Part shown: one piece after another, positions 1 to 64,000 of the stretch | Layout: each line of letters starts with the position of its first letter | How positions within the stretch are numbered: the first letter of the stretch is position 1 | NCBI RefSeq assembly: GCF_902497555.1 | Contig: NZ_CABVGP010000004.1 | Location: 186,001-250,000, forward strand | Direction of reading: 5' to 3' | Source: Amycolatopsis camponoti | GTDB taxonomy: Bacteria; Actinomycetota; Actinomycetes; Mycobacteriales; Pseudonocardiaceae | Length of the DNA stretch: 64,000 nt | Made by a program: the position numbers and the translations under genes | The notes under the pieces: model-generated | What the model saw: only the letters and a program-made list of their open reading frames with translations | What the model was told of the DNA's origin: nothing | Database searches by the model: none

Positions 1-383
1 TGCGCGCGGCGACCGCCGCCGAACTCGCGCGCCATCAGCGCGACGACCACCACCGTCGCCATGCCGAGCAGGGTCGCGACGACCCGCAGTCCCATCGGGG
101 TTTCGCCGAACAGCGCCGTCGACGCGCGCGCGAGCCACGGCGTGATCGGCGGGTTGTCGACGTAGCCCCAGTCCGGCCGTTTGCCGGCGGCGACGAAATA
201 CAGCTCGTCGCGGTGGAAGCCGTAACGTCCGGACAGGACGGTCAGCACCACCGCCTGGACGATGACGACGACGCCCACCGGCAGCGCGGCGAACCGCGGC
301 AGCGCGGACCACCGGGCCTCCGGCCCGGGCCGGGGGCTCCGCCACCCGGACCCCCGAAAAGCTCGTTGTCGACCAGCCCCCAT
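1..383 (-). CDS. Glycosyltransferase family 39-like membrane protein (N-terminal part)
   Basis: Only the first ~127 residues lie in the window; the gene runs off the left edge. The ATG at 383 follows a GGGGGA ribosome site. After a basic, Pro/Gly/Arg-rich tail (residues 1-30) comes one hydrophobic helix (about 33-53), then the lumenal-loop motif HRDELYF and, further on, [11 protein letters not shown] and a second helix. The HxDE(L/A)YF plus GY-D-PP pattern is the signature of GT-C fold ArnT/PMT-like (GT39, PF13231) enzymes, which move sugars from polyprenyl-phosphate carriers at the membrane. Substrate cannot be told. The next gene on the left strand side (PLP enzyme) ends 40 nt upstream in tandem, so co-transcription is possible. 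Confidence 0.8.
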
Positions 384-422
384 GGCAATCCCCCTCGGCG
401 TGCCCGGATGCTACGCCGGTGA

Positions 423-1721
423 TCACGCCCGCGGGAGCGCTCCGACGTATTCGCCGCCGGCGTCGGCGACCAGCTCGGCGATCGACTGCGCGCGCCGGAT
501 CGGGGTGAACTCCACGTGTCCGCGTGCGGACACGGTGAAGCCGTGGACGGCCGGGCGCGGCAGCGTGTTGTAGGCGTAGTGCGCGCCGAAGTAGTAGGCG
601 CCGGTGTCGTGGGCGACGACGAGGTCGCCCGGTTCCAGCAGCGGCAGCGGTCGTTCCTTCGCCAGGAGGTCGCCCGCGAAGCACAGCGGCCCGGCGATGT
701 CCTGTGCGACGTCCGGCCCGGTCTTCGGCCGGCCCGCGGCGTCGAGCGCGGTCAGCCGCAGCGGCCAGTGCTCCGGCTGGAGCACCGTGCGGGCCGCGAC
801 CTGCGCACCCGCGTGCGTCACGGCGATGGGCCTGCCACCCGCGACCTTCGTGTACTCGACGGTGCTGACGAGGAAGCCGTTCTTGGCCAGCAGCGACCGG
901 CCGAACTCGGTGACGAAGGTGTAGCGCCCGTCGGCGAGGGCCGGGACCTTCGCCAGCAGCGTCGCGACGTACTCGGCGTAGGTCGGGCCGGGGTCCTCGG
1001 AGGCGAAGTTCACCGGCAGCCCGCCGCCGAGGTCGAGGCTGGTGACCTGCCGGCGCCCGGCTCGGGCGTTGATCTCCTCGGCCAGCCCGTGCACGGCGGC
1101 GACGCCGTCGGCCATCAGCTCCGGCGGGCAGCCCTGCGAGCCGACGTGGACGTGCAGCCGGGTCAGCCACGGCCGCCGCGCGAAGGCCTCGACGACGCGG
1201 GTCCGGTTGTCCCGCAAGGGGATGCCGAACTTCGACGTCGTCGTCGCGGTGCTGGTGTCGCCGATCCGGCCCGCGCCGACCTGGGGGTTGATCCGCAGGC
1301 CGAGCACCGAGCGCGGACTGTCCCCCACGAGGTCGTCGAGCCGGGCCAGCTCCTGGAAGTTGTCGGCGTTGACCGCCGTGCCTTCGGCGAGGGCGTGCGC
1401 GAGCTCGGCGACGGTCTTGGCGGGGGAGTCGAGGACGAGCCGCGGACCGCGGATGCCGGCGGCTTCGGCGACGGCCGTCTCGCCCGGGCTCGCGACCTCG
1501 GCGTCGACCCCGAGGTCGGCGAGGTACCGCAGGACCGGCGCGAGTCCGCACGCCTTGGCGGCGACGGTGTGCTGGACGCGCCCGAGCGGCGCGAACGCCT
1601 TGGCCAGGTCTTCGACGGCTTCGCGGATCCCGGCCAGGTCGACGAAGCCGGCCATCGGGTCGAGGAGGTGCTGGTCCGCCGCGGCGGCGAGGGCGTGGAG
1701 CTTGCGGTCGGTGCGGTTCAC
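423..1721 (-). CDS. PLP-dependent amino-acid decarboxylase, alanine-racemase fold (LysA-like)
   Basis: About 432 residues with the fold-type III layout of diaminopimelate/ornithine decarboxylases: an N-terminal barrel with the PLP lysine in VAAKACGLAPVL, the HVHVGSQG histidine/glycine segment, the glycine-rich LDLGGGLPV phosphate loop, and a C-terminal beta domain with CFAGDLL and GAYYFGAHYAYN. The usual LysA motif CxxxD(x) is represented by C-F-A-G-D. The substrate is uncertain; it is not next to lysine genes, and similar stand-alone enzymes act in secondary metabolism. I chose the GTG at 1721 because it keeps the common N-terminal helix; it has GGGGAGG directly against it, which is unusually close. 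The ATG at 1655 is the alternative. It is divergent from a LysR gene that may control it. Confidence 0.8.
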   Translation of the reverse strand: MNRTDRKLHALAAAADQHLLDPMAGFVDLAGIREAVEDLAKAFAPLGRVQHTVAAKACGLAPVLRYLADLGVDAEVASPGETAVAEAAGIRGPRLVLDSPAKTVAELAHALAEGTAVNADNFQELARLDDLVGDSPRSVLGLRINPQVGAGRIGDTSTATTTSKFGIPLRDNRTRVVEAFARRPWLTRLHVHVGSQGCPPELMADGVAAVHGLAEEINARAGRRQVTSLDLGGGLPVNFASEDPGPTYAEYVATLLAKVPALADGRYTFVTEFGRSLLAKNGFLVSTVEYTKVAGGRPIAVTHAGAQVAARTVLQPEHWPLRLTALDAAGRPKTGPDVAQDIAGPLCFAGDLLAKERPLPLLEPGDLVVAHDTGAYYFGAHYAYNTLPRPAVHGFTVSARGHVEFTPIRRAQSIAELVADAGGEYVGALPRA

Positions 1722-1776
1722 CTCCCCAGTCTTGGGCCGGATCCGGCGGGCGGTCCAAGACTTCGTCCTTCCCGAT

Positions 1777-1795
1777 CTATAGGCCGGTCCTATAG
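1777..1795. promoter_or_regulatory. LysR-type operator between divergent genes
   Basis: The palindrome CTATAGGCCGGTCCTATAG has 7-bp arms and a 5-bp centre. It ends 7 bp before the LysR GTG and lies 56 bp upstream of the decarboxylase GTG. LysR regulators usually bind such T-N11-A dyads between themselves and a divergent target (established for the family), so auto-repression and control of the decarboxylase are inferred. Confidence 0.65.
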
Positions 1796-1802
1796 TGGCT
1801 GG

Positions 1803-2687
1803 GTGGACCTGCGCCGATGGCACTACTTCGCCGTGCTCGCCGAGGAGATGCACTTCACGCGGGCGGCCGCGCGGCTGTTCGTTTCGCAGCCTTCGCTGAG
1901 CCAGCAGATCCGGGCGTTCGAGGCGGAGCTGGGGGTGGCGCTGCTCGACCGTTCGGGCCCGCGGTTCGCACTGACGGAGGCGGGCCGGGTGGCGGCGGAG
2001 GAAGCGCGGGAGCTGCTCTCCCGGCTGGACCGGGCCCGCGGCGTGATCGCGGCGGCGGGCCGCGGCGACGCCGGACGGCTGCGGATCGCGTACACGCGTT
2101 CGGCACCGGGCCCGCTGGCCGGCGACCTGGTGGCGGCGTACCGCGCTGCTTACCCGGACGTCTCGCTGGCGTTGGAGACGGGGTGGACGAGCTTGAACCT
2201 GGCCCGCCTGTCGGCGGGCGAGATCGACGTGGGGTTCGTCCGGCCGCCGGTGGTGGCGCCGGGCATCGAGGTGGCGGTGGTGGGGTCGGAGGAGGTGCTG
2301 ATCGCGGTGCCGTCGGACCACGCGCTGACCCGGCGGCGCGGCCGGCTGCGGCGGGAGTGGATCGCCGAGGAGCCGGTGGTGTTCTGGCCGCGCGAGAACG
2401 GCCCTGGCCAGTACGACGCGATCAGCGCGCAGGTCTGGCCGGGCGGGGTGCCGCGGATCGTCCGGGAGGAGCCGGAGGACGAGCAGCTGATGCGCGCGGT
2501 CGCGGAGGGAGCGGGGATCGCGGCGGTGCCGGAGCACCGCGCGCGCGGGTTGAAGCGGCGCGGAGTGGTCCTGCGGCGGGTGGCGGAGCCGGTGCCGGTG
2601 ATCGACCTGGGGGTGGCTTGGCGGGCCGGGACGGCGGCGCCGGTGGTGCGGGCGTTCGTGGAAATGGCGCGCGGCGCGCAGGGGTAG
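1803..2687 (+). CDS. LysR-family transcriptional regulator
   Basis: A 294-residue regulator of normal LysR length. The N-terminal winged helix-turn-helix is clear (MHFTRAAARLFVSQPSLSQQI, about residues 15-35, here listed in outline), followed by a linker helix and a substrate-binding domain with the usual IDVGFVRPP strand-loop and a later AEGAGIAAVPEH segment. The GTG at 1803 is taken because the operator palindrome ends 7 nt before it, which suggests a leaderless or very short-leader transcript. It is divergent from the PLP decarboxylase and probably controls it. The effector is unknown. Confidence 0.9.
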   Translation: MDLRRWHYFAVLAEEMHFTRAAARLFVSQPSLSQQIRAFEAELGVALLDRSGPRFALTEAGRVAAEEARELLSRLDRARGVIAAAGRGDAGRLRIAYTRSAPGPLAGDLVAAYRAAYPDVSLALETGWTSLNLARLSAGEIDVGFVRPPVVAPGIEVAVVGSEEVLIAVPSDHALTRRRGRLRREWIAEEPVVFWPRENGPGQYDAISAQVWPGGVPRIVREEPEDEQLMRAVAEGAGIAAVPEHRARGLKRRGVVLRRVAEPVPVIDLGVAWRAGTAAPVVRAFVEMARGAQG

Positions 2688-2835
2688 GCGCGGCCAGGAC
2701 TGCTCAGCGCCGGTCCGGACGACAACTCCTCCGCGCGCCGACCGCGAAGCCGCGCGGGCCCCTCTCGGCGACCCGGATCACCCGGGCAGGGGTACCCGCG
2801 CGGCGTATGATCGCGGGCGGACAGGAGGGTTTCGC

Positions 2836-3030
2836 ATGCCAGGCCACGAAGTCACCGACCGCATCGCCGACCTGATCGACGAGGAGCACCGCCTGCGCAC
2901 GGGCGCCCTCCACCACGGTGGGCTCACGCCCGCCGAACGCCTCCGGCTCAAGGACCTCGAACGCCAGCTCGACGAGGCCGTCGACCTCCTCCACCGCCGC
3001 CAGGCCCTATCCGCCTTCGACGACGACTGA
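2836..3030 (+). CDS. DUF2630 family small protein
   Basis: A 64-residue soluble helical protein. It has the DUF2630 pattern: an N-terminal helix with DRIADLIDEEHRLR, a Gly-rich turn, then LTPAERLRLKDLE and a final helix ending DLLHRRQ. No function is known for the family, which is widespread in actinobacteria and often lies among stress genes, as here. The ATG has a strong ribosome site (ACAGGAGGG, spacing 6). A GGGGTA box lies 40 nt upstream, but I could not find a convincing matching upstream element. Convergent with the baeRF gene. Confidence 0.85.
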   Translation: MPGHEVTDRIADLIDEEHRLRTGALHHGGLTPAERLRLKDLERQLDEAVDLLHRRQALSAFDDD

Positions 3031-3095
3031 CGGCGACCGGACGACTGACCGCGCCCATCGGCAACCGCCAACGCTCGTCGACCGGACAAGTCGGC

Positions 3096-4178
3096 TCAGC
3101 TGTGCCGCAGCAAGGCTCCGAAGCCCTCCCAGAGATCCAGGCGCTCGTCCAGCACCACGACCTCCGCACCGGTGGCGACCGCCGCGAACGGGATCGCCTC
3201 GTCCGCCCGGCGCTGCTCCGGATCGGCGACGCCGAGCGCCTGCAACCCGGCCTTGCCCACCGCCACCTGCGTGGGCTCCGGCCCGGCGAACACCGACGTG
3301 GCGCCGGGGGAGCCGACGAGCAGGGTGGCCACGTTGGCCTCGGCCAGCGCCGTCGTCACGGCTTCGAGGCCGCTGACCGCCAATCCCGACTCACGGCCCG
3401 ACTCCGCCCGGAACTTCTCGGCCACGTCGTCCAGGCTCGCCAGCCGGCGGCCGGCCAGCAGCTCGTGGACCCGGCGGTCCAGCTCCTCGCGGGACGAGCC
3501 CGGCGCGCGGCTGCCGCCCTCGACCTCGGTGGTGATCCGGCGGACCGGCTCCGGCAGCCGTTCGTGCAACGCCGTGCGCGCCTGTACCTCGCCGGCCAGG
3601 ACGACCAGCTCGGCTCGGGAGCGCTCGGCTGCCTTCGCGACGTGTCGCGCGATCTCCTCGAAGTTCTGCCGGGCCGTCTCGCCGGTCTGCTTGTCGCGGT
3701 GCGCCGGACCGCTGCCGCCCTGGACCTCGAGCGGGTCCACGCCTTCGACCGTCTCGGTGCGCGGCGTGCCCCGGCCGTGCTCGGTGACTTCGGCGCCGAC
3801 CTGGTCGGTCACGACGACGAGGTACGGCAGCGTCTCCGCCTCGTGCGTCGCGAGCGGGAGCAGGTACGGCAGCGCCGAGAACCGGACGATCTGCTCCGGC
3901 GGCGGCGCGGCCAGGCGCCGGTCGAGCAGCACCGAGCCGTGCGCGGCGACGATGCTGCGGCCAGCCTTGCCGACCGGCGGCTCGCTGCCGACGACGGCCT
4001 GCAGGACGGCGTGCACCGTCTCGGCGTCGGCCCGTTGGTCGCTCAAAGCCGCTTCGATCTCCTTCAGCCGGATCGTGAGCTGCTTGGCGGCGTCTTCGGT
4101 GTCGTGCGACTCGTCGAAGTGCACGGATGCGAACGGCCCGCCGGCCGTGGTGAGGTCGCGCAACGCGGATGTGTCCAC
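3096..4178 (-). CDS. baeRF-family protein, Rv2629-like (possible Balon-type ribosome factor)
   Basis: A 360-residue protein matching the bacterial archaeo-eukaryotic-release-factor-like family 2, of which M. tuberculosis Rv2629 (a DosR-regulon, hypoxia-induced protein) is a member. Visible parts are an N-terminal alpha/beta domain, the mid-domain block beginning HRDKQTGETARQNFEEIAR (around residue 160), and a C-terminal domain with VATLLVGSPGA. Related proteins (Balon, MSMEG_1130) bind the A site of dormant ribosomes; whether this one does is inference. The start is GTG at 4178, 6 nt after GGGAG, 12 nt downstream of the PoxB stop. It is the last gene of a four-gene operon with NDH-2 and PoxB, driven by a sigma-F-like promoter, which fits a role in respiration-limited dormancy. 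Confidence 0.8.
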   Translation of the reverse strand: MDTSALRDLTTAGGPFASVHFDESHDTEDAAKQLTIRLKEIEAALSDQRADAETVHAVLQAVVGSEPPVGKAGRSIVAAHGSVLLDRRLAAPPPEQIVRFSALPYLLPLATHEAETLPYLVVVTDQVGAEVTEHGRGTPRTETVEGVDPLEVQGGSGPAHRDKQTGETARQNFEEIARHVAKAAERSRAELVVLAGEVQARTALHERLPEPVRRITTEVEGGSRAPGSSREELDRRVHELLAGRRLASLDDVAEKFRAESGRESGLAVSGLEAVTTALAEANVATLLVGSPGATSVFAGPEPTQVAVGKAGLQALGVADPEQRRADEAIPFAAVATGAEVVVLDERLDLWEGFGALLRHS

Positions 4179-4190
4179 AAGGGACTCCCT

Positions 4191-5981
4191 TCAGCGTTTG
4201 GTGGGCAACAGCTCCTGGAGCTTGGTCTTCATGCCCTGGGTGAACAGGTGCCAGGCGTTCGGGTCGCCCTTCAGCACCGCTTCGGTCATCGACTTCAGCT
4301 GCTCGGCCGTGGCGTGCGGCGGGATCGGCGGGACCTCGGGGTCGCACCGCACGTCGAGCACCGTCGGCACGCCGGCGCCGAACGCGGCCGACCACGCGTC
4401 GCCGAGCTGGTCCGGGTCGTCGACGGCGATGCCGCGCAGCCCGATGCCGCGCGCGAAGTCCGCATAGGACACTTCGGGCAGCGACTGCGACGCCTCGAAC
4501 TTGGGTGCGCCGCCCATCGCCCGCAGCTCCCAGGTGACCTGGTTGAGGTCGCCGTTGTGGAACACGCAGATCACCAGCCGCTGGTCGGCCCAGAGCTCCC
4601 GGTAACGGGCGATGGTCAGCAGCTCCGCCATGCCGTTCATCTGCATGGCGCCGTCCCCGGTCAGTGCGACGACGGGCCGGTCGGGATGGGCGAACTTGGC
4701 GCCGATCGCGTACGGCACCGCCGGGCCCATGGTCGCCAGCGTTCCGGACAGTGAAGAGCGCATCCGGCCGCGGATCCGCAGGTTGCGGGCGTACCAGTTG
4801 GTGGCCGAGCCGGAGTCGGCGGTGACGATCGCGTCGTCGGGGATCCGCTCGGACAGCTCGTGCACGATCCGCATCGGGTTGACCGGGTCGGCTTCCAGCA
4901 TCGCCTGCCGCACCACGGTCTCGTGCCACTCGGCGACGTTGTGCGCCACCTTGCCCTGCCACGACGTGTCGCTCTTGCGCTCCAGCAGCGGCAGGAGCCG
5001 TTCGAGGGTGCTCTTGGCGTCGCCGAGCAGGTTCACCTCGGTGGGGTAGCGCAGGCCGAGGAACCGCGCGTCGACGTCGATCTGGACCGCCCGCGCCCGC
5101 CCGAACTCGGGCAGGAACTGGGAGTACGGGAAGCCGGACCCGACGATGACCAGCGTGTCGCAGTCGCGCATCAGCTCGTAGCTGGGCCGGGTGCCGAGCA
5201 GCCCGATCGCCCCGGTCACGTACGGCAGGTCGTCGGGCAGGACGTCCTTGCCCAGCAACGCCTTCGCGATCCCGGCGCCGGTCAGCTCGGCGAACTCGCG
5301 CAGCTCGGTGACGGCGTTGCGGCCGCCCTGGCCGACGAGCACCGCGACGCGCTCGCCCGCGTTGATCACTTCGGCGGCCCGCGCCAGCTCGTCCGCGGGC
5401 GGCACGACGCTCGCCCGCGGGTGGAACGGCGGGCTGGACGGCACCTGCTTGAACGCGTGCTGCGGCGCCGAGTATGTCTCCTCCTGCAGGTCGGCGGGGA
5501 TGATCACCGCCGTCGGCGCGCGCTGCGCGATCGCGGTGCGCATCGCCCGGTCGAGCGCGTTGGGCAGCTGCTCGGGCACGTTGACCTCGACGAGGTACTC
5601 GCTCGCGACGTCCTTGAACAGCGCCTGCAGGTCGACTTCCTGCTGGTAGCTGCCGCCCATCGCGCTGCGCGCGGTCTGCCCGACGATCGCCACCACCGGG
5701 ACGTGGTCCAGCTTCGCGTCGTAGAGGCCGTTGAGCAGGTGGATCGCGCCGGGACCGGACGTCGCCATGCAGACGCCCGGCTTGCCGCTGAACTTCGCGT
5801 ACCCGACCGCGGCCAGGGCCGCCATCTCTTCGTGGCGCGCCTGGACGAACCGGGGTGCGTCATCCGCCTTGCCGAACGCGGTGACGAGTCCGTTGATCCC
5901 GTCACCGGGATAGGCGAAGACCTGGTCGACGTCCCATTCTCGTAATCGGGCCAGTAGGTGGTCGGCAACGGTTTCGCTCAT
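4191..5981 (-). CDS. Thiamine-diphosphate enzyme, PoxB/acetolactate-synthase type
   Basis: A 596-residue ThDP enzyme of the pyruvate oxidase / acetolactate synthase family. The N-terminal domain carries the catalytic glutamate segment (ARHEEMAALAAVGYAK, about residues 48-63). The central domain shows a nucleotide-binding-like fold (LVIVGSGFPYSQF). The C-terminal ThDP motif starts at GDGAMQMNGMAEL and ends at HNGDLNQVTWE. Full-length PoxB enzymes decarboxylate pyruvate to acetate and pass electrons to quinone; an acetolactate-synthase-like role cannot be ruled out. It sits between a small alpha/beta protein (29 nt upstream) and the baeRF gene (12 nt downstream) in the NDH-2 operon. Feeding electrons to the quinone pool alongside NDH-2 is a sensible inferred role. 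Confidence 0.85.
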   Translation of the reverse strand: MSETVADHLLARLREWDVDQVFAYPGDGINGLVTAFGKADDAPRFVQARHEEMAALAAVGYAKFSGKPGVCMATSGPGAIHLLNGLYDAKLDHVPVVAIVGQTARSAMGGSYQQEVDLQALFKDVASEYLVEVNVPEQLPNALDRAMRTAIAQRAPTAVIIPADLQEETYSAPQHAFKQVPSSPPFHPRASVVPPADELARAAEVINAGERVAVLVGQGGRNAVTELREFAELTGAGIAKALLGKDVLPDDLPYVTGAIGLLGTRPSYELMRDCDTLVIVGSGFPYSQFLPEFGRARAVQIDVDARFLGLRYPTEVNLLGDAKSTLERLLPLLERKSDTSWQGKVAHNVAEWHETVVRQAMLEADPVNPMRIVHELSERIPDDAIVTADSGSATNWYARNLRIRGRMRSSLSGTLATMGPAVPYAIGAKFAHPDRPVVALTGDGAMQMNGMAELLTIARYRELWADQRLVICVFHNGDLNQVTWELRAMGGAPKFEASQSLPEVSYADFARGIGLRGIAVDDPDQLGDAWSAAFGAGVPTVLDVRCDPEVPPIPPHATAEQLKSMTEAVLKGDPNAWHLFTQGMKTKLQELLPTKR

Positions 5982-6010
5982 GCGCGGCGGTTACCGCCCG
6001 TGTCGCGCGG

Positions 6011-6508
6011 CTAAACGTCGCCCAGCGCCGCCCGGACGGCCGCCACGACGTCCGGGTGGCCGAGCGGCAGCGGGTCTTCGGCGTCCGCCGAGAGCACCTG
6101 CACATCCGTGCCCGCTTCGCGCACCTTCGTCACGACGTCGTCGCGCCCGGCCGGCGCGGCTGAGTCCGAGTCCGGGTCGACCAGCAGCAGGAACGTGGCC
6201 GCGCCCGGGTGGCGCTCGATGAACTGCAGCGCGGTGGCCGCGGACGAACCGCCGGCCACGACGGCGATCTCCGGATCGCCCGGCCCGTGGTCGCCGAGCA
6301 GGTCGTCTGCCTCGCCGAGGGCACCGCCGGCGGGCACCCGGCACCAGAAGACGCCACGCCGCTCGGCCAGCGGCCGCCAGGTCGCGGGCAGCCCGTCGTG
6401 CTTCCCGGCGCCCGCCGGGTCGAGGACGATCACCTTCGGCCCGGACGGGTCGCCGGCGGTGACGACGGACGGGCCTTCGGCGCGGGCGGAATCCGATGCG
6501 GCGGTCAT
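6011..6508 (-). CDS. Small alpha/beta-hydrolase-like protein of unknown function
   Basis: A 165-residue protein I do not recognise as a named family. It has a reduced alpha/beta-hydrolase look: a first strand KVIVLDPAG, a nucleophile-elbow-like VAGGSSAATALQFI (about residues 84-97) and a following strand FLLLVDPD. The fold would lack the usual lid and a clear catalytic histidine, so activity is doubtful. It starts 11 nt after the NDH-2 stop and ends 29 nt before PoxB, so it belongs to that operon. The N-terminus is Ser/Ala-rich without a signal peptide. Confidence 0.7.
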   Translation of the reverse strand: MTAASDSARAEGPSVVTAGDPSGPKVIVLDPAGAGKHDGLPATWRPLAERRGVFWCRVPAGGALGEADDLLGDHGPGDPEIAVVAGGSSAATALQFIERHPGAATFLLLVDPDSDSAAPAGRDDVVTKVREAGTDVQVLSADAEDPLPLGHPDVVAAVRAALGDV

Positions 6509-6519
6509 GGGTTTTCCCT

Positions 6520-7809
6520 TCAGCGCCGGGGGAGTTCGGGGGAGTCGGTGTCGAGCGGCACCGCGCCGGAGCGGACCAGTCCCAGCTGGACGGTCTGGCG
6601 GCCGGTCAGCCGGTCCAAGATCCAGTCGACGGCCGTGCGCACGCGGTTCCCGGGCATCGCCATCAGGTGGTAGGCGCGGGTCACGACCTTCGCCGGCAGC
6701 CCGGAGAGCGGGATGTGCAGCGGGTTCGCCGCGGCGGCGCCGGCACCGAGGTCGACGACGAAACCGAGGTCGTGGTGCCGGTAGGTACCGGTCCGGCCAT
6801 AGCCGAGTGAGGCCGCGACGTTGCGCCCGGCGAGCTTCCCCTGCCGCTCGGCGTGCTGCGCGGTCATCGCGGTGTACTGGCCGGGCCGGGTGAGGTCGGG
6901 CACGGCGGCCGCGTCACCGCAGGCGAAGACGTCGTCGTGGCCGGGGACGACGAGCTGTTCGTTCACGCAGAGGCGGCCCTTCGCCGTCTCGAGCCCGATG
7001 TCGGCCACCAGCGGGTCCGGCCGCACGCCGACGCACCACACGAGGGTCCGGGTCGGCACCGGCTCGCCGTTCGTCAGCGTGACGCCCTTGGCGTCGGCGT
7101 GGTCCACCGAGGTTTTCATCAGCACCTCGACGCCGCGGGCGCGCAGCACCTCGTCGGCGGTCTTCCCCAGCCGCTTGCCGAGCTCGGGGAGCACCCGCTC
7201 GGCGACGTCGAGCAGCAGCCAGCGGATCTTCTGCCCGGCCAGCTCGGGGTGGCGCGCGGCGAGGGCGTCGGTGAACGCCGGGCCCTGCGCGGCGACCTCG
7301 GTCCCGGTGTAGCCGGCACCGACGACGACGAATGTGCAGCGCGCGTCGCGTTCGGCGGGGTCCTCGGCCGCGGCGGCGAGCTCGATCTGGCGCGTGATGT
7401 GGTCGCGCAGGTACAGCGCCTCGGGCACACCGCGGAACCCGTGCGCGTACTCCGGGACGCCCGGGATCGGCAGGAGCTTGTTGACGCTGCCCGCGGCGAG
7501 CACCAACCGGTCGTACCCGATCCGGTGATCCTGGTCCTCCGGATCCGTGTAGGTGACTTGGCGAGCGTCGAAGTCGACGCCGGTGGCGGTACCGAGCACC
7601 AGGCGGACACCGGGCAGGGTCTCGGGGAGCGAAACCGTCACGCGCCGCGGGTCGAGGATCCCGGCCGCCACCTCCGGCAGGAGCGGCAGGTAGAGGAAGT
7701 AGTCCGTGGGGTTGAGCACGACCACTTCGACGTCCTCACCGGCCGTCTTGCGCAGGCTCTTGGCCGCGTGGTAGCCGGCGAATCCACCGCCGACGATGAC
7801 GACTCGCAT
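6520..7809 (-). CDS. ndh: Type II NADH:quinone oxidoreductase (NDH-2)
   Basis: A 429-residue flavoprotein. Two dinucleotide-binding motifs are plain: VIVGGGFAGYHAA at residues 3-15 (FAD) and VVVGAGYTGTEVAAQ at about 170 (NADH). The ACGDAA motif (around 305) closes the FAD site, followed by MTAQHAERQGKLAGRN and a C-terminal amphipathic region for membrane attachment. Non-proton-pumping NDH-2 oxidises NADH and reduces menaquinone at the inner face of the membrane. It is the first gene of an operon with a small hydrolase-like protein, PoxB and a baeRF protein. The ATG has GAAGGAG 6 nt upstream, and a sigma-F-like promoter lies 40-62 nt upstream. Confidence 0.9.
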   Translation of the reverse strand: MRVVIVGGGFAGYHAAKSLRKTAGEDVEVVVLNPTDYFLYLPLLPEVAAGILDPRRVTVSLPETLPGVRLVLGTATGVDFDARQVTYTDPEDQDHRIGYDRLVLAAGSVNKLLPIPGVPEYAHGFRGVPEALYLRDHITRQIELAAAAEDPAERDARCTFVVVGAGYTGTEVAAQGPAFTDALAARHPELAGQKIRWLLLDVAERVLPELGKRLGKTADEVLRARGVEVLMKTSVDHADAKGVTLTNGEPVPTRTLVWCVGVRPDPLVADIGLETAKGRLCVNEQLVVPGHDDVFACGDAAAVPDLTRPGQYTAMTAQHAERQGKLAGRNVAASLGYGRTGTYRHHDLGFVVDLGAGAAAANPLHIPLSGLPAKVVTRAYHLMAMPGNRVRTAVDWILDRLTGRQTVQLGLVRSGAVPLDTDSPELPRR

Positions 7810-7847
7810 GGAGCTCCTTCCAGGCCGGATTGCGGTCTTCCGGCGAT

Positions 7848-7871
7848 TACCCGAGGTCAGCGCGGGGAAAC
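7848..7871 (-). promoter_or_regulatory. Sigma-F/B-like promoter of the ndh operon
   Basis: On the minus strand GTTT, a 15-nt spacer and GGGTA (followed by AT) match the SigF/SigB consensus GTTT-N14-16-GGGTA exactly. Expected transcription start is about 30 nt before the NDH-2 ATG, leaving room for its GAAGGAG ribosome site. Confidence 0.8.
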
Positions 7872-7978
7872 CCGCGGGGTTGACCTGGGGGCCCAGGGGC
7901 GTACGGTCAGAGGCGTTGGCTGTTGTTCAGAATCACGTGCTCCGGTCAGCGCCCCTGCACGCTGCGTTAGGGAGCGCC

Positions 7979-8350
7979 ATGTACTGCTTTCGCACGATCG
8001 ACGAACCGTCCGGCCTGACCTACACCACCACAGAGCGACCGGGCGGCGTCCGCGTGGTCACCATAGTCGGTGACGTCGACGCCGCCACTGTCGAAACCTT
8101 CGACGAAGCCCTCGCCACCGGCGAGCGGCTGGTCGTCGATCTGACCCGCGTCGCCTTCCTCGGCTGCGCCGGTGTCCGGTCCCTGCTCGCGGCGAACAAC
8201 CGCGCGCGCCTTGCCGTCGTCCTCGGCGGCCACGCCGTCACCCGCTCGCTGGAGGCCACCGGCGCGGACGTGCTGCTGGAGATCCACCCCCGGGTCGGCG
8301 CCGCGCTCGCGGACCTGACCCCGGTCGCCGAGCCCGGCCGGGAGGCGTGA
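7979..8350 (+). CDS. STAS-domain anti-sigma-factor antagonist-like protein
   Basis: A 123-residue single STAS domain (about residues 12-105). It contains VVTIVGDVDAATVETF and the core strand-helix LVVDLTRVAFLGCAGVRSLL. In SpoIIAA/RsbV proteins that turn reads D-S-S/T-G and carries the serine phosphorylated by the anti-sigma kinase; here residues 62-65 are G-C-A-G, so no phosphorylatable residue is present. Proteins of this kind free sigma factors by binding RsbW-like anti-sigma proteins, and one such protein is encoded at 14915-15364. A single cysteine at the site hints at redox control (inference). The start ATG lies after GGGAG (spacing 3-4). Confidence 0.85.
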   Translation: MYCFRTIDEPSGLTYTTTERPGGVRVVTIVGDVDAATVETFDEALATGERLVVDLTRVAFLGCAGVRSLLAANNRARLAVVLGGHAVTRSLEATGADVLLEIHPRVGAALADLTPVAEPGREA

Positions 8351-8404
8351 CCGCCCGCCGGTCCCGCCTCCCGCCGTCCACTGTGGACAGTAAAGACCCT
8401 GTGG

Positions 8405-8668
8405 TCAGTCGTCCGGCCAGTCGCCCGTGGCTTTCTCGTAGCCGATGGCGCCGGCCCGCTCGGTCGCGGCCTTGACCGCGGCGAAGATCGCGCCCTGCAC
8501 CGCCGCCGCGATGATCACCTGTCGCCAGGTGTAGTCGCGGTCGGTGGCGTCGGGCGCGTCTTCCTCGCCCGCGACGCGCTTCCAGACCTGCTTGAACGCC
8601 TGGCCGGCGAGGATGCCGCCGAGCGCGCCCACCACCCAGCTCAGCGGCTTGTACAGCACCTTGTTCAC
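8405..8668 (-). CDS. DUF4235 family membrane protein
   Basis: An 87-residue protein with two hydrophobic segments: one around residues 8-25 (WVVGALGGILAGQAF) and one around 50-66 (VIIAAAVQGAIFAAVKAA). A charged loop with EEDAPDATDRDYTW separates them. This is the DUF4235 layout; function is unknown, and the family is common beside DUF3618 genes in actinobacteria. Its GTG start overlaps the DUF3618 stop by 4 nt (GTGA), indicating translational coupling as the third gene of a stress-promoter operon. Confidence 0.85.
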   Translation of the reverse strand: MNKVLYKPLSWVVGALGGILAGQAFKQVWKRVAGEEDAPDATDRDYTWRQVIIAAAVQGAIFAAVKAATERAGAIGYEKATGDWPDD

Positions 8669-8973
8669 GAGTCGCTCCTCCGTCGCAGGATCAGCCGGAT
8701 CACGATCACCAGGCCCAGCACCCCGGCGAAGATCGGTACCGGGTTGCTGCGCACGACGTCGGCGCCCTGGCGGAACTTGACCGCGGTGGGCTCGTTCGTC
8801 ACGTCGGCGACCTTCGCGGTCGCCTGGTCGAGCTTCTCGTCGACGTTTTCCTTGACCCGGGTCTTCACGTCGAGCTTCTGCCCGAGCGCTTCCAGCGTTT
8901 CGGTCAGCTCTTCGCGGGTGGTGTCCCGGTCGAGCCGCGCCTCTTCGGCGTTCTTCGGGAAGTCCCCGCTCAT
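8665..8973 (-). CDS. DUF3618 family protein with C-terminal membrane helix
   Basis: A 102-residue protein. Residues 10-45 form the DUF3618 helical segment (RDTTREELTETLEALGQKLD), followed by a heptad-rich helix and a single C-terminal transmembrane helix (PIFAGVLGLVIVIRLIL) with a basic tail. It is probably anchored in the membrane with a cytoplasmic coiled segment. Function is unknown. Its ATG overlaps the stop of the holin-like gene upstream (ATGA), and its own stop overlaps the DUF4235 start, so the three are one operon. Confidence 0.85.
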   Translation of the reverse strand: MSGDFPKNAEEARLDRDTTREELTETLEALGQKLDVKTRVKENVDEKLDQATAKVADVTNEPTAVKFRQGADVVRSNPVPIFAGVLGLVIVIRLILRRRSDS

Positions 8974-9383
8974 GTGTGCACTCCCTGTTTCACGGTTTCC
9001 ACGTCTTCGCGGACGCCGCTGATGGCTTCTTCGGGCACCGGTGGCACGCCCTGCGTGACTTCCTTCTTGCCGACCAGCGCGGCGATCCCGGCGACCAGGA
9101 ACAACGCGACCGCGACGATCACCGCGGCCAGCCAGCCGGGTACGACGAGCGCGAGCGCCAGCACGGCGGCCGCGACCAGCGTGGCGGCGCCGAACAGCGC
9201 GAACAGGCCCGCCGCGCCGAACAGCCCGGCACCGAGGCCCATCTTCTTGCCCTTGCGCTGCAGTTCGAAGACCGCGAGCCGCATCTCGTCCCGGACGAGC
9301 CGCTTGACCTCGCCGGTCAGGTCCGTCACCAGCTCGCCGACCGAGCGGTCGGCCGCCGGCTGCTTGTTGACTTCTTCGATCAC
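8970..9383 (-). CDS. Actinobacterial phage-holin-superfamily III (DUF1469-like) membrane protein
   Basis: A 137-residue protein. The N-terminal ~45 residues are an amphipathic helix (VGELVTDLTGEVKRLVRDEM), then two long transmembrane helices (about 52-75 and 80-103) joined by a short VPGW turn, and a charged tail. This matches the Phage_holin_3_6/DUF1469 family; despite the name these chromosomal proteins are not known to lyse cells. It starts with GTG 6-8 nt after AAGGAGG and leads the operon with DUF3618 and DUF4235. All three are small envelope-associated proteins, so a role in membrane stress is inferred. Confidence 0.85.
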   Translation of the reverse strand: MIEEVNKQPAADRSVGELVTDLTGEVKRLVRDEMRLAVFELQRKGKKMGLGAGLFGAAGLFALFGAATLVAAAVLALALVVPGWLAAVIVAVALFLVAGIAALVGKKEVTQGVPPVPEEAISGVREDVETVKQGVHT

Positions 9384-9410
9384 GGAACACCTCCTTGCCT
9401 GGCCGCCGTG

Positions 9411-9433
9411 TACCCACTGGGCCCGGGGTCAAC
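9411..9433 (-). promoter_or_regulatory. Sigma-F/B-like promoter of the holin-DUF3618-DUF4235 operon
   Basis: Minus strand GTTG, 14-nt spacer, GGGTA, ending 27 nt before the GTG start. One mismatch from GTTT in the upstream element. Confidence 0.65.
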
Positions 9434-9564
9434 CACGCCGGGTTTGACCGGTGCGGCACCGGGTAGGCGGTTTCCCGGTCGCCGGCCCCGGTCCGGGAGC
9501 ACGCCGGCGCACCCCCCAGCGCCACACGAACGGGTGACGCGGCGAGGCGGGAACGCACCGCGGT

Positions 9565-9589
9565 GTTTCGCGTCCGGGGGCCTCGGGTA
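9565..9589 (+). promoter_or_regulatory. Sigma-F/B-like promoter of the aldo/keto reductase gene
   Basis: GTTT, 16-nt spacer, GGGTA. The GGGTA ends 10 nt before the ATG at 9600, so the transcript should start at or a few bases before the ATG: a leaderless gene. No Shine-Dalgarno sequence is present, which agrees. Confidence 0.8.
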
Positions 9590-9599
9590 GGCGGCAAGC

Positions 9600-10433
9600 A
9601 TGACTTCCCCCGACGTCCCGGCCGTGGAACTGAACAACGGCGTGCGGATCCCGCAGTTCGGGTTCGGCGTGTTCCAGATCCCGCCCGAGGAGACCGCCCA
9701 GGCCGTGCGGACCGCGCTGGAGGCCGGCTACCGCCACATCGACACGGCGCAGATGTACCGCAACGAACAGGGAGTCGGCGCCGGCATCGCGGAGTCGGGG
9801 ATCCCGCGCGAAGACGTGTTCGTCACGACGAAGCTGGCGAACGACGCGCACGGCCACGACAACGCCATCACCGCGCTCGAGGGCAGCCTGCAGCGCCTGG
9901 GCTTCGACTACGTCGACCTCTACCTGATCCACTGGCCGTTGCCCCACAAGAACAACTACGTCGCGACGTGGCGGGGCTTCGAGGACATCCTGCGGGCGGG
10001 CAAGGCCTGCGCCATCGGCGTCTCGAACTTCCAGCCCGCGCACCTCGACCGGCTCGCCGAGGAGACCGGCACCGTGCCCGCGGTCAACCAGATCGAGCTG
10101 CACCCGGCGTTGCAGCAGACCGAACTGCGCGCCTACCACCGGGAGCACGGCATCGCCACCGAAGCCTGGAGTCCCTTGGCCCAGGCCGAAGTCCTCTCGG
10201 ACCCGGTGCTCACCGACCTGGCCGAGAAGCACGGCCGGACCGCCGCGCAGGTGGTGCTGCGCTGGCACATCCAGCTCGGGAACATCGTCTTCCCCAAGTC
10301 GTCTTCGCCGGAGCGGATCAAGCAGAACATCGACGTCTTCGGCTTCGAGCTCGACGACGAGGACATGACGGCGATCGGCAAGCTCGACGCCGGCCGGCGC
10401 ACCGGGCCGGACCCGGAGACCTTCACGGGGTGA
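9600..10433 (+). CDS. Aldo/keto reductase (2,5-diketo-gluconate reductase type)
   Basis: A 277-residue (alpha/beta)8 NADPH-dependent oxidoreductase. The catalytic tetrad is visible: Asp in GYRHIDTAQMYRNE (about residue 45), Tyr in the same block, Lys in FVTTKLAND (about 77) and His in LYLIHWPLP (about 110). The C-terminal NADPH motif is FPKSSSPERIKQNIDVF. Family members detoxify aldehydes and ketones, which suits its place in the stress island. The gene is probably leaderless and driven by a sigma-F-like promoter. Substrate cannot be told from sequence. Confidence 0.9.
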   Translation: MTSPDVPAVELNNGVRIPQFGFGVFQIPPEETAQAVRTALEAGYRHIDTAQMYRNEQGVGAGIAESGIPREDVFVTTKLANDAHGHDNAITALEGSLQRLGFDYVDLYLIHWPLPHKNNYVATWRGFEDILRAGKACAIGVSNFQPAHLDRLAEETGTVPAVNQIELHPALQQTELRAYHREHGIATEAWSPLAQAEVLSDPVLTDLAEKHGRTAAQVVLRWHIQLGNIVFPKSSSPERIKQNIDVFGFELDDEDMTAIGKLDAGRRTGPDPETFTG

Positions 10434-10440
10434 CCGCGGC

Positions 10441-10465
10441 GTTTCCCTCCGCAACCGCCCGGGTA
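10441..10465 (+). promoter_or_regulatory. Sigma-F/B-like promoter of the 10504 membrane-protein gene
   Basis: GTTT, 16-nt spacer, GGGTA, about 38 nt before the ATG; GAAGGAG lies between as ribosome site. Confidence 0.8.
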
Positions 10466-10503
10466 CCTCACCCGGAGAGGTCCCCCTGGAAGGAGCATCC
10501 GGC

Positions 10504-10974
10504 ATGAGCACCAACGCGTACCTGTCGTTTCTCGTGATCGGGGTGGTGCTGGTCCTGGTCGACGGGCAGATCATCTACCGCAGCGGACGCCGTTACCTGG
10601 AGAACTCCTACGGCGACCCGGCGGCGGGTGCGTCGATGACCCGGCTGGTCACAGTGCTGTTCCACCTCGCGACGCTGGGCATCCTGGCCCTCATGTCGAC
10701 CATCGACCTCGGCGACGGCATCCCCGGCGTCGTCAAGCGCGTCGGCGTTCTGCTGCTGATCCTGGCCATCGCCCACGCGATCACGCTCGCCGTTCTGTCC
10801 CGCATCCGCGGCGAGCAGGAGGTGGAGGCGGTCGTCCAGCGCGGCCCCCGGCCGCAGCAGCGGGTGGAACCCGAGCCGCAGCGCCCGACCGTGACGCCGG
10901 CGCCGGGTCAGCCGGGTACCTACCCGGACGTCAGCCCGTCGCTGGAGAACCGGTCCCCGTACTCGGCTTCGTAA
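10504..10974 (+). CDS. Hypothetical three-helix membrane protein
   Basis: A 156-residue protein of no family I can name. Three hydrophobic segments are visible (about residues 6-22, 43-62 and 80-98). The C-terminal 50 residues are soluble, Pro/Gln/Glu-rich and probably disordered (RPQQRVEPEPQRP). The ATG has CTGGAAGGAG 6-7 nt upstream. The sigma-F-like promoter in front puts it in the stress regulon. Confidence 0.75.
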   Translation: MSTNAYLSFLVIGVVLVLVDGQIIYRSGRRYLENSYGDPAAGASMTRLVTVLFHLATLGILALMSTIDLGDGIPGVVKRVGVLLLILAIAHAITLAVLSRIRGEQEVEAVVQRGPRPQQRVEPEPQRPTVTPAPGQPGTYPDVSPSLENRSPYSAS

Positions 10975-10989
10975 CCGGATTCCGGTCCG

Positions 10990-11021
10990 AGGGCGGCTCT
11001 TTCCCGGGAAAGTGCCGCCCT
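10990..11021. terminator. Bidirectional hairpin between convergent genes
   Basis: Arms AGGGCGGC and GCCGCCCT enclose the inner palindrome CTTTCCCGGGAAAG with one T-T mismatch, giving a stem of about 14 paired positions. It lies between the converging 10504 and 11039 genes. No U-run follows. Confidence 0.7.
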
Positions 11022-11038
11022 TGTCCGTGCCCGGGGCC

Positions 11039-11836
11039 TCAGCGGTCCGCCGGCAGCTCCACCTCGGTGTGGCGGGTGGCGAGCGTCCGGGCCAGGTCGG
11101 CCAGCTTGACGTTCAGGTCCTGGGACGCGCGGCGCAGCACATCGAACGCTTCGTCGGCGGTGATGCCGCGGCGCTGCATCAGGATGCCCTTCGCCTGGCC
11201 GATCACGTCCCGGCTCTCGACCGCGCGGCGCAGGTGCTCCGCCTCCAGTTCGGCCGCCACGACGGCCTCCGTGTGCGCCAGCGCCAGGGACGCGTGGGTC
11301 GCCAGCAGGAGCGCGAGGTCGATCGCCGCGCCGTCGAACGCACCCGGCCGGCTCGAGTAGATGTTGAGCGCACCCGAGCGCCGCGGCGGACGGGCGTCGG
11401 GGAGCAAGGCCGTCGCCAGCACCGAGTGGTACCCGTGGCCGGCCGTGGCCGGACCGAACGACGGCCAGCGCGGGTCGCGGCCGACGTCCTGCGACCAGGC
11501 GATGGCCGGCCCGTCCGGGCGCGCCGACTCGACGCACGGCCCCTCGCCGTGGTCGTACTGCACCTGGTCCAGCCGCACCGCGACCGGGTCGGTCTCCACC
11601 GGCGTGTGGTACCGGCCGTCGGGTTCCCGCAGGGTGACGCTGACCAGGTCGGCGTCCGGGACGAGCGCGCTCGCGGCGCCGACGACGAGCCGGAGCACGC
11701 CCCCGACGGTCGGGGTCACGTCGAGCAGCGTGCGCGTGAGATCGGCGAACTGCCGCGCCAGCGGCCCGGCCGGTTCGATACCGTCCTGCGCGAACCCGGC
11801 GCGTTCCCGCGCCCACTCGTCTTCGTCGATGCTCAT
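11039..11836 (-). CDS. GAF-ANTAR RNA-binding regulator
   Basis: A 265-residue protein with a GAF sensor domain (about residues 35-180, containing DHGEGPCVESA and YHSVLATALLP) and a C-terminal three-helix ANTAR domain (about 200-255). The ANTAR block has the invariant RDVIGQAKGILMQRRGITADEAFDVLRR signature, here abbreviated at VIGQAKGILM. ANTAR domains bind paired RNA hexaloops and prevent termination (established family knowledge), so targets are transcripts with tandem small stem-loops. The ligand of the GAF domain is unknown. The ATG is at 11836; the region upstream contains GGGGGTA but no convincing partner box. Confidence 0.88.
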   Translation of the reverse strand: MSIDEDEWARERAGFAQDGIEPAGPLARQFADLTRTLLDVTPTVGGVLRLVVGAASALVPDADLVSVTLREPDGRYHTPVETDPVAVRLDQVQYDHGEGPCVESARPDGPAIAWSQDVGRDPRWPSFGPATAGHGYHSVLATALLPDARPPRRSGALNIYSSRPGAFDGAAIDLALLLATHASLALAHTEAVVAAELEAEHLRRAVESRDVIGQAKGILMQRRGITADEAFDVLRRASQDLNVKLADLARTLATRHTEVELPADR

Positions 11837-11886
11837 GCGTCTCCGTCGTCTTCGAGATGTACCCCCATTCAACCCGATGCCGATGC

Positions 11887-12414
11887 TCAACCGGGCGAGC
11901 CGGCCGCGTGGCGCAGCGCGGCTCGCGCCCGGTCGACGAAGCCCGGGCCCGGCCACAGCTGGTCGGCCTGAGGCATGCGGTCGGACAGGTCCGGGTGCGG
12001 CAGCGTCGCCGCGGCGTCCCGGGCCGCCGTGACCTCCTTGCCCAGCTCGGCGCGCCGCTCCGGCGAACACGTGAGCCGGACCTGCCGCACCGCCTCCGGG
12101 CCCTCTTCCCGGACGTGCCGGCGCACGGCGCGGATCAGCCCGCCCAGGAGGCGCTCGAACCGGGTCTCCTGCGGTCCGACGCCCTCCAGCTCGCGCATCA
12201 GGCCGTCCGCCTCCGCGAGGTCGCCTTCGCCATCGACAAAGGACTCTTCGGCGACGGCGTGGCGGACGACCTCCGCGATCAGGTGGTCGGCGAGGTCCTT
12301 GCGGTTCTCGGGGCTGCCCTGGCCGAGCTCGAGCTCGGTGCACAGCCGGTCCAGTCTCCGGTGGTCGCCGGCGAGGACGGTGGTCAGGTCGGTTGCGGGC
12401 TGGCTGCCGTTCAT
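11887..12414 (-). CDS. Hemerythrin/HHE cation-binding domain protein
   Basis: A 175-residue four-helix-bundle protein. Candidate metal ligands lie in LAGDHRRLDRLC (about residue 17), in DHLIAEVVRHAVAEESFV (about 43-60) and in VRRHVREEG (about 98). The HxxxE spacing fits the HHE/hemerythrin-like family, which binds di-iron and in actinobacteria responds to oxidative and nitrosative stress. The ATG has GGAGCG 4 nt upstream. It is divergent from the CYTH-CHAD gene and has its own sigma-F-like promoter. Confidence 0.82.
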   Translation of the reverse strand: MNGSQPATDLTTVLAGDHRRLDRLCTELELGQGSPENRKDLADHLIAEVVRHAVAEESFVDGEGDLAEADGLMRELEGVGPQETRFERLLGGLIRAVRRHVREEGPEAVRQVRLTCSPERRAELGKEVTAARDAAATLPHPDLSDRMPQADQLWPGPGFVDRARAALRHAAGSPG

Positions 12415-12453
12415 GCACGCTCCTGGTCCGGACTCGGGTTTTCCCGGACCGGA

Positions 12454-12477
12454 TACCCGCTGCCCGGCGGCCGAATC
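12454..12477 (-). promoter_or_regulatory. Sigma-F/B-like promoter of the hemerythrin-like gene
   Basis: Minus strand GATT, 15-nt spacer, GGGTA, followed by T. It lies 40-63 nt before the ATG and is back to back with the promoter of the divergent CYTH-CHAD gene. Confidence 0.6.
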
Positions 12478-12479
12478 CC

Positions 12480-12504
12480 GTGTCGGCCCGGTGCCCGCCG
12501 GGTA
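12480..12504 (+). promoter_or_regulatory. Sigma-F/B-like promoter of the CYTH-CHAD gene
   Basis: GTGT, 16-nt spacer, GGGTA. The same GTGT-N16-GGGTA form occurs before the rsbW-sigF operon. It ends 36 nt before the ATG. Confidence 0.6.
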
Positions 12505-12539
12505 CCCGCCGGGGGAATCGGCCCCGAAGGAGGATGACC

Positions 12540-14051
12540 ATGGCAGCGCCGTCGTCGGTGATCGAGCGCGAACGCAAGTACGAGATCGTGGCGGGCAGTG
12601 GAGTGCCCCGGCTCGTCGGCGTCGCGGGCGTCGAGACGCAGGACGACCCGGTCGAACAGATCCTCGACGCATCCTACTACGACACCGAAACCTTCCGGCT
12701 GGCGCGCGGCGGCATCACGCTGCGGCGCCGCGTCGGCGGGCACGACGCGGGCTGGCACCTCAAGCTGCCGGTCTCCGCCGACGAGCGGCAGGAGATCCAG
12801 CTGCCGCTGGGCGGCGACCCGAACAAGGTCCCCGGACGGCTGCGCCGGCTCGTGCGCGCCTACACGCTGGGGGAGAAGCTGGTGCCGATCGCGCACCTGC
12901 GCACCGACCGGTTCGCCCACCGGCTGGCCGACGGCGACGGCCGGACCGTCGCGACCCTCACCGACGACCACGTGACGGGCGAAGCCGGTGGCGAGAGCGC
13001 GCGGCTCGACGAGTGGCGCGAGCTGGAGCTGGAACTCGATCCCGCGACCGACCCGGGCCGGCTCGAGGACTTCGACCGGGCCCTCGGGGAAGCCGGCGCC
13101 TCGGCCTCGCCGTGGCCGTCGAAGCTGCGGCGCCTGATCGGCGACCGCGTCCCCGCGCCGCCCCGCGGCCGCAAGAAGCCGACGGCGGGCGACGTCGTGC
13201 TGACGTCGCTGCGCGAGCACTACGCCCGGCTGCGCCGCGCCGACGTCGGGGTGCGCCTGGACGTCGAGGACTCCGTCCACCAGATGCGCGTCGCGACCCG
13301 GAAGCTGCGCAGCTCGCTGAAGACGTTCGGGTCCGTCGTGGACGAGGACGAGACGCTCACGGCCGAGTTGAAGTGGCTCGGGCAGCAGCTGGCGCCGGCC
13401 CGCGACGCGGAGGTCAGCGAGCGGCGGCTGCGCGAGCAGCTCGACGAGATCCCGTCCGAGCTGGTGTTCGGGCCCCTGCGGCAGTACCTCACCCGCTACT
13501 TCGCCCGCGAGGCCGAGGAGGGGCGAACCCGGGCGATGGCGGCGCTGACCGGCAAGCGGTACCGGACCCTGCTGCGCACGCTGGACACCCTGGTGGAGAA
13601 CCCGCCGCTCACCCGCCGGGCGCGCAAGCCGGCGAAGTCCGCCTTGCGCAAGCCCGTGCGCAAAGCCGCCGCGAAGCTGCGCCGGGCCGAAGCGGCGACG
13701 CGCGGGCTGACCGGCCACGAGCTCGAGACCGCACTGCACGAGGTCCGCAAGAAGGCGAAGCGGGCCCGCTACGCCGCCGACACCGTCAAGCCGGTCTACG
13801 GCAAGAAGCTGCGGCAGTGGCGCAAGAACGTCAAGACCGTCCAGGGCACGCTGGGCGAGCACCAGGACACCGCGGTCGGCCGGGACGTCCTGCACCACCT
13901 CACCATCGCCGGACACGGCGAAGGGCAGAACACGTTCACGTTCGGGCTGCTCTACGAGCGGGACGCCGAGAGGGCGGAGAAGCTGCGCCGGCGGTTCGCG
14001 GGGGAGTGGCGGCGGCTCCGGAAGGGCGAGCGGCCGGGCTGGCTGCGCTGA
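12540..14051 (+). CDS. CYTH-CHAD polyphosphate-associated protein
   Basis: A 503-residue two-domain protein. The CYTH domain (about 1-200) starts with the metal-phosphate signature VIERERKYE and continues with SYYDTETFRLARGGITLRRR and WHLKLP; CYTH enzymes cleave triphosphates, including tripolyphosphate, in a beta-tunnel. The CHAD domain (about 215-495) has the histidine and basic clusters VHQMRVATRKLRSSLKTF and LHEVRKKAKRARYAA, which bind polyphosphate. The pair suggests attachment to or turnover of polyphosphate granules. The ATG at 12540 sits 6 nt after GAAGGAGG; the ATG at 12534 touches that site and is too close. Divergent from the hemerythrin-like gene. Confidence 0.88.
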   Translation: MAAPSSVIERERKYEIVAGSGVPRLVGVAGVETQDDPVEQILDASYYDTETFRLARGGITLRRRVGGHDAGWHLKLPVSADERQEIQLPLGGDPNKVPGRLRRLVRAYTLGEKLVPIAHLRTDRFAHRLADGDGRTVATLTDDHVTGEAGGESARLDEWRELELELDPATDPGRLEDFDRALGEAGASASPWPSKLRRLIGDRVPAPPRGRKKPTAGDVVLTSLREHYARLRRADVGVRLDVEDSVHQMRVATRKLRSSLKTFGSVVDEDETLTAELKWLGQQLAPARDAEVSERRLREQLDEIPSELVFGPLRQYLTRYFAREAEEGRTRAMAALTGKRYRTLLRTLDTLVENPPLTRRARKPAKSALRKPVRKAAAKLRRAEAATRGLTGHELETALHEVRKKAKRARYAADTVKPVYGKKLRQWRKNVKTVQGTLGEHQDTAVGRDVLHHLTIAGHGEGQNTFTFGLLYERDAERAEKLRRRFAGEWRRLRKGERPGWLR

Positions 14052-14088
14052 CGCCGTCCGGGAGGCCGGGAACGACCTGGTCAGGACG

Positions 14089-14124
14089 CCGGATGTCATG
14101 AACGAGCCCGTTCATGACATCCGG
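14089..14124. terminator. Perfect 16-bp hairpin between convergent genes
   Basis: Arms at 14089-14104 and 14109-14124 (CCGGATGTCATGAACG and its complement) with the 4-nt loop AGCC. It lies between the CYTH-CHAD and sigma-factor genes, which converge, and probably ends both transcripts. Less GC-rich than its surroundings, so it may be a dispersed repeat. Confidence 0.75.
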
Positions 14125-14126
14125 GT

Positions 14127-14918
14127 CTAGCCTTCGCCGGTGAGCTTCCCGCGGAGCTGCTCCAGGGTCTGCGACAGCAGCCGGGAGACGTGCATCTGGG
14201 AGATGCCGACGCGGTCGGCGATCTGCGTCTGGGTCAGCCCGCCGAAGAACCGCATCACGAGGATCGCGCGCTCGCGCGGCGGCAGCTCCTGGAGCAGCGG
14301 CTGGAGGGCCTCGTGGTTCTCGACCATGGTCATCTCGTGGTCGGGTTCCCCCATGGTGTCCGCCAGCGACAGCGCCTCGGCGTCGTCGTGCACCGGCTTG
14401 TCGACGGACAGGGCCTGGTAGGCGTTGCCGGCCAGCAGCCCTTCGCGGACCTCGTCGACGTCCAGGCCGAGGTGCTCGGCCAGCTCGGTCGGGGTGGGCG
14501 CGCGACCCAGGCGCTGGGACAGCGCGGCCGAACCCTGGCTCAGGGACAGGTGCAGCTCCTTGAGCCGGCGCGGGACCCGCACCGACCAGCCGGTGTCCCG
14601 GAAGTGCCGCCGCACCTCGCCCATGATCGTCGGCACCGCGAAGGACAGGAAGTCGTGGCCGCGGGCGGGGTCGAACCGGTCGACCGCGTTGATCAGGCCG
14701 ATCCGGGCCACCTGCACCAGGTCTTCGCGGGGCTCGCCGCGGCCCGAGAACCGGGTGGCGATGTGCTCGGCGAGCGGCAGCAGCTCGGTCACCAGCCTGC
14801 TGCGGACGACCTCGCGCCGCGGGTCGTCGGGGCCGAGGGAGCCCAGCTCCTCGAACAGCGGTTCGCAGTGGGCGTATTCATCCGGGCGGTGCAGGACGGT
14901 TTTGCGTTCGGTGCTCAC
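14127..14918 (-). CDS. sigF: RNA polymerase sigma factor, SigF/SigB/SigG family
   Basis: A 263-residue group-3 sigma factor. Region 2 spans about residues 55-130 (EDLVQVARIGLINAVDRFD, then FLSFAVPTIMGEVRRHFRD), region 3 about 130-190 (RRLKELHLSLSQGSAALSQRL), and region 4 about 205-260 (ERAILVMRFFGGLTQTQIA, then VGISQMHVSRLLSQTLEQLR, a helix-turn-helix). It begins with GTG that overlaps the anti-sigma stop (GTGA). Streptomyces/mycobacterial members recognise GTTT-N-GGGTA, and many such sites surround this gene, including one before its own operon. It is the likely master of the stress island. Confidence 0.93.
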   Translation of the reverse strand: MSTERKTVLHRPDEYAHCEPLFEELGSLGPDDPRREVVRSRLVTELLPLAEHIATRFSGRGEPREDLVQVARIGLINAVDRFDPARGHDFLSFAVPTIMGEVRRHFRDTGWSVRVPRRLKELHLSLSQGSAALSQRLGRAPTPTELAEHLGLDVDEVREGLLAGNAYQALSVDKPVHDDAEALSLADTMGEPDHEMTMVENHEALQPLLQELPPRERAILVMRFFGGLTQTQIADRVGISQMHVSRLLSQTLEQLRGKLTGEG

Positions 14919-15364
14919 GCGCTCGTTCCCGCGTTGAGCACCAGCTCGATCGTGACGATGCCCGCACCCCCGCCGGGGAGGACGTCGCAGTGCGCGGTCA
15001 CCGAACCACTCAGCGTGGTCAGCACGTGCCAGCCGAAGGTGCGGTCGCTCGGCGGTCGCGGGTCGCTGGAGCGCGTCGAGATCGTCACGTGCAGGCCGTC
15101 GGGGCCCTGCCGGAAGCGGCAGTGCAGCTGGGAGCCCAGCTCGGCCAGCTGCACGAGCTGGGCGCAGGCCTCGTCGACGGCCATCTTGGCGTCGGCGATG
15201 GCGTCCAGCCCGAAGTCGGCGCGCGAGACCACGCCGTGGGTGAGCATGCGGACGAGGGGGATCTGCTCGGCCATCGCGGGCAGCCGCAGCTCCACCAGTT
15301 CCTCGAGCAGCTCTTCCAGCGTCGGCTTGCCGCCGTGCGAGCTACCGCTTCGTGTTTCTTCCAT
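14915..15364 (-). CDS. rsbW: RsbW-like anti-sigma factor (HATPase fold)
   Basis: A 149-residue protein related to anti-sigma factors of the RsbW/UsfX type. The GHKL N-box region reads KMAVDEACAQLVQLA (60-74); the usual Asn four residues after the Glu is Gln69, so ATP-metal binding may be weak. A degenerate glycine-rich lid is seen at RTFGWHVLTTL. The start at 15364 is chosen because GGGTA of a sigma-F-like promoter ends 11 nt before it, giving a leaderless mRNA; the ATG at 15382 would lie inside the promoter. The stop overlaps the sigma GTG, giving 1:1 coupled synthesis and an autoregulatory operon. Confidence 0.85.
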   Translation of the reverse strand: MEETRSGSSHGGKPTLEELLEELVELRLPAMAEQIPLVRMLTHGVVSRADFGLDAIADAKMAVDEACAQLVQLAELGSQLHCRFRQGPDGLHVTISTRSSDPRPPSDRTFGWHVLTTLSGSVTAHCDVLPGGGAGIVTIELVLNAGTSA

Positions 15365-15375
15365 GCCGGAGGTAC

Positions 15376-15400
15376 TACCCATCTGGGCGAATGACGACAC
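15376..15400 (-). promoter_or_regulatory. Autoregulatory sigma-F/B-like promoter of rsbW-sigF
   Basis: Minus strand GTGT, 16-nt spacer, GGGTA. It ends 11 nt before the ATG at 15364, so transcript and translation starts nearly coincide. Confidence 0.75.
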
Positions 15401-15426
15401 TTCGTGGCCAGGGATTTCCGGTTTCG

Positions 15427-15756
15427 TCACCGGCCCAGCGCCCGTTCGAGTTCCTTCTTGGTCATTTTCGAGCGCCCATCGATGTTCTTCTTCTTCGCCT
15501 CGTTGTAGAGCTGGTCCTTGGTCGGGCCCCCGGGACCCTTGCGGTTGCCGGACCGTTCGCCGCCGCGCTGCTGGGGCGACTTGTCCTCGATCGACGTCCG
15601 GCTGGCCTCGCGAGACTCGCCCGCCTGCGCACGGTTCTTGTTCACCGTGCGGGCCGCGATCTCCTTGGCCCGTTCCGGGCCGGCCCCACGGTCCTCGGCC
15701 GAGTCCTTGACGTGCTCGTACTGGCGCTCGCGCTTCTTGCTCCACGACTGAGGCAT
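15427..15756 (-). CDS. Small basic stress protein with C-terminal SAP/Rho-N-like domain
   Basis: A 109-residue, highly charged protein, of a type often annotated as plasmid stabilisation protein in actinobacteria. The N-terminal block (WSKKRERQYEHVKDSAEDRG, then ERAKEIAARTVNKNRAQAGE) is followed by a Gly/Ser-rich linker and a C-terminal helix-extended-helix GPTKDQLYNEAKKKNIDGRS plus KMTKKELERAL. The last part is closely similar to the C-terminus of the Ku protein encoded at 20818 (DGRSKMTKKELERAL versus KGRSKMTRAQLEKAL). A nucleic-acid-binding role is inferred. The ATG follows AAGGGAG; a perfect sigma-F-like promoter is upstream. Confidence 0.8.
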   Translation of the reverse strand: MPQSWSKKRERQYEHVKDSAEDRGAGPERAKEIAARTVNKNRAQAGESREASRTSIEDKSPQQRGGERSGNRKGPGGPTKDQLYNEAKKKNIDGRSKMTKKELERALGR

Positions 15757-15785
15757 GACCGCTCCCTTCGACTGCGTGGACGGGG

Positions 15786-15809
15786 TACCCGGTTGATCAT
15801 CGGGTAAAC
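15786..15809 (-). promoter_or_regulatory. Sigma-F/B-like promoter of the SAP-like protein gene
   Basis: Minus strand GTTT, 15-nt spacer, GGGTA: exact match to consensus, 30 nt before the ATG. Confidence 0.8.
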
Positions 15810-15834
15810 GCCACTTCCGGGCGGTGGGCGGCCG

Positions 15835-15857
15835 GTTACCCGACCGGGGAGCGGGTA
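15835..15857 (+). promoter_or_regulatory. Sigma-F/B-like promoter of the LLM oxidoreductase gene
   Basis: GTTA, 14-nt spacer, GGGTA, 28 nt before the ATG at 15886. Divergent from the promoter at 15786-15809, so this intergenic region fires both ways. Confidence 0.65.
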
Positions 15858-15885
15858 CGCGGGGTGGGAGCGAAAGGAGGCGCCG

Positions 15886-16848
15886 ATGCGGATCGGGTAC
15901 ACGCTGATGACCGAGCAGGCCGGGCCGAACGAACTGGTCCGGTTCGCCGCCGGTGCGGAACAGGCCGGTTTCGACTTCGAGGTCATGAGCGACCACTACT
16001 CGCCCTGGCTGGCCGAGCAGGGGCATTCGCCCTACGCCTGGAGCGTGCTGGGCGCCGTCACGCAGGTCACCGACCGCGCCGAGCTGATGACGTTCGTGAC
16101 CTGCCCGACCATGCGCTACCACCCGGCGGTGGTCGCGCAGAAGGCGGCGACCGTGCAGGCGCTCTCGGGTGGCCGGTTCACCCTCGGGCTCGGGGCGGGG
16201 GAGAACCTCAACGAGCACGTCGTCGGCCGCGGCTGGCCGCCGGCGAACGTCCGGCACGACATGCTCGCCGAAGCCCTGCAGATCATCGGCGGCCTGTTCG
16301 ACGGCGGGTACTTCGACTACGAGGGCAAGCACTTCCGCGTCGACTCGGCGAAGCTGTGGGACCTGCCGGAGCAGCGGACGCCGATCGGCGTCGCGGTGTC
16401 CGGCTCGCAGTCGATCCGGCGGTTCGCCCCGGTGGCCGACGCCATGGTCGCCGTCGAGCCGAAGGCCGAGCTGGTGAGCGAATGGGACGCGACGAAGCCG
16501 GGTCCCCCGACCCGCAAGATCGCCCAGCTGCCGGTGTCGTGGGGCACCGACCGCGACGCCGCCGTGAAGCGCGCGCACGAGCAGTTCCGCTGGTTCGCCG
16601 GGGGCTGGAAGGTCAACGCCGAGCTGCCCGGCCCGGCCGGGTTCGCCGGGGCCACGCAGTTCGTCCGCGAGGACGACGTCGCCGGCTCGATCGCCTGCGG
16701 CCCGGACGTCGAGCCGATCGTCGCAGGCGTCCGCGAGTTCGAGAAGGCGGGCTTCACCGACGTCGCCCTGATCCAGATCGGTGGCGACCAGCAGGAAGGC
16801 TTCCTGGACTTCGCCGAAAAGGAGCTGCTCCCGGCGTTGCGGGAGTAG
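15886..16848 (+). CDS. F420-dependent LLM-class oxidoreductase (glucose-6-phosphate dehydrogenase-like, TIGR03557 type)
   Basis: A 320-residue luciferase-like TIM-barrel protein. It opens with MRIGYTLMTEQAGPNELVRF, has DFEVMSDHYSPWLAEQGHSPYAW (catalytic-type His near 41) and LSGGRFTLGLGAGENLNEH, the loop that holds the F420 phosphate in this family. Length and motifs match the actinobacterial F420-dependent group related to Fgd. The substrate is not certain: Fgd itself is about 336 residues. A role in supplying or using reduced F420 during redox stress is inferred. The ATG has GAAAGGAGG 6 nt upstream. Confidence 0.85.
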   Translation: MRIGYTLMTEQAGPNELVRFAAGAEQAGFDFEVMSDHYSPWLAEQGHSPYAWSVLGAVTQVTDRAELMTFVTCPTMRYHPAVVAQKAATVQALSGGRFTLGLGAGENLNEHVVGRGWPPANVRHDMLAEALQIIGGLFDGGYFDYEGKHFRVDSAKLWDLPEQRTPIGVAVSGSQSIRRFAPVADAMVAVEPKAELVSEWDATKPGPPTRKIAQLPVSWGTDRDAAVKRAHEQFRWFAGGWKVNAELPGPAGFAGATQFVREDDVAGSIACGPDVEPIVAGVREFEKAGFTDVALIQIGGDQQEGFLDFAEKELLPALRE

Positions 16849-16930
16849 CTCCACCCGTTCGGGGTAACGCGGATCTATGCCGGCAGGAGTAAGACGCGCA
16901 GTACGGACAGTCCGGCGACGGGAGTTGCGG

Positions 16931-18697
16931 ATGACCGACGTGAAGCCGACCCTCCAGGCGGTACCGCTGGCGGTGGCGCGGCGGGGCCCCAAGGGCGGGA
17001 CCCTCCTGGCCCTGCTGCGCACCACCGACCCGAAGCAGATCGGGTTGCTGTACCTGACGACGTCGTTCGCCTTCTTCATGGCGGGCGGCGCGATGGCGCT
17101 GCTGATGCGCGGCGAGCTGGCCCGGCCGGGGCTGCAGTTCCTGTCGCCGGAGCAGTACAACCAGCTGTTCACCATGCACGGCACGATCATGCTGCTGCTC
17201 TACGCCACCCCGAATCTCTTCGGGTTCGCGAACTACATCCTGCCGCTGCAGATCGGCGCGCCGGACGTCGCGTTCCCGCGGCTCAACGGCTTCGCTTACT
17301 GGCTCTACCTGTTCGGCGGGCTGATCGTCATCAGCTCGTTCCTCACCCCGGGCGGCGCGCCCGACTTCGGCTGGACGGCCTACACCCCGCTGTCCAACGC
17401 CATCCACTCGCCGGGCATCGGCGGCGACCTGTGGATCATGGGCCTGATCGTGTCCGGGCTCGGCACCATCCTGGGTGCGGTCAACATGGTCACCACGATC
17501 GTGTGCCTGCGCGCGCCCGGGATGACGATGTGGCGGATGCCGATCTTCACCTGGAACATCCTGTTCACCGCGGTCCTGATCATGCTGGCGTTCCCGATCC
17601 TCACCGCGGCGCTGTTCGGCCTCGAAGCGGACCGCCGGCTCGGGGCGCACGTGTTCGACCCCGAAAACGGCGGGGCGATCATGTTCCAGCACCTGTTCTG
17701 GTTCTTCGGCCACCCCGAGGTCTACATCGTGGCGCTGCCCTACTTCGGGATCGTCACCGAGATCGTGCCGGTGTTCAGCCGGAAACCGCTCTACGGCTAT
17801 CGGCTGATGGTGTTCGCGACCGTCGCGATCACCGGCCTGTCGGCGGTGGTGTGGGCGCACCACATGTTCGCCACCGGCGCGGTGCTGCTGCCGTTCTTCT
17901 CGATCATGACCTTCCTCATCGCGGTGCCGACCGGGATCAAGTTCTTCAACTGGATCGGCACGATGTGGAAGGGGCACCTGACCTTCGAGACGCCGATGCT
18001 GTGGTCGGTCGGCTTCATGGTCACCTTCCTGTTCGGCGGCCTCACCGGCGTGATCCTGGCGTCGCCGCCGCTGGACTTCCACGTCACCGACTCGTACTTC
18101 GTCGTCGCGCACTTCCACTACGTGCTGTTCGGCACGATCGTGTTCGCGACGTTCGCCGGGATCTACTTCTGGTTCCCGAAGATGACCGGCCGGATGCTCG
18201 ACGAGGGGCTCGGCAAGTGGCACTTCTGGACGACGTTCATCGGCTTCCACACCACGTTCCTCATCCAGCACTGGCTGGGTGACGAGGGCATGCCCCGCCG
18301 GTACGCGGACTACCTGACCTCGGACGGTTTCACGACCCTGAACACGATCTCGACGATCGGCGCGTTCATCCTCGGCGCGTCGACGCTGCCGTTCATCTGG
18401 AACGTCGTGAAGAGCTACCGCTACGGCGAGCGGGTCCTGGTCGACGACCCGTGGGGCTTCGGCAACAGCCTCGAATGGGCGACGACGTGCCCGCCGCCGC
18501 GGCACAACTTCCTGGACCTGCCGCGCATCCGGTCGGAGCGGCCCGCGTTCGAGCTGCACCACCCGGAGGCGGTCGAGCGGATGGCGGAGGAGCGGCACGT
18601 GCGCTCCAAGCGGGCCCAGGCCCGGGCACTGGACCGGGCCGCGAGTCCGTCCGGAGCGCGGGAGGGGCACGCGGGCGCGGCGGGTTCGTCGCGCTGA
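16931..18697 (+). CDS. ctaD: Cytochrome c oxidase subunit I (aa3 type), stand-alone copy
   Basis: A 588-residue haem-copper oxidase subunit with about 12 transmembrane helices. Low-spin haem ligand His lies in [10 protein letters not shown] (about residue 82). The Tyr-His crosslink site is [14 protein letters not shown] (about 260), CuB histidines follow in WAHHMF (about 310), and the C-terminal haem ligands are in [11 protein letters not shown] (about 395). Start chosen at the ATG 6 nt after GGGAG. No CtaC, CtaE or qcr genes are nearby, so this must be an extra copy that borrows other subunits. It lies 82 nt after the LLM gene; no strong sigma-F-like site was found in that gap. Confidence 0.92.
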
Positions 18698-18709
18698 CGC
18701 GCCGGTCGC

Positions 18710-19075
18710 TCAGGCCGGCGCGGGCTCCGGACGCAGCGCGGCGACGGTGAGGCGCCGGTCGGCCTCCGTCACCCGCAAGGCCCGGCGGACCATCGGGTTC
18801 GGTCCGGTGACGACCAGCAGGTCCGTGCCGCTCTGCTCGGCCTGCAGCGCCGCGTGCAGCAGCATCCGGACGCCCGCCACGCCGAGGAAGTCCACTTCGG
18901 ACAGATCGAGGGTCAGCCGCTCCGGCGTCGCCCACAGGCGGTCCGAAACGAGGGCGGCCAGATCGCCGGCCGTCGCGGTGTCGAGGGCGCCACGGGCGGT
19001 GATCAGCACCGCGTGCGGAGCGGGCCACGACGTGCGTAGCCGCAGGGCGGGATTTCGTGGTCGGGGAAGCATCAT
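18710..19075 (-). CDS. Second STAS-domain anti-sigma antagonist-like protein
   Basis: A 121-residue STAS protein (domain about 20-115). Core segment: RLTLDLSEVDFLGVAGVRMLL. The position of the phosphorylated Ser/Thr is G-V-A-G (65-68), so like the STAS protein at 7979 it cannot be switched by the classical kinase. A C-terminal stretch LLVVTGPNPMVRRALRV is usual for the family. The double ATG at 19073-19075/19070-19072 makes the start ambiguous by one codon; no good ribosome site is present. Confidence 0.82.
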   Translation of the reverse strand: MMLPRPRNPALRLRTSWPAPHAVLITARGALDTATAGDLAALVSDRLWATPERLTLDLSEVDFLGVAGVRMLLHAALQAEQSGTDLLVVTGPNPMVRRALRVTEADRRLTVAALRPEPAPA

Positions 19076-19372
19076 GCGGTTCGCCGCCGTCCTGGTGTGG
19101 CGCGGGGCCGCAGCGCCGCGCCCGAGGGGTTTCCGAGCCGGCTGCTGTGCTGAACCGATACCCGAGCCCAACCGTGGGCGAGCGGCCCGCAACCGTCGTT
19201 GCTCCGAACGGGCGTGTGGCGCGCCGCGGCGGTGACCGCTTGTGCCCGTGCCGACGAGGATGCAGTAATCTCGCGCTGGACCCGTTAAAGCGCTAGCGGC
19301 CCACTAGTGGCGCGCGCCCGGGTCCTCCCTGGTTCTTAGCGCCCTGAGCACAAGAAGAGGGGCGTCACCAGG
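19076..19372. other. 297-bp intergenic region without a gene
   Basis: Divergent spacer between the STAS gene and the GAF-ANTAR gene. I see AAGAGGGGCG as a possible ribosome site for the ANTAR gene and a GGGTATCGG box on the minus strand (around 19161) whose upstream partner is poor. No ORF with protein-like composition was found. Confidence 0.5.
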
Positions 19373-20104
19373 ATGACGGGCGGCGATGAGCAGCTCACCG
19401 CGCGGTTGGACGAAGTCACGGTAGCGATGGAATCGCTGACCGCGATGCTGGACTCGGAGCTCGATCTGGGCCAGATGCTGCAGGCGGTCTGCGACCACGC
19501 GGTGCAGGTGGTGCCGGGAGCCGACATGGCGAGCATCACCCTGGTGCGTGAAGGCGAGCCGGAGACGGTGGCCAGCACGGACCAGCGGGCGGTGAACTTC
19601 GATCGCGAGCAGTACCGGATCGGGGACGGCCCGTGCCTGCGCGCGGCCGAGACCGGGCAGCCGGTGCGCGTCGGCGTCGGGGCTGTGGGCGACGTGTGGC
19701 CGCAGTTCGTGTCGAAGGCGGAACAGCTGGGCGTCGCGAGCTTCCTGGCCGCGCCGCTGACGGTGGACGACGACATGTCCGGCGCGGTGAACCTGTTCGG
19801 CTTCGGCGAGCACGGCTTCAGCGAGCTGGGCACGAAGATCCTCGAGCTGTACACGGCGACGGTGGTGATCGGCCTGCGCAGCGCGCGCCGGTACTTCGCG
19901 GCGCGCGAGCTGATCGACCAGCTGAACCGCGCGCTCGAGACGCGCGCGGTGATCGACCAGGCCAAGGGCATCCTCATGGCCGCGCACCGGATCAGCGCGG
20001 AGGAAGCGTTCCAGCGGCTCGTGAAGCGCTCCCAGGACGGCAACCGCAAGCTCCACGAGGTGGCGGCGGAGTTCGTGGAGGCGGTCGCGACCACGACGGC
20101 GTGA
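19373..20104 (+). CDS. GAF-ANTAR RNA-binding regulator
   Basis: A 243-residue paralogue of the protein at 11039. The GAF domain (about 25-165) has QYRIGDGPCLRAAETGQPV and VASFLAAPL. The ANTAR domain (about 180-235) has RAVIDQAKGILMAAHRISAEE and AFQRLVKRSQDGNRKL. It should act as a transcription antiterminator by binding RNA. It converges with the small zinc-ribbon gene, 7 bp apart. The ATG lies 9 nt after AAGAGGGG. Confidence 0.88.
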   Translation: MTGGDEQLTARLDEVTVAMESLTAMLDSELDLGQMLQAVCDHAVQVVPGADMASITLVREGEPETVASTDQRAVNFDREQYRIGDGPCLRAAETGQPVRVGVGAVGDVWPQFVSKAEQLGVASFLAAPLTVDDDMSGAVNLFGFGEHGFSELGTKILELYTATVVIGLRSARRYFAARELIDQLNRALETRAVIDQAKGILMAAHRISAEEAFQRLVKRSQDGNRKLHEVAAEFVEAVATTTA

Positions 20105-20111
20105 CGTCCGG

Positions 20112-20321
20112 CTAGCTGGTCGGTACCTCGTCCGGCGGTGCCTCGGCTTCGGCGATCGGGTCGGGCCGGTGCCTGCTGCGCTGGCACGTCGTGCAGACCA
20201 GCGTCCGGCCGAGCACGGTCCCGTCGTCGGCGACGACCTGGGCGACGTGCATCGTCGGGAAGCCGCAGACTTCGCAGGGCAGCGACCCGTCCTCACGGCT
20301 GATGCGGATCTGGGTGCCCAT
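20112..20321 (-). CDS. Small zinc-ribbon-like protein
   Basis: A 69-residue protein with two CxxC pairs, LPCEVCGF (about 15-18) and LVCTTCQRSR (about 42-45), spaced like a four-cysteine zinc ribbon. The C-terminal 20 residues are acidic and Pro-rich. No named family. The ATG at 20321 follows CAGGAGG 6 nt upstream. A 22-bp inverted repeat lies directly before the ribosome site and may be an operator. Confidence 0.75.
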   Translation of the reverse strand: MGTQIRISREDGSLPCEVCGFPTMHVAQVVADDGTVLGRTLVCTTCQRSRHRPDPIAEAEAPPDEVPTS

Positions 20322-20330
20322 CCGGCCTCC

Positions 20331-20352
20331 TGTGTGACGTGGGTCTCACACA
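20331..20352. promoter_or_regulatory. Inverted repeat before the zinc-ribbon gene
   Basis: Arms TGTGTGA and TCACACA separated by 8 bp, 10-31 bp upstream of the ATG at 20321. A dimeric regulator site is likely by form; the regulator is unknown. It could also form an RNA hairpin near the ribosome site. Confidence 0.45.
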
Positions 20353-20440
20353 CCTTGCCGGTTTCCCGGTCGGAACCGGCCGAATTCACTCGTTCGGCCT
20401 AGCGTCGGCTGTCTCCGGGAACCCGTTCGGTGCCTCTTGT

Positions 20441-20463
20441 GTTCAGGGGGATGAGACGGGGTA
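20441..20463 (+). promoter_or_regulatory. Sigma-F/B-like promoter of the 20509 small gene
   Basis: GTTC, 14-nt spacer, GGGTA, followed by A. It ends 45 nt before the ATG. Confidence 0.6.
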
Positions 20464-20508
20464 ATCGCCCGGCGAAGGGTGACCGGGGATAGCCGGAGGG
20501 GAGCGAAC

Positions 20509-20706
20509 ATGCGAGACAAGCGGAACGACCTGCGACCGGTGGCGGACCTGCTCTTGGAGGGCGGGGACACGCCGGCCCAGGCGTCGACGCGGCGCAAGGC
20601 CGCGCTGGCCGTCGCGGCGAACGCGAAGGACCCTGAAGACTGCGCGCAGCTGCTCGACATGCTGGGCCTGCACCGGGCCGGCAGTCGCAGCAGCGAAGTC
20701 GCCTGA
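20509..20706 (+). CDS. Small helical hypothetical protein
   Basis: A 65-residue soluble protein with no family I can name. Sequence pattern suggests two or three short helices (RPVADLLLEGG, STRRKAALAVAANAKD, EDCAQLLDMLGL). The ATG at 20509 follows CGGAGGGGAG at good distance and is preferred over the in-frame GTG at 20479, which lacks a ribosome site. A sigma-F-like promoter puts it in the stress group. Confidence 0.7.
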   Translation: MRDKRNDLRPVADLLLEGGDTPAQASTRRKAALAVAANAKDPEDCAQLLDMLGLHRAGSRSSEVA

Positions 20707-20767
20707 CGCACGCCTGAGCCCGCTGTGACCACCCGGTCGCGGCGGGCTCCGGCGCGTCACCCTCCGT

Positions 20768-20792
20768 GTTTCGCGCTCCGGGCCCGCGGGTA
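20768..20792 (+). promoter_or_regulatory. Sigma-F/B-like promoter of ku
   Basis: GTTT, 16-nt spacer, GGGTA, then T. Its first nine bases (GTGTTTCGCG with flank) are identical to those of the aldo/keto reductase promoter at 9563. It ends 25 nt before the ATG. Confidence 0.8.
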
Positions 20793-20817
20793 TCGCTGGC
20801 GGTGAGGAGGTCGAGAC

Positions 20818-21735
20818 ATGGCGAGACCGGTGTGGAGCGGGGCGCTGAGCCTGGGGCTGGTCACCGTTCCGGTGGAGCTGTACCCGGCGGTGGCGGACCA
20901 CACGATCCACTTCCACCAGTTCGAACGCGGCACGTCGGACCGGATCCGCAACCGCCGGGTCAACGAGCGGACCGGCGACGAGGTGACCCAGGACGAGATC
21001 GTCAAGGGCTACGACCTCGGCGGCGGCGACCACGTGCTGGTCGAGCCGGACGAGCTGGACGAGATCGCCCCCGAGCGGTCCCGGCGGATCGACATCGAGC
21101 AGTTCGTCGAGCTGGACGAGATCGACCCGTGGTTCTTCGATCGCACGTACTGGCTCAAGCCGGCGAAGGAGGACTTCGCCAAGGCGTACGGCTTGCTGCT
21201 GCAGGCGATGGACCGCAGCGAGAAGGCCGGCGTCGCGAAGTTCGTGCTGCGCGGCAAGGAGTACCTCTGCGCGGTCCGCGCCGGCGAAGGCGTGATGGTC
21301 CTCAACACCCTGCACTTCGTCGCGGACCTGCGGAAGCCGGAGGACGTCATGGGCGGGCTGCCCAGCCTGCCGAAGCCGCGGCCCAAGGAGCTCGACATGG
21401 CGCTCGCGCTCGTCGACCAGATGACCGCGCCGTGGAAGCCGGATGACTACCGTGACGAGTACTCCGAGCGCGTCGAAAAGCTGATCAAGGCCAAGGAACA
21501 GGGCAAGGAGATCGCCCACGAAGAGGAGCCGGAGCCGTCGGCCGACGTCGTCGACCTCTTCGAGGCGCTGGCGCGCAGCGTGAAGAACCGCAAGGGCGGC
21601 CGAAAGCAGGGCGGCAAGCAGGACCTGTCCGGCTTGACCAAGTCCGACCTGGAGAAGCTGGCGCGCGAGCAGGGCGTGAAGGGCCGTTCGAAGATGACGC
21701 GCGCGCAGCTGGAGAAGGCGCTGAAGGCGTCGTGA
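20818..21735 (+). CDS. ku: Non-homologous end-joining protein Ku
   Basis: A 305-residue bacterial Ku. The core (about 1-250) starts MARPVWSGALSLGLVTVPVEL and has the family blocks RNRRVNERTGDEV and LVEPDELDEIAPERSRRIDI. Bacterial Ku homodimers encircle DNA ends and recruit LigD. The C-terminus (about 265-305) is a Lys-rich linker plus a SAP/Rho-N-like motif, LSGLTKSDLEKLAREQGVKG followed by RSKMTRAQLEKAL, which should add DNA binding. The ATG has GTGAGGAGG upstream. A perfect sigma-F-like promoter indicates induction in stationary or stressed cells. The adjoining LigD is only a fragment. Confidence 0.93.
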   Translation: MARPVWSGALSLGLVTVPVELYPAVADHTIHFHQFERGTSDRIRNRRVNERTGDEVTQDEIVKGYDLGGGDHVLVEPDELDEIAPERSRRIDIEQFVELDEIDPWFFDRTYWLKPAKEDFAKAYGLLLQAMDRSEKAGVAKFVLRGKEYLCAVRAGEGVMVLNTLHFVADLRKPEDVMGGLPSLPKPRPKELDMALALVDQMTAPWKPDDYRDEYSERVEKLIKAKEQGKEIAHEEEPEPSADVVDLFEALARSVKNRKGGRKQGGKQDLSGLTKSDLEKLAREQGVKGRSKMTRAQLEKALKAS

Positions 21736-21773
21736 GCGTGGGCCGGCGCGAGCCGACCCCGGCCCACGCTCAC
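21732..21773. terminator. 15-bp hairpin overlapping the ku stop codon
   Basis: Arms GTGAGCGTGGGCCGG (21732-21746) and its exact complement (21759-21773) with a 12-nt loop. The ku TGA lies in the left arm. No U-run. Confidence 0.75.
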
Positions 21774-21781
21774 CGCTCGGC

Positions 21782-22211
21782 GGGTTCTCCGACGAGGGCG
21801 ACGGCCTGAAGTACGCCGGTAAGGTCGGCGCCGGGTTCGGCGAGAAGCTCCTGGCGTCCGTGCACGTCGAGCTGCGAACGTGTGGGGTCCCGCGCGCTGG
21901 CCGACGCCGTCGCCGCGGGCGACCCGGACCGCCTGACCACGGCGCAGCGCAAGGACAAGCGCGGCGACCGGATCTTCCTGGACGCCAACCGCGACGGCTA
22001 CGCGCAGACGTTCGTCGCGCCGTACTCCCTGCGGGCCCGCCCGGGCGCGGCGGCCGCGACCCCGCTGGACTGGCGCGAGCTGGGCAAGGCCGAGCCGGAC
22101 GGGCGGAGCCTGGCCAAGGAGAAGCAGCGCTTGGCGTTCAAGGACGACCCGTGGCGAGACCTGGACGACCACGCGGGATCAGCGGAAGCGGCGCGGAAGC
22201 AGCTCACTTGA
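21782..22211 (+). pseudogene. ligD: Remnant of LigD (ligase end fused out of frame to polymerase end)
   Basis: The first ~100 bases read, in the frame from 21782, GFSDEGDGLKYAGKVGAGFG, typical of the C-terminal OB-fold of the ATP-dependent ligase domain. From 21882, in another frame, 109 codons read RALADAVAAGDPDRLTTAQR then KDKRGDRIFLDANRDGYAQT and FVAPYSLRARPGAAAATPLDW, matching the C-terminal part of the LigD polymerase domain. The catalytic parts of both domains are missing and the reading frame changes between them, so this is a decayed, internally deleted ligD beside ku. Its end overlaps the udgX stop by 8 bp. It may still express the 109-residue tail, but I consider that unlikely. Confidence 0.8.
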
Positions 22212-22836
22212 GTGTCTTGCCGGCCGCCTTCAGATCGGCGACGAAGGCGGCGTAAGCCTCGTCGCGGTCCGGTGCGCGCAGGACGGCCGACGGGTGCACC
22301 GTCGCGACCGCCGACGGCACCAGCTCGGCCACGTCGTCGGGTGCTTCGACGGGTTCGCCGCGGTGGGCCGTCAGCCGGAACTTCGGGCCCAGCAACGACT
22401 GCGCGGCGGTCGCCCCCAGCAGCAGCACCAGCTCGGGGCGCACCGCGCGCAGCTCCGCCAGCAGCCACGGCCGGCAGGCGACCACCTCGGTGCGGCCCGG
22501 CTTCTGGTGGATGCGCCGCTTCCCGCGTTCGTCCCGCTTGAACTTGAAGTGCTTGACCGCGTTGGTGACGTACAGTGTCTTCCGGTCGAAGCCCGCCTCG
22601 GCGAAGGCCCGGTCGAGGAGCTGCCCGGCGGGTCCGACGAACGGCTCGCCCGCGAGGTCCTCCTTGTCGCCCGGCTGTTCGCCGACGACCAGGATCTTCG
22701 CCTTCTCGGGCCCTTCGCCGAACACGGTCTGCGTGGCGTCCTGGTGGAGGGCGCACCCGCGGCAGTCCGACGCGGCCGAACGCAGGCGGTCGAGGTCGGT
22801 GGTGTCCGGCGGCTCCGCGCCGCGGGTGTCCGGCAT
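22204..22836 (-). CDS. udgX: UdgX-type uracil-DNA-binding glycosylase
   Basis: A 210-residue member of the UdgX group of family-4-like uracil-DNA glycosylases. The active-site motif GEQPGDKEDLAG is at 52-63. The hallmark KRRIH loop is at 106-110; in M. smegmatis UdgX the equivalent His becomes covalently joined to the uracil-derived abasic site (established). Iron-sulfur cysteines are seen at 25, 28 and 121, and the C-terminal motif is TVHPSAVLRA. The protein should trap uracil-containing DNA rather than simply release uracil. A sigma-F-like promoter ends 11 nt before the ATG, so the gene is probably leaderless. Confidence 0.9.
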   Translation of the reverse strand: MPDTRGAEPPDTTDLDRLRSAASDCRGCALHQDATQTVFGEGPEKAKILVVGEQPGDKEDLAGEPFVGPAGQLLDRAFAEAGFDRKTLYVTNAVKHFKFKRDERGKRRIHQKPGRTEVVACRPWLLAELRAVRPELVLLLGATAAQSLLGPKFRLTAHRGEPVEAPDDVAELVPSAVATVHPSAVLRAPDRDEAYAAFVADLKAAGKTLK

Positions 22837-22847
22837 GTGCCGGGCAT

Positions 22848-22871
22848 TCCCCGGGCGGTGGGTGCGTAAAC
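22848..22871 (-). promoter_or_regulatory. Sigma-F/B-like promoter of udgX
   Basis: Minus strand GTTT, 15-nt spacer, GGGGA (one change from GGGTA), ending 11 nt before the ATG, the same short distance as in the rsbW and aldo/keto reductase genes. Confidence 0.6.
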
Positions 22872-22977
22872 CCGCCGGTCACGGGTAGCGCGAGCTGCCC
22901 ATCCGCGGCGAGGACAACCGGCTCGGAGGAACGTCACCGACCGCGCTGGCCGAGGCGGTCATATTTGCGGCGAAAGC

Positions 22978-23286
22978 TCAGTGCGAGCCGGCGGCCGGGG
23001 TGGTTCCGTCCGGCGCGGGCTCGCGGGTCGTCTCGGCGCGGGCGATGTGCCACGCCACGAGCGCGCCGGCGCCGACCGTGCCCCAGAGCACGAGGCCGGC
23101 GTCGCGGGCGAACAGGCCGACGAGCAGCATGAGTGCCGCGGTGACGTCGCACAGCGCGAGGAGCAGGGTCCAGCGCTGCTTCTCGCGCAGGGTGCGGCCG
23201 GCGAAGGCGGCCGCGAACGCGGGATCGCTCGCCTGCAGCTCCAGCTCGATTTCGCGCAGGGCGTGGCGTTCGCGATCCGGCAGCAT
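22978..23286 (-). CDS. DUF3040 family membrane protein
   Basis: A 102-residue protein. It begins MLPDRERHALREIELELQAS and continues DPAFAAAF, the DUF3040 N-terminal pattern, followed by two transmembrane helices (about 42-60 and 66-82) and a short Pro-rich tail. The family is found across actinobacteria and has no known function. A sigma-F-like promoter sits 33-57 nt upstream of the ATG; AGGAGG precedes the start. Confidence 0.85.
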   Translation of the reverse strand: MLPDRERHALREIELELQASDPAFAAAFAGRTLREKQRWTLLLALCDVTAALMLLVGLFARDAGLVLWGTVGAGALVAWHIARAETTREPAPDGTTPAAGSH

Positions 23287-23318
23287 CAGGGGCCTCCTCG
23301 CCTCGGCTACCGCTGGAA

Positions 23319-23343
23319 TACCCCCTCGGGGCCCGTTCGAAGC
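23319..23343 (-). promoter_or_regulatory. Sigma-F/B-like promoter of the DUF3040 gene
   Basis: Minus strand GCTT, 16-nt spacer, GGGTA, then TT. It lies just beyond the dehydratase stop at 23362 and marks the right end of the stress island. Confidence 0.65.
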
Positions 23344-23361
23344 GGCACTTTCCGGTGGGAA

Positions 23362-25128
23362 TCAGTGGTTGTCGCGGGGGATGCCCTTCGTCGTCGCGAT
23401 CCGCTGGTACGCCACCGCCGGGCGCAGCACCATGCCGTCGCAGAGCTGGTCGACCAGCGACCGCTGGATCTCCTGCCACGGCGTCTGCGCGTCCGGGACC
23501 GGGTACCCGCCCGCCTCGGCCAGCTCCTTGTGGCGCAGCGCCAGCTCCTCGTCCGGGATCAGGACGTCCGCGGTGCCGGCGGCGAGGTCGATCCGCACGC
23601 GGTCGCCGGTCCGCAGCACGGCGAGCCCGCCGCCCGCCGCGGCTTCGGGGGAGGCGTTGAGGATCGAGGGCGAGCCGGACGTACCGGACTGACGGCCGTC
23701 GCCGAGGCACGGCAGCTCGCGGATCCCCCGCTTGATCAGCTCCGCCGGCGGCCGCATGTTCACCACCTCGGCCGCGCCGGGGTAGCCGAGCGGCCCGGTG
23801 CCGCGCATGACGAGCAGCGAGTGCTCGTCGACGCCGAGGTCCGGTTCGTCGATGCGGGCGTGGTAGTCCTCCGGGCCGTCGAACACGACCGCGGTGCCCT
23901 CGTAGACGCCGCCGGCGAGGTACCGGCGCCGGAACTCCGGCGAGATCACGCTGGACTTCATGATCGCCGCGTCGAAGAGGTTCCCCTTGAAGACCAGGAA
24001 CCCCGCGTCTTCGGTGAGGGCCGTGTCGAAGGTGCGGATGACGTCGCGGTCGCCGGCCTCGCTCTCGCGGCAGTTGTCGCCGAGCGTGCGGCCGTTGACC
24101 GTGGGCGCGTCCTCGTGGATCAGGCCGTGCCGCATCAGCTCGTGCACCACCGCCGGCACGCCGCCCGCGCGGTGGAACTCCTCGCCGAGGTACTTCCCGG
24201 CCGGCTGGAGGTCGACCAGCAGCGGGACGTGGTGGCCGAGCCGCTGCCAGTCGTCGAGGGGCAGGTCGACGCCGACGTGCCGGGCGATCGCGCCGATGTG
24301 GATGGGCGCGTTGGTCGAGCCGCCGATCGCCGAGCTCACGACGATGGCGTTCTCGAACGCTTCGCGCGTCAGGATGTCCGACGGCTTGAGGTCCTCGCGC
24401 ACCATCTCGACGATCCGCAGCCCGGTGCGGTAGGCCATCCGCGCCCGGTCGCGGTGCGGCGCCGGGATGGCCGCGCAGCCGGGCAGGCTCATCCCGAGCG
24501 CCTCGGCCAGCGCGTTCATCGTGGAGGCGGTGCCCATGGTGTTGCAGTGCCCCGGCGACGGCGCGGACGACGCGACGAGCTCCATGAACCCGGCGTCGTC
24601 GATCTCCCCGGCGGCGAGCAGTTCACGGGCCTTCCAGACGATCGTCCCGGAGCCGGTGCGCTCGCCGTTGTACCAGCCGTTGAGCATCGGACCGCCGGAC
24701 AGGACGATGGCGGGGATGTCGACGGTCGCGGCGGCCATCAGGCACGCCGGGGTGGTCTTGTCGCAGCCGGTGGTGAGGACGACGCCGTCGATGGGGTAGC
24801 CGTAGAGCGTCTCGACCAGGCCGAGGTAGGCGAGGTTCCGGTCCAGGGCGGCGGTCGGGCGCTTGCCGGTCTCCTGGATGGGGTGCACGGGGAACTCGAT
24901 GGCGATCCCCCCGGCCTCGCGGATGCCTTCGCGGGTGCGGTCGGCGAGCTGCAAGTGGTGCCGGTTGCAGGGGGACAGGTCGGAGCCGGTCTGCGCGATG
25001 CCGATGATCGGCCGGCCGGACTGCAGCTCCTCCCGGGTGAGACCCCAGTTCATGTACCGCTCGAGGTAGAGGGCGGTCATCCCGGGGTCGGCGGGGTTGT
25101 TGAACCAAGCTTCGCTGCGCAGTCCCAT
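23362..25128 (-). CDS. IlvD/Edd-family sugar-acid dehydratase
   Basis: A 588-residue iron-sulfur dehydratase. Cluster-binding cysteines and motifs are visible: [20 protein letters not shown] (about 45-65), [19 protein letters not shown] (about 118-136) and [20 protein letters not shown] (about 190). [12 protein letters not shown] follows. The N-terminus [20 protein letters not shown] is typical of the sugar-acid branch (L-arabonate, D-xylonate or D-galactonate dehydratases) rather than of the valine-pathway IlvD. The ATG at 25128 is preferred on that basis; the in-frame GTG at 25164 is the alternative, and neither has a good ribosome site. It is next to the cellobiose locus but has no CebR-type operator. 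Confidence 0.85.
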
Positions 25129-25171
25129 ACCGGCCAGTCTGGCAACGGCGGTCGCGGAATGCACGCCCCGG

Positions 25172-25223
25172 CCGGTCGTGAGTGAGAAACAGGGTTAGAA
25201 CACAGTTTCTCACTCACGACCGG
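25172..25223. repeat. Dispersed palindromic element, copy 1
   Basis: Perfect 19-bp arms (25172-25190 and 25205-25223; CCGGTCGTGAGTGAGAAAC and complement) around a 14-nt loop. It lies between the bglC stop and the dehydratase start. A near-identical copy in the opposite orientation is at 62459-62508. It probably acts as a terminator for the long cebEFG-bglC transcript. Confidence 0.8.
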
Positions 25224-25229
25224 TCCTGC

Positions 25230-26636
25230 TCAGCCGAGGCCGTTGAGCCCGACCACCCGGGAGTACCAGTGGGCGCTGCGCTTCAGCGTCCGGACCTGGG
25301 TCTCGTAGTCGACGTGGATCAGCCCGAACCGCTTCGCGTACCCCTCGGCCCACTCGAAGTTGTCCAGCAGCGACCAGTAGAAGTACCCGCGCAGGTCGAC
25401 TCCCGCCGCCAGGGCGTCGTGCGCCGCCCGCAGGTGGGAGTCCAGGAACGCGATCCGGTCGGTGTCGACGATGTCACCGCCGTCGGAGACGACGTCCGGG
25501 TAGGCCGCGCCGTTCTCCGTGATGTACAGCGGCACCGGGCGGTAGCCGCGGTGGACCTGCAGCAGCGACTCGGTCAGCCCGGCCGGCTGGACCTCCCAGC
25601 CGGAGTCCGTGCGGGGCGCCGCCGGGTCCGGGACGAAGTGGACGTCGCCCGCGCCGACCCACTCCGGGCCCGCCGGCTCGCTGCCCGCCACCGGGCGGCC
25701 CGCGACGCGGTAGTCGCGGTAGTAGTTCACGCCCATCCAGTCGATGTGCGCGGCGATGATCGCCGCGTCCTCCGGCCGGACCACGTCTCCGAGCCCGAAC
25801 GGCGCGAGATCGGCGACGAGGTCGTCCGGGTAGCCGCCGCGCAGCACCGGGTCGAGGAACAGCCGGTTCTGCAGGCCGTCGATCCGCCGGGCCGCCGAAA
25901 CGTCGGAGACGTTCGCCGGGTCGTGCGGCACGACGGGGTAGAGGTTGAGCGTGATCCCGGCCGGGACGCCCGGCGCGTGCCGCCGGATGACGTCCATCGC
26001 CAGCCCGTGCCCCAGCAGCAGGTGGTGCGTGGCGGCGACGGCGGCCGGGTGGTCGGTGCGGCCGGGTGCGTGGATGCCGCCCGCGTAGCCGAGCATCGCC
26101 GCGCACCACGGCTCGTTGAGCGTCGACCAGCTGGCGACGCGGTCACCGAGGCGCTCCAGCACCGTCTCGGCGTACTCGGCGAACCGGTACGCGGTGTCCC
26201 GCGAGGTCCAGCCGCCCTTGTCCTCCAGCGCCTGCGGCAGGTCCCAGTGGTAGAGCGTCGCCCACGGCTGGATCCCGGCTTCCAGCAGGCAGTCGACCAG
26301 CCGGTCGTAGAACGCGAGCCCGTCGGCGTTGGGGGCGCCGCCGTCCGGGCGCACCCGGGGCCACGCCAGCGAGAAGCGGTAGGCGCCGAGGCCGAGCCGG
26401 CGCATCAGGCCGACGTCCTCGGAGTACCGGCGGTAGTGGTCGGCGGCCGGGTCGCCGGTGTCGCCGCCCACGACCGCGCCCGGACGGCGTGCGAAGACGT
26501 CCCAGACCGAGTCGGTGCGACCGTCGGCCGTGGTGGCTCCTTCCACCTGGAACGCCGCGGTGGCGGCGCCCCAGACGAAGCCGGGCGGGAACATCTGCGC
26601 TGTCTCCGCCCGAACGCTGTCGGGATGTACGGACAT
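25230..26636 (-). CDS. bglC: GH1 beta-glucosidase (intracellular cellobiase)
   Basis: A 468-residue GH1 enzyme with no signal peptide, so it acts in the cytoplasm. The acid/base is Glu175 in STLNEPW and the nucleophile Glu374 in YITENGA. The N-terminal substrate motif is FVWGAATAAFQVEGA and the C-terminal aglycone region is YFYWSLLDNFEWAEGY. It should split imported cellobiose and short cello-oligomers to glucose. It starts 2 nt after the cebG stop, with its ribosome site (AAAGGG) inside cebG, and ends the cebEFG-bglC operon, the same order as in Streptomyces. Confidence 0.93.
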   Translation of the reverse strand: MSVHPDSVRAETAQMFPPGFVWGAATAAFQVEGATTADGRTDSVWDVFARRPGAVVGGDTGDPAADHYRRYSEDVGLMRRLGLGAYRFSLAWPRVRPDGGAPNADGLAFYDRLVDCLLEAGIQPWATLYHWDLPQALEDKGGWTSRDTAYRFAEYAETVLERLGDRVASWSTLNEPWCAAMLGYAGGIHAPGRTDHPAAVAATHHLLLGHGLAMDVIRRHAPGVPAGITLNLYPVVPHDPANVSDVSAARRIDGLQNRLFLDPVLRGGYPDDLVADLAPFGLGDVVRPEDAAIIAAHIDWMGVNYYRDYRVAGRPVAGSEPAGPEWVGAGDVHFVPDPAAPRTDSGWEVQPAGLTESLLQVHRGYRPVPLYITENGAAYPDVVSDGGDIVDTDRIAFLDSHLRAAHDALAAGVDLRGYFYWSLLDNFEWAEGYAKRFGLIHVDYETQVRTLKRSAHWYSRVVGLNGLG

Positions 26637-26638
26637 GG

Positions 26639-27496
26639 TCACCCTTTCACGGCACCTTGCATGATCCCGGCCACGATCTGGCGGCCGAGGAGGACGAAGA
26701 CGATGAGGATCGGGATGGTGGCCAGGGTCGTGCCGGCCAGCACCAGCGAATAGTCGACGTAGTAGCCGCTCTGGAGCTTCTCCAGCGCGACCTGGACGGT
26801 CGGGTTGCCCGCGTCCAGTACCACCAGCGGCCACAGGAAGTCGTTCCAGGACATCATGAACGTGAACATCGCCAGGATCGCCGCGGCCGGCCGGACCGCG
26901 GGCAGGCAGACGTTCCAGAAGATCCGGATCATGCTGCAGCCGTCGACGCGCGCGGCCTCGATCAGCTCGTACGGCAGTGCGTCCACTGTGTACTGCCGCA
27001 TCCAGAACACGCCGAACGCGGTGACCAGGTTGGGCACGATCACCGCCGTCAGGCTCCCGGTCCAGCCCAGTTCGGACATCGCGATGAACAGCGGGATGAT
27101 GCCCAGCTGGGTGGGCACGGCGAGCGTGACGACGATGAACACGAACAGCTTGTTGCGACCCCGGAACCGCAGCTTCGCGAAGGCGAACCCCGCCAGCGAC
27201 GAGAACAGCACCGTCGTCAGCGTCACCGTGCCGGACACGATGACGCTGTTGGCCAGTGCCTTCCAGAACGGCACGGTGTCGAACACCCGCGCGGCGTTGG
27301 CGAAGAAGTTGCCGCCGGGCACGAACGGCGGGATGCGCTCGGTGAGCATCCCGTTGTCGCGGCTGGCCACCAGGAACGACCAGTAGAACGGGAACAGCGA
27401 ACCGAGCACGAAGATCGCCAGCACGACGTAGGTCGCCTTGCGTGGCTTGCCGAGCGTGGCGACCTTCTGGCGCAGTCCACTTTGGAGTGTCGTCAT
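26639..27496 (-). CDS. cebG: Cellobiose/cellotriose ABC transporter permease CebG
   Basis: A 285-residue inner-membrane permease with about six transmembrane helices. The binding-protein-dependent transport motif is ELIEAARVDGCSMIRIFWNV (about 195-214), the EAA loop that docks the ATPase. It pairs with CebF to form the membrane channel. Its ATG overlaps the cebF stop (ATGA), and bglC starts 2 nt after its stop. The ATPase is not encoded here; in Streptomyces the shared MsiK protein serves this transporter. Confidence 0.9.
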   Translation of the reverse strand: MTTLQSGLRQKVATLGKPRKATYVVLAIFVLGSLFPFYWSFLVASRDNGMLTERIPPFVPGGNFFANAARVFDTVPFWKALANSVIVSGTVTLTTVLFSSLAGFAFAKLRFRGRNKLFVFIVVTLAVPTQLGIIPLFIAMSELGWTGSLTAVIVPNLVTAFGVFWMRQYTVDALPYELIEAARVDGCSMIRIFWNVCLPAVRPAAAILAMFTFMMSWNDFLWPLVVLDAGNPTVQVALEKLQSGYYVDYSLVLAGTTLATIPILIVFVLLGRQIVAGIMQGAVKG

Positions 27497-28482
27497 TTCT
27501 TCTTCACCGCCTGGGGACGCGCGAGCCGGCCGGTGAGGAAGAAGTTCCCCAGCGCGATCAGCACGATGATCACGAACAGCACCCAGGCGATCGCCGAGGC
27601 GTAGCCGAGATCGGCGTTCTGGAACGCCGTCTGGTAGAGGTACAGCGTCACGGTCTGGAACTGGTTGGTGGAACCGCCGTTGTTCGACCCGGGCATGGCG
27701 TCGAACAGCTTCGGCTCGGTGAAGATCTGCAGGCCGCCGATCGTCGAGGTGATGGTGACGAAGATCAGCGTCGGCCGGAGCAGCGGCAGGGTGACGTTCC
27801 AGAAGCGGCGCCACGTGCCGGCGCCGTCGATCAGCGCCGCCTCGTGCAGCTCCTTCGGGATGGCCTGCATGGCCGCCAGCACGATCAGGGCGTTGTAGCC
27901 GGTCCAGCGCCAGTTGACCATGATCGCGATCGCGACGTGGCTGCCGAAGCGGCTGGCCTGCCAGTCGACCGGGTCCAGCCCGATGGTCTGCAGCACGCCG
28001 TTGATCAGCCCGTACTTGGGGCCGAACAGGTTGGCGAAGATGATGCCGATGGCGACGAGGCTGGCCGCGTACGGCAGCAGGATGCCCACCCGCCAGCCGG
28101 TGGCACCGCGCAGCCGGGCGCCGAGCATGGCCGCCAGCAGCACGGCGATGATGATCTGCGGGACGCTGGAGAGCAGGAAGATGCTGATCGTGTTCGTCAG
28201 CGCGTTCCAGAACTGCGCGTCGGCGAAGAGCTCCTTGAAGTTGTCGAGGCCGATGAAGTCGGGGTCGTCGCTCCCGGCTTCCCACTTGAACAGCGAGACG
28301 TACGCGGTGTAGAGCAGCGGAAACAGCCCGACGATCCCGAAGAGGATGAAGAACGGCGCGATGTAGAGGTACGGCGAGACCTTGACGTCCCACCGGCTCA
28401 ACCGGTGACGGAAGGTGGGCCGGGGAGACGTGCGCTCCCCGGCCTTGCTCCCTTCCGGCGCGACCTTGTCGAGGACGGTCAT
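27493..28482 (-). CDS. cebF: Cellobiose/cellotriose ABC transporter permease CebF
   Basis: A 329-residue permease of the MalF class with six or so transmembrane helices after a 30-residue charged N-terminus. The EAA loop is ELHEAALIDGAGTWRRFWNV (about 212-231). The periplasm-side loop typical of MalF is short here, as in other CebF proteins. It begins 4 nt after the cebE stop and overlaps cebG, so the three transport genes are translationally linked. Confidence 0.9.
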   Translation of the reverse strand: MTVLDKVAPEGSKAGERTSPRPTFRHRLSRWDVKVSPYLYIAPFFILFGIVGLFPLLYTAYVSLFKWEAGSDDPDFIGLDNFKELFADAQFWNALTNTISIFLLSSVPQIIIAVLLAAMLGARLRGATGWRVGILLPYAASLVAIGIIFANLFGPKYGLINGVLQTIGLDPVDWQASRFGSHVAIAIMVNWRWTGYNALIVLAAMQAIPKELHEAALIDGAGTWRRFWNVTLPLLRPTLIFVTITSTIGGLQIFTEPKLFDAMPGSNNGGSTNQFQTVTLYLYQTAFQNADLGYASAIAWVLFVIIVLIALGNFFLTGRLARPQAVKKK

Positions 28483-28486
28483 CGGC

Positions 28487-29788
28487 TCAGCGCGTGATCT
28501 TCTTCGCGGCGTCGACCATCTGGTTCCAGCCGTCCGCCGCCGACTTGCCCTGTTCGACCGCCTGCAGGGCCGGGCTGGACGCGTTCTCCTGGATCTGTCC
28601 GTCGCCCGGGCCCTTGTACTGCGGCTTCTGGACCTTCTTGGCCTGCTCGGCGAACAGCTCGCCGACCTTCGCGCCGCCGAAGTAGGCGTCGGTCTGGCTC
28701 AGCAGCGCCGGGTCCGACAGGGCCTTGACCTGGCTCGGGAAGGTGCCCTTGGCCTGGAACGCCTTGATCTGCTGCTCCGGCGCGGTCAGCCAGGCCGCGA
28801 GCTCGGCGGCCTCCTTCGGGTGCTTCGACTGCGTCGGCACGGTCAGGTACGAGCCGCCCCAGTTGCCGCCGCCGCCGGGGAAGGCCGCGGTGACGGCCCA
28901 CTTGTTCGCGTTCTCCGGGCCGGCCTGCTCCTTGATCACTCCGAGCATCCACGCCGGGCACACCTTCGTGGCGAACGCGCCCTGCTTGAAGCCGGTGTTC
29001 CACTCGTTGCTGAACGCGGTCAGCTTGGCCGACTCGCCCTTGGCGACGGCGTCGGTGACCTTCGTCCAGGCGTCCTTGATGCCCTGGTTGCCCTCGACGG
29101 CGAGCTTGTCGTCGTTGCCGATGTAGCCCTGGGGGAGCTGGTTGACCATCGCGTTGAAGTTCTGCGCGGCCGAGTCGAACCAGGCCTTGCCCTTCGTCTT
29201 GGAGACGTAGTCGGCGCCGGCGGCGAAGTAGCTGTCCCAGGTGGCGAACAGCGGCTTGACCTGCTCGGGGTCGGTCGGCAGGCCGGCGGCCTGGAACATG
29301 TCCTTGCGGTAGCACATGGCGAGCGGGCCGATGTCGGTGCCGTAGCCGATGAGCTTGCCGTCCTTGGTCTTGGCGGCGTCGTACTTCCAGCTCAGCCAGC
29401 GGTCGGGGGAGGCGTCGGCCGGCCCGATCTTGCTCAGGTCGTTGAACTTCGAGCCCTTGTCGAGGAAGTCGGACAGGTGGCCCTCTTCCAGCGCCGTGAC
29501 GTCGGCGAGGCCCGAGCCGGCGGCGAGCTTGGTGACGAGCTCTTCGTGGTACGGGCCGCCCTGGCCGGTCTTGCGGTGGGTGATCTTGATGTTCGGGTGC
29601 AGCCGCTCGTACTCCGGGATGAGGGCCTCGTAGCCGAACTCGGTGAACGTCGCCAGCGTCAGGTCGACGTGCTCGTTCGGACCGGCGGCGGGGGGCGTTG
29701 CGTCACCGCCGCCACCACAGGCCGTGGCGCCGAGCGCCGTCATCGTGATGCCCAGTGCCAGGACCAGGCCGTTCCGGATCGTTCTCAC
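28487..29788 (-). CDS. cebE: Cellobiose/cello-oligosaccharide-binding lipoprotein CebE
   Basis: A 433-residue extracytoplasmic solute-binding protein of the sugar (family 1) class. The signal peptide ends at the lipobox LGATAC, so it is a lipoprotein. The mature part starts LTLATFTEFGYEALIPEYER and includes LIGYGTDIGPLAMCYRKDMF and GGGGNWGGSYLTVPT. I chose the GTG at 29788 because AAGGTGG is 8 nt upstream and the lipoprotein signal then has the normal length; the longer ORF start would add 19 residues before it. A perfect CebR operator lies 60 bp upstream. A close paralogue is at 39310. Confidence 0.92.
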   Translation of the reverse strand: MRTIRNGLVLALGITMTALGATACGGGGDATPPAAGPNEHVDLTLATFTEFGYEALIPEYERLHPNIKITHRKTGQGGPYHEELVTKLAAGSGLADVTALEEGHLSDFLDKGSKFNDLSKIGPADASPDRWLSWKYDAAKTKDGKLIGYGTDIGPLAMCYRKDMFQAAGLPTDPEQVKPLFATWDSYFAAGADYVSKTKGKAWFDSAAQNFNAMVNQLPQGYIGNDDKLAVEGNQGIKDAWTKVTDAVAKGESAKLTAFSNEWNTGFKQGAFATKVCPAWMLGVIKEQAGPENANKWAVTAAFPGGGGNWGGSYLTVPTQSKHPKEAAELAAWLTAPEQQIKAFQAKGTFPSQVKALSDPALLSQTDAYFGGAKVGELFAEQAKKVQKPQYKGPGDGQIQENASSPALQAVEQGKSAADGWNQMVDAAKKITR

Positions 29789-29812
29789 GTGTCCAACCAC
29801 CTTGTTGACGGG

Positions 29813-29826
29813 AATGAGCGCTCTCA
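29813..29826. promoter_or_regulatory. Weak CebR-type site in the cebE leader
   Basis: AATGAGCGCTCTCA keeps the central GAGCGCTC and matches the 14-bp consensus TGGGAGCGCTCCCA at 10 positions. It is 35 bp from the perfect site and may allow cooperative binding. Confidence 0.4.
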
Positions 29827-29847
29827 CTGCTGGGAGCCCGATCAATC

Positions 29848-29861
29848 TGGGAGCGCTCCCA
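29848..29861. promoter_or_regulatory. CebR operator, perfect palindrome, before cebE
   Basis: TGGGAGCGCTCCCA, identical to the Streptomyces CebR consensus. Located 60 bp before the cebE start, in the divergent cebE-cebR spacer. Cellobiose releases CebR in Streptomyces; the same is inferred here. Confidence 0.9.
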
Positions 29862-29926
29862 GGTGTCGCAGAGTCTGCTTGGGGGTCTCACCGGTGTCAA
29901 GGGGTCGTAACCGGAGCGTTTCCTGC

Positions 29927-29940
29927 GAGGAGCGCTCCCG
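29927..29940. promoter_or_regulatory. Second CebR-type operator in the cebE-cebR spacer
   Basis: GAGGAGCGCTCCCG matches the 14-bp consensus at 11 positions with an intact core. It lies 53 bp before the cebR start and could serve autoregulation. Confidence 0.6.
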
Positions 29941-29992
29941 GACATCGCCCTGCGTGACCGTTAAGCTGTCGGCGTCAGGGTGGTTGTGGTGA

Positions 29993-31039
29993 GTGAGGGC
30001 GGTGCCCGTGGGGCCTCGAGCAGGGGATGAAGAGCGGCCGACGCTGGAGGACGTCGCGGCGTTCGCCGGCGTGTCGCGGTCTACGGCGTCACGTGCGCTG
30101 AACGACGACGCGTACGTCAGCGCGGCGGCGCGCGAGAAGGTCCTCGCCGCCGCCCGTGACCTGGGCTATTCCCCGAACCAGGCGGCTCGCTCCCTGGTCA
30201 CCCGGCGCACCGGGGCCGTCGCCGTGGTCCTCTCGGAGCCCGAGGCCCGCCTCCTCGACGACCCGTACCGGACCGCCGTCATGCGGGCCGGCTACCGCGA
30301 GCTCGCCGACGTCGGCCGCCAGATGGTGCTCATCTTCAGCGACACGCGCGAGGACCTGAGCAAGACCGTCCGGTTCCTCGAGGGCGGCCACGTCGACGGC
30401 GCGCTGGTGTTCGCGCCGCACCGGGCCGATCCGCTGCCCAAGGCGCTGCGGCTGCTGCGCATCCCGGTGGTGTTCGGCGGGCAGGCGGCCGGCATCCGCC
30501 GCGGCGTGCACGTCGTCGACTTCGACAACGAGAGCGGCGCCCGGCTGGCGGTGGAGCACCTGGTCGCGTCCGGGCGGCGGCGGATCGGCACGATCGCCGG
30601 GCCGCAGGACCAGAGCGCCCCGATCGACCGGCTCGCCGGCTGGCGCAAGACCCTCCTGGACGCCGGGCTCGACCCCGCCGACCTGGCCGAAGAGGCCGAC
30701 TTCACGCTGTCCGGCGGCGCGAACGCGATGTCCGCCCTGCTGGCCAGGCACCCGGACCTCGACGCGGTGTTCGTCGCGAGCGACATGATGGCGGTGGGCG
30801 CGCTGCGCACGCTGGACTCGGCCGGCCGCCGCATCCCCGAAGACGTCGCGGTGGTCAGCTTCGACGACAACGCCACGCTCGCCCCGGCGATGGACCCGCC
30901 CCTGACGTCGGTCCACCAGGACCCCCGCGAGCAGGTCCACGCGATGGTCGAGACGTTGATGCAGCTGCTCGACGACCAGAGCCTCAAGCCGCGCCAGCAG
31001 ATCCTCCCGGTCTCCCTGGCGGTCCGCGCCTCGAGCTGA
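29993..31039 (+). CDS. cebR: LacI-family repressor CebR
   Basis: A 348-residue LacI regulator. The helix-turn-helix and hinge are PTLEDVAAFAGVSRSTASRA (about 16-35) and YSPNQAARSLVTRRT (about 60-74). The effector-binding core has VHVVDFDNESGARLAVEHLV and ends with AVVSFDDNATLAPAMDPPLT, the common LacI C-terminal block. Divergent from cebEFG-bglC, with operators in between and before all nearby cellulase genes, so it is the likely master repressor of the locus. The GTG at 29993 is used; a GTG at 30002 is also possible. Confidence 0.9.
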   Translation: MRAVPVGPRAGDEERPTLEDVAAFAGVSRSTASRALNDDAYVSAAAREKVLAAARDLGYSPNQAARSLVTRRTGAVAVVLSEPEARLLDDPYRTAVMRAGYRELADVGRQMVLIFSDTREDLSKTVRFLEGGHVDGALVFAPHRADPLPKALRLLRIPVVFGGQAAGIRRGVHVVDFDNESGARLAVEHLVASGRRRIGTIAGPQDQSAPIDRLAGWRKTLLDAGLDPADLAEEADFTLSGGANAMSALLARHPDLDAVFVASDMMAVGALRTLDSAGRRIPEDVAVVSFDDNATLAPAMDPPLTSVHQDPREQVHAMVETLMQLLDDQSLKPRQQILPVSLAVRASS

Positions 31040-31044
31040 CCCCC

Positions 31045-31209
31045 GTGTCGACTCCCCAATCACGCGTGTCGACCTCCTGATCACGCGTGTCGACCCTTGC
31101 CGCACGGACCGGTCGGCGAACTCGCGTGTCCCGAGGGTCGGCTCGCGTGATCGGGGAGTCGACACGCGTGACTGAAGGGTCGACACGCGTGATTGCGGGG
31201 TCGACACGG
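31045..31209. repeat. 21-bp repeat array with internal inverted symmetry
   Basis: Seven units, six of 21 bp and one of 39 bp, each starting GTG. The first three contain GTGTCGAC and the last three contain GTCGACAC, so the left and right halves are complementary (unit 1 with 7 and 5, unit 2 with 6). The array follows the cebR stop by 5 bp and can fold into a long branched hairpin. A terminator or DNA-structure role is inferred; it separates cebR from the cellulase operon. Confidence 0.7.
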
Positions 31210-31460
31210 CGTCAGGCACCGGTGGCTGGGAGCGATCCCGGCTGAGGTGCACGCCTTTGGCGCTAAACGGCGTTTCCTCGACACGGCGCGTGACCGTTCC
31301 GCTGGGCCGTTCGAGTGATGTGGCGACCATTGGCCGCGGCTGTTCAGGAGTGTTCAGTGGGCCGGGCCGAGCCGGGAGCGTAGGTGTGACGTCTTCGTCC
31401 GCGGTGTCCTTCTGACTCGATTCTTTACATCCACGTTTCCGGCTGGCTACCGTCTGCGCC
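31210..31460. other. Upstream region of the cellulase operon, no gene
   Basis: No protein-like ORF. A degenerate CebR-type site (TGGGAGCGATCCCG) is at 31227-31240. From 31375 the DNA becomes AT-richer, leading to the promoter at 31424-31453. Confidence 0.55.
31424..31453 (+). promoter_or_regulatory. Probable vegetative promoter of the GH48-GH5-GH6-GH12 operon
   Basis: TTTACA, 18-nt spacer, TACCGT. The predicted transcription start falls at the left edge of the CebR operator at 31461, so repressor binding would block initiation. Confidence 0.6.
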
Positions 31461-31474
31461 TGGAAGCGCTCCCA
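31461..31474. promoter_or_regulatory. CebR operator of the cellulase operon
   Basis: TGGAAGCGCTCCCA, 13 of 14 positions as in the consensus, 38 bp before the GH48 ATG and directly downstream of the predicted -10 box. Confidence 0.85.
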
Positions 31475-31512
31475 GATCGCTGGCTCCCTACGGACAAAGG
31501 AGTTCCGAAGCC

Positions 31513-35989
<4,477 letters not shown>

Positions 35990-36015
35990 CCCGACAACAC
36001 GAAGGAGCACACTCG

Positions 36016-37824
36016 ATGAAGAGTGAATTCTGGAACCCGAAGAGGAAGGTGCGGCTCGCCGCGGCTTCCTCGGTGACGGCCGCCGCGGTCGTCGCCGGGC
36101 TGCTGGTGGCGGGCGGCAGCCCGGCGGTCGCCGCCACCGGCTGCAAGGTCACCTACGCGACCAACCTGTACGAGCCCGGGTTCACCGCGAACATCACGGT
36201 GACCAACCTGGGTGACCCGATCACGTCCGGCTGGGACCTCCAGTGGGACTTCGGCGGCAACCAGCAGGTCCAGCAGGGCTGGAGCGCGACGTTCACCCAG
36301 ACCGGCAAGCACGTCAGCGCGAAGAACCCGTCCTGGGGCGCCACGCTGGGGACGAACGCCACCGCGAGCCTCGGCTTCAACGGCCAGTACTCGGGGTCGA
36401 ACGCCGCCCCGACGTCGTTCACGCTCAACGGCGTCGTCTGCGACGGCAGCACGGGCGGCCCGTCGACCACGCCCACGACGCCGACGACCCCCACCACCCC
36501 GACCACGCCCACCACCCCGACGACCACGACCACGCCGCAGCCCGGCACCCACGTCGACAACCCGTACGCGGGCTCGAAGGGGTACGTGAACCCGGACTGG
36601 TCGGCCGAGGTGTCCGCCGCGGCCGCGGCCAAGGGCGGCACGCTCGGCGCCCAGATGGCGAAGGTGGCCAACACCTCCACCGCCGTCTGGCTCGACCGGA
36701 TCGCGGCGATCGAGGGCACCTCGAGTGCCCGCGGCCTGCGAGGGCACCTCGACGCCGCGCTGAGCCAGGTCAGCGGTGGCACGCCGGTGACGATCCAGAT
36801 CGTCGTGTACGACCTGCCGAACCGCGACTGCGCGGCGCTGGCGTCCAACGGTGAGCTGCAGGCCGGCTCGAACGGCCTGGCCCGGTACAAGTCCGAGTAC
36901 ATCGACCCGATCGCCTCGATCCTCTCGGACGCGAAGTACGCGCCGCTGCGGGTCGTCGCGGTCGTCGAGCCGGACTCGCTGCCGAACCTGATCACCAACA
37001 CCGCGACGGCCAAGTGCGCCGAAGCGCAGTCCACCGGCGCGTACACCCAGGGCATCCAGTACGCGCTGAACAAGCTGCACGCGATCTCCAACGTCTACAA
37101 CTACCTGGACATCGCGCACTCGGCGTGGCTGGGCTGGGACAGCAACTTCCAGCCGTTCGTGAACCTGGTCAAGCAGACGCTGCAGGGCACGACGGCCGGG
37201 GTGAACAGCATCGACGGCTTCATCAGCGACACGGCGAACTACACCCCGCTGACCGAGCCGAACCTGCCCGACTCGAGCCTCAACGTCGGCGGCCAGCCGC
37301 TGCGGTCGGCGACGTTCTACCAGTGGAACCCGTACTTCGCGGAGGTGCCGTTCGCCACGGCGATGTACAACGCGTTCGTCTCCGCGGGCCTGCCGAGCGG
37401 CATCGGCATGCTGGTCGACACCTCCCGCAACGGCTGGGGCGGCTCGGCCCGGCCCAGCGGCGCCTCCGGATCCACTGTGGACGCCTACGTCAACTCGGGC
37501 CGGATCGACCGGCGGCTGCACCGCGGCAACTGGTGCAACCAGAGCGGTGCGGGGCTGGGCCTGCGGCCCACGGCCTCTCCCGCGGCGCACTTCGACGCCT
37601 ACGTCTGGATCAAGCCGCCGGGTGAGTCCGACGGCGCGAGCTCGCAGATCCCGAACGACGAGGGCAAGGGCTTCGACCGGATGTGCGACCCGACCTACCA
37701 CGGCAGCGACCAGGCCAACGGCGGCAACCTGACCGGCGCCCTGCCGAACTCGCCGCTGTCGGGCAAGTGGTTCCAGGCCCAGTTCGAAGAGCTGGTCCAG
37801 AACGCCTACCCGCCGGTTTCGTAA
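36016..37824 (+). CDS. GH6 cellobiohydrolase with N-terminal CBM2
   Basis: A 602-residue secreted exo-cellulase. The signal peptide ends at AVA (about 40). CBM2 spans about 43-143, followed by a Thr-Pro linker made of repeated TTP units (about 150-175). The GH6 domain has the catalytic acid in VVEPDSLPN, the YNYLDIAHSAWLGW strand, the loop DTSRNGWGG and the C-terminal WIKPPGESDG. Extra loops typical of GH6 cellobiohydrolases are present, giving a tunnel acting from non-reducing ends, complementary to GH48. The ATG lies 26 nt after the GH5 stop with GAAGGAG upstream. Confidence 0.95.
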   Translation: MKSEFWNPKRKVRLAAASSVTAAAVVAGLLVAGGSPAVAATGCKVTYATNLYEPGFTANITVTNLGDPITSGWDLQWDFGGNQQVQQGWSATFTQTGKHVSAKNPSWGATLGTNATASLGFNGQYSGSNAAPTSFTLNGVVCDGSTGGPSTTPTTPTTPTTPTTPTTPTTTTTPQPGTHVDNPYAGSKGYVNPDWSAEVSAAAAAKGGTLGAQMAKVANTSTAVWLDRIAAIEGTSSARGLRGHLDAALSQVSGGTPVTIQIVVYDLPNRDCAALASNGELQAGSNGLARYKSEYIDPIASILSDAKYAPLRVVAVVEPDSLPNLITNTATAKCAEAQSTGAYTQGIQYALNKLHAISNVYNYLDIAHSAWLGWDSNFQPFVNLVKQTLQGTTAGVNSIDGFISDTANYTPLTEPNLPDSSLNVGGQPLRSATFYQWNPYFAEVPFATAMYNAFVSAGLPSGIGMLVDTSRNGWGGSARPSGASGSTVDAYVNSGRIDRRLHRGNWCNQSGAGLGLRPTASPAAHFDAYVWIKPPGESDGASSQIPNDEGKGFDRMCDPTYHGSDQANGGNLTGALPNSPLSGKWFQAQFEELVQNAYPPVS

Positions 37825-37830
37825 AAGGCT

Positions 37831-37871
37831 CCCGGGCCGGGCGGTGCCGCGCAGCCGCCGTCCGGCCCGGG
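37831..37871 (+). terminator. Strong hairpin between GH6 and GH12 genes
   Basis: Arms CCCGGGCCGG (37831-37840) and CCGGCCCGGG (37862-37871) plus an inner GCGG/CCGC pairing. It starts 6 nt after the GH6 stop, with no U-run. It may partly terminate or stabilise the upstream mRNA, lowering GH12 expression. Confidence 0.6.
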
Positions 37872-37906
37872 TCTCCACCTGTCCCTTCGTAAGCAGAGGA
37901 GTTCGC

Positions 37907-38668
37907 ATGAAGAACCGGCTACGAGCCACACTGGCGTCGTTCGGGGCCGCGAGCGTGCTGCTGTCCGGCGGCGTCGTGCTGACCGCCCCACCGGCCGCGG
38001 CCGACACGCAGCTGTGCGACAAGTACGGCTCGCTGCGCATCCAGAGCGGCAAGTACATCGTGCAGAACAACAACTGGGGCGACGACACGACCCAGTGCCT
38101 GTCGGTGTCCGCGAGCGGCTTCACGGTCACGACGGCGTCCCACAACCGTCCGACGAACGGGGCCCCGGGCAGCTACCCGTCCGTCTACGCCGGCTGCCAC
38201 TACGGCAACTGCAGTTCCGGCAGCGGCCTGCCCCGCCAGGTCCGGTCGCTCGGCTCGTTGCGGTCCCATGTGGACTACACGACCGTCCAGGCGGGACAGT
38301 GGGACGCCGCCTACGACGTCTGGTACGACCCTTCGCCGAACCCGTCCGGGCAGAACACCGGCGCCGAGGTGATGATCTGGGGCAACCACCGGGGTGCCCC
38401 GCAGCCGGTCGGCAGCGTGATCGGCACCGCCCAGCTCGCCGGCGCGACGTGGACCGTCTGGTTCGGGAACATCGGCTGGAACGTGATTTCCTACGTCCGG
38501 AACTCCGGAACCGACAGCCTCGACGTGAACCTGTCCGACTTCACCAGGGACGGCGTGAACCGCGGCAAGATCAGCGACGCCTGGTACCTGACGAGCGTCC
38601 AGTTCGGGTTCGAGCCGTGGCAGGGCCAGACCGGGCTGGGCGTGCGCTCGTTCAGCGTGTCCGGCTAG
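37907..38668 (+). CDS. GH12 endoglucanase
   Basis: A 253-residue secreted GH12 enzyme without a carbohydrate-binding module. The signal peptide ends at AAA (about 32). The jelly-roll catalytic domain has the nucleophile in NTGAEVMIWGNH (about residue 155) and the acid/base in VQFGFEPWQG (about 236). An N-terminal disulfide (C37 region) and the GCHYGNCSSGSG turn are typical. It acts on soluble or amorphous beta-1,4-glucan and often xyloglucan. The ATG has AGAGGAG upstream. Its TAG overlaps the stop codon of the convergent GNAT gene. Confidence 0.93.
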   Translation: MKNRLRATLASFGAASVLLSGGVVLTAPPAAADTQLCDKYGSLRIQSGKYIVQNNNWGDDTTQCLSVSASGFTVTTASHNRPTNGAPGSYPSVYAGCHYGNCSSGSGLPRQVRSLGSLRSHVDYTTVQAGQWDAAYDVWYDPSPNPSGQNTGAEVMIWGNHRGAPQPVGSVIGTAQLAGATWTVWFGNIGWNVISYVRNSGTDSLDVNLSDFTRDGVNRGKISDAWYLTSVQFGFEPWQGQTGLGVRSFSVSG

Positions 38669-39189
38669 AGGTCCTTGCGGAAGGACAGCCGGTCCAGGCC
38701 CGGCCCGTCGTAGTCGGGCTGGACCGGCAGTCCGCCGACCTCCTTCGGGCCCGCTTCGGTGACGAACCCCAGCCGGGTGTGGAAGGCGTGCGAACCCTTG
38801 TTCACCGGCGACGTGATGGCGCGGACGGTGCTGCGCCCGTGCGCGCGGCTGTAGGCGAAGAAGCGCTCGTACAGGGCGGCGCCGAGACCCTTGCCGCGCT
38901 CGGCGGGGTCGACGCCGACGAAGTGGATGTAGCTCTCGGCCGGCCGGGACGGCGAGAGGAACCCGATCAGGAACGCGACGATCCGGTCGTCCGCGGTCAC
39001 CAGGAAGCTGCTGCCGGTGAAGTGCTGGAACATCAGCTTGGGCAGCAGGAGGGCCCGCTGGCGGGAGCCTTCGTCGCCGCCGAGCCCGCCCCACCACGTG
39101 TCGAGGACGGCGAGGACGGGCAGGTGGTCGTCCGGGCCGGGGTGCCGGACGCGGTGGCCCGCGAGCGGGGTGAGGTCGGGAGTCGTCAT
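38665..39189 (-). CDS. GNAT-family N-acetyltransferase
   Basis: A 174-residue protein. The acetyl-CoA loop is VGVDPAERGKGLGAALYERFF (about 100-120; R/Q-x-x-G-x-G/A satisfied by RGKGLG), with FHTRLGFV later as the fourth motif. Substrate unknown. Length suggests a single GNAT domain. The ATG at 39189 is preferred over the upstream GTG. It sits between the cellulase operon and the second binding-protein gene but has no CebR-type site, so it may be a passenger. Confidence 0.85.
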   Translation of the reverse strand: MTTPDLTPLAGHRVRHPGPDDHLPVLAVLDTWWGGLGGDEGSRQRALLLPKLMFQHFTGSSFLVTADDRIVAFLIGFLSPSRPAESYIHFVGVDPAERGKGLGAALYERFFAYSRAHGRSTVRAITSPVNKGSHAFHTRLGFVTEAGPKEVGGLPVQPDYDGPGLDRLSFRKDL

Positions 39190-39309
39190 CGGGTCAGGGT
39201 GCCGGACCGGGGGAGTGGTGCGCGACCGCGTTTCGAACGGACACCGTGGCCGGTCCACTGTGTCCGGACCACAGACAGGAGACGCCGGGTGTCCACCCCT
39301 GGGAAAGTG

Positions 39310-40581
39310 TCACGGCACCACCTGGTGCACCCCGACGAGCACCTGCTGCCAGACGGCGGCCGGGTCGGCCCCCCGCTCGACCGCCTTGAGCGCGGGCGCG
39401 ACGACCGTCTCCTGGATCTTGCCGTCGCCCGGGCCCTTGTACTGCGGCTTGCCGACCTTCCGGGCCTGGGCGACGAAGACCTGCCCGCTCAGCGCGCCGC
39501 CGAAGTAGCCGTTCATCTCGCTGAGCAGGTCGGGGGAGGTGAAGGCCTCGATCTGGCTGGGGAAGTTCCCGCTCGCCCGGAACGCGTGCAGCTGCTGCTC
39601 GGGCGCGGTCAGCCAGGCGGCGAGCGCGGCGGCCTCCTTCGGGTGCTCGCTCGCGGCCGGCACGGTCAGGTAGGAGCCGCCCCAGTTGCCGCCGCCGTCC
39701 GGGAACGCGTCGGTGATCGCCCATTTGCCGGCGTTGCCGAGCCCGGCCTGCTGCTCGATGACGCCGAGCATCCACGAAGGACAGACCTTCGTCGCGAAGG
39801 CGCCGACGCGCAGGCCGTTGTTGCCGTCGTCGGCGAAGGCGGTGAGCCCGGCCGACTGCCCCTGCTTCACGGCGGTGGTCACCTGGTCCCAGGCCTCCCG
39901 GAGCGCGGTGTTCGTCTCGAGCGTCGGGCGGTCTTCGCGGTCGAGGTAGCCGACCGGGAGCTGGTTGACCATGGCGTTGAAGTTCTGCGCCGCCGAGTCG
40001 AACCAGGCCTTCCCCTTGGAGCGCTTGACGTACTTCGCGCCGGCCTCGAAGTAGCTGTCCCAGGTCGCGAACATCGTCTTGACCGAACCGGGGTCGGTCG
40101 GCAGCCCGGCCGCCTCGAGGAGGTCCTTGCGGTAGCACATCGCGAGCGGGCCGATGTCCGTGCCGTAGCCGATCAGCTTGCCGTCCTTGCTGCGGCCCGC
40201 CTCGTACTTCCACTCCAGCCACCGGCCCGGTTTGACGTCGGGCGGGCCGATCTCGGCCAGGTCGGCGAACTTCGCGGCCTGGGCGAGGACGTCGGAGAGG
40301 TGGCCTTCCTCGACGGCCTGGACGTCCGCGAGGCCCTGCCCGCTCTGCAGCTTGCCCAGCAGGTCCTGGTGGTACGGGCCGCCCTGGTCGGTCTTGACCT
40401 GGCGGACGTCGATCCCGGGGTGGGTGAACCGGTACCCGGGGATCAGGTCGTCGTAGCCGAACTCGCCGAACGTCGCCAGGGTGAGCGTGATGCGCTCGGG
40501 CGTCGCCGGGCCGCAGCCGCCGGTGAGGACGAGCAGGACGACGGCGACGGCGAAGGCCAGCCGTCTTCGGATCAGCCTCAT
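39310..40581 (-). CDS. Second CebE-like sugar-binding lipoprotein (orphan)
   Basis: A 423-residue solute-binding protein. The lipobox is LTGGC (about residue 23). It is closely similar to CebE along its length: LTLATFGEFGYDDLIPGY, KLIGYGTDIGPLAMCYRKDL and GNWGGSYLTVP are nearly identical in both. No permease genes accompany it, so it probably delivers its ligand to CebFG or to another transporter. A CebR-type operator lies 34 bp upstream of the ATG, and the divergent gene encodes another LacI protein. Confidence 0.88.
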   Translation of the reverse strand: MRLIRRRLAFAVAVVLLVLTGGCGPATPERITLTLATFGEFGYDDLIPGYRFTHPGIDVRQVKTDQGGPYHQDLLGKLQSGQGLADVQAVEEGHLSDVLAQAAKFADLAEIGPPDVKPGRWLEWKYEAGRSKDGKLIGYGTDIGPLAMCYRKDLLEAAGLPTDPGSVKTMFATWDSYFEAGAKYVKRSKGKAWFDSAAQNFNAMVNQLPVGYLDREDRPTLETNTALREAWDQVTTAVKQGQSAGLTAFADDGNNGLRVGAFATKVCPSWMLGVIEQQAGLGNAGKWAITDAFPDGGGNWGGSYLTVPAASEHPKEAAALAAWLTAPEQQLHAFRASGNFPSQIEAFTSPDLLSEMNGYFGGALSGQVFVAQARKVGKPQYKGPGDGKIQETVVAPALKAVERGADPAAVWQQVLVGVHQVVP

Positions 40582-40614
40582 GCGTTGCCCCTCCGCAGAT
40601 CACGCCCTCGTGAT

Positions 40615-40628
40615 TGGGAGCGCTCCCG
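40615..40628. promoter_or_regulatory. CebR-type operator between cebE-like gene and lacI
   Basis: TGGGAGCGCTCCCG, 13 of 14 positions, 34 bp before the binding-protein ATG and 91 bp before the lacI ATG. Confidence 0.85.
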
Positions 40629-40718
40629 GACGGAGTGTTGTTTCCGGGGCCACCGGGTGTCAAGGTGCGCGACGGCGGGTGTCCGGGCGGACACGCTTGC
40701 GCACCGGGAAGGACGGCG

Positions 40719-41984
40719 ATGAAGCGTCCGACGATCACCGACATCGCGCGCGAGGCGGGCGTGTCCAAGGGCGCGGTGTCCTACGCGCTGAACGGCCGCC
40801 CGGGTGTCTCGGAGGCGACCCGGCACCGGATCACGCGGATCGCGCGGGAGCTCGGGTGGTCCCCGAGCAGCACGGCGCGCGCCCTGTCCGGCGGCCGCGC
40901 CGGGGCGATCGGGCTGGTGCTCGACGGGCCGTCGGAGCTGGTCGTCCCGGCCCTGCTGGACGGGTTCTCCCAGGAGCTCCTGGTGCAGGTCGTGCCCGGC
41001 CGCGAGGCGGCGCTGGCGGTCCACCGCCGCTGGCGTGCCGAGCGCAAGGTGGACGGCGTGCTGCTCACCGGGCCGGGGTGCGCGGCGGAGCTGGTCCGGA
41101 TCGGGCTGCCGGCGGTGGTGCTCGGCGGGCCGGGCGGCCTGCCTGGCGTGCCGTCGGTCCGCCTGGACGACACGGCGGGCGCGGCGGAGGCCCTGGAGTA
41201 CCTGGCGGCCCTGGGACACCGGCACGTGGTCCGGATCGCGGGGGCGGCGGCGTTCTCGGAGGAGGGGGAGCGCGGGAGGGCCTTCACGACCGAGGCCCGC
41301 CGGCTGGGATTGACCGGCGGGGGGACCGCGGGTGCCGGTTCGGCGGGGACGCGGGGTTTCCCGGGTCCCCGGGGTGCCGGGCGGTCGAACGTGGGTGCGG
41401 TCGATCGCGACGGTCCGGTGACCGGCGGTTCGTGGGCCCCAGGCGGGCGTTTCGGTGCGGGTCTTGCTGCCGGTTCGGGGGATCGCGGTGGTCCGGGCCG
41501 GGCCGCCGCCGGCCGAGACCTCCCCGGCCCGGATCCGGCCGCCGGCACGGGAATCCGCCCGCCAGCCTCCCGAGACCGCCTGGACTCCTCCGGCGCCCGA
41601 CCCACCCCGCCCTCGGGAAACCGGTCCCGCCGCCCCACCGTCCACATCGAACCCTCGCCGGACGCGCTCCGGCACATCCTGACCGCTCGTCCCCGGCCCA
41701 CCGCCGTCCTCTGCGACACCGACTCGCTCGCCGTCGCCGCGCTTGCCGCCGCTCGGGAGCTCGGGCTCGAGGTGCCCCGGGATCTCTCCGTGGTCTCCTG
41801 GGACGACTCCGCCCTCTGCAGCCTCGTCCGTCCCGCTCTCTCCGCGATCCGGCGTCCGCTGGTGGAGCTCGGCGGGCTCGCCGCCTCCATGCTGCGGGAC
41901 CTCATCGCCGGGCAGGACGTCGGTGACGTCTGGGCCTCGCGGCCGCGGCTGGTCACCCGCGGCAGCACCGGTCCCGCCCGCTGA
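40719..41984 (+). CDS. LacI-family regulator with a long low-complexity insertion
   Basis: A 421-residue LacI protein; the family is normally about 335-350. The DNA-binding part is PTITDIAREAGVSKGAVSYA (4-23) and WSPSSTARALSGGRAGAIGL. The core resumes at HIEPSPDALRHILTARPRPT and VSWDDSALCSLVRPALSAIR. Between them residues ~199-308 are Gly/Pro/Arg/Ser-rich with more GGT and GCT codons than the rest, replacing what should be a ~20-residue loop in the effector domain. The frame is open throughout. It may be a CebR paralogue for the divergent binding protein; whether the insertion still allows ligand binding is doubtful. Confidence 0.8.
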   Translation: MKRPTITDIAREAGVSKGAVSYALNGRPGVSEATRHRITRIARELGWSPSSTARALSGGRAGAIGLVLDGPSELVVPALLDGFSQELLVQVVPGREAALAVHRRWRAERKVDGVLLTGPGCAAELVRIGLPAVVLGGPGGLPGVPSVRLDDTAGAAEALEYLAALGHRHVVRIAGAAAFSEEGERGRAFTTEARRLGLTGGGTAGAGSAGTRGFPGPRGAGRSNVGAVDRDGPVTGGSWAPGGRFGAGLAAGSGDRGGPGRAAAGRDLPGPDPAAGTGIRPPASRDRLDSSGARPTPPSGNRSRRPTVHIEPSPDALRHILTARPRPTAVLCDTDSLAVAALAAARELGLEVPRDLSVVSWDDSALCSLVRPALSAIRRPLVELGGLAASMLRDLIAGQDVGDVWASRPRLVTRGSTGPAR

Positions 41985-41996
41985 CGGGACCGGTGC
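41965..41996. terminator. 12-bp hairpin between converging lacI and LPMO genes
   Basis: Arms GCACCGGTCCCG and CGGGACCGGTGC with an 8-nt loop holding the lacI stop codon. It should end transcripts from both sides. Confidence 0.75.
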
Positions 41997-42008
41997 CGCA
42001 CCTTCGGA

Positions 42009-43070
42009 TCAGGTGCCCTGGCAGGTCGGCGTCGGCTGAGCGGGGTTCGTCCCCGGCGCTTTCACCACCAGGCCGAACGTCGTCGAACCGTCGGGCGCCA
42101 CCGCGCCGTTCCAGTCCGCGTTGCGGACCGACACCACCGAACCCGACTGGCTCAACGTCCCGTTCCAGACGCTGCCGATCGTCTGGCCCGCCGGCAGCGT
42201 CCAGCCCACCTGCCAGCCGCGGTAGGCGGCCGTGCCGTGGTTCATCACCGTCACCGTGGCCTGATAGCCACCGTTCCAGGCGTTCGTGACCTCGTACATC
42301 GCCATGCACGAGCCACCGCCCGACGGGGTGGTCGTCGGCGTCGTCGGCGTGGTCGTCGGGCTGCCCGGCTGGTGCACGCCCGTCACTTCGCCGTGCCCGC
42401 CGTCGAACGTCACGTCCGAGCAGCCGTAGAACGTCTCGGCGCTGTCGGAGCGCTTCCACACCGAATAGATGATGTGCCGCCCGGACTTGTTCGAGGGCAG
42501 CGCGCCGGTCCACTTGTACTGCCCGTCCACCGTGCCGACCTGGCCGGTCACCGGCGGGTGGTCGACGGTCAGGAACGGCTGGTCCTCAAGCGAGTCCCAG
42601 GTCAGCGGCTTCGACGGGTCCCAGCCGTCCTTCGTCACGTACGTGTAGAACCAGCCCGGGTGCGCGGCCCACGCGTTGTACGAGAAGTCGAACGTCGCCC
42701 CGGCGGTGAGGTGGGTCAGCGGCCAGTCGCCGACCTGGTCGAACCCGGCGTAGCCCGGGTTCCCGCCGGAGCACAGCTTCCCGTCCTCGATGAAGCCGCG
42801 CGTGCGGCCGGCGCCGTCGGATCGCAGCACGGCGAACCAGTTGTACAGCGAGTTGGCGCCGCTCGTGGCCACCGCGGACTGGCAGGCCGGGTTCTGCGGG
42901 ATGATCTGGCCGGTCGAGCTGAGCCCGTCCTGCCAGCACAGGAACGTCCGGCTGCCCGGTTTCATCATGGCCCCGTGCGCTTCGGCCGTGCCGGTGTTCA
43001 GCAGGATGACCGTCAAGCTCGCCAGCAACACGGTGACGGCGGCGAGGATCGTACTTCGTCTCCTGGTCAC
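42009..43070 (-). CDS. AA10 lytic polysaccharide monooxygenase with C-terminal CBM2
   Basis: A 353-residue secreted copper enzyme. Cleavage after AEA exposes His32 as the mature N-terminus (HGAMMKPGSRTFLCW). The second copper ligand is His137 in NAWAAHPGW and the axial residue Phe222 in SDVTFDGG. The sequence resembles cellulose-active CelS2/ScLPMO10C, so C1 oxidation of crystalline cellulose is expected. A Thr-Pro linker leads to CBM2 (about 255-352). It loosens crystalline cellulose for GH48 and GH6. A CebR-type operator lies 35 bp upstream of the ATG. Confidence 0.94.
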   Translation of the reverse strand: MTRRRSTILAAVTVLLASLTVILLNTGTAEAHGAMMKPGSRTFLCWQDGLSSTGQIIPQNPACQSAVATSGANSLYNWFAVLRSDGAGRTRGFIEDGKLCSGGNPGYAGFDQVGDWPLTHLTAGATFDFSYNAWAAHPGWFYTYVTKDGWDPSKPLTWDSLEDQPFLTVDHPPVTGQVGTVDGQYKWTGALPSNKSGRHIIYSVWKRSDSAETFYGCSDVTFDGGHGEVTGVHQPGSPTTTPTTPTTTPSGGGSCMAMYEVTNAWNGGYQATVTVMNHGTAAYRGWQVGWTLPAGQTIGSVWNGTLSQSGSVVSVRNADWNGAVAPDGSTTFGLVVKAPGTNPAQPTPTCQGT

Positions 43071-43105
43071 GTCTGTCCCTTCGTCGGGTAGCGTGCGTCG
43101 AAGAC

Positions 43106-43119
43106 TGGGAGCGCTCTCA
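43106..43119. promoter_or_regulatory. CebR operator of the LPMO gene
   Basis: TGGGAGCGCTCTCA, 13 of 14 positions, 35 bp before the LPMO ATG. Confidence 0.82.
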
Positions 43120-43236
43120 CGATCAGGATACGCGGTGGGGGTCGCTTCCGGAATCCCGCGGTGACGACCGGCGGTGCCGTGGCCTACCTTGGCGGAGGGA
43201 GCCGATCACCGGGCCGGCCGTGGAGAAGGGCAGAGA

Positions 43237-44430
43237 GTGGACAGTCCGTCATCGGTTCCCGCCTGGGTGCGCGCCGAACCCGCGCGGCTCCTCGGCTTCG
43301 CCGCCGACGCGGCCCACCCCGCCGGCGGCTTCGCCTGGCTCGACGACGCCGGGCGGCCGGTCCTCGACCGGCCCGTCGAAACCTGGATCACCTGCCGGAT
43401 GACGCACGTCTTCGCGCTGGCCCAGCTCCAGGGCGCGGCGACCGCGGCGCAGGTCGCGCACGGCGTCGAAGCGCTGACCGGCGTCCTGCGCGACCCGGAC
43501 CACGACGGCTGGTACGCGACGACAACGTTGTCAGAAAAGCGCGCCTACGAGCACGCCTTCGTCGTCCTGGCCGCGTCGAGCGCGGTCGCCGCCGGCGCCG
43601 AGGGCGCGGAACCGCTGCTCGCCGAAGCACTGGAAGTGGTCGAACGCCGCTTCTGGGAGCCGGGCGCGGGCCGCGTCGCCGACGTCTGGGACCGCGGCTG
43701 GACGCACCTGGAGGACTACCGCGGGGCCAACGCCAACATGCACACGGTCGAGGCGTTCCTGGCCGCGGCCGACGTCACCGGCGACCGGGTCTGGGCGACC
43801 CGCGCGCTGTCCATTGTGGACCACCTGGTGCACGGCGAAGCCCGCGCGCACGGCTGGCTGCTCCCGGAGCACTACGACGCGGGCTGGCACGTCGAGCTGG
43901 AGCACAACCGGGCCGAGCCCGCCCATCCCTTCCGGCCGTTCGGCGCCACCATCGGCCACCTCTTCGAGTGGGCGCGGCTGGCCGTGCACCTCAAGCGCGC
44001 GCTCGGGGCGGACGCGCCGGAGTGGCTGGTCCCGGACGCCGAGGCGCTGTTCGCGACGGCCGTCCGCCACGGCTGGGCCGTCGACGGCCGCCCGGGATTC
44101 GTCTACACCACCGACTTCGCCGGGACGCCGGTCGTGCGCACCCGCCTGCACTGGGTCGTGGCCGAGGCGATCGCCGCCGCGTGGACGCTCCACCAGGAGA
44201 CCGGCGAAGCGGCCTACCTCGACCGGTTCCGCGAGTGGTGCGACCACGCCGAAGCCTGTTTCGTCGACCGCGAACTCGGTTCCTGGCACCACGAGCTGGA
44301 CCCGGAGAACCGCCCCGCGGCGGCGGTCTGGGCGGGGAAACCGGACATCTACCACGCCTACCAGGCGACCCTCCTGCCCGCGTTGCCGGCCGCCGCGTCG
44401 TTCGCCGGCGCGTTGATCACCCACGGCTAG
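43237..44430 (+). CDS. AGE-family sugar epimerase/isomerase
   Basis: A 397-residue (alpha/alpha)6-barrel protein of the N-acylglucosamine 2-epimerase / mannose isomerase / YihS class. Typical segments are WITCRMTHVFALAQL (about 50-65), GANANMHTVEAFLAA with an active-site His (about 165-180), HVELEHNRAEPAHPFRPFG and RTRLHWVVAEAIAAAW. Cytoplasmic (no signal peptide). Aldose-ketose isomerisation of mannose, glucose or a 6-modified sugar is likely; the exact sugar is not determinable. GTG start 3-8 nt after GGAGAAGGGCAGAG. The aldo/keto reductase follows 35 nt later, likely in one operon; no CebR-type site is close to its start. Confidence 0.85.
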   Translation: MDSPSSVPAWVRAEPARLLGFAADAAHPAGGFAWLDDAGRPVLDRPVETWITCRMTHVFALAQLQGAATAAQVAHGVEALTGVLRDPDHDGWYATTTLSEKRAYEHAFVVLAASSAVAAGAEGAEPLLAEALEVVERRFWEPGAGRVADVWDRGWTHLEDYRGANANMHTVEAFLAAADVTGDRVWATRALSIVDHLVHGEARAHGWLLPEHYDAGWHVELEHNRAEPAHPFRPFGATIGHLFEWARLAVHLKRALGADAPEWLVPDAEALFATAVRHGWAVDGRPGFVYTTDFAGTPVVRTRLHWVVAEAIAAAWTLHQETGEAAYLDRFREWCDHAEACFVDRELGSWHHELDPENRPAAAVWAGKPDIYHAYQATLLPALPAAASFAGALITHG

Positions 44431-44465
44431 ACTGCGCGCGAAACCCCACGCCGACGAGGAGAACC

Positions 44466-45461
44466 ATGTCGCCTTACGCCGCCGCCGAAGACCGGTACGC
44501 GGGCATGCCGTACCGGCGGGCCGGGCGCAGCGGGCTGAAGCTGCCCGCGGTGTCGCTGGGCCTCTGGCACAACTTCGGGGACGACAAGCCCCTCGACGTC
44601 CAGCGCGCGGTGCTGCGCCGGGCGTTCGACCTCGGCGTGACGCACTTCGACCTGGCCAACAACTACGGCCCGCCGCCCGGCGCGGCGGAGGCGAACTTCG
44701 GCAGGCACTACGCCGCCGACTTCCGCCCGTACCGCGACGAGATCCTGGTGTCGTCCAAGGCCGGCTACCTGATGTGGGACGGCCCGTACGGCGAGTGGGG
44801 CTCGCGCAAGAGCGTCCTGGCCAGCCTGGACCAGAGCCTGGCCCGCACCGGCCTGGACCACTTCGACGTCTTCTACTCCCACCGCCCGGACCCGGAGACG
44901 CCGATCGAGGAGACCATGGGTGCCCTCGACACCGCGGTCCGGTCCGGGAAGGCGCTGTACGCGGGCATCTCCAACTACTCGCCGGAGCAGACCACGGCCG
45001 CGCTGGCCGCGTTGAAGGAGCTCGGCACGCCGCTGCTGATCCACCAGCCGTCCTACTCGATCCTGAACCGCTGGGTGGAGGACGGCCTGCTGGACACCCT
45101 GGACGAGCACGGCGTCGGCTCGATCGCGTACTCGCCGCTGAGCCAGGGCCTGCTGACCGACCGCTACCTCGACGGCGTCCCCGCCGACTCGCGGGCGGCC
45201 GGCGCCAGCCCGTTCCTCACGACGGACCGCCTCACCGAGGAGACCCTCGCGACGATCCGCGCGCTGAACGACGTCGCGAAGCGGCGCGGGCAGACGCTGG
45301 CCCAGCTGGCCATCGCCTGGGTGCTGCGCCGGGGCCGCGTGACCTCCGCGCTGATCGGGGCCAGCAGCGTCGCCCAGCTCGAGAACACCGTCGCGGCGAC
45401 CGCGAACCTGGAGTTCTCCGACGACGAGCTGGCCGAGATCGACCAGATCGTCTCCGCCTAG
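44466..45461 (+). CDS. Aldo/keto reductase, YghZ / Kv-beta-like class
   Basis: A 331-residue NADPH-dependent oxidoreductase of the AKR14 (YghZ, L-glyceraldehyde-3-phosphate reductase) type. Catalytic residues lie in THFDLANNYGPPPGAAEANF (Asp and Tyr), LVSSKAGYLMWDGPYGEWGS (Lys) and DVFYSHRPDPETP (His). SALIGASSVAQLENTV forms the cofactor-binding end. It may reduce aldehyde sugars or glycolytic aldehydes formed downstream of the isomerase. Its stop overlaps that of the convergent CBM2 protein by 4 bp. The ATG follows GAGGAGAACC. Confidence 0.9.
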   Translation: MSPYAAAEDRYAGMPYRRAGRSGLKLPAVSLGLWHNFGDDKPLDVQRAVLRRAFDLGVTHFDLANNYGPPPGAAEANFGRHYAADFRPYRDEILVSSKAGYLMWDGPYGEWGSRKSVLASLDQSLARTGLDHFDVFYSHRPDPETPIEETMGALDTAVRSGKALYAGISNYSPEQTTAALAALKELGTPLLIHQPSYSILNRWVEDGLLDTLDEHGVGSIAYSPLSQGLLTDRYLDGVPADSRAAGASPFLTTDRLTEETLATIRALNDVAKRRGQTLAQLAIAWVLRRGRVTSALIGASSVAQLENTVAATANLEFSDDELAEIDQIVSA

Positions 45462-46609
45462 CAGCCGATCCTGGTGCTGCCCACGGCCACGTCGTCGAAC
45501 CAGAGCGTGTCGGCGTCGGAGCCGTAGCTCTCCCAGCCGAGCCGCAGGTCGGTCACCGCCGGGTGCCAGGTCCGGGCGAGCCACTGCTGGTCGACGTCGG
45601 GGGTGGGCACGCCGTCGACGACGAGCCCGGGCACCTCGGCCGACCCCAGCCACGTCCGCAGCTGCCCGGCGGCGCCGTCGATCTCGAACTCGAAGCAGGA
45701 CCAGGTGCCGGTCGGCAGCGAGACGCTCTGGGCGACGCCGGCCGGGCTCTGCGCGGGCAGCGTCGCGTCGTCGGACTCGCGGTTCCACTGCAGGGCCCGG
45801 TTCTGCCCGCCCGCGCGCAGGTCCCGGCCGCCGTCCGCGGTGTCGCGCAGCGCCAGGAAGGTGACGTGCCCGGCCGGCAGCGGGGTCGTGTGGCGGACCC
45901 AGAACCGGCCGTACAGCACACCGGAGCCGGGCACGCTCGTCCCGAAGAACGCGTGGTTGCAGTAGTTGCCCCCGCCGGCCACCTTCACCGAGCGGGTGCC
46001 CGCGTGCGCGACCGCGGTGTCGACGGTGACCGTGCCGGTGCCCTGGCAGTTCGCCGCGCCGACGGTCCACCGGCCGGCCGGGACGCTGCCCGTCTGCTGT
46101 TCGAAGTCGTCGCAGAACGTCGCGGCCCCGCACCCGGCGGGCGGTGGCGCGGACGTGGTGGTCGTCGGCGTCGTAGGGGTCGTCGGTGTCGTCGTCGCCG
46201 GGGGAGCGGTGTCCCCGCACGCGACGCCGTTGAGCGCGAAGTCCGCGGGCTCGGCGTTGGTTCCGCTGAAGGTGCCCTGCAGGCCGAACGAGACGGTGCC
46301 GCCGGCGGGCAGCGCGGCGTTGTAGGGCAGGCTCTCCGCGGTGACCGCGGCACCGGACTGGCGGACGGTCGCGTTCCAGGCCGACGTCACGGACTGGTTC
46401 CCGGAGTAGTGCCAGGTGAGCGCCCACGAAGTGAGCGCGGTGGCGCCGTTCGTCACGGTGATCTCGGCGGTGAACCCGGTCTGCCACTGGTTGACGCGGT
46501 AGCCGACCTCGCACGCCGGTGTGGCGGCGGCCGGTCCGGCCGCGACGACCGCGGTGGTGCCGGCGGCCGCGAGGCAGAGTCCGGCGAGGGCGGCGGCGAA
46601 CCTGTGCAT
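45458..46609 (-). CDS. Secreted CBM2 protein with an uncharacterised Cip1-like beta-sandwich module
   Basis: A 383-residue secreted protein. The signal peptide ends near AAA-T30. CBM2 is at 33-131, a Thr-Pro linker at 132-157, and a C-terminal module at 160-383. That module opens CGAATFCDDFEQQTGSVPAG and contains GNYCNHAFFGT, VLYGRFWVRH, VTFLALRDTADGGRDLR and the end WFDDVAVGSTRIGC: a concanavalin-like jelly-roll with several cysteines. It has no glycoside-hydrolase motif I recognise. The pattern recalls Trichoderma Cip1 and bacterial relatives, for which uronan-lyase activity has been proposed; this is a tentative match. A CebR-type site upstream places it in the cellulose regulon. Confidence 0.75.
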   Translation of the reverse strand: MHRFAAALAGLCLAAAGTTAVVAAGPAAATPACEVGYRVNQWQTGFTAEITVTNGATALTSWALTWHYSGNQSVTSAWNATVRQSGAAVTAESLPYNAALPAGGTVSFGLQGTFSGTNAEPADFALNGVACGDTAPPATTTPTTPTTPTTTTSAPPPAGCGAATFCDDFEQQTGSVPAGRWTVGAANCQGTGTVTVDTAVAHAGTRSVKVAGGGNYCNHAFFGTSVPGSGVLYGRFWVRHTTPLPAGHVTFLALRDTADGGRDLRAGGQNRALQWNRESDDATLPAQSPAGVAQSVSLPTGTWSCFEFEIDGAAGQLRTWLGSAEVPGLVVDGVPTPDVDQQWLARTWHPAVTDLRLGWESYGSDADTLWFDDVAVGSTRIGC

Positions 46610-46699
46610 CGGGGCCTCCCGGGGACGCGGACAGGGGCGCCGCGGCTCGCGCCACGGCGCCCCTGGGTGGTGGCCGCGTTCTGATGAGGCGACCTGGCA

Positions 46700-46713
46700 T
46701 GGGAGCGCTTCCA
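46700..46713. promoter_or_regulatory. CebR operator of the CBM2-Cip1-like gene
   Basis: TGGGAGCGCTTCCA, 13 of 14 positions, 90 bp before the ATG at 46609. Confidence 0.8.
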
Positions 46714-46990
46714 GCCGCCGGAAAGGTAACCCCGGTGTGTCGTCGTTGTAAAGCGCGACCCGGACGCGAGCCGACCCGGTGGTCCGTTTTCCGGTGCGTC
46801 GGTCGTGGTCGAGGGCAACTGAACGCTCCTGAACGGCCGAAGCCGTTGGGAGGCAGGGCATCCCGTGGTCGCGCTGTGCCACCGGCCGGTGGGCCCCGAC
46901 GCCGCCGTTGGAGTGGATTCCGGGAATTCCTGCCCAAGATCACGGCGGGGTTTACAGCGCCTCGGGCAGCCGGGTGCTGTCCAGCGCTGC

Positions 46991-47004
46991 TGGGAGCGCT
47001 CTCA
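46991..47004. promoter_or_regulatory. CebR operator of the second GH5 gene
   Basis: TGGGAGCGCTCTCA, 13 of 14 positions, identical to the LPMO site, 28 bp before the ATG at 47033. Confidence 0.82.
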
Positions 47005-47032
47005 TGACTGTTCAGGATCAAGGGAGTGATCG

Positions 47033-48523
47033 ATGCGTTCCGGACCAGCACTGCTCGGCGCCGTCAGCGCGCTCGCCGTCGTCGGCGCGACGACGGCGTT
47101 CACGCTCGGCACACCATCACCCGCTTCGGCGGCGACGGCCTGCGAGGTCGGCTACACGGTGAACGACTGGGGAAGCGGTTTCACCGCCAACCTCAGCCTG
47201 AAGAACCTCGGAACGGCGCCGCTGTCCGGATGGCGGATCAGCTACGCCTACACCGGGAACCAGCAGCTCCAGCAGGGCTGGAACGGCACGTGGACGCAGT
47301 CCGGCAAGACCGTCACGCTCACCCCGGCGACCTGGAACGGCACGATCGCCCCGAACGCGTCGGTCACCGCCGGCGCCAACTTCGGCTACAGCGGGGCCAA
47401 CGCGGCACCGACGTCGTTCAGCGTGAACGGCGAACCGCGCGGCGGCACCCAGCCGCCGACCACCACACCGACCACCACCCCGACCACACCGTCCACGCCG
47501 CCGCCGAGCGGTGCGCCCCAGCTGCACGTCTCGGGCAACCGGCTGGCCGACGCCGCGGGCACCCCGGTGACCCTGCGCGGGGTGAACCGCTCGGGTGGCG
47601 AGTTCGCCTGCGTGCAGGGCAACGGCCTCTTCGACGGCCCGATGGACGCGGCGTCGGTCGCCGCGATCAAGAGCTGGCACGCGAACGTCGTGCGCGTGCC
47701 CTTCAACGAGGACTGCTGGCTGGGACTGTCCGACGTGGACCCGCGGTACGCCGGCGCCACCTACCGCGCGGCGATCAAGTCCTATGTGGACCTGCTGCAC
47801 GAGAACGGCCTGGTCGCGATCCTCGACCTGCACTGGACGCACGGCGTCTACACGGGAAACTCCTCCGCGTGCAGCGACGTCAACGCCACCTGCCAGAAGC
47901 CGATGACCGACACCGAGCACTCGGTGGACCTGTGGACCTCGGTCGCGACCACGTTCAAGGGCGACAACGCGACGATCCTCGACCTGTTCAACGAGCCCTA
48001 CCTCGACCGCGCGGTGTCCGGCTCGGCCCAGGCGTGGACGTGCTGGCGTGACGGCGGCTCCGCGTGCTCCGGCATCGGCTACCCGGTGGCGGGCATGCAG
48101 ACGCTGGTGAACGCCGTGCGCGCGACCGGCGCCACCAACGTGATCATGCTCGGCGGTCTCGCCTACTCCAACGACCTCACCGGCTGGCTGCAGTACAAGC
48201 CGAACGACCCGGCCGGCAACCTGGCCGCGTCCTGGCACTCGTACAACTTCAACACCTGCAGCTCGTCGTCCTGCTGGGACAGCCAGCTCGCGCCGGTCGC
48301 CGCCGCGGTGCCGCTGGTGGCCGGGGAGATCGGCGAGAACGACTGCGCGAGCGGCTACGTCACCGGCCTGATGGACTGGCTCGACCGGCACCAGGCGTCC
48401 TACCTCGGCTGGACCTGGAACACCTGGAACTGCGGCACCGGCCCGGCCCTGATCTCGGCCTACGACGGCACGCCGACGGCGTTCGGCGCGGGCATCCGCG
48501 CCCACTTCCTCGCGGCCGGCTGA
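47033..48523 (+). CDS. GH5 glycoside hydrolase with N-terminal CBM2
   Basis: A 496-residue secreted enzyme. The signal peptide ends at ASA (about 34); CBM2 is about 37-135; a Thr-Pro linker precedes the GH5 domain (about 163-496). The acid/base lies in ILDLFNEPYLD and the nucleophile in LVAGEIGENDC; HWTHGVYTG and ASWHSYNFNTC carry further GH5 residues. It belongs to a different GH5 branch from the E1-like enzyme at 34469, so endoglucanase, mannanase or xyloglucanase activity are all open. The ATG follows AGGGAG. Convergent with GH74. Confidence 0.9.
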   Translation: MRSGPALLGAVSALAVVGATTAFTLGTPSPASAATACEVGYTVNDWGSGFTANLSLKNLGTAPLSGWRISYAYTGNQQLQQGWNGTWTQSGKTVTLTPATWNGTIAPNASVTAGANFGYSGANAAPTSFSVNGEPRGGTQPPTTTPTTTPTTPSTPPPSGAPQLHVSGNRLADAAGTPVTLRGVNRSGGEFACVQGNGLFDGPMDAASVAAIKSWHANVVRVPFNEDCWLGLSDVDPRYAGATYRAAIKSYVDLLHENGLVAILDLHWTHGVYTGNSSACSDVNATCQKPMTDTEHSVDLWTSVATTFKGDNATILDLFNEPYLDRAVSGSAQAWTCWRDGGSACSGIGYPVAGMQTLVNAVRATGATNVIMLGGLAYSNDLTGWLQYKPNDPAGNLAASWHSYNFNTCSSSSCWDSQLAPVAAAVPLVAGEIGENDCASGYVTGLMDWLDRHQASYLGWTWNTWNCGTGPALISAYDGTPTAFGAGIRAHFLAAG

Positions 48524-48541
48524 CGGGACCGGGCGTGGGGG

Positions 48542-48569
48542 CGGGGCGGCGGATCCTTCCGCCGCCCCG
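48542..48569. terminator. Perfect 12-bp hairpin between converging GH5 and GH74 genes
   Basis: Arms CGGGGCGGCGGA and its complement with loop TCCT, 19 bp after the GH5 stop and 14 bp before the GH74 stop. Confidence 0.8.
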
Positions 48570-48582
48570 TTCCCGTTCCCCG

Positions 48583-51288
48583 TCAGGACGTGGTGCAGGC
48601 CTTCCCGTTGAGGCTGATCGCGGCCGGCTTCGTATTGGTGCCGCCGGACGTCCCGGTGAAGCCGAACTCCGCGCTGCCGCCCGCGGGGATCGTCTTGTTC
48701 CACCCCGCGTCGACCGCCGACACCGCCACGCCGGCCTGCGTCACCTGCGCGTTCCAAGCCTGCGACACGCGCTGGCCGTCGGCGAACGACCAGGTGACCG
48801 TCCAGCCGTCCACCGGCGCGGCTCCGGTGTTCCCGACCTTCACCCCCGCCTGGAAACCGCCCTGCCACTGGTTCGTGACGGTGTAGGCCGCCGTGCACGA
48901 CGAAGACGGCACCGGAGTGGTCGTAGTAGTGGTGGGCGGGGAAGAAGTCGTCGTCGTCGTGGGCGGCGGCTGGTCACCGGAAGACTCCCCGACGATCACA
49001 CCCCGCCCGTTCGTCCCCACGTACACCCGCCCGAACACCCGCGGATCCCCGCTCAGCGCCGCCCCGATGTTGCCGTACTGGTGCTGATCGTCATTGACCC
49101 GCGTCCACGACACCCCCGCGTCATCCGACCGGAAGATCCCACGCACCCCACCGATCTTCGCGATGGTGTATAACGCCGAATACGTCCGGCCTGGAGCGGC
49201 CTTGCCGAACCCGATGTTGTCGGCCTCGGCGACCCCGCTCAGCTTCGTGAAAGACGCTCCGGAATCGGTCGAGTGCCAGAGGCCGTACGTCGTGCCGGAG
49301 CCGCCGGCCAGCCAGACGTCACCGGTCTTGCCCGGCATCGCCTTGAAGTGCACCGAAGCGCTGGGCAGCCCGGTCGCCGCGGTCGCGGTGAACGTCGCGC
49401 CGCCGTCGGTGCTGAGGTAGAACCGGCCGGCCGCGAACCCGTAGAACCGCTTGGGGTCCACGCGGTCGGCCTCGACCACCGCGCCCGCCGGGATGCCGGC
49501 CGACGCCGTCCACGACGAGCCGAAGCCCACCGAGTAGCTGACCGCGCTGCCGTCCGGGCTCCACACGAACCGGCTGCCGTCGGCGGCCGCGGCCACCGTC
49601 CCGCCGCTCGCGCCGCCGCCCGGTTCGGCGCCCTGGAACCAGTTCTTGCCGCCGTCGGTGGAGAAGGCGATCCGGTTGTCGTTCGGCCGGGCGCTCCGGT
49701 CGAGCGTGCCGGTGCGGACGATCGTCGCCGGGTCCAGCTCGGCGTAGTCCAGGCTGGTCGTCGTCGTGAAAACCGGCGAGGTGAACATGGTGGCCGGGAC
49801 GGCGTCGAGGCTGTCGTGCCGGAACCCGCCGATGTCGCCGAGGCCGGAGATCAGCGGCGCGCCCGCGGGCGGGCTGATCAGGTCCAGGACCGCGGTCTCC
49901 TCGAGGCCGCCGACGTCGGGCTTGATCGTGATCTTCCCGCCGCTGTCCCACTTCGTCAGGTCGGAGGTGCCGTAGACGGTCGCGCCGGTGCCGTAGAGCA
50001 GGTGGTTCGAGTCGAACGGGTCGATCTCCACGGACTCGGTCATCCAGCCGAGCTTGGGCGAGGGCACCGGGGGAACGGCCTGGACGCCGAAGGTCAGCCA
50101 CGGCACGGAGGAGATGTCCTGCGTGTAGCGCAGCGACCGGTCGGGGTAGCTCGTGAAGTCCCAGATCCGGGTCCAGGTGGTGCCACCGTCGGTGCTGCGG
50201 AAGAAGATGACGTCCGGCCACCACGACACCTGCGTCGCGACCATCAGCGTGTTCGGGTGCTGCCGGTCGATCGTCAGGCCGCTGTAGCCGAAATAGTCGT
50301 CGGTGCTGTCGGAGGCGATCGGGCTGATCCGCGTCCAGGCGCCGGTCTTCGTGGCGTACTTCCAGACGTCGCCCTTCGCGCCGTCGTACGGGCCGCCGGT
50401 GTCGCTGGTCGCGAGGTAGAGGTAGCCGCCGGTCGCGTCGAGGACGCCCTTGTGGGCCAGGAACCCGGTCGGCTGGCCCGCCAGCCGCGCCCACGTGGTG
50501 CCGCCGTCGGTGCTGCGGTAGACGGTGTTCGCCTTGTCCGCCACGCCGACGTAGATGGTCTGCGTGGTGCTGCCGCGGGTGCCGGTCGACGGGTCGAACG
50601 TCACCCACGTGACGCCTTCGTTGTCGCTGGAGTAGCCCGACGGGTCGCCCGGGTCGGGCGCGTAGTTGCCCGGGTTGGGGAAGGCGGTCACCTTCGCCCA
50701 CGTGACGCCGGAGTCCGTGCTGCGCCAGAGCCCGTTGCCGCTCGGGGCGCCGAGGTAGAGGACGCTGTCGCGGTTCGGGTCGATCGCGAGCCGTTCGCCC
50801 ATGCCGCGGCCGGGCATGTTGCCGCCGAGCTTGAACGGCAGCGCCGCGGCCTGCCAGGTGGCGCCGCGGTCGGCCGAGCGCAGGACCGCGCCGGTGTTCG
50901 GGTCCCAGCTGTTGGTGTACATGCCGGCCGCGGCGTAGACCCGGTTCGGGTCGACGGGGTCGGTGGCCAGGCTGACCACGCCGTTGTGGCCCCAGTCGGT
51001 CCAGCCGACCGAGTCCAGCAGCGGGATCCAGCGCCCGGTGGCGGCGTTGCGGCGGTACGCGCCGCCGATGTCGGTGCGGGCGTAGGCCAGGCCGGGCTCG
51101 GCCTGGTTGAAGACGATGCCGGGGACGAACCCGCCGCCGCCGATCTCCGCGTTGCGCCACGTGTACGGCGCGGGGGCGGCGGGGGACGCCGGCGCCGTGG
51201 CGACGGTGACCGCGATGGCGGCCGGCACGACGAAGGCGAGCGTGCCCGCCAGCAGTCGTCTCGGTGATCGGGAACGCGTGCTGCGCAC
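48583..51288 (-). CDS. GH74 xyloglucanase with C-terminal CBM2
   Basis: A 901-residue secreted enzyme. After the signal peptide (ends about 35) two seven-bladed beta-propellers form the GH74 domain (about 40-765), seen as many RSTDGGTTW-type blade motifs. The catalytic aspartates are expected in YARTDIGGAYRR and in SVEIDPFDSNHLLYGT. A Thr-rich linker and CBM2 (about 800-901) complete it. It cuts the backbone of xyloglucan, exposing cellulose in plant walls. The GTG at 51288 is 6 nt after GGAGG; the longer upstream ORF has no signal-like start. A CebR-type site lies 31 bp upstream. Confidence 0.94.
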   Translation of the reverse strand: MRSTRSRSPRRLLAGTLAFVVPAAIAVTVATAPASPAAPAPYTWRNAEIGGGGFVPGIVFNQAEPGLAYARTDIGGAYRRNAATGRWIPLLDSVGWTDWGHNGVVSLATDPVDPNRVYAAAGMYTNSWDPNTGAVLRSADRGATWQAAALPFKLGGNMPGRGMGERLAIDPNRDSVLYLGAPSGNGLWRSTDSGVTWAKVTAFPNPGNYAPDPGDPSGYSSDNEGVTWVTFDPSTGTRGSTTQTIYVGVADKANTVYRSTDGGTTWARLAGQPTGFLAHKGVLDATGGYLYLATSDTGGPYDGAKGDVWKYATKTGAWTRISPIASDSTDDYFGYSGLTIDRQHPNTLMVATQVSWWPDVIFFRSTDGGTTWTRIWDFTSYPDRSLRYTQDISSVPWLTFGVQAVPPVPSPKLGWMTESVEIDPFDSNHLLYGTGATVYGTSDLTKWDSGGKITIKPDVGGLEETAVLDLISPPAGAPLISGLGDIGGFRHDSLDAVPATMFTSPVFTTTTSLDYAELDPATIVRTGTLDRSARPNDNRIAFSTDGGKNWFQGAEPGGGASGGTVAAAADGSRFVWSPDGSAVSYSVGFGSSWTASAGIPAGAVVEADRVDPKRFYGFAAGRFYLSTDGGATFTATAATGLPSASVHFKAMPGKTGDVWLAGGSGTTYGLWHSTDSGASFTKLSGVAEADNIGFGKAAPGRTYSALYTIAKIGGVRGIFRSDDAGVSWTRVNDDQHQYGNIGAALSGDPRVFGRVYVGTNGRGVIVGESSGDQPPPTTTTTSSPPTTTTTTPVPSSSCTAAYTVTNQWQGGFQAGVKVGNTGAAPVDGWTVTWSFADGQRVSQAWNAQVTQAGVAVSAVDAGWNKTIPAGGSAEFGFTGTSGGTNTKPAAISLNGKACTTS

Positions 51289-51318
51289 GTCTGCCTCCAC
51301 AGGTTGTCTCGACAATTC

Positions 51319-51332
51319 TGGGAGCGCTTCCA
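51319..51332. promoter_or_regulatory. CebR operator of the GH74 gene
   Basis: TGGGAGCGCTTCCA, 13 of 14 positions, identical to the site before the Cip1-like gene. Confidence 0.82.
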
Positions 51333-51451
51333 GGGCGACCGTAAACCAGGGATCATGCCTGGTCAAACGCTTCGACGATTTCACCGGAGTGGTCTGTCCA
51401 CAGTGGATTGAATGCCTCAGGGGAAAGGGGGACGTTGTGCGCCAATCGGTG

Positions 51452-51463
51452 TCACATATGTGA
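51452..51463. promoter_or_regulatory. Palindrome TCACATATGTGA before the MFS sugar transporter gene
   Basis: A perfect 12-bp palindrome about 113 bp before the transporter ATG, in a locally AT-rich patch. It differs from the CebR consensus, so another regulator (GntR or Crp-like by form) may act on the transporter. Confidence 0.45.
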
Positions 51464-51575
51464 ACGTCGATCACGTTTCTGAATCGTTACCAACGACTGT
51501 CTTGCCCGGCTTTTTCCGGCGTGTGAGTGTGGTGGCCGCTGGCTGGACTGGACCTACGAAAGAGGCGACCCGGCA

Positions 51576-52961
51576 ATGACGCAGACGGCCCCGGCGCGGC
51601 ACATCAGCCGAACCACCTTGTACTTCTTCGGCGCGCTCGGCGGCATCTTGTTCGGCTACGACCTCGGCGTGATTTCCGGGGTGCTCCCGTTCATCGGGAA
51701 AGCCTGGTCGCTGACCGCCTGGGACAAGGGCGTGATCACCGCCAGCCTGTCGGTCGGTGCCATCGTGGGCGCGCTGTTCTCCAGCCGCATCAACGAAGCG
51801 CTCGGCAGGCGGCGCACCATCATGGTCGCCGCGGCGATCGTCATCGTGGGCACGCTGGCGGCGAGCTTCTCGCCGACGTTCGCGCTGCTCGTGATTTCGC
51901 GGCTGGTGATCGGCCTCGGCATCGGCCTTTCGTCGTCGACCGTGCCGACGTACTTGTCCGAACTGGCGCCCGCCCGGTTGCGGGGCGCGATGGGCGCGCT
52001 GAACCAGATCTTCATCGTGCTCGGCATCCTGATCGCGTTCCTGACCAGCTACTGGCTCGGGCCGATCTCCGCGTGGCGCTGGATGTTCGCCGGCGCGATC
52101 GTGCCCGCCGTGATCCTGCTCATCGGGCTGGCGTTCCTGCCGGAGACGCCGCGCTGGCTGCTCAAGAACGGTCAGGAGGAGGAAGCCCGGCGGGTCCTGG
52201 CGAGCGCGCACGGCAACACCGTGAACCTCGACGACGAGATCGCGACCATCCGCGAGGTCATCCAGATGGACACCGAGGCCAAGCCCCGGTTCCGTGACCT
52301 GTTCTCGGGCTTCGTCCGGCCGATGATGATCGTCGCCATCCTGCTCGCGGTGGGCCAGCAGTTCAGTGGCGTCAACGCGATCAACGCGTACTTCCCGACG
52401 ATGCTGATCGGCCTCGGGTTCGCCACGCAGGCCGCGCTGCTGTCCGGCGTGCTGCTGGGTGTCACGAAGTTCCTGTTCACCGCGTGGGTCGTGTTCGTGG
52501 TGGACCGCTGGGGCCGCAAGCCGCTGCTGCTCATCGGCAACGTGATCATGGTGATCACGCTGGTGGCGGCCGGGCTCGTCGTGCTGAACGTCCACGACAC
52601 CAGCACCCGCGGCATCCTGATGCTGGTCATGATGGTGCTGTACCTGGTCGGGTACGAGCTCGGCTGGGGCGCGGTCGTCTGGGTGATGATGGCCGAGGTG
52701 TTCCCGCTGAAGTACCGCGCGGCCGGCATGGGCGTCAGCAGCGTCGTCCTCTGGGCGGCGACCGGCATCGTGAGCGCGGTGTTCCCGCTCATCTCCGCCG
52801 CGGGCTCGCTCGGCATCGGCGGTTCGATGTTCCTGTTCGCCGGCATCAACGTGGTCCTCTTCGTGCTCACGAAGTGGCTCGTGCCGGAGACGAAGGGGCG
52901 CTCGCTGGAGCAGATCGAGCTCGACCTCCGGGCGCGGCAGGGGGTCGCGGCCAAGAGCTGA
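51576..52961 (+). CDS. MFS sugar/proton symporter (GalP/XylE-like)
   Basis: A 461-residue membrane protein with 12 transmembrane helices. Sugar-porter family motifs are clear: GGILFGYDLGVISG in helix 1, RINEALGRRRT in loop 2-3, FLPETPRWLLKNGQ in loop 6-7, DRWGRKPLLLIGN in loop 8-9 and WLVPETKGRSLEQIE at the end. It imports a monosaccharide such as glucose, xylose or galactose with protons; which one is not evident. Divergent from the xyloglucanase, whose products include xylose and galactose. The ATG follows GAAAGAGGCG. No CebR-type operator is closer than 244 bp. Confidence 0.92.
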   Translation: MTQTAPARHISRTTLYFFGALGGILFGYDLGVISGVLPFIGKAWSLTAWDKGVITASLSVGAIVGALFSSRINEALGRRRTIMVAAAIVIVGTLAASFSPTFALLVISRLVIGLGIGLSSSTVPTYLSELAPARLRGAMGALNQIFIVLGILIAFLTSYWLGPISAWRWMFAGAIVPAVILLIGLAFLPETPRWLLKNGQEEEARRVLASAHGNTVNLDDEIATIREVIQMDTEAKPRFRDLFSGFVRPMMIVAILLAVGQQFSGVNAINAYFPTMLIGLGFATQAALLSGVLLGVTKFLFTAWVVFVVDRWGRKPLLLIGNVIMVITLVAAGLVVLNVHDTSTRGILMLVMMVLYLVGYELGWGAVVWVMMAEVFPLKYRAAGMGVSSVVLWAATGIVSAVFPLISAAGSLGIGGSMFLFAGINVVLFVLTKWLVPETKGRSLEQIELDLRARQGVAAKS

Positions 52962-52976
52962 CCCCGGGGGGTCGCC

Positions 52977-53016
52977 GCGGCGGGGCACGACGGTGACGTC
53001 GTCCCCGCCGCTTTGT
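52977..53016 (+). terminator. Intrinsic terminator after the MFS transporter gene
   Basis: Stem GCGGCGGGG...ACGAC pairing with GTCGT...CCCCGCCGC (52977-52991 with 52998-53011, one bulged C) and loop GGTGAC, followed by TTTGTT. Confidence 0.75.
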
Positions 53017-53110
53017 TCCCTAAATCGCTTGCCCCGGCGGCGGGGCACCGCTGCACTGTGTCCGGGCACGACGAGCCCGGGCACGACGACGCCGGGAGGC
53101 CGCAGCACCG

Positions 53111-54319
53111 ATGGAGATCCGCCTCACGACCCCGCAGGATCGCGACGTCTTCGTCGACACGCTCTTCGCCGCGTTCGGGCGCTTCCCGGAACCCCCGGGC
53201 GAGGGCGGCCGGGTCTGGTCGGCGCTGGAAATGGACCGCGCCCTGTTCGCCGTGACGCCGGACGGCCGGCGGGTCGGCACCGCGGCCGCGTACTCCTTCG
53301 AGCTGACCCTGCCCGGCGCGGTCCCCGCGCCGGCCGCCGGCGTGACCGCCGTCGGCGTGTTGCCGTCGCACCGGCGGCAGGGCGTGCTCACCGCGATGAT
53401 GCGGCGCCACCTCGCCGACGTGCGGGCGCGCGGGGAGTTCCTCTCCGTGCTGCTGTGCAGCGAGGCCGTGATCTACCGCAGGTTCGGCTACGGGCCGGCG
53501 ACCACCACGCACCGGCTGACGGTGCCGCGTCATCAGGCCGCCTTCGCCGTCCCGCGGGCCGAGGCCGCCCCGGTGCCCGGCTCGATCGAGGTGCTGCGGC
53601 GGGCCGAATGCGGCGGGATCCTGGAGGACGTCTACGACCGCTACCGCCGGGTCCGCCCGGGTGCGCTGTCGCGGCCGCACCACTGGTGGGAGCGCGGTGC
53701 GGGGCGGCCGCCGGTCGCCCCGGCGCCGCGGTACGTCGCCGTCCACCGCGATGCCGGCGGCGTCCCGGACGGCTACGCCACGTACCTGCTCGAAGGCACC
53801 GGCACCTTGACAGTCGACGAGACGATCGCGAGCGACGACGCGGTCGCCACGGCCCTGGCCCGGTTCCTGCTCGGCCACGACCTGGCCACGGAGGTGGTCT
53901 TCCGGCAGTGCCCGCCCGAGCACCCGCTGCGGTGGCAGCTCGCCGACGTCCGCGCCGCGCGGGCGAGCGACGAGACGGACTGGCTCTGGGTACGGCTGCT
54001 CGACGTCCCGCGGGCGCTGACCACGCGCGGCTGGGCGGCCGACGGCGAGCTCGTCCTGGACGTCGACGACCCGTTCCTCGGCGAGCGGGCGCGTCATCTG
54101 CTGACCGTGCGGGGCGGCGAGGCCGAGTGCGTCCCGACGGACCGGGAGCCCGACCTGTCCCTGGACGTGAGCGACCTGGGTTCGGTGTACCTCGGCGGGA
54201 CGGCTCCGAGCACGCTGGTGCGGGCCGGGCACGTCCGGGCGCACCACCCGGCCGCGGCGGCCGCCGCCGACGCGCTCTTCCGCGCCGAGCGGCCGCCCCA
54301 CTGCCTGCACTGGTTCTGA
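53111..54319 (+). CDS. Eis-like GNAT acetyltransferase
   Basis: A 402-residue protein, the same length as M. tuberculosis Eis. The first GNAT domain has VTAVGVLPSHRRQGVLTAMM (acetyl-CoA loop, about 75-95) and VIYRRFGYG; a second GNAT-like domain and a sterol-carrier-type C-terminal domain follow, ending in a free Phe (HCLHWF), whose carboxylate is part of the active site in Eis. Eis enzymes acetylate amines, including aminoglycosides and lysines; the natural substrate here is unknown. Short tandem CCGGGCACGACGA repeats lie in the 50 bp upstream; no clear ribosome site. Confidence 0.88.
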   Translation: MEIRLTTPQDRDVFVDTLFAAFGRFPEPPGEGGRVWSALEMDRALFAVTPDGRRVGTAAAYSFELTLPGAVPAPAAGVTAVGVLPSHRRQGVLTAMMRRHLADVRARGEFLSVLLCSEAVIYRRFGYGPATTTHRLTVPRHQAAFAVPRAEAAPVPGSIEVLRRAECGGILEDVYDRYRRVRPGALSRPHHWWERGAGRPPVAPAPRYVAVHRDAGGVPDGYATYLLEGTGTLTVDETIASDDAVATALARFLLGHDLATEVVFRQCPPEHPLRWQLADVRAARASDETDWLWVRLLDVPRALTTRGWAADGELVLDVDDPFLGERARHLLTVRGGEAECVPTDREPDLSLDVSDLGSVYLGGTAPSTLVRAGHVRAHHPAAAAAADALFRAERPPHCLHWF

Positions 54320-54328
54320 GCGGGATCC

Positions 54329-55189
54329 TCAGACGGCGGGGGAGACCGCCAGGCCGAGCTTGCCGGCCAGCCGGCCGATCCAGGCCTCGACCTCGTCCGG
54401 CTCGCGGTCCGGCAACCCGAAGATCGTCTCGGTGACCCCGAGGGAATCCAGGTGCGCCAGGCGATCCCGGTCGGGCCGTTCCCCGAGCGCGCAGATCCGC
54501 GGCGCCCCCGAGCGGCCCTCGGCGAGCCAGATCTCCTTCAGCAGAGCCACGTGCCCGTCGAGGTCGGAGTCGGCCGGGGTCGTGATCCAGCCGTCCGCGT
54601 GGCGGGCGATCCAGCGGAACGTCTTCTCCGTCGGGCCCGCGCCGAGCAGCACCGGGATGTGCGCCTGGATCGGCTTGGGCCACGCCCAGCTCGGGCCGAA
54701 CGAGACGAACTCCCCGTCGTAGGAGGCTTCTTCGGAGGTCCACAGCGCGCTCATCGCTTCGAGGTACTCGCGCAGCGCGGTGCGGCGGCGGTTGCCCGGG
54801 ACGCCGTGGTCGGTCAGCTCGTCGACGTTCCAGCCGAAGCCCGCCCCGAGCGTCACGCGGCCGCCGGAGAGGTGGTCGAGGCTCGCGATGGTCTTGGCGA
54901 GCGTGATCGGGTCGCTCTCCACCGGCAGGGCCACCGCTGTGGACAGCCGGATCCGCGTCGTCACCGCGGCCGCCGTCGCCAGCGCCACCCACGGGTCGAG
55001 CGTGCGGCTGTAGCGGTCGTCGGGCAGCGACGCGTCGCCCGTGCGCGGGTGCGGTGACTCGCGCTTGACCGGGATGTGGGTGTGCTCGGGCACGTAGAAG
55101 GTGGCGAACCCGGCGGCCTCCGCGGCGCGCGCCGCGGAAGCCGGGGTGATGCCTCGGTCGCTGGTGAACAGCACGATTCCGTAGTCCAC
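54329..55189 (-). CDS. LLM-class F420-dependent oxidoreductase
   Basis: A 286-residue luciferase-like TIM-barrel protein. It contains ATFYVPEHTHIPVKRES near the start, LDPWVALATAAAVTTRIRLS (about 63-83), LDHLSGGRVTLGAGFGWNVD (F420-binding loop, about 103-122) and ITTPADSD near 195. Relatives are mostly F420-dependent reductases of unknown substrate. The start is GTG at 55189 with no ribosome site. A KstR-like palindrome sits 14-27 bp upstream, suggesting control by a TetR-family lipid-metabolism repressor. Converges with the Eis-like gene, 9 bp apart. Confidence 0.85.
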   Translation of the reverse strand: MDYGIVLFTSDRGITPASAARAAEAAGFATFYVPEHTHIPVKRESPHPRTGDASLPDDRYSRTLDPWVALATAAAVTTRIRLSTAVALPVESDPITLAKTIASLDHLSGGRVTLGAGFGWNVDELTDHGVPGNRRRTALREYLEAMSALWTSEEASYDGEFVSFGPSWAWPKPIQAHIPVLLGAGPTEKTFRWIARHADGWITTPADSDLDGHVALLKEIWLAEGRSGAPRICALGERPDRDRLAHLDSLGVTETIFGLPDREPDEVEAWIGRLAGKLGLAVSPAV

Positions 55190-55202
55190 GCGAGGAGCGT
55201 AT

Positions 55203-55216
55203 TAGAACGTGTTTCA
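55203..55216. promoter_or_regulatory. KstR-like operator before the LLM oxidoreductase gene
   Basis: TAGAACGTGTTTCA fits the pattern TNNAACNNGTTNNA recognised by KstR-type TetR regulators of sterol and lipid catabolism. It ends 14 bp from the GTG start. Confidence 0.5.
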
Positions 55217-55487
55217 GTTTTCAAGGTCGGCCGCGAGTGCGAAAAGTGGCAACGTGGACGCGGAGAGTAACGTCGCGGCGCGATCGAACGATGATCGAGG
55301 CGACCCCGGTTGCGCAGGCGGGGAGCAGCGGCCCGGCCCGGGACGCGTCAAGGTGGGCCCGAGGCGACACGAGGCGGAGGCAGGGTGGACCTGGTAATCC
55401 ATTGTGGACTCACGGTGTCCCAGTCAGTGGACGCACCGGCGGGGCGGGTTGGCGTGCGAATGCCCGTTTCCAGTACCGTGGACCACA
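55217..55487. other. Upstream region of metH, no gene
   Basis: About 270 bp without a convincing ORF. The sequence is less biased toward G/C at third positions in any frame. It should hold the metH promoter; I could not pick one with confidence. Confidence 0.5.
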
Positions 55488-55573
55488 GGTCGAGAGGCGC
55501 TGCAACGGACCGCCGGGTCCGCCACGCTCGACCGGGATCCACCGAACAAGGGCGCCTCCCGGATGAGGGAGGC
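55488..55573 (+). promoter_or_regulatory. S-adenosylhomocysteine (SAH) riboswitch in the metH leader
   Basis: P1 GGTCGAG (55488-55494) pairs with CTCGACC (55527-55533). P2 is CGGACC (55506-55511) with GGTCCG (55516-55521), loop GCCG. The conserved AGGCGCTGCAA core is at 55495-55505. A pseudoknot pairs AGGCGC (55495-55500) with GCGCCT (55552-55557). The rival hairpin GCCTCCC (55554-55560) with GGGAGGC (55567-55573) would hide the ribosome site. Ligand-stabilised pseudoknot breaks that hairpin, so SAH turns translation on, as known for this class (Rfam RF01057). Confidence 0.85.
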
Positions 55574-55578
55574 TGCCG

Positions 55579-59213
<3,635 letters not shown>

Positions 59214-59232
<19 letters not shown>

Positions 59233-60371
59233 TCCTTCAGCTCGATGTCCGTGGCGAAGTTGTCGGTCGCCTTGAGCATCAGGCGGAGCAGGAAGCGGGA
59301 CTTGAACGTCCAGTCCCGCAGCTTGATCCGCAGCCGGGACGGCGGCGCGAGGAACGGGCCCGCGCTGCCGCGCTGCGAGACCTTGGCGTAGCCGCGCATC
59401 TGCTCCTCGTAGCGGGCGAAGGCGGCGCGGTGGTCGCCGTCGGCTTCGAGGAGTTCGCCGGCGAGCACGTACGCGCCGACGATCGCCAGGCCGGTGCCGA
59501 AACCGCCGAGGGTGTTGCCGTAGGCCGCGTCGCCGAGCAGGACGACGCGGCCGCGGGAGTAGCGGCCGATCGTCACGCGGGCGAGCGAGTCGAGGTAGAA
59601 CTCCCGGGCCCGCGGGAGCTTCTCGATCAGCTCGGGCACCCGCCAGCCCGCGTCGCGGTAGGCCGCGGCCACCAGTTTCCGCTGGACTTCGGTGTCGGTG
59701 CGGTCGTACTCCAGCTCAGGTGAAGCGAAGACGAAGAACGCCGACGCCTTCGGCCCGCCGACCGCGGCCATCCGGCCCGGCTCGTTGTACATCACGGCAT
59801 CGCCGTCGGCGACCTGCTCGCCCAGCTCGGCCAGGGCGTAGTAGTGGCCGAGGAAGCGGACGTGGTCGCGCTCCGGGCCGAAGGCCAGCCGCCGGACGTT
59901 CGAGTGGATGCCGTCGGCGCCGACGACGAGGTCGAACCGGCGCGGGGTGGCGTGGGCGAAGGTGACGTCGACGCCGTCCGCCGTCTCGGTCAGCGCCGTG
60001 ATGGTGTCGCCGAAGAGGTACTCGCAGTGCGCGGCGGTGCGCTCGTACAGGAGGCCGGCCAGGTCGCCGCGGCGGATCTCGATGTCGCCGCCGGTGAACT
60101 CGCCGGGGATCACGGCCTGGGGCCGTCCCTCGGCGTCGATGATCGTCTGGTCGGTGCCGCCGGTCCGGCGGGCCAGGACGTCGTCGAGGATGCCCATGCG
60201 CTCCAGGACGGTCCGGTGGGTGGCGCCCTTGAAGTCGACGGCCTGGCCGCCCGGGCGCACCGACGGGGCGCGTTCGACGACGGTGACGGAACAGCCGTGG
60301 CGGGTCAGCCAGAGGGCGAGGGCGGGGCCGGCGATGCTGGCGCCGGAAATCAGGACGCTGAGATTTTTCAC
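59214..60371 (-). CDS. FAD-dependent class A monooxygenase
   Basis: A 385-residue flavoprotein of the p-hydroxybenzoate hydroxylase group. FAD motifs: [20 protein letters not shown] (5-24, GxGxxG-like with Ser-Ile), [15 protein letters not shown] (the DG motif, about 165) and [20 protein letters not shown] (the GD motif, about 285-304). Such enzymes hydroxylate aromatic or polyketide substrates, and some inactivate tetracyclines or rifamycins; the substrate here is unknown. Start GTG at 60371, with only a weak ribosome site. The last 19 bp overlap the metH 3' end. Confidence 0.88.
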
Positions 60372-60571
60372 GTCACGGAGCTTCGCCGCGGGGGCTGACC
60401 GGTCCCTGGCGAAGCGCTGACGGCGGCCGTCAGCGACTGTCGCGAATGGACCGCACGCGGACCGTGACGGCGGAAAATTCCCGGCCGTGACCGGGACTTT
60501 CCCGCCGGTTTTCGCACGTTGACCCCGGCCGGTCGCGCGGGCACCATTTCCCGGGGGGAGAGGGGGCGGCG

Positions 60572-62455
60572 ATGCTGGACAGCGGAACGCGACCGGCGGC
60601 CACCACACTCGGCGAGCTGCTGCGCAACGGGGAGCGCGCCCTCGAGGCCGACGGCGACCTGCGCGCCGGCCGGGAGTGGTTCGACCGGGCGTACCGGGCC
60701 GCGGAGGCCGACTGCGACGGGGCCGGGATGGCGCGCGCCGCGTTGGGCATGGGCGGGCTGTGGGTGCACGAACACCGGAGCGCGCCCGCGGCGGCGTTGC
60801 TGCAGGCGCGGCTGCGCAGTGCGTGGACCGCGGTCGACCCGGGGTCGTCGCTGGCCCTGCGGCTCAAGGCCCGGCTCGCGGGCGAGGCCGACTACGTGGC
60901 CGGGGAGAGCAACGAGATCCTCGCCGTGCTCGAGGAAGCCAAGCGAGCGGGCGACCCGGTCGCCTGGGCCGAGGCCGCGAGCCTGGCCCACCACTGCCTG
61001 CTCGGCCCCGACCACGGTGGCCAGCGCCGTGCGCTCGCCCACGAGCTGATCACCGAGGGCTTCCGCACCGGGCGGCGCAGCGACCTGCTGATGGGCCTGC
61101 TCTGGCGCACGGTCGACCTCTTCCTCGACGGCGACCCGCACGCGCAGCGCGGGCTCGCCGACCTGCGCGGCCAGCTGGCCGGCCGCGACCACCTCGCGGT
61201 CGGGTTCGTGCTCGACGCGATCGACGTCATGCTCAGCATCCGCGCCGGCCGGTTCGACGAGGCCGAAGCGCGCGCGGCCGCCTGTGCGCTGCGAGGCGAG
61301 CAGGCCGGCGACGCCGACGCGATCGGCTGGTACACCGCGCAGCTCGGCGCCATCCGGTGGTTCCAGGGCCGCGTGGCCGAGCTGCTGCCGGTGCTGCGGG
61401 AGACGGTGCACTCGCCGACGCTCAGCGCGGTGGACAACGCGTTCGTCGCCGGGCTGGCCGTCTCCGCCGCTTCGGCCGGAGACGAGCGCGAGGCGGCCGG
61501 GGCGCTGGCCCGGCTGAGCGGGCAGGATCTGGCGCTGCTGCCGCGGTCGAGCAGCTGGCTCGTGTCGATGTACGGGATCGTCGAGTCGGCTTACCTGCTC
61601 TCGGACGTCGAATCGGCGCGCGCCGCCTACGCGCTGCTCACGCCCTTCGCGCGGCTGCCGATGATGGGCAGCCTCGCCGTCGCCTGCTTCGGCTCGGTGC
61701 AGCACGCGCTGGGCGTGGCGATGCTGACCGCGGGTGAAACCGAACGCGCCGCGGAGCACTTCCGGGCGGCCGTGCGCGACAACCTCGCGCTGGCCCACTG
61801 GCCGGCCGTGGTGCTGTCCCGCGCCCGGCTCGCGCAGGCGCTGGGGCCCGGCTCGGCCGAAGCGGGGCGGGAGCTGGCCGCGGCGACGCGTGAAGCCGAG
61901 CCGCTCGGGATGGTGCTGCCCGTCTTCGCCGCCCGCGTCGCGGACCGCCGGGTCACGTGCCGGCGCCAGGGCAGCCACTGGCTCTTCGGCCTGGACGGGC
62001 GGTCCGTGCTGGTCGAGCACAGCGTCGGCATGGGCTACCTGGCGACGCTGCTGGACAACCCGGGGCACGAGTTGACCGCGGTCGAGCTGGCGCACGGGGT
62101 GGTCGCCGAGGTGACGTCCGCGCAGCCGACGCTCGACCGGACGGCGACCGCGCACTACCGGCGCTGGCTCGCGAACCTCGAGGCCGAGCTCGACGAGCAC
62201 GAGGCCAACCACGACGCGGGCCGGGCGGAGAAGGTGCGCACCGAGCGCGACTGGCTGCTCGGCGAGCTGTCGGCCGCCGCCGGGCTCGCGGGCCGGGTCC
62301 GCGAGTTCGCGGGCGCGGAGGAGAAGGCGCGGATCGCGGTGGGCAAGGCGATCCGCCGCGCGCTGACCCGGATCGCGGCAGCGGACGCGGTGATCGGCGA
62401 CGTCCTGCGCGACGGCGTCCACACCGGCACCCGCTGCTCCTACCACCCCACCTGA
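60572..62455 (+). CDS. Large TPR-type regulator with a C-terminal actinobacterial regulatory domain
   Basis: A 627-residue soluble protein. Most of it (about 15-450) is helical repeat, with TPR-like units such as DLRAGREWFDRAYRAAEADC and GETERAAEHFRAAVRDN. The C-terminal ~150 residues contain RQGSHWLFGLDGRSVLVEHS, GMGYLATLLDNPGHELTAVE and EEKARIAVGKAIRRALTRIA, ending THTGTRCSYHP-like. That block recurs at the end of large actinobacterial ATPase/TPR regulators and adenylate-cyclase-like proteins. No NTPase or enzyme motif is seen, so it is probably a signalling scaffold or transcription regulator. The ATG follows GGGGGGAGAGGGGG. Confidence 0.7.
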   Translation: MLDSGTRPAATTLGELLRNGERALEADGDLRAGREWFDRAYRAAEADCDGAGMARAALGMGGLWVHEHRSAPAAALLQARLRSAWTAVDPGSSLALRLKARLAGEADYVAGESNEILAVLEEAKRAGDPVAWAEAASLAHHCLLGPDHGGQRRALAHELITEGFRTGRRSDLLMGLLWRTVDLFLDGDPHAQRGLADLRGQLAGRDHLAVGFVLDAIDVMLSIRAGRFDEAEARAAACALRGEQAGDADAIGWYTAQLGAIRWFQGRVAELLPVLRETVHSPTLSAVDNAFVAGLAVSAASAGDEREAAGALARLSGQDLALLPRSSSWLVSMYGIVESAYLLSDVESARAAYALLTPFARLPMMGSLAVACFGSVQHALGVAMLTAGETERAAEHFRAAVRDNLALAHWPAVVLSRARLAQALGPGSAEAGRELAAATREAEPLGMVLPVFAARVADRRVTCRRQGSHWLFGLDGRSVLVEHSVGMGYLATLLDNPGHELTAVELAHGVVAEVTSAQPTLDRTATAHYRRWLANLEAELDEHEANHDAGRAEKVRTERDWLLGELSAAAGLAGRVREFAGAEEKARIAVGKAIRRALTRIAAADAVIGDVLRDGVHTGTRCSYHPT

Positions 62456-62458
62456 CCC

Positions 62459-62508
62459 GTCGTGAGTGAGAAACAGTGTTCTAACCCTGTTTCCCACTCA
62501 CGACCGGC
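62459..62508. repeat. Dispersed palindromic element, copy 2
   Basis: Arms at 62459-62476 and 62487-62504 with one mismatch and a 10-nt loop. Its loop TGTTCTAACC and arms match the reverse complement of the element at 25172-25223 with only a base or two changed. It lies between the converging TPR-regulator and phospholipase-like genes and should end both transcripts. Confidence 0.8.
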
Positions 62509-63915
62509 TTACTCGACCGCGCCGTTCTGGGTCAGCAGGTTTTGGTACCAGGCGTCGTACGGGTGGTTGGACGCCGGGTAGCTCGCCAGTGGCGTCGTCG
62601 CGTCGCCCGCCGAGTCGAAGTCCCAGCCGCGGACCAGCTTGCCCGACTGGCGGGCCGAGGTGATGAACGCCGACTCCGTCGCGGTCGCGCCGTAGAACAA
62701 CGCGCCCTCCTGCAGCTCCGCGCTGTCGCCCTTCTGGAACTCGTCGAACGCGACCTGCCGGTAGCGGATCCGGTCACCGGTGACGCTCGCGGTGTCCGCG
62801 CGCAGGGTGTTCGACGGCGTCGGGCCGTCCGCGCCGGTCCACACCTTCACGCGCCGGGTGCCGTTGGTGGCGGTGTCCTTGGCGAACCGCGCGTCGGACG
62901 TCTTGGCGTTGCCGGTCCACGCGACCGTCGTGGCCGACAGCGTGCCGGTCCACGTCCAGTTCTGGCTGCTGCTCTGGCTCTGGTGGATCTCCCGCAGGTG
63001 CGTCGCGTCGGTGAAGGCGACCGTCGGCTGGACGCCGTTGTCGTACTGGTGGCTGGCCTGCCAGGTGATCTCGCCGTCCGTGCCGAGCTTGCCGACGTGG
63101 TACCAGAGCGTGCTCGCGCCCTGCGACTGGTGGACCTCGACGAGGTCGCCGTTGTCGTTGAGCGCGACGGCCGGGGTCTGGCCGCTGTCGTACTTCCCGT
63201 GCCGCAGCCAGGTGACGCGGCCGTCGGCGCCGTAGGTCCCGGTCCAGTACCAGAGCGCGCCACCGCCGGAGTCGTGCACCTCGACGACCTGGCCACGGCC
63301 GTTGAGCGCGACGGCCGGGTGGTACCCGACGTCCCGCTTGTACTCGCTGCGGCTGCCGCCGTCGCCCGAGAGCAGCGGCAGCACGCGCCCGCGCAGCGCG
63401 TCCACGGTCGGCGAGCCGGCCGGGTAGTCCTGGGCGCGCAGCAGCCGGCTGCCGAAGACCGACTCCAGCTCCTGGTTGACCGCGACGAGGTTGCCCTCCG
63501 CGAAGTTCGCGTTGTCGGTCAGGTTGTCCTTGAGGTCGAGCATGACGACGATCGGCGCGGCCGTCGGGTGCGCCGCCGACCACGTGTTCACGGTGGCCAG
63601 CCAGTCCCGCAGGTTGTTCGACGCCGGGTTGCCGCCGCTGTGGTCGACGGCGTTGCCGGGCGAGTCGTGCCCGACGCCGTAGTCGTGGTTCGTGGCGTAG
63701 CCGTTGTCGTGGATGTCGTACTCGATGAACCGGACGCCGTGGTCGAGCTGGTAGGCGATCGAGTTCTTCGCGCCGTCGACGCTGCCCGAATAGCTGTTGT
63801 GCGTCGCGCGGAAGACCGACGAGGTGAACGGCGGGCTCGCGGCTTCGGCTGTTCCGCCGGTCAGCAGCGCGGCGGTGGTCAGAGCGGTGACGGCCAGAGC
63901 GGGCAGTCGGGTCAT
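62509..63915 (-). CDS. Secreted PI-PLC-like phosphodiesterase with internal repeat insertion
   Basis: A 468-residue exported protein; the signal peptide ends at AEA-A26. The TIM-barrel PLC X-type domain begins FRATHNSYSGSVDGAKNSIA (catalytic His in the THNSYSG motif) and continues FIEYDIHDNGYATNHDYGVGH and VVMLDLKDNL. Residues about 195-325 are an inserted set of three ~40-residue repeats with the motif G-x-VVEVHxSxG and LWYxxG, resembling beta-propeller or lectin blades. The C-terminal part QVAFDEFQKGD, ESAFITSARQSGK and VRGWDFDSAG completes the barrel. The family is mostly uncharacterised. The ATG has AGGACC upstream. Confidence 0.85.
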   Translation of the reverse strand: MTRLPALAVTALTTAALLTGGTAEAASPPFTSSVFRATHNSYSGSVDGAKNSIAYQLDHGVRFIEYDIHDNGYATNHDYGVGHDSPGNAVDHSGGNPASNNLRDWLATVNTWSAAHPTAAPIVVMLDLKDNLTDNANFAEGNLVAVNQELESVFGSRLLRAQDYPAGSPTVDALRGRVLPLLSGDGGSRSEYKRDVGYHPAVALNGRGQVVEVHDSGGGALWYWTGTYGADGRVTWLRHGKYDSGQTPAVALNDNGDLVEVHQSQGASTLWYHVGKLGTDGEITWQASHQYDNGVQPTVAFTDATHLREIHQSQSSSQNWTWTGTLSATTVAWTGNAKTSDARFAKDTATNGTRRVKVWTGADGPTPSNTLRADTASVTGDRIRYRQVAFDEFQKGDSAELQEGALFYGATATESAFITSARQSGKLVRGWDFDSAGDATTPLASYPASNHPYDAWYQNLLTQNGAVE

Positions 63916-64000
63916 CCTCGGGTCCTCACGTCGGGAGCGGGGCGGTCCCCATCCTGGCCCGCGCGGTGGAACCGCGGGTGGAACGTCGTGGAACGCGAGT
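63916..64000. other. Right edge, upstream of the PI-PLC-like gene
   Basis: The last 85 bases hold the expected leader and promoter of the phospholipase-like gene. No other feature can be supported. Confidence 0.5.

Follow-up and report, generated by a model that had tools for sequence, protein, structure and literature searches.

A predicted SigF-type general-stress regulon gathered around its own regulator in Amycolatopsis camponoti

Introduction

In the portions of the published accounts on which we draw, SigF of M. smegmatis recognises promoters of the form GTTT-N14-19-GGGTA, and 28 genes of the interval MSMEG_1758-1804, sigF among them, are reduced in a sigF deletion (PMC4694148). The M. 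smegmatis SigF regulon is also described as induced upon loss of the aa3 oxidase (PMC7693655). Of 24 promoters studied in S. coelicolor, nearly all are reported to be recognised by at least two of nine SigB homologues (PMC8346170). Among the papers listed, our literature search found none on a SigF regulon in Amycolatopsis and, judged by titles, none on a sigF-centred layout of SigF boxes; one review contains both the words SigF and LigD. Here we analyse a 64-kb stretch of A. camponoti DNA (the window), in which a sigF gene lies among candidate SigF promoters.

Results

The preliminary description had identified a SigF/SigB-type sigma factor, and profile searches bear this out. The 263-aa product of the gene at 14127..14918 (minus strand) contains Pfam sigma70 regions r2, r3 and r4 and scores 380.6 bits against the curated family NF005514 (cut-off, 372) and 296.6 against TIGR02980 (cut-off, 234.35). 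Overlapping sigF by 4 nt is an rsbW-like anti-sigma factor gene (14915..15364, minus; 149 aa), so that an RsbW-type gene adjoins sigF as in partner switching. Its product has an HATPase_c_2 domain above cut-off and matches the anti-sigma-F factor RsbW of PDB entries 8ih8 and 8jzt (E, 3.7e-10); it scores only below cut-off with the NCBIfam RsbW equivalogs. The operon begins with a gene for a 109-aa basic protein (15427..15756, minus), present in 25 of 40 compared loci. The C-terminus of this protein is weakly Rho_N-like (Pfam E 0.027, below cut-off); when ChaB homology was sought, Pfam (E up to 1) gave sub-threshold Rho_N only and NCBIfam gave nothing. The box GTTT-N15-GGGTA before the operon (15786..15809, minus), with a GGGTA box in 22/25 orthologues, suggests that sigF is autoregulated, a prediction from the motif. 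A second box, GTGT-N16-GGGTA (15376..15400, minus), lies directly before rsbW, where 16/30 orthologues are boxed.

Two candidate anti-anti-sigma factors are encoded nearby. STAS_a (7979..8350, plus; Pfam STAS, PDB 4qtp and 8ih8_A) has Cys at the usual phospho-Ser position, a residue kept in 8/8 orthologues, and a search upstream of it found no GGGTA box. STAS_b (18710..19009, minus) has Val aligned with the Ser of 4qtp and likewise no box. With Cys in one and Val in the other, no STAS antagonist with a phosphorylatable Ser was found in the window; an RsfB-like protein may be encoded elsewhere in the genome.

Thirteen boxes had been listed at the outset, each said to lie close before a gene. 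Twelve hold as GGGTA with GTTT or one mismatch to it, at gaps of 10-45 nt, and the remaining one, at 22848, reads GGGAA. Five are exact (7848, 9565, 10441, 15786 and 20768). Seven keep GGGTA intact behind a -35 word with one mismatch, namely GGTT at 9411 and 15834 (listed as 15835), GATT at 12454, GTGT at 12480, 15376 and 20439 (listed as 20441), and GCTT at 23319. A sixth strict box, missing from that list, is located at 9442 on the plus strand. Across the resulting 14 boxes the spacer is 15 nt in 6 and 16 nt in 8, and positions G1 and T4 of the -35 word are invariant (14/14). The GTTT-like -35 word, a spacer within 14-19 nt and GGGTA near a start are the features of a SigF-type promoter, and the GGGTA boxes of the block show them. 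Strict GTTT-N12-18-GGGTA matches number six in the window, all within 7848-20792; shuffled windows gave a mean of 0.41, and none of 100 shuffles reached six. With one mismatch tolerated in the -35 word, the window contains 13 promoter-positioned GGGTA sites, at distances of 10-45 nt from the start that follows (the 9442 box, 134 nt). All 13 are intergenic and located in 7848-23343, and the other ~48 kb of the window contains none at the same tolerance.

The boxes precede genes of varied function. GGTT-N15-GGGTA (9411..9434, minus; a GGGTA box in 21/21 orthologues) stands before an operon (8405..9383, minus) of Holin-X (8970-9383, PF07332), DUF3618 (8665-8973, PF12277) and DUF4235 (8405-8668, PF14019) genes with 4-nt overlaps. 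Upstream of an aldo-keto reductase gene (9600-10433, Aldo_ket_red; 8/8 orthologues boxed) are GTTT-N16-GGGTA (9565..9589, plus) and the extra box GTTT-N15-GGGTA (9442..9465, plus). GTTT-N16-GGGTA at 10441..10465 (plus) precedes the gene for a 156-aa hydrophobic protein (10504-10974; 19/21 orthologues boxed). Divergent boxes follow, GATT-N15-GGGTA (12454..12477, minus) before a hemerythrin-like gene (11887-12414; 8/8) and GTGT-N16-GGGTA (12480..12504, plus) before a CYTH-CHAD gene (12540-14051; 8/9). A GAF-ANTAR gene (11039-11836) lies downstream of the hemerythrin-like gene after a 50-nt gap. Farther along are GGTT-N15-GGGTA (15834..15857, plus) before an F420-dependent LLM oxidoreductase gene (15886-16848, TIGR03557; 19/19), GTGT-N16-GGGTA (20439..20463, plus) before the gene for a 65-aa protein (20509-20706; 21/21) and, at the right-hand end of the cluster, GCTT-N16-GGGTA (23319..23343, minus) before a DUF3040 gene (22978-23286; 7/8). 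The box search within the block found none before either GAF-ANTAR gene (the second is at 19373..20104, plus, with 0/9 orthologues boxed), STAS_b, a 69-aa ORF or IlvD.

The NDH-2 and PoxB genes had both been assigned to the regulon. NDH-2, a pyridine nucleotide-disulphide oxidoreductase-like gene (6520..7809, minus; Pyr_redox_2), is indeed boxed by GTTT-N15-GGGTA (7848..7871, minus), whereas no separate box precedes PoxB, which sits in the NDH-2 run. Behind the 7848 box, with gaps of 11-29 nt, this four-gene run continues from NDH-2 through a 165-aa protein without a family (6011..6508, minus) and the PoxB-like TPP enzyme (4191..5981, minus; TPP_enzyme N/M/C, PRK08273 family, NF006129 above cut-off) to a baeRF family 2 protein (3096..4178, minus; PF18844). 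A GGGTA box is found in 8/23 NDH-2 orthologues, comprising 6/7 of the close clade together with genomes G010 and G002. Because none of 11 sister-clade orthologues near sigF is boxed, this predicted control is restricted to a lineage. A copy of aa3 oxidase subunit I, CtaD (16931..18697, plus; NF050116), begins 82 nt behind the F420 gene without a separate box; the 40 compared loci contain no match to it, and copies occur elsewhere in the relatives.

Two DNA repair genes are boxed. Ku (20818-21735, TIGR02772) follows GTTT-N16-GGGTA (20768..20792, plus). Among 11 linked Ku orthologues 4 are boxed, and the GGGTA box is missing in 4/8 close relatives. The variant GTTT-N16-GGGAA (22847..22871, minus) lies ~10 nt before UdgX (22204-22836, TIGR03914), and this site is present in 16/16 orthologues.

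We then compared the block with related genomes. In a sister clade of 13 genomes, homologues of three families are boxed outside the sigF block: CYTH-CHAD in 13/13, Ku in 12/12 (12 of the 13 genomes have Ku) and the hemerythrin-like gene in 9/10 (10 of the 13 have one), the last lying only 22-44 kb from sigF in 6/10. Membership therefore does not depend on linkage, and at least three families of the block keep SigF boxes when located elsewhere. This independence of location does not extend to every member, since sister-clade aldo-keto reductase homologues (~60%) are boxed in 0/20 (20 tested of 37 listed). Distant Ku homologues (36% identity) are boxed in 0/13. In the eight close relatives, close matches to Ku (88-93%) and to CYTH-CHAD (78-89%) occur in the cluster only; the next matches reach at most 36% and 44%, respectively. 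Linked and unlinked Ku fall on separate branches of the Ku tree. The clustering is a lineage-specific arrangement, in which gathering versus dispersal is not polarised by trees.

It is somewhat unlikely, given these data, that no gathering took place, with an old conserved neighbourhood that inherited its boxes or acquired them on site, so that clustering reflects linkage and not recruitment. The Holin-X operon, the 156-aa, F420 and 65-aa genes and the sigF operon keep their boxes in both clades, as such a history would predict. NDH-2 of the sister clade is near sigF and unboxed, and its box was therefore gained or lost in place; Ku lies near a SigF-type gene also in the more distant genomes G034, G012 and G022. 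However, CYTH-CHAD and Ku are boxed yet outside the block in 13/13 and 12/13 sister-clade genomes, and these families therefore occur, boxed, in either place.

In eight close relatives (464 kb), 95 of 96 boxes fall within -7.5 to +9.6 kb of sigF (~17 kb, limits chosen after the box positions were known). Called genes number 189 inside these limits and 250 outside, where the single remaining box lies. The reversed motif gave 4 sites in all. This distribution bears on a second alternative, that the boxes are real promoters read mainly by, or shared among, other SigB/SigF-family paralogues and not by the linked SigF alone. The nearest genome, G001, has further SigF-type genes (58% and 51% identity), and the overlap of the S. 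coelicolor homologues on nearly all of 24 promoters, in the part of that report that we cite (PMC8346170), makes sharing conceivable. Nevertheless, the boxes crowd around the linked sigF and end sharply on both sides in eight relatives, and two lie on its own operon; we consider this alternative unlikely.

A mobile genomic island was also considered and rejected: GC is 0.70-0.72 across the block, inside the range of the window, and the flanks are syntenic in eight relatives.

The preliminary description proposed comparing motif density with the background, and the excess is clear: 13 boxes in 15.5 kb as against 4 promoter-positioned sites in 400 kb of control DNA (20 pieces of 20 kb from arbitrary places of G001, with 396 called genes). 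From the control, ~0.15 sites would be expected per 15.5 kb. The genome-wide count refers to this nearest relative and not to the window's own genome; G001 has 103 strict sites versus 21 for the motif read backwards. Its densest 10-kb stretch is the sigF locus, with 5 of 100 sites among the matches listed (scan P = 0.00045 in a simulation that distributes the sites evenly). Across alignments not conditioned on the presence of a box, identity is 93% in the -35 word (370/396) and 97% in the -10 word (478/495) versus 68% in the spacer (1053/1546); the same alignments give 2900/3960 for the upstream flank and 1054/1530 for the leader. That the boxes are chance GC-rich words in 72% GC DNA, clustered by loose matching, is hardly credible: 8 of the 14 do depart from the strict motif at one position, but the shuffles (0/100 reaching the strict count), the reversed motif and the 400 kb of control DNA rule it out, and the conserved footprints across relatives contradict it.

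How rare such clusters are was assessed in a survey of 80 actinobacterial SigF-type loci, of which 3 under 10 kb were dropped. Among the remaining 77, 53 have 0-1 promoter-positioned boxes and 7, from 6 distinct genomes, have at least 5; counts in lower-GC loci are lower bounds because gene calls there are poor (the codon model came from the window). Reversed-motif sites occur in two of the six genomes, R. aetherivorans (2) and Actinokineospora (1), and the weaker clusters are therefore less sure. The dense clustering had been called unusual, and it is rare in this survey, from which M. smegmatis itself is absent, but the M. smegmatis block is a precedent already in print.

Discussion

Besides SigF, its RsbW-type anti-sigma factor and two STAS proteins, the block encodes an NDH-2/pyruvate oxidase run, Ku, UdgX, CYTH-CHAD and hemerythrin. 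The earlier claim of one co-localised regulon is supported by SigF with its adjacent RsbW, by boxes before most operons and by their footprints, but has to be narrowed, as several genes have no box. With that qualification, the block is very probably a SigF-type general-stress regulon physically gathered around its own regulator, a prediction drawn from DNA sequence.

As its family suggests, RsbW would hold SigF, and STAS-type antagonists, two of which are encoded in the block without a phosphorylatable serine, would free it under stress. As in M. smegmatis, respiratory or redox stress is a plausible trigger. SigF-RNA polymerase would then start at ~14 GNNT-N15/16-GGG(T/A)A promoters, sites that are present and under selection and whose use is presumed, and two of them would feed back on the rsbW-sigF operon. 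The predicted output includes a respiratory bypass (NDH-2, pyruvate oxidase and perhaps the extra aa3 subunit) and repair of DNA ends and uracil (Ku and UdgX), along with CYTH-CHAD, hemerythrin, the F420 oxidoreductase and small membrane proteins.

More tentatively, sigF neighbourhoods may be collecting points: in separate lineages (the Amycolatopsis clade, M. smegmatis, Mycolicibacter and Nocardia) different boxed genes would have come to adjoin the sigma gene that reads them, with the same families still boxed but unlinked in sister clades; we regard this as possible, though short of probable. If true, collecting points would be a general layout rule for stress regulons, and proximity might speed a positive-feedback switch. 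The block itself predicts a SigF regulon for Amycolatopsis and would link the NHEJ protein Ku, along with UdgX, to the general stress response of that genus. Closely related genome pairs carry the same boxed families inside versus outside the sigF block, and the effect of regulon clustering on the stress response can therefore be tested.

Three known systems come closest to the block. The S. coelicolor SigB-family promoters are alike in their GNNT -35 and GGGTA or GGGAA -10 words and in the stress sigma family that reads them; unlike the block, that system has nine cross-recognising paralogues, and the cited part of the report describes no sigF-centred cluster (PMC8346170). The sigF locus of Mycolicibacter senuensis resembles the block in having 9 promoter-positioned boxes (7 strict) within 10 kb and a hemerythrin gene among the boxed ones; it differs in its boxed CBS, DUF2795, PNPOx, FAD/Rieske oxidoreductase, ADH and cutinase genes. 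The M. smegmatis block shares GTTT-N15/16-GGGTA boxes, including GGGAA variants (PMC4694148), and the regulon there, as far as the cited portions go, likewise contains hemerythrin and oxidoreductase genes. Its 28 rows name UsfY, P450, topoisomerase I, RsbW and ChaB, with many entries "hypothetical"; Ku, UdgX, NDH-2, CYTH-CHAD and Holin-X are not named in those rows. SigF dependence is measured in M. smegmatis and predicted in the Amycolatopsis block. In both, many SigF-boxed operons are contiguous with sigF: the sharply bounded 15.5-kb cluster is real and conserved, and a similar, larger one is already in the M. smegmatis data.

A sharply bounded group of SigF-type promoters

The preliminary description listed 13 SigF-type promoters (boxes; a GTTT-like -35 element, a 15- to 16-nt spacer, and a GGGTA or GGGAA -10 element) between positions 7848 and 23343, around sigF (14127 to 14918, minus strand). 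Twelve of the 13 have GGGTA with GTTT or a one-mismatch variant 15 to 16 nt upstream, and five match GTTT and GGGTA exactly (strict boxes), but the box at 22848 reads GTTT-N16-GGGAA. A sixth strict box in the window, at 9442, was absent from that list. All boxes are confined to this block, and the other 48 kb of the window contains no promoter-positioned GGGTA site (close before a gene start: 10 to 45 nt, or 134 nt for 9442). In the nearest relative, G001, which shares 30% of sampled sequence words with the window, the 100 strict sites listed are packed most densely at the sigF locus. Sampling this genome at 20 arbitrary places gave 4 promoter-positioned GGGTA sites in a total of 400 kb, and genome-wide it has 103 strict sites, compared with 21 for the reversed pattern.

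Genes were called from codon usage and labeled with Pfam and NCBIfam. From left to right, box 7848 precedes a run encoding NDH-2, a 165-aa protein, a PoxB-like enzyme, and baeRF2, with gaps of 11 to 29 nt. Box 9411 precedes Holin-X/DUF3618/DUF4235. An aldo-keto reductase gene has two boxes upstream (9442 and 9565), and the gene for a 156-aa hydrophobic protein has one (10441). Two back-to-back boxes serve hemerythrin (12454; GAF-ANTAR downstream) and CYTH-CHAD (12480). The sigF operon, encoding a 109-aa protein, RsbW, and SigF, lies behind box 15786 and has a second box, 15376, immediately upstream of rsbW. Downstream of box 15834 is an F420 oxidoreductase gene, with a ctaD copy 82 nt further on. 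The remaining four boxes stand before the genes for a 65-aa protein (20439), Ku (20768), UdgX (22847), and DUF3040 (23319). Judged from sequence, the block is a real SigF-type regulon cluster, under selection and with sharp borders. To this extent the proposed colocalized regulon stands, but not every gene in it has a box: the STAS gene at 7979, divergent from the NDH-2 run, lacks a GGGTA box, and a second STAS gene (STAS_b), a second GAF-ANTAR gene, and a 69-aa ORF lack boxes, as does ilvD to the right of the block.

The strict box at 9442 to 9465 has no nearby gene of its own. Five relatives (G004, G006, G018, G026, and G028) have two strict boxes on the plus strand at this site, with a distance of about 0.6 kb between them and the second at the aldo-keto reductase gene; therefore, a gene between boxes 9442 and 9565 may have been lost in the window strain. 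Between Ku and UdgX lies a C-terminal fragment of a LigD primase-polymerase domain (21882 to 22211), apparently a remnant; the LigD match is about 2.4 to 2.5 kb from Ku in four relatives, versus 1.1 kb here. Elsewhere, an SAH riboswitch (55486 to 55564; Rfam RF01057, 41.3 bits) lies about 15 nt upstream of a long ORF (55579 to 59232).

Conservation of the boxes

The window is GC-rich, actinobacterial DNA (69 to 75% GC per 4 kb), and the closest named SigF relative found is from Amycolatopsis sp. MtRt-6 (95% identity); on this basis the window was assigned to Amycolatopsis. SigF-type homologs were present in all 60 relatives searched. We compared 40 loci, each spanning no more than 20 kb at the top SigF match, from 35 of 36 genus genomes and 5 of 24 order genomes; G025, whose match lies at a contig end, was excluded, and two loci are shorter at contig ends. 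Promoter-positioned boxes numbered 10 to 13 per locus in the eight closest relatives (the close clade), 3 to 7 in 13 sister-clade genomes, and 0 to 7 in the remaining 19 loci. Across 46 to 60 kb per genome in the close clade, 95 boxes fell within -7.5 to +9.6 kb of sigF and 1 beyond. Pairwise leader alignments, taken whether or not the ortholog had a box, showed 93% identity at -35 and 97% at -10, versus 68 to 73% in the surroundings. The GGGAA variant upstream of UdgX was kept in 16 of 16 orthologs; the accessible parts of two studies describe such -10 elements in Mycobacterium smegmatis SigF-dependent promoters (PMC4694148) and Streptomyces coelicolor SigB-type promoters (PMC8346170).

Predicted SigF-type control with and without linkage

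Within 10 kb of sigF, none of the 13 sister-clade genomes has a CYTH-CHAD, Ku, or hemerythrin ortholog. Homologs lie elsewhere in the genome: CYTH-CHAD in 13 of 13 (55 to 58% identity), Ku in 12 of 13 (63 to 66%), and a hemerythrin relative in 10 of 13 (44 to 46%; 6 of these within 22 to 44 kb of sigF). These unlinked genes have upstream GGGTA boxes in 13/13, 12/12, and 9/10 cases, mostly 30 to 60 nt before the matched start, which argues that at least three families come under SigF-type control regardless of linkage and that the layout differs between clades. A Ku homolog of 36% identity had a box in none of the 13. In each close-clade genome (8/8), the single close CYTH-CHAD and single close Ku both lie inside the block, with next-best matches at no more than 44% and 36% identity, respectively. 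In a Ku tree, the linked sequences, including those of the more distant G034, G012, and G022, occupy a separate branch. For the aldo-keto reductase, linked orthologs have the box in 8 of 8 cases, in contrast to 0 of 20 sister-clade homologs tested among 37 matches listed; therefore, its control seems bound to the block.

STAS proteins and respiratory genes

Family knowledge and the accessible part of one study (PMC7693655) have SigF held by RsbW1 and released by antagonists; the same part reports SigF regulon induction upon aa3 oxidase loss or KCN addition. We infer all steps between box and expression. The candidate anti-anti-sigma factors STAS_a (7979 to 8350, plus strand) and STAS_b (18710 to 19009, minus strand), 48% identical over their alignment, have Cys and Val in place of the Ser of 4qtp, so that phosphorylation there would not be expected to switch them. 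The Cys is conserved in 8 of 8 orthologs; a redox role for it is a guess. The presence of NDH-2, an enzyme resembling pyruvate oxidase, and an additional aa3 subunit would be compatible with a respiratory-stress output. The CtaD copy (aa3 oxidase subunit I; 16931 to 18697), behind the F420 gene, occurs in this place in none of the 40 compared loci; all 36 relatives searched have a CtaD-type match elsewhere in the genome. In G050, from another family, CtaD adjoins a SigF-type gene and strict boxes.

Dense clusters in other actinobacteria

Of 80 SigF-type loci retrieved from named actinobacteria, 3 shorter than 10 kb were dropped, and the other 77 were surveyed. Promoter-positioned boxes within 10 kb numbered 0 in 36 loci, 1 in 17, 2 in 11, 3 in 4, 4 in 2, and at least 5 in 7; the total was 115 sites versus 9 for the reversed motif. 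The seven densest loci represent six genomes: MtRt-6 (counted twice), Mycolicibacter senuensis, Nocardia amikacinitolerans, Rhodococcus aetherivorans, Lentzea flava, and Actinokineospora inagensis. Dense clustering, put forward as unusual, is thus exceptional, most loci having 0 or 1 box, yet recurrent. The MtRt-6 assembly carries an apparently identical sigF locus on two scaffolds (L101 and L139; equal identity, length, and box counts), reflecting either duplication or assembly redundancy. G040 has dense groups of strict GTTT-N15/16-GGGTA boxes (8 at C1 972069 to 1006637; 7 at C2 2006149 to 2020949) that do not adjoin its listed SigF matches.

In M. smegmatis, according to the accessible part of PMC4694148, sigF deletion lowered expression of 142 genes in exponential phase and of 28 genes in MSMEG_1758 to MSMEG_1804, including sigF, in both growth phases; we found no comment on this clustering in the parts of the literature examined, though the data are published. 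In the one other dense cluster examined, the boxed genes differ mostly from those of the window. This kind of cluster is already known; as far as literature searches show, what is new is the gene content and the contrast between linked and unlinked members.
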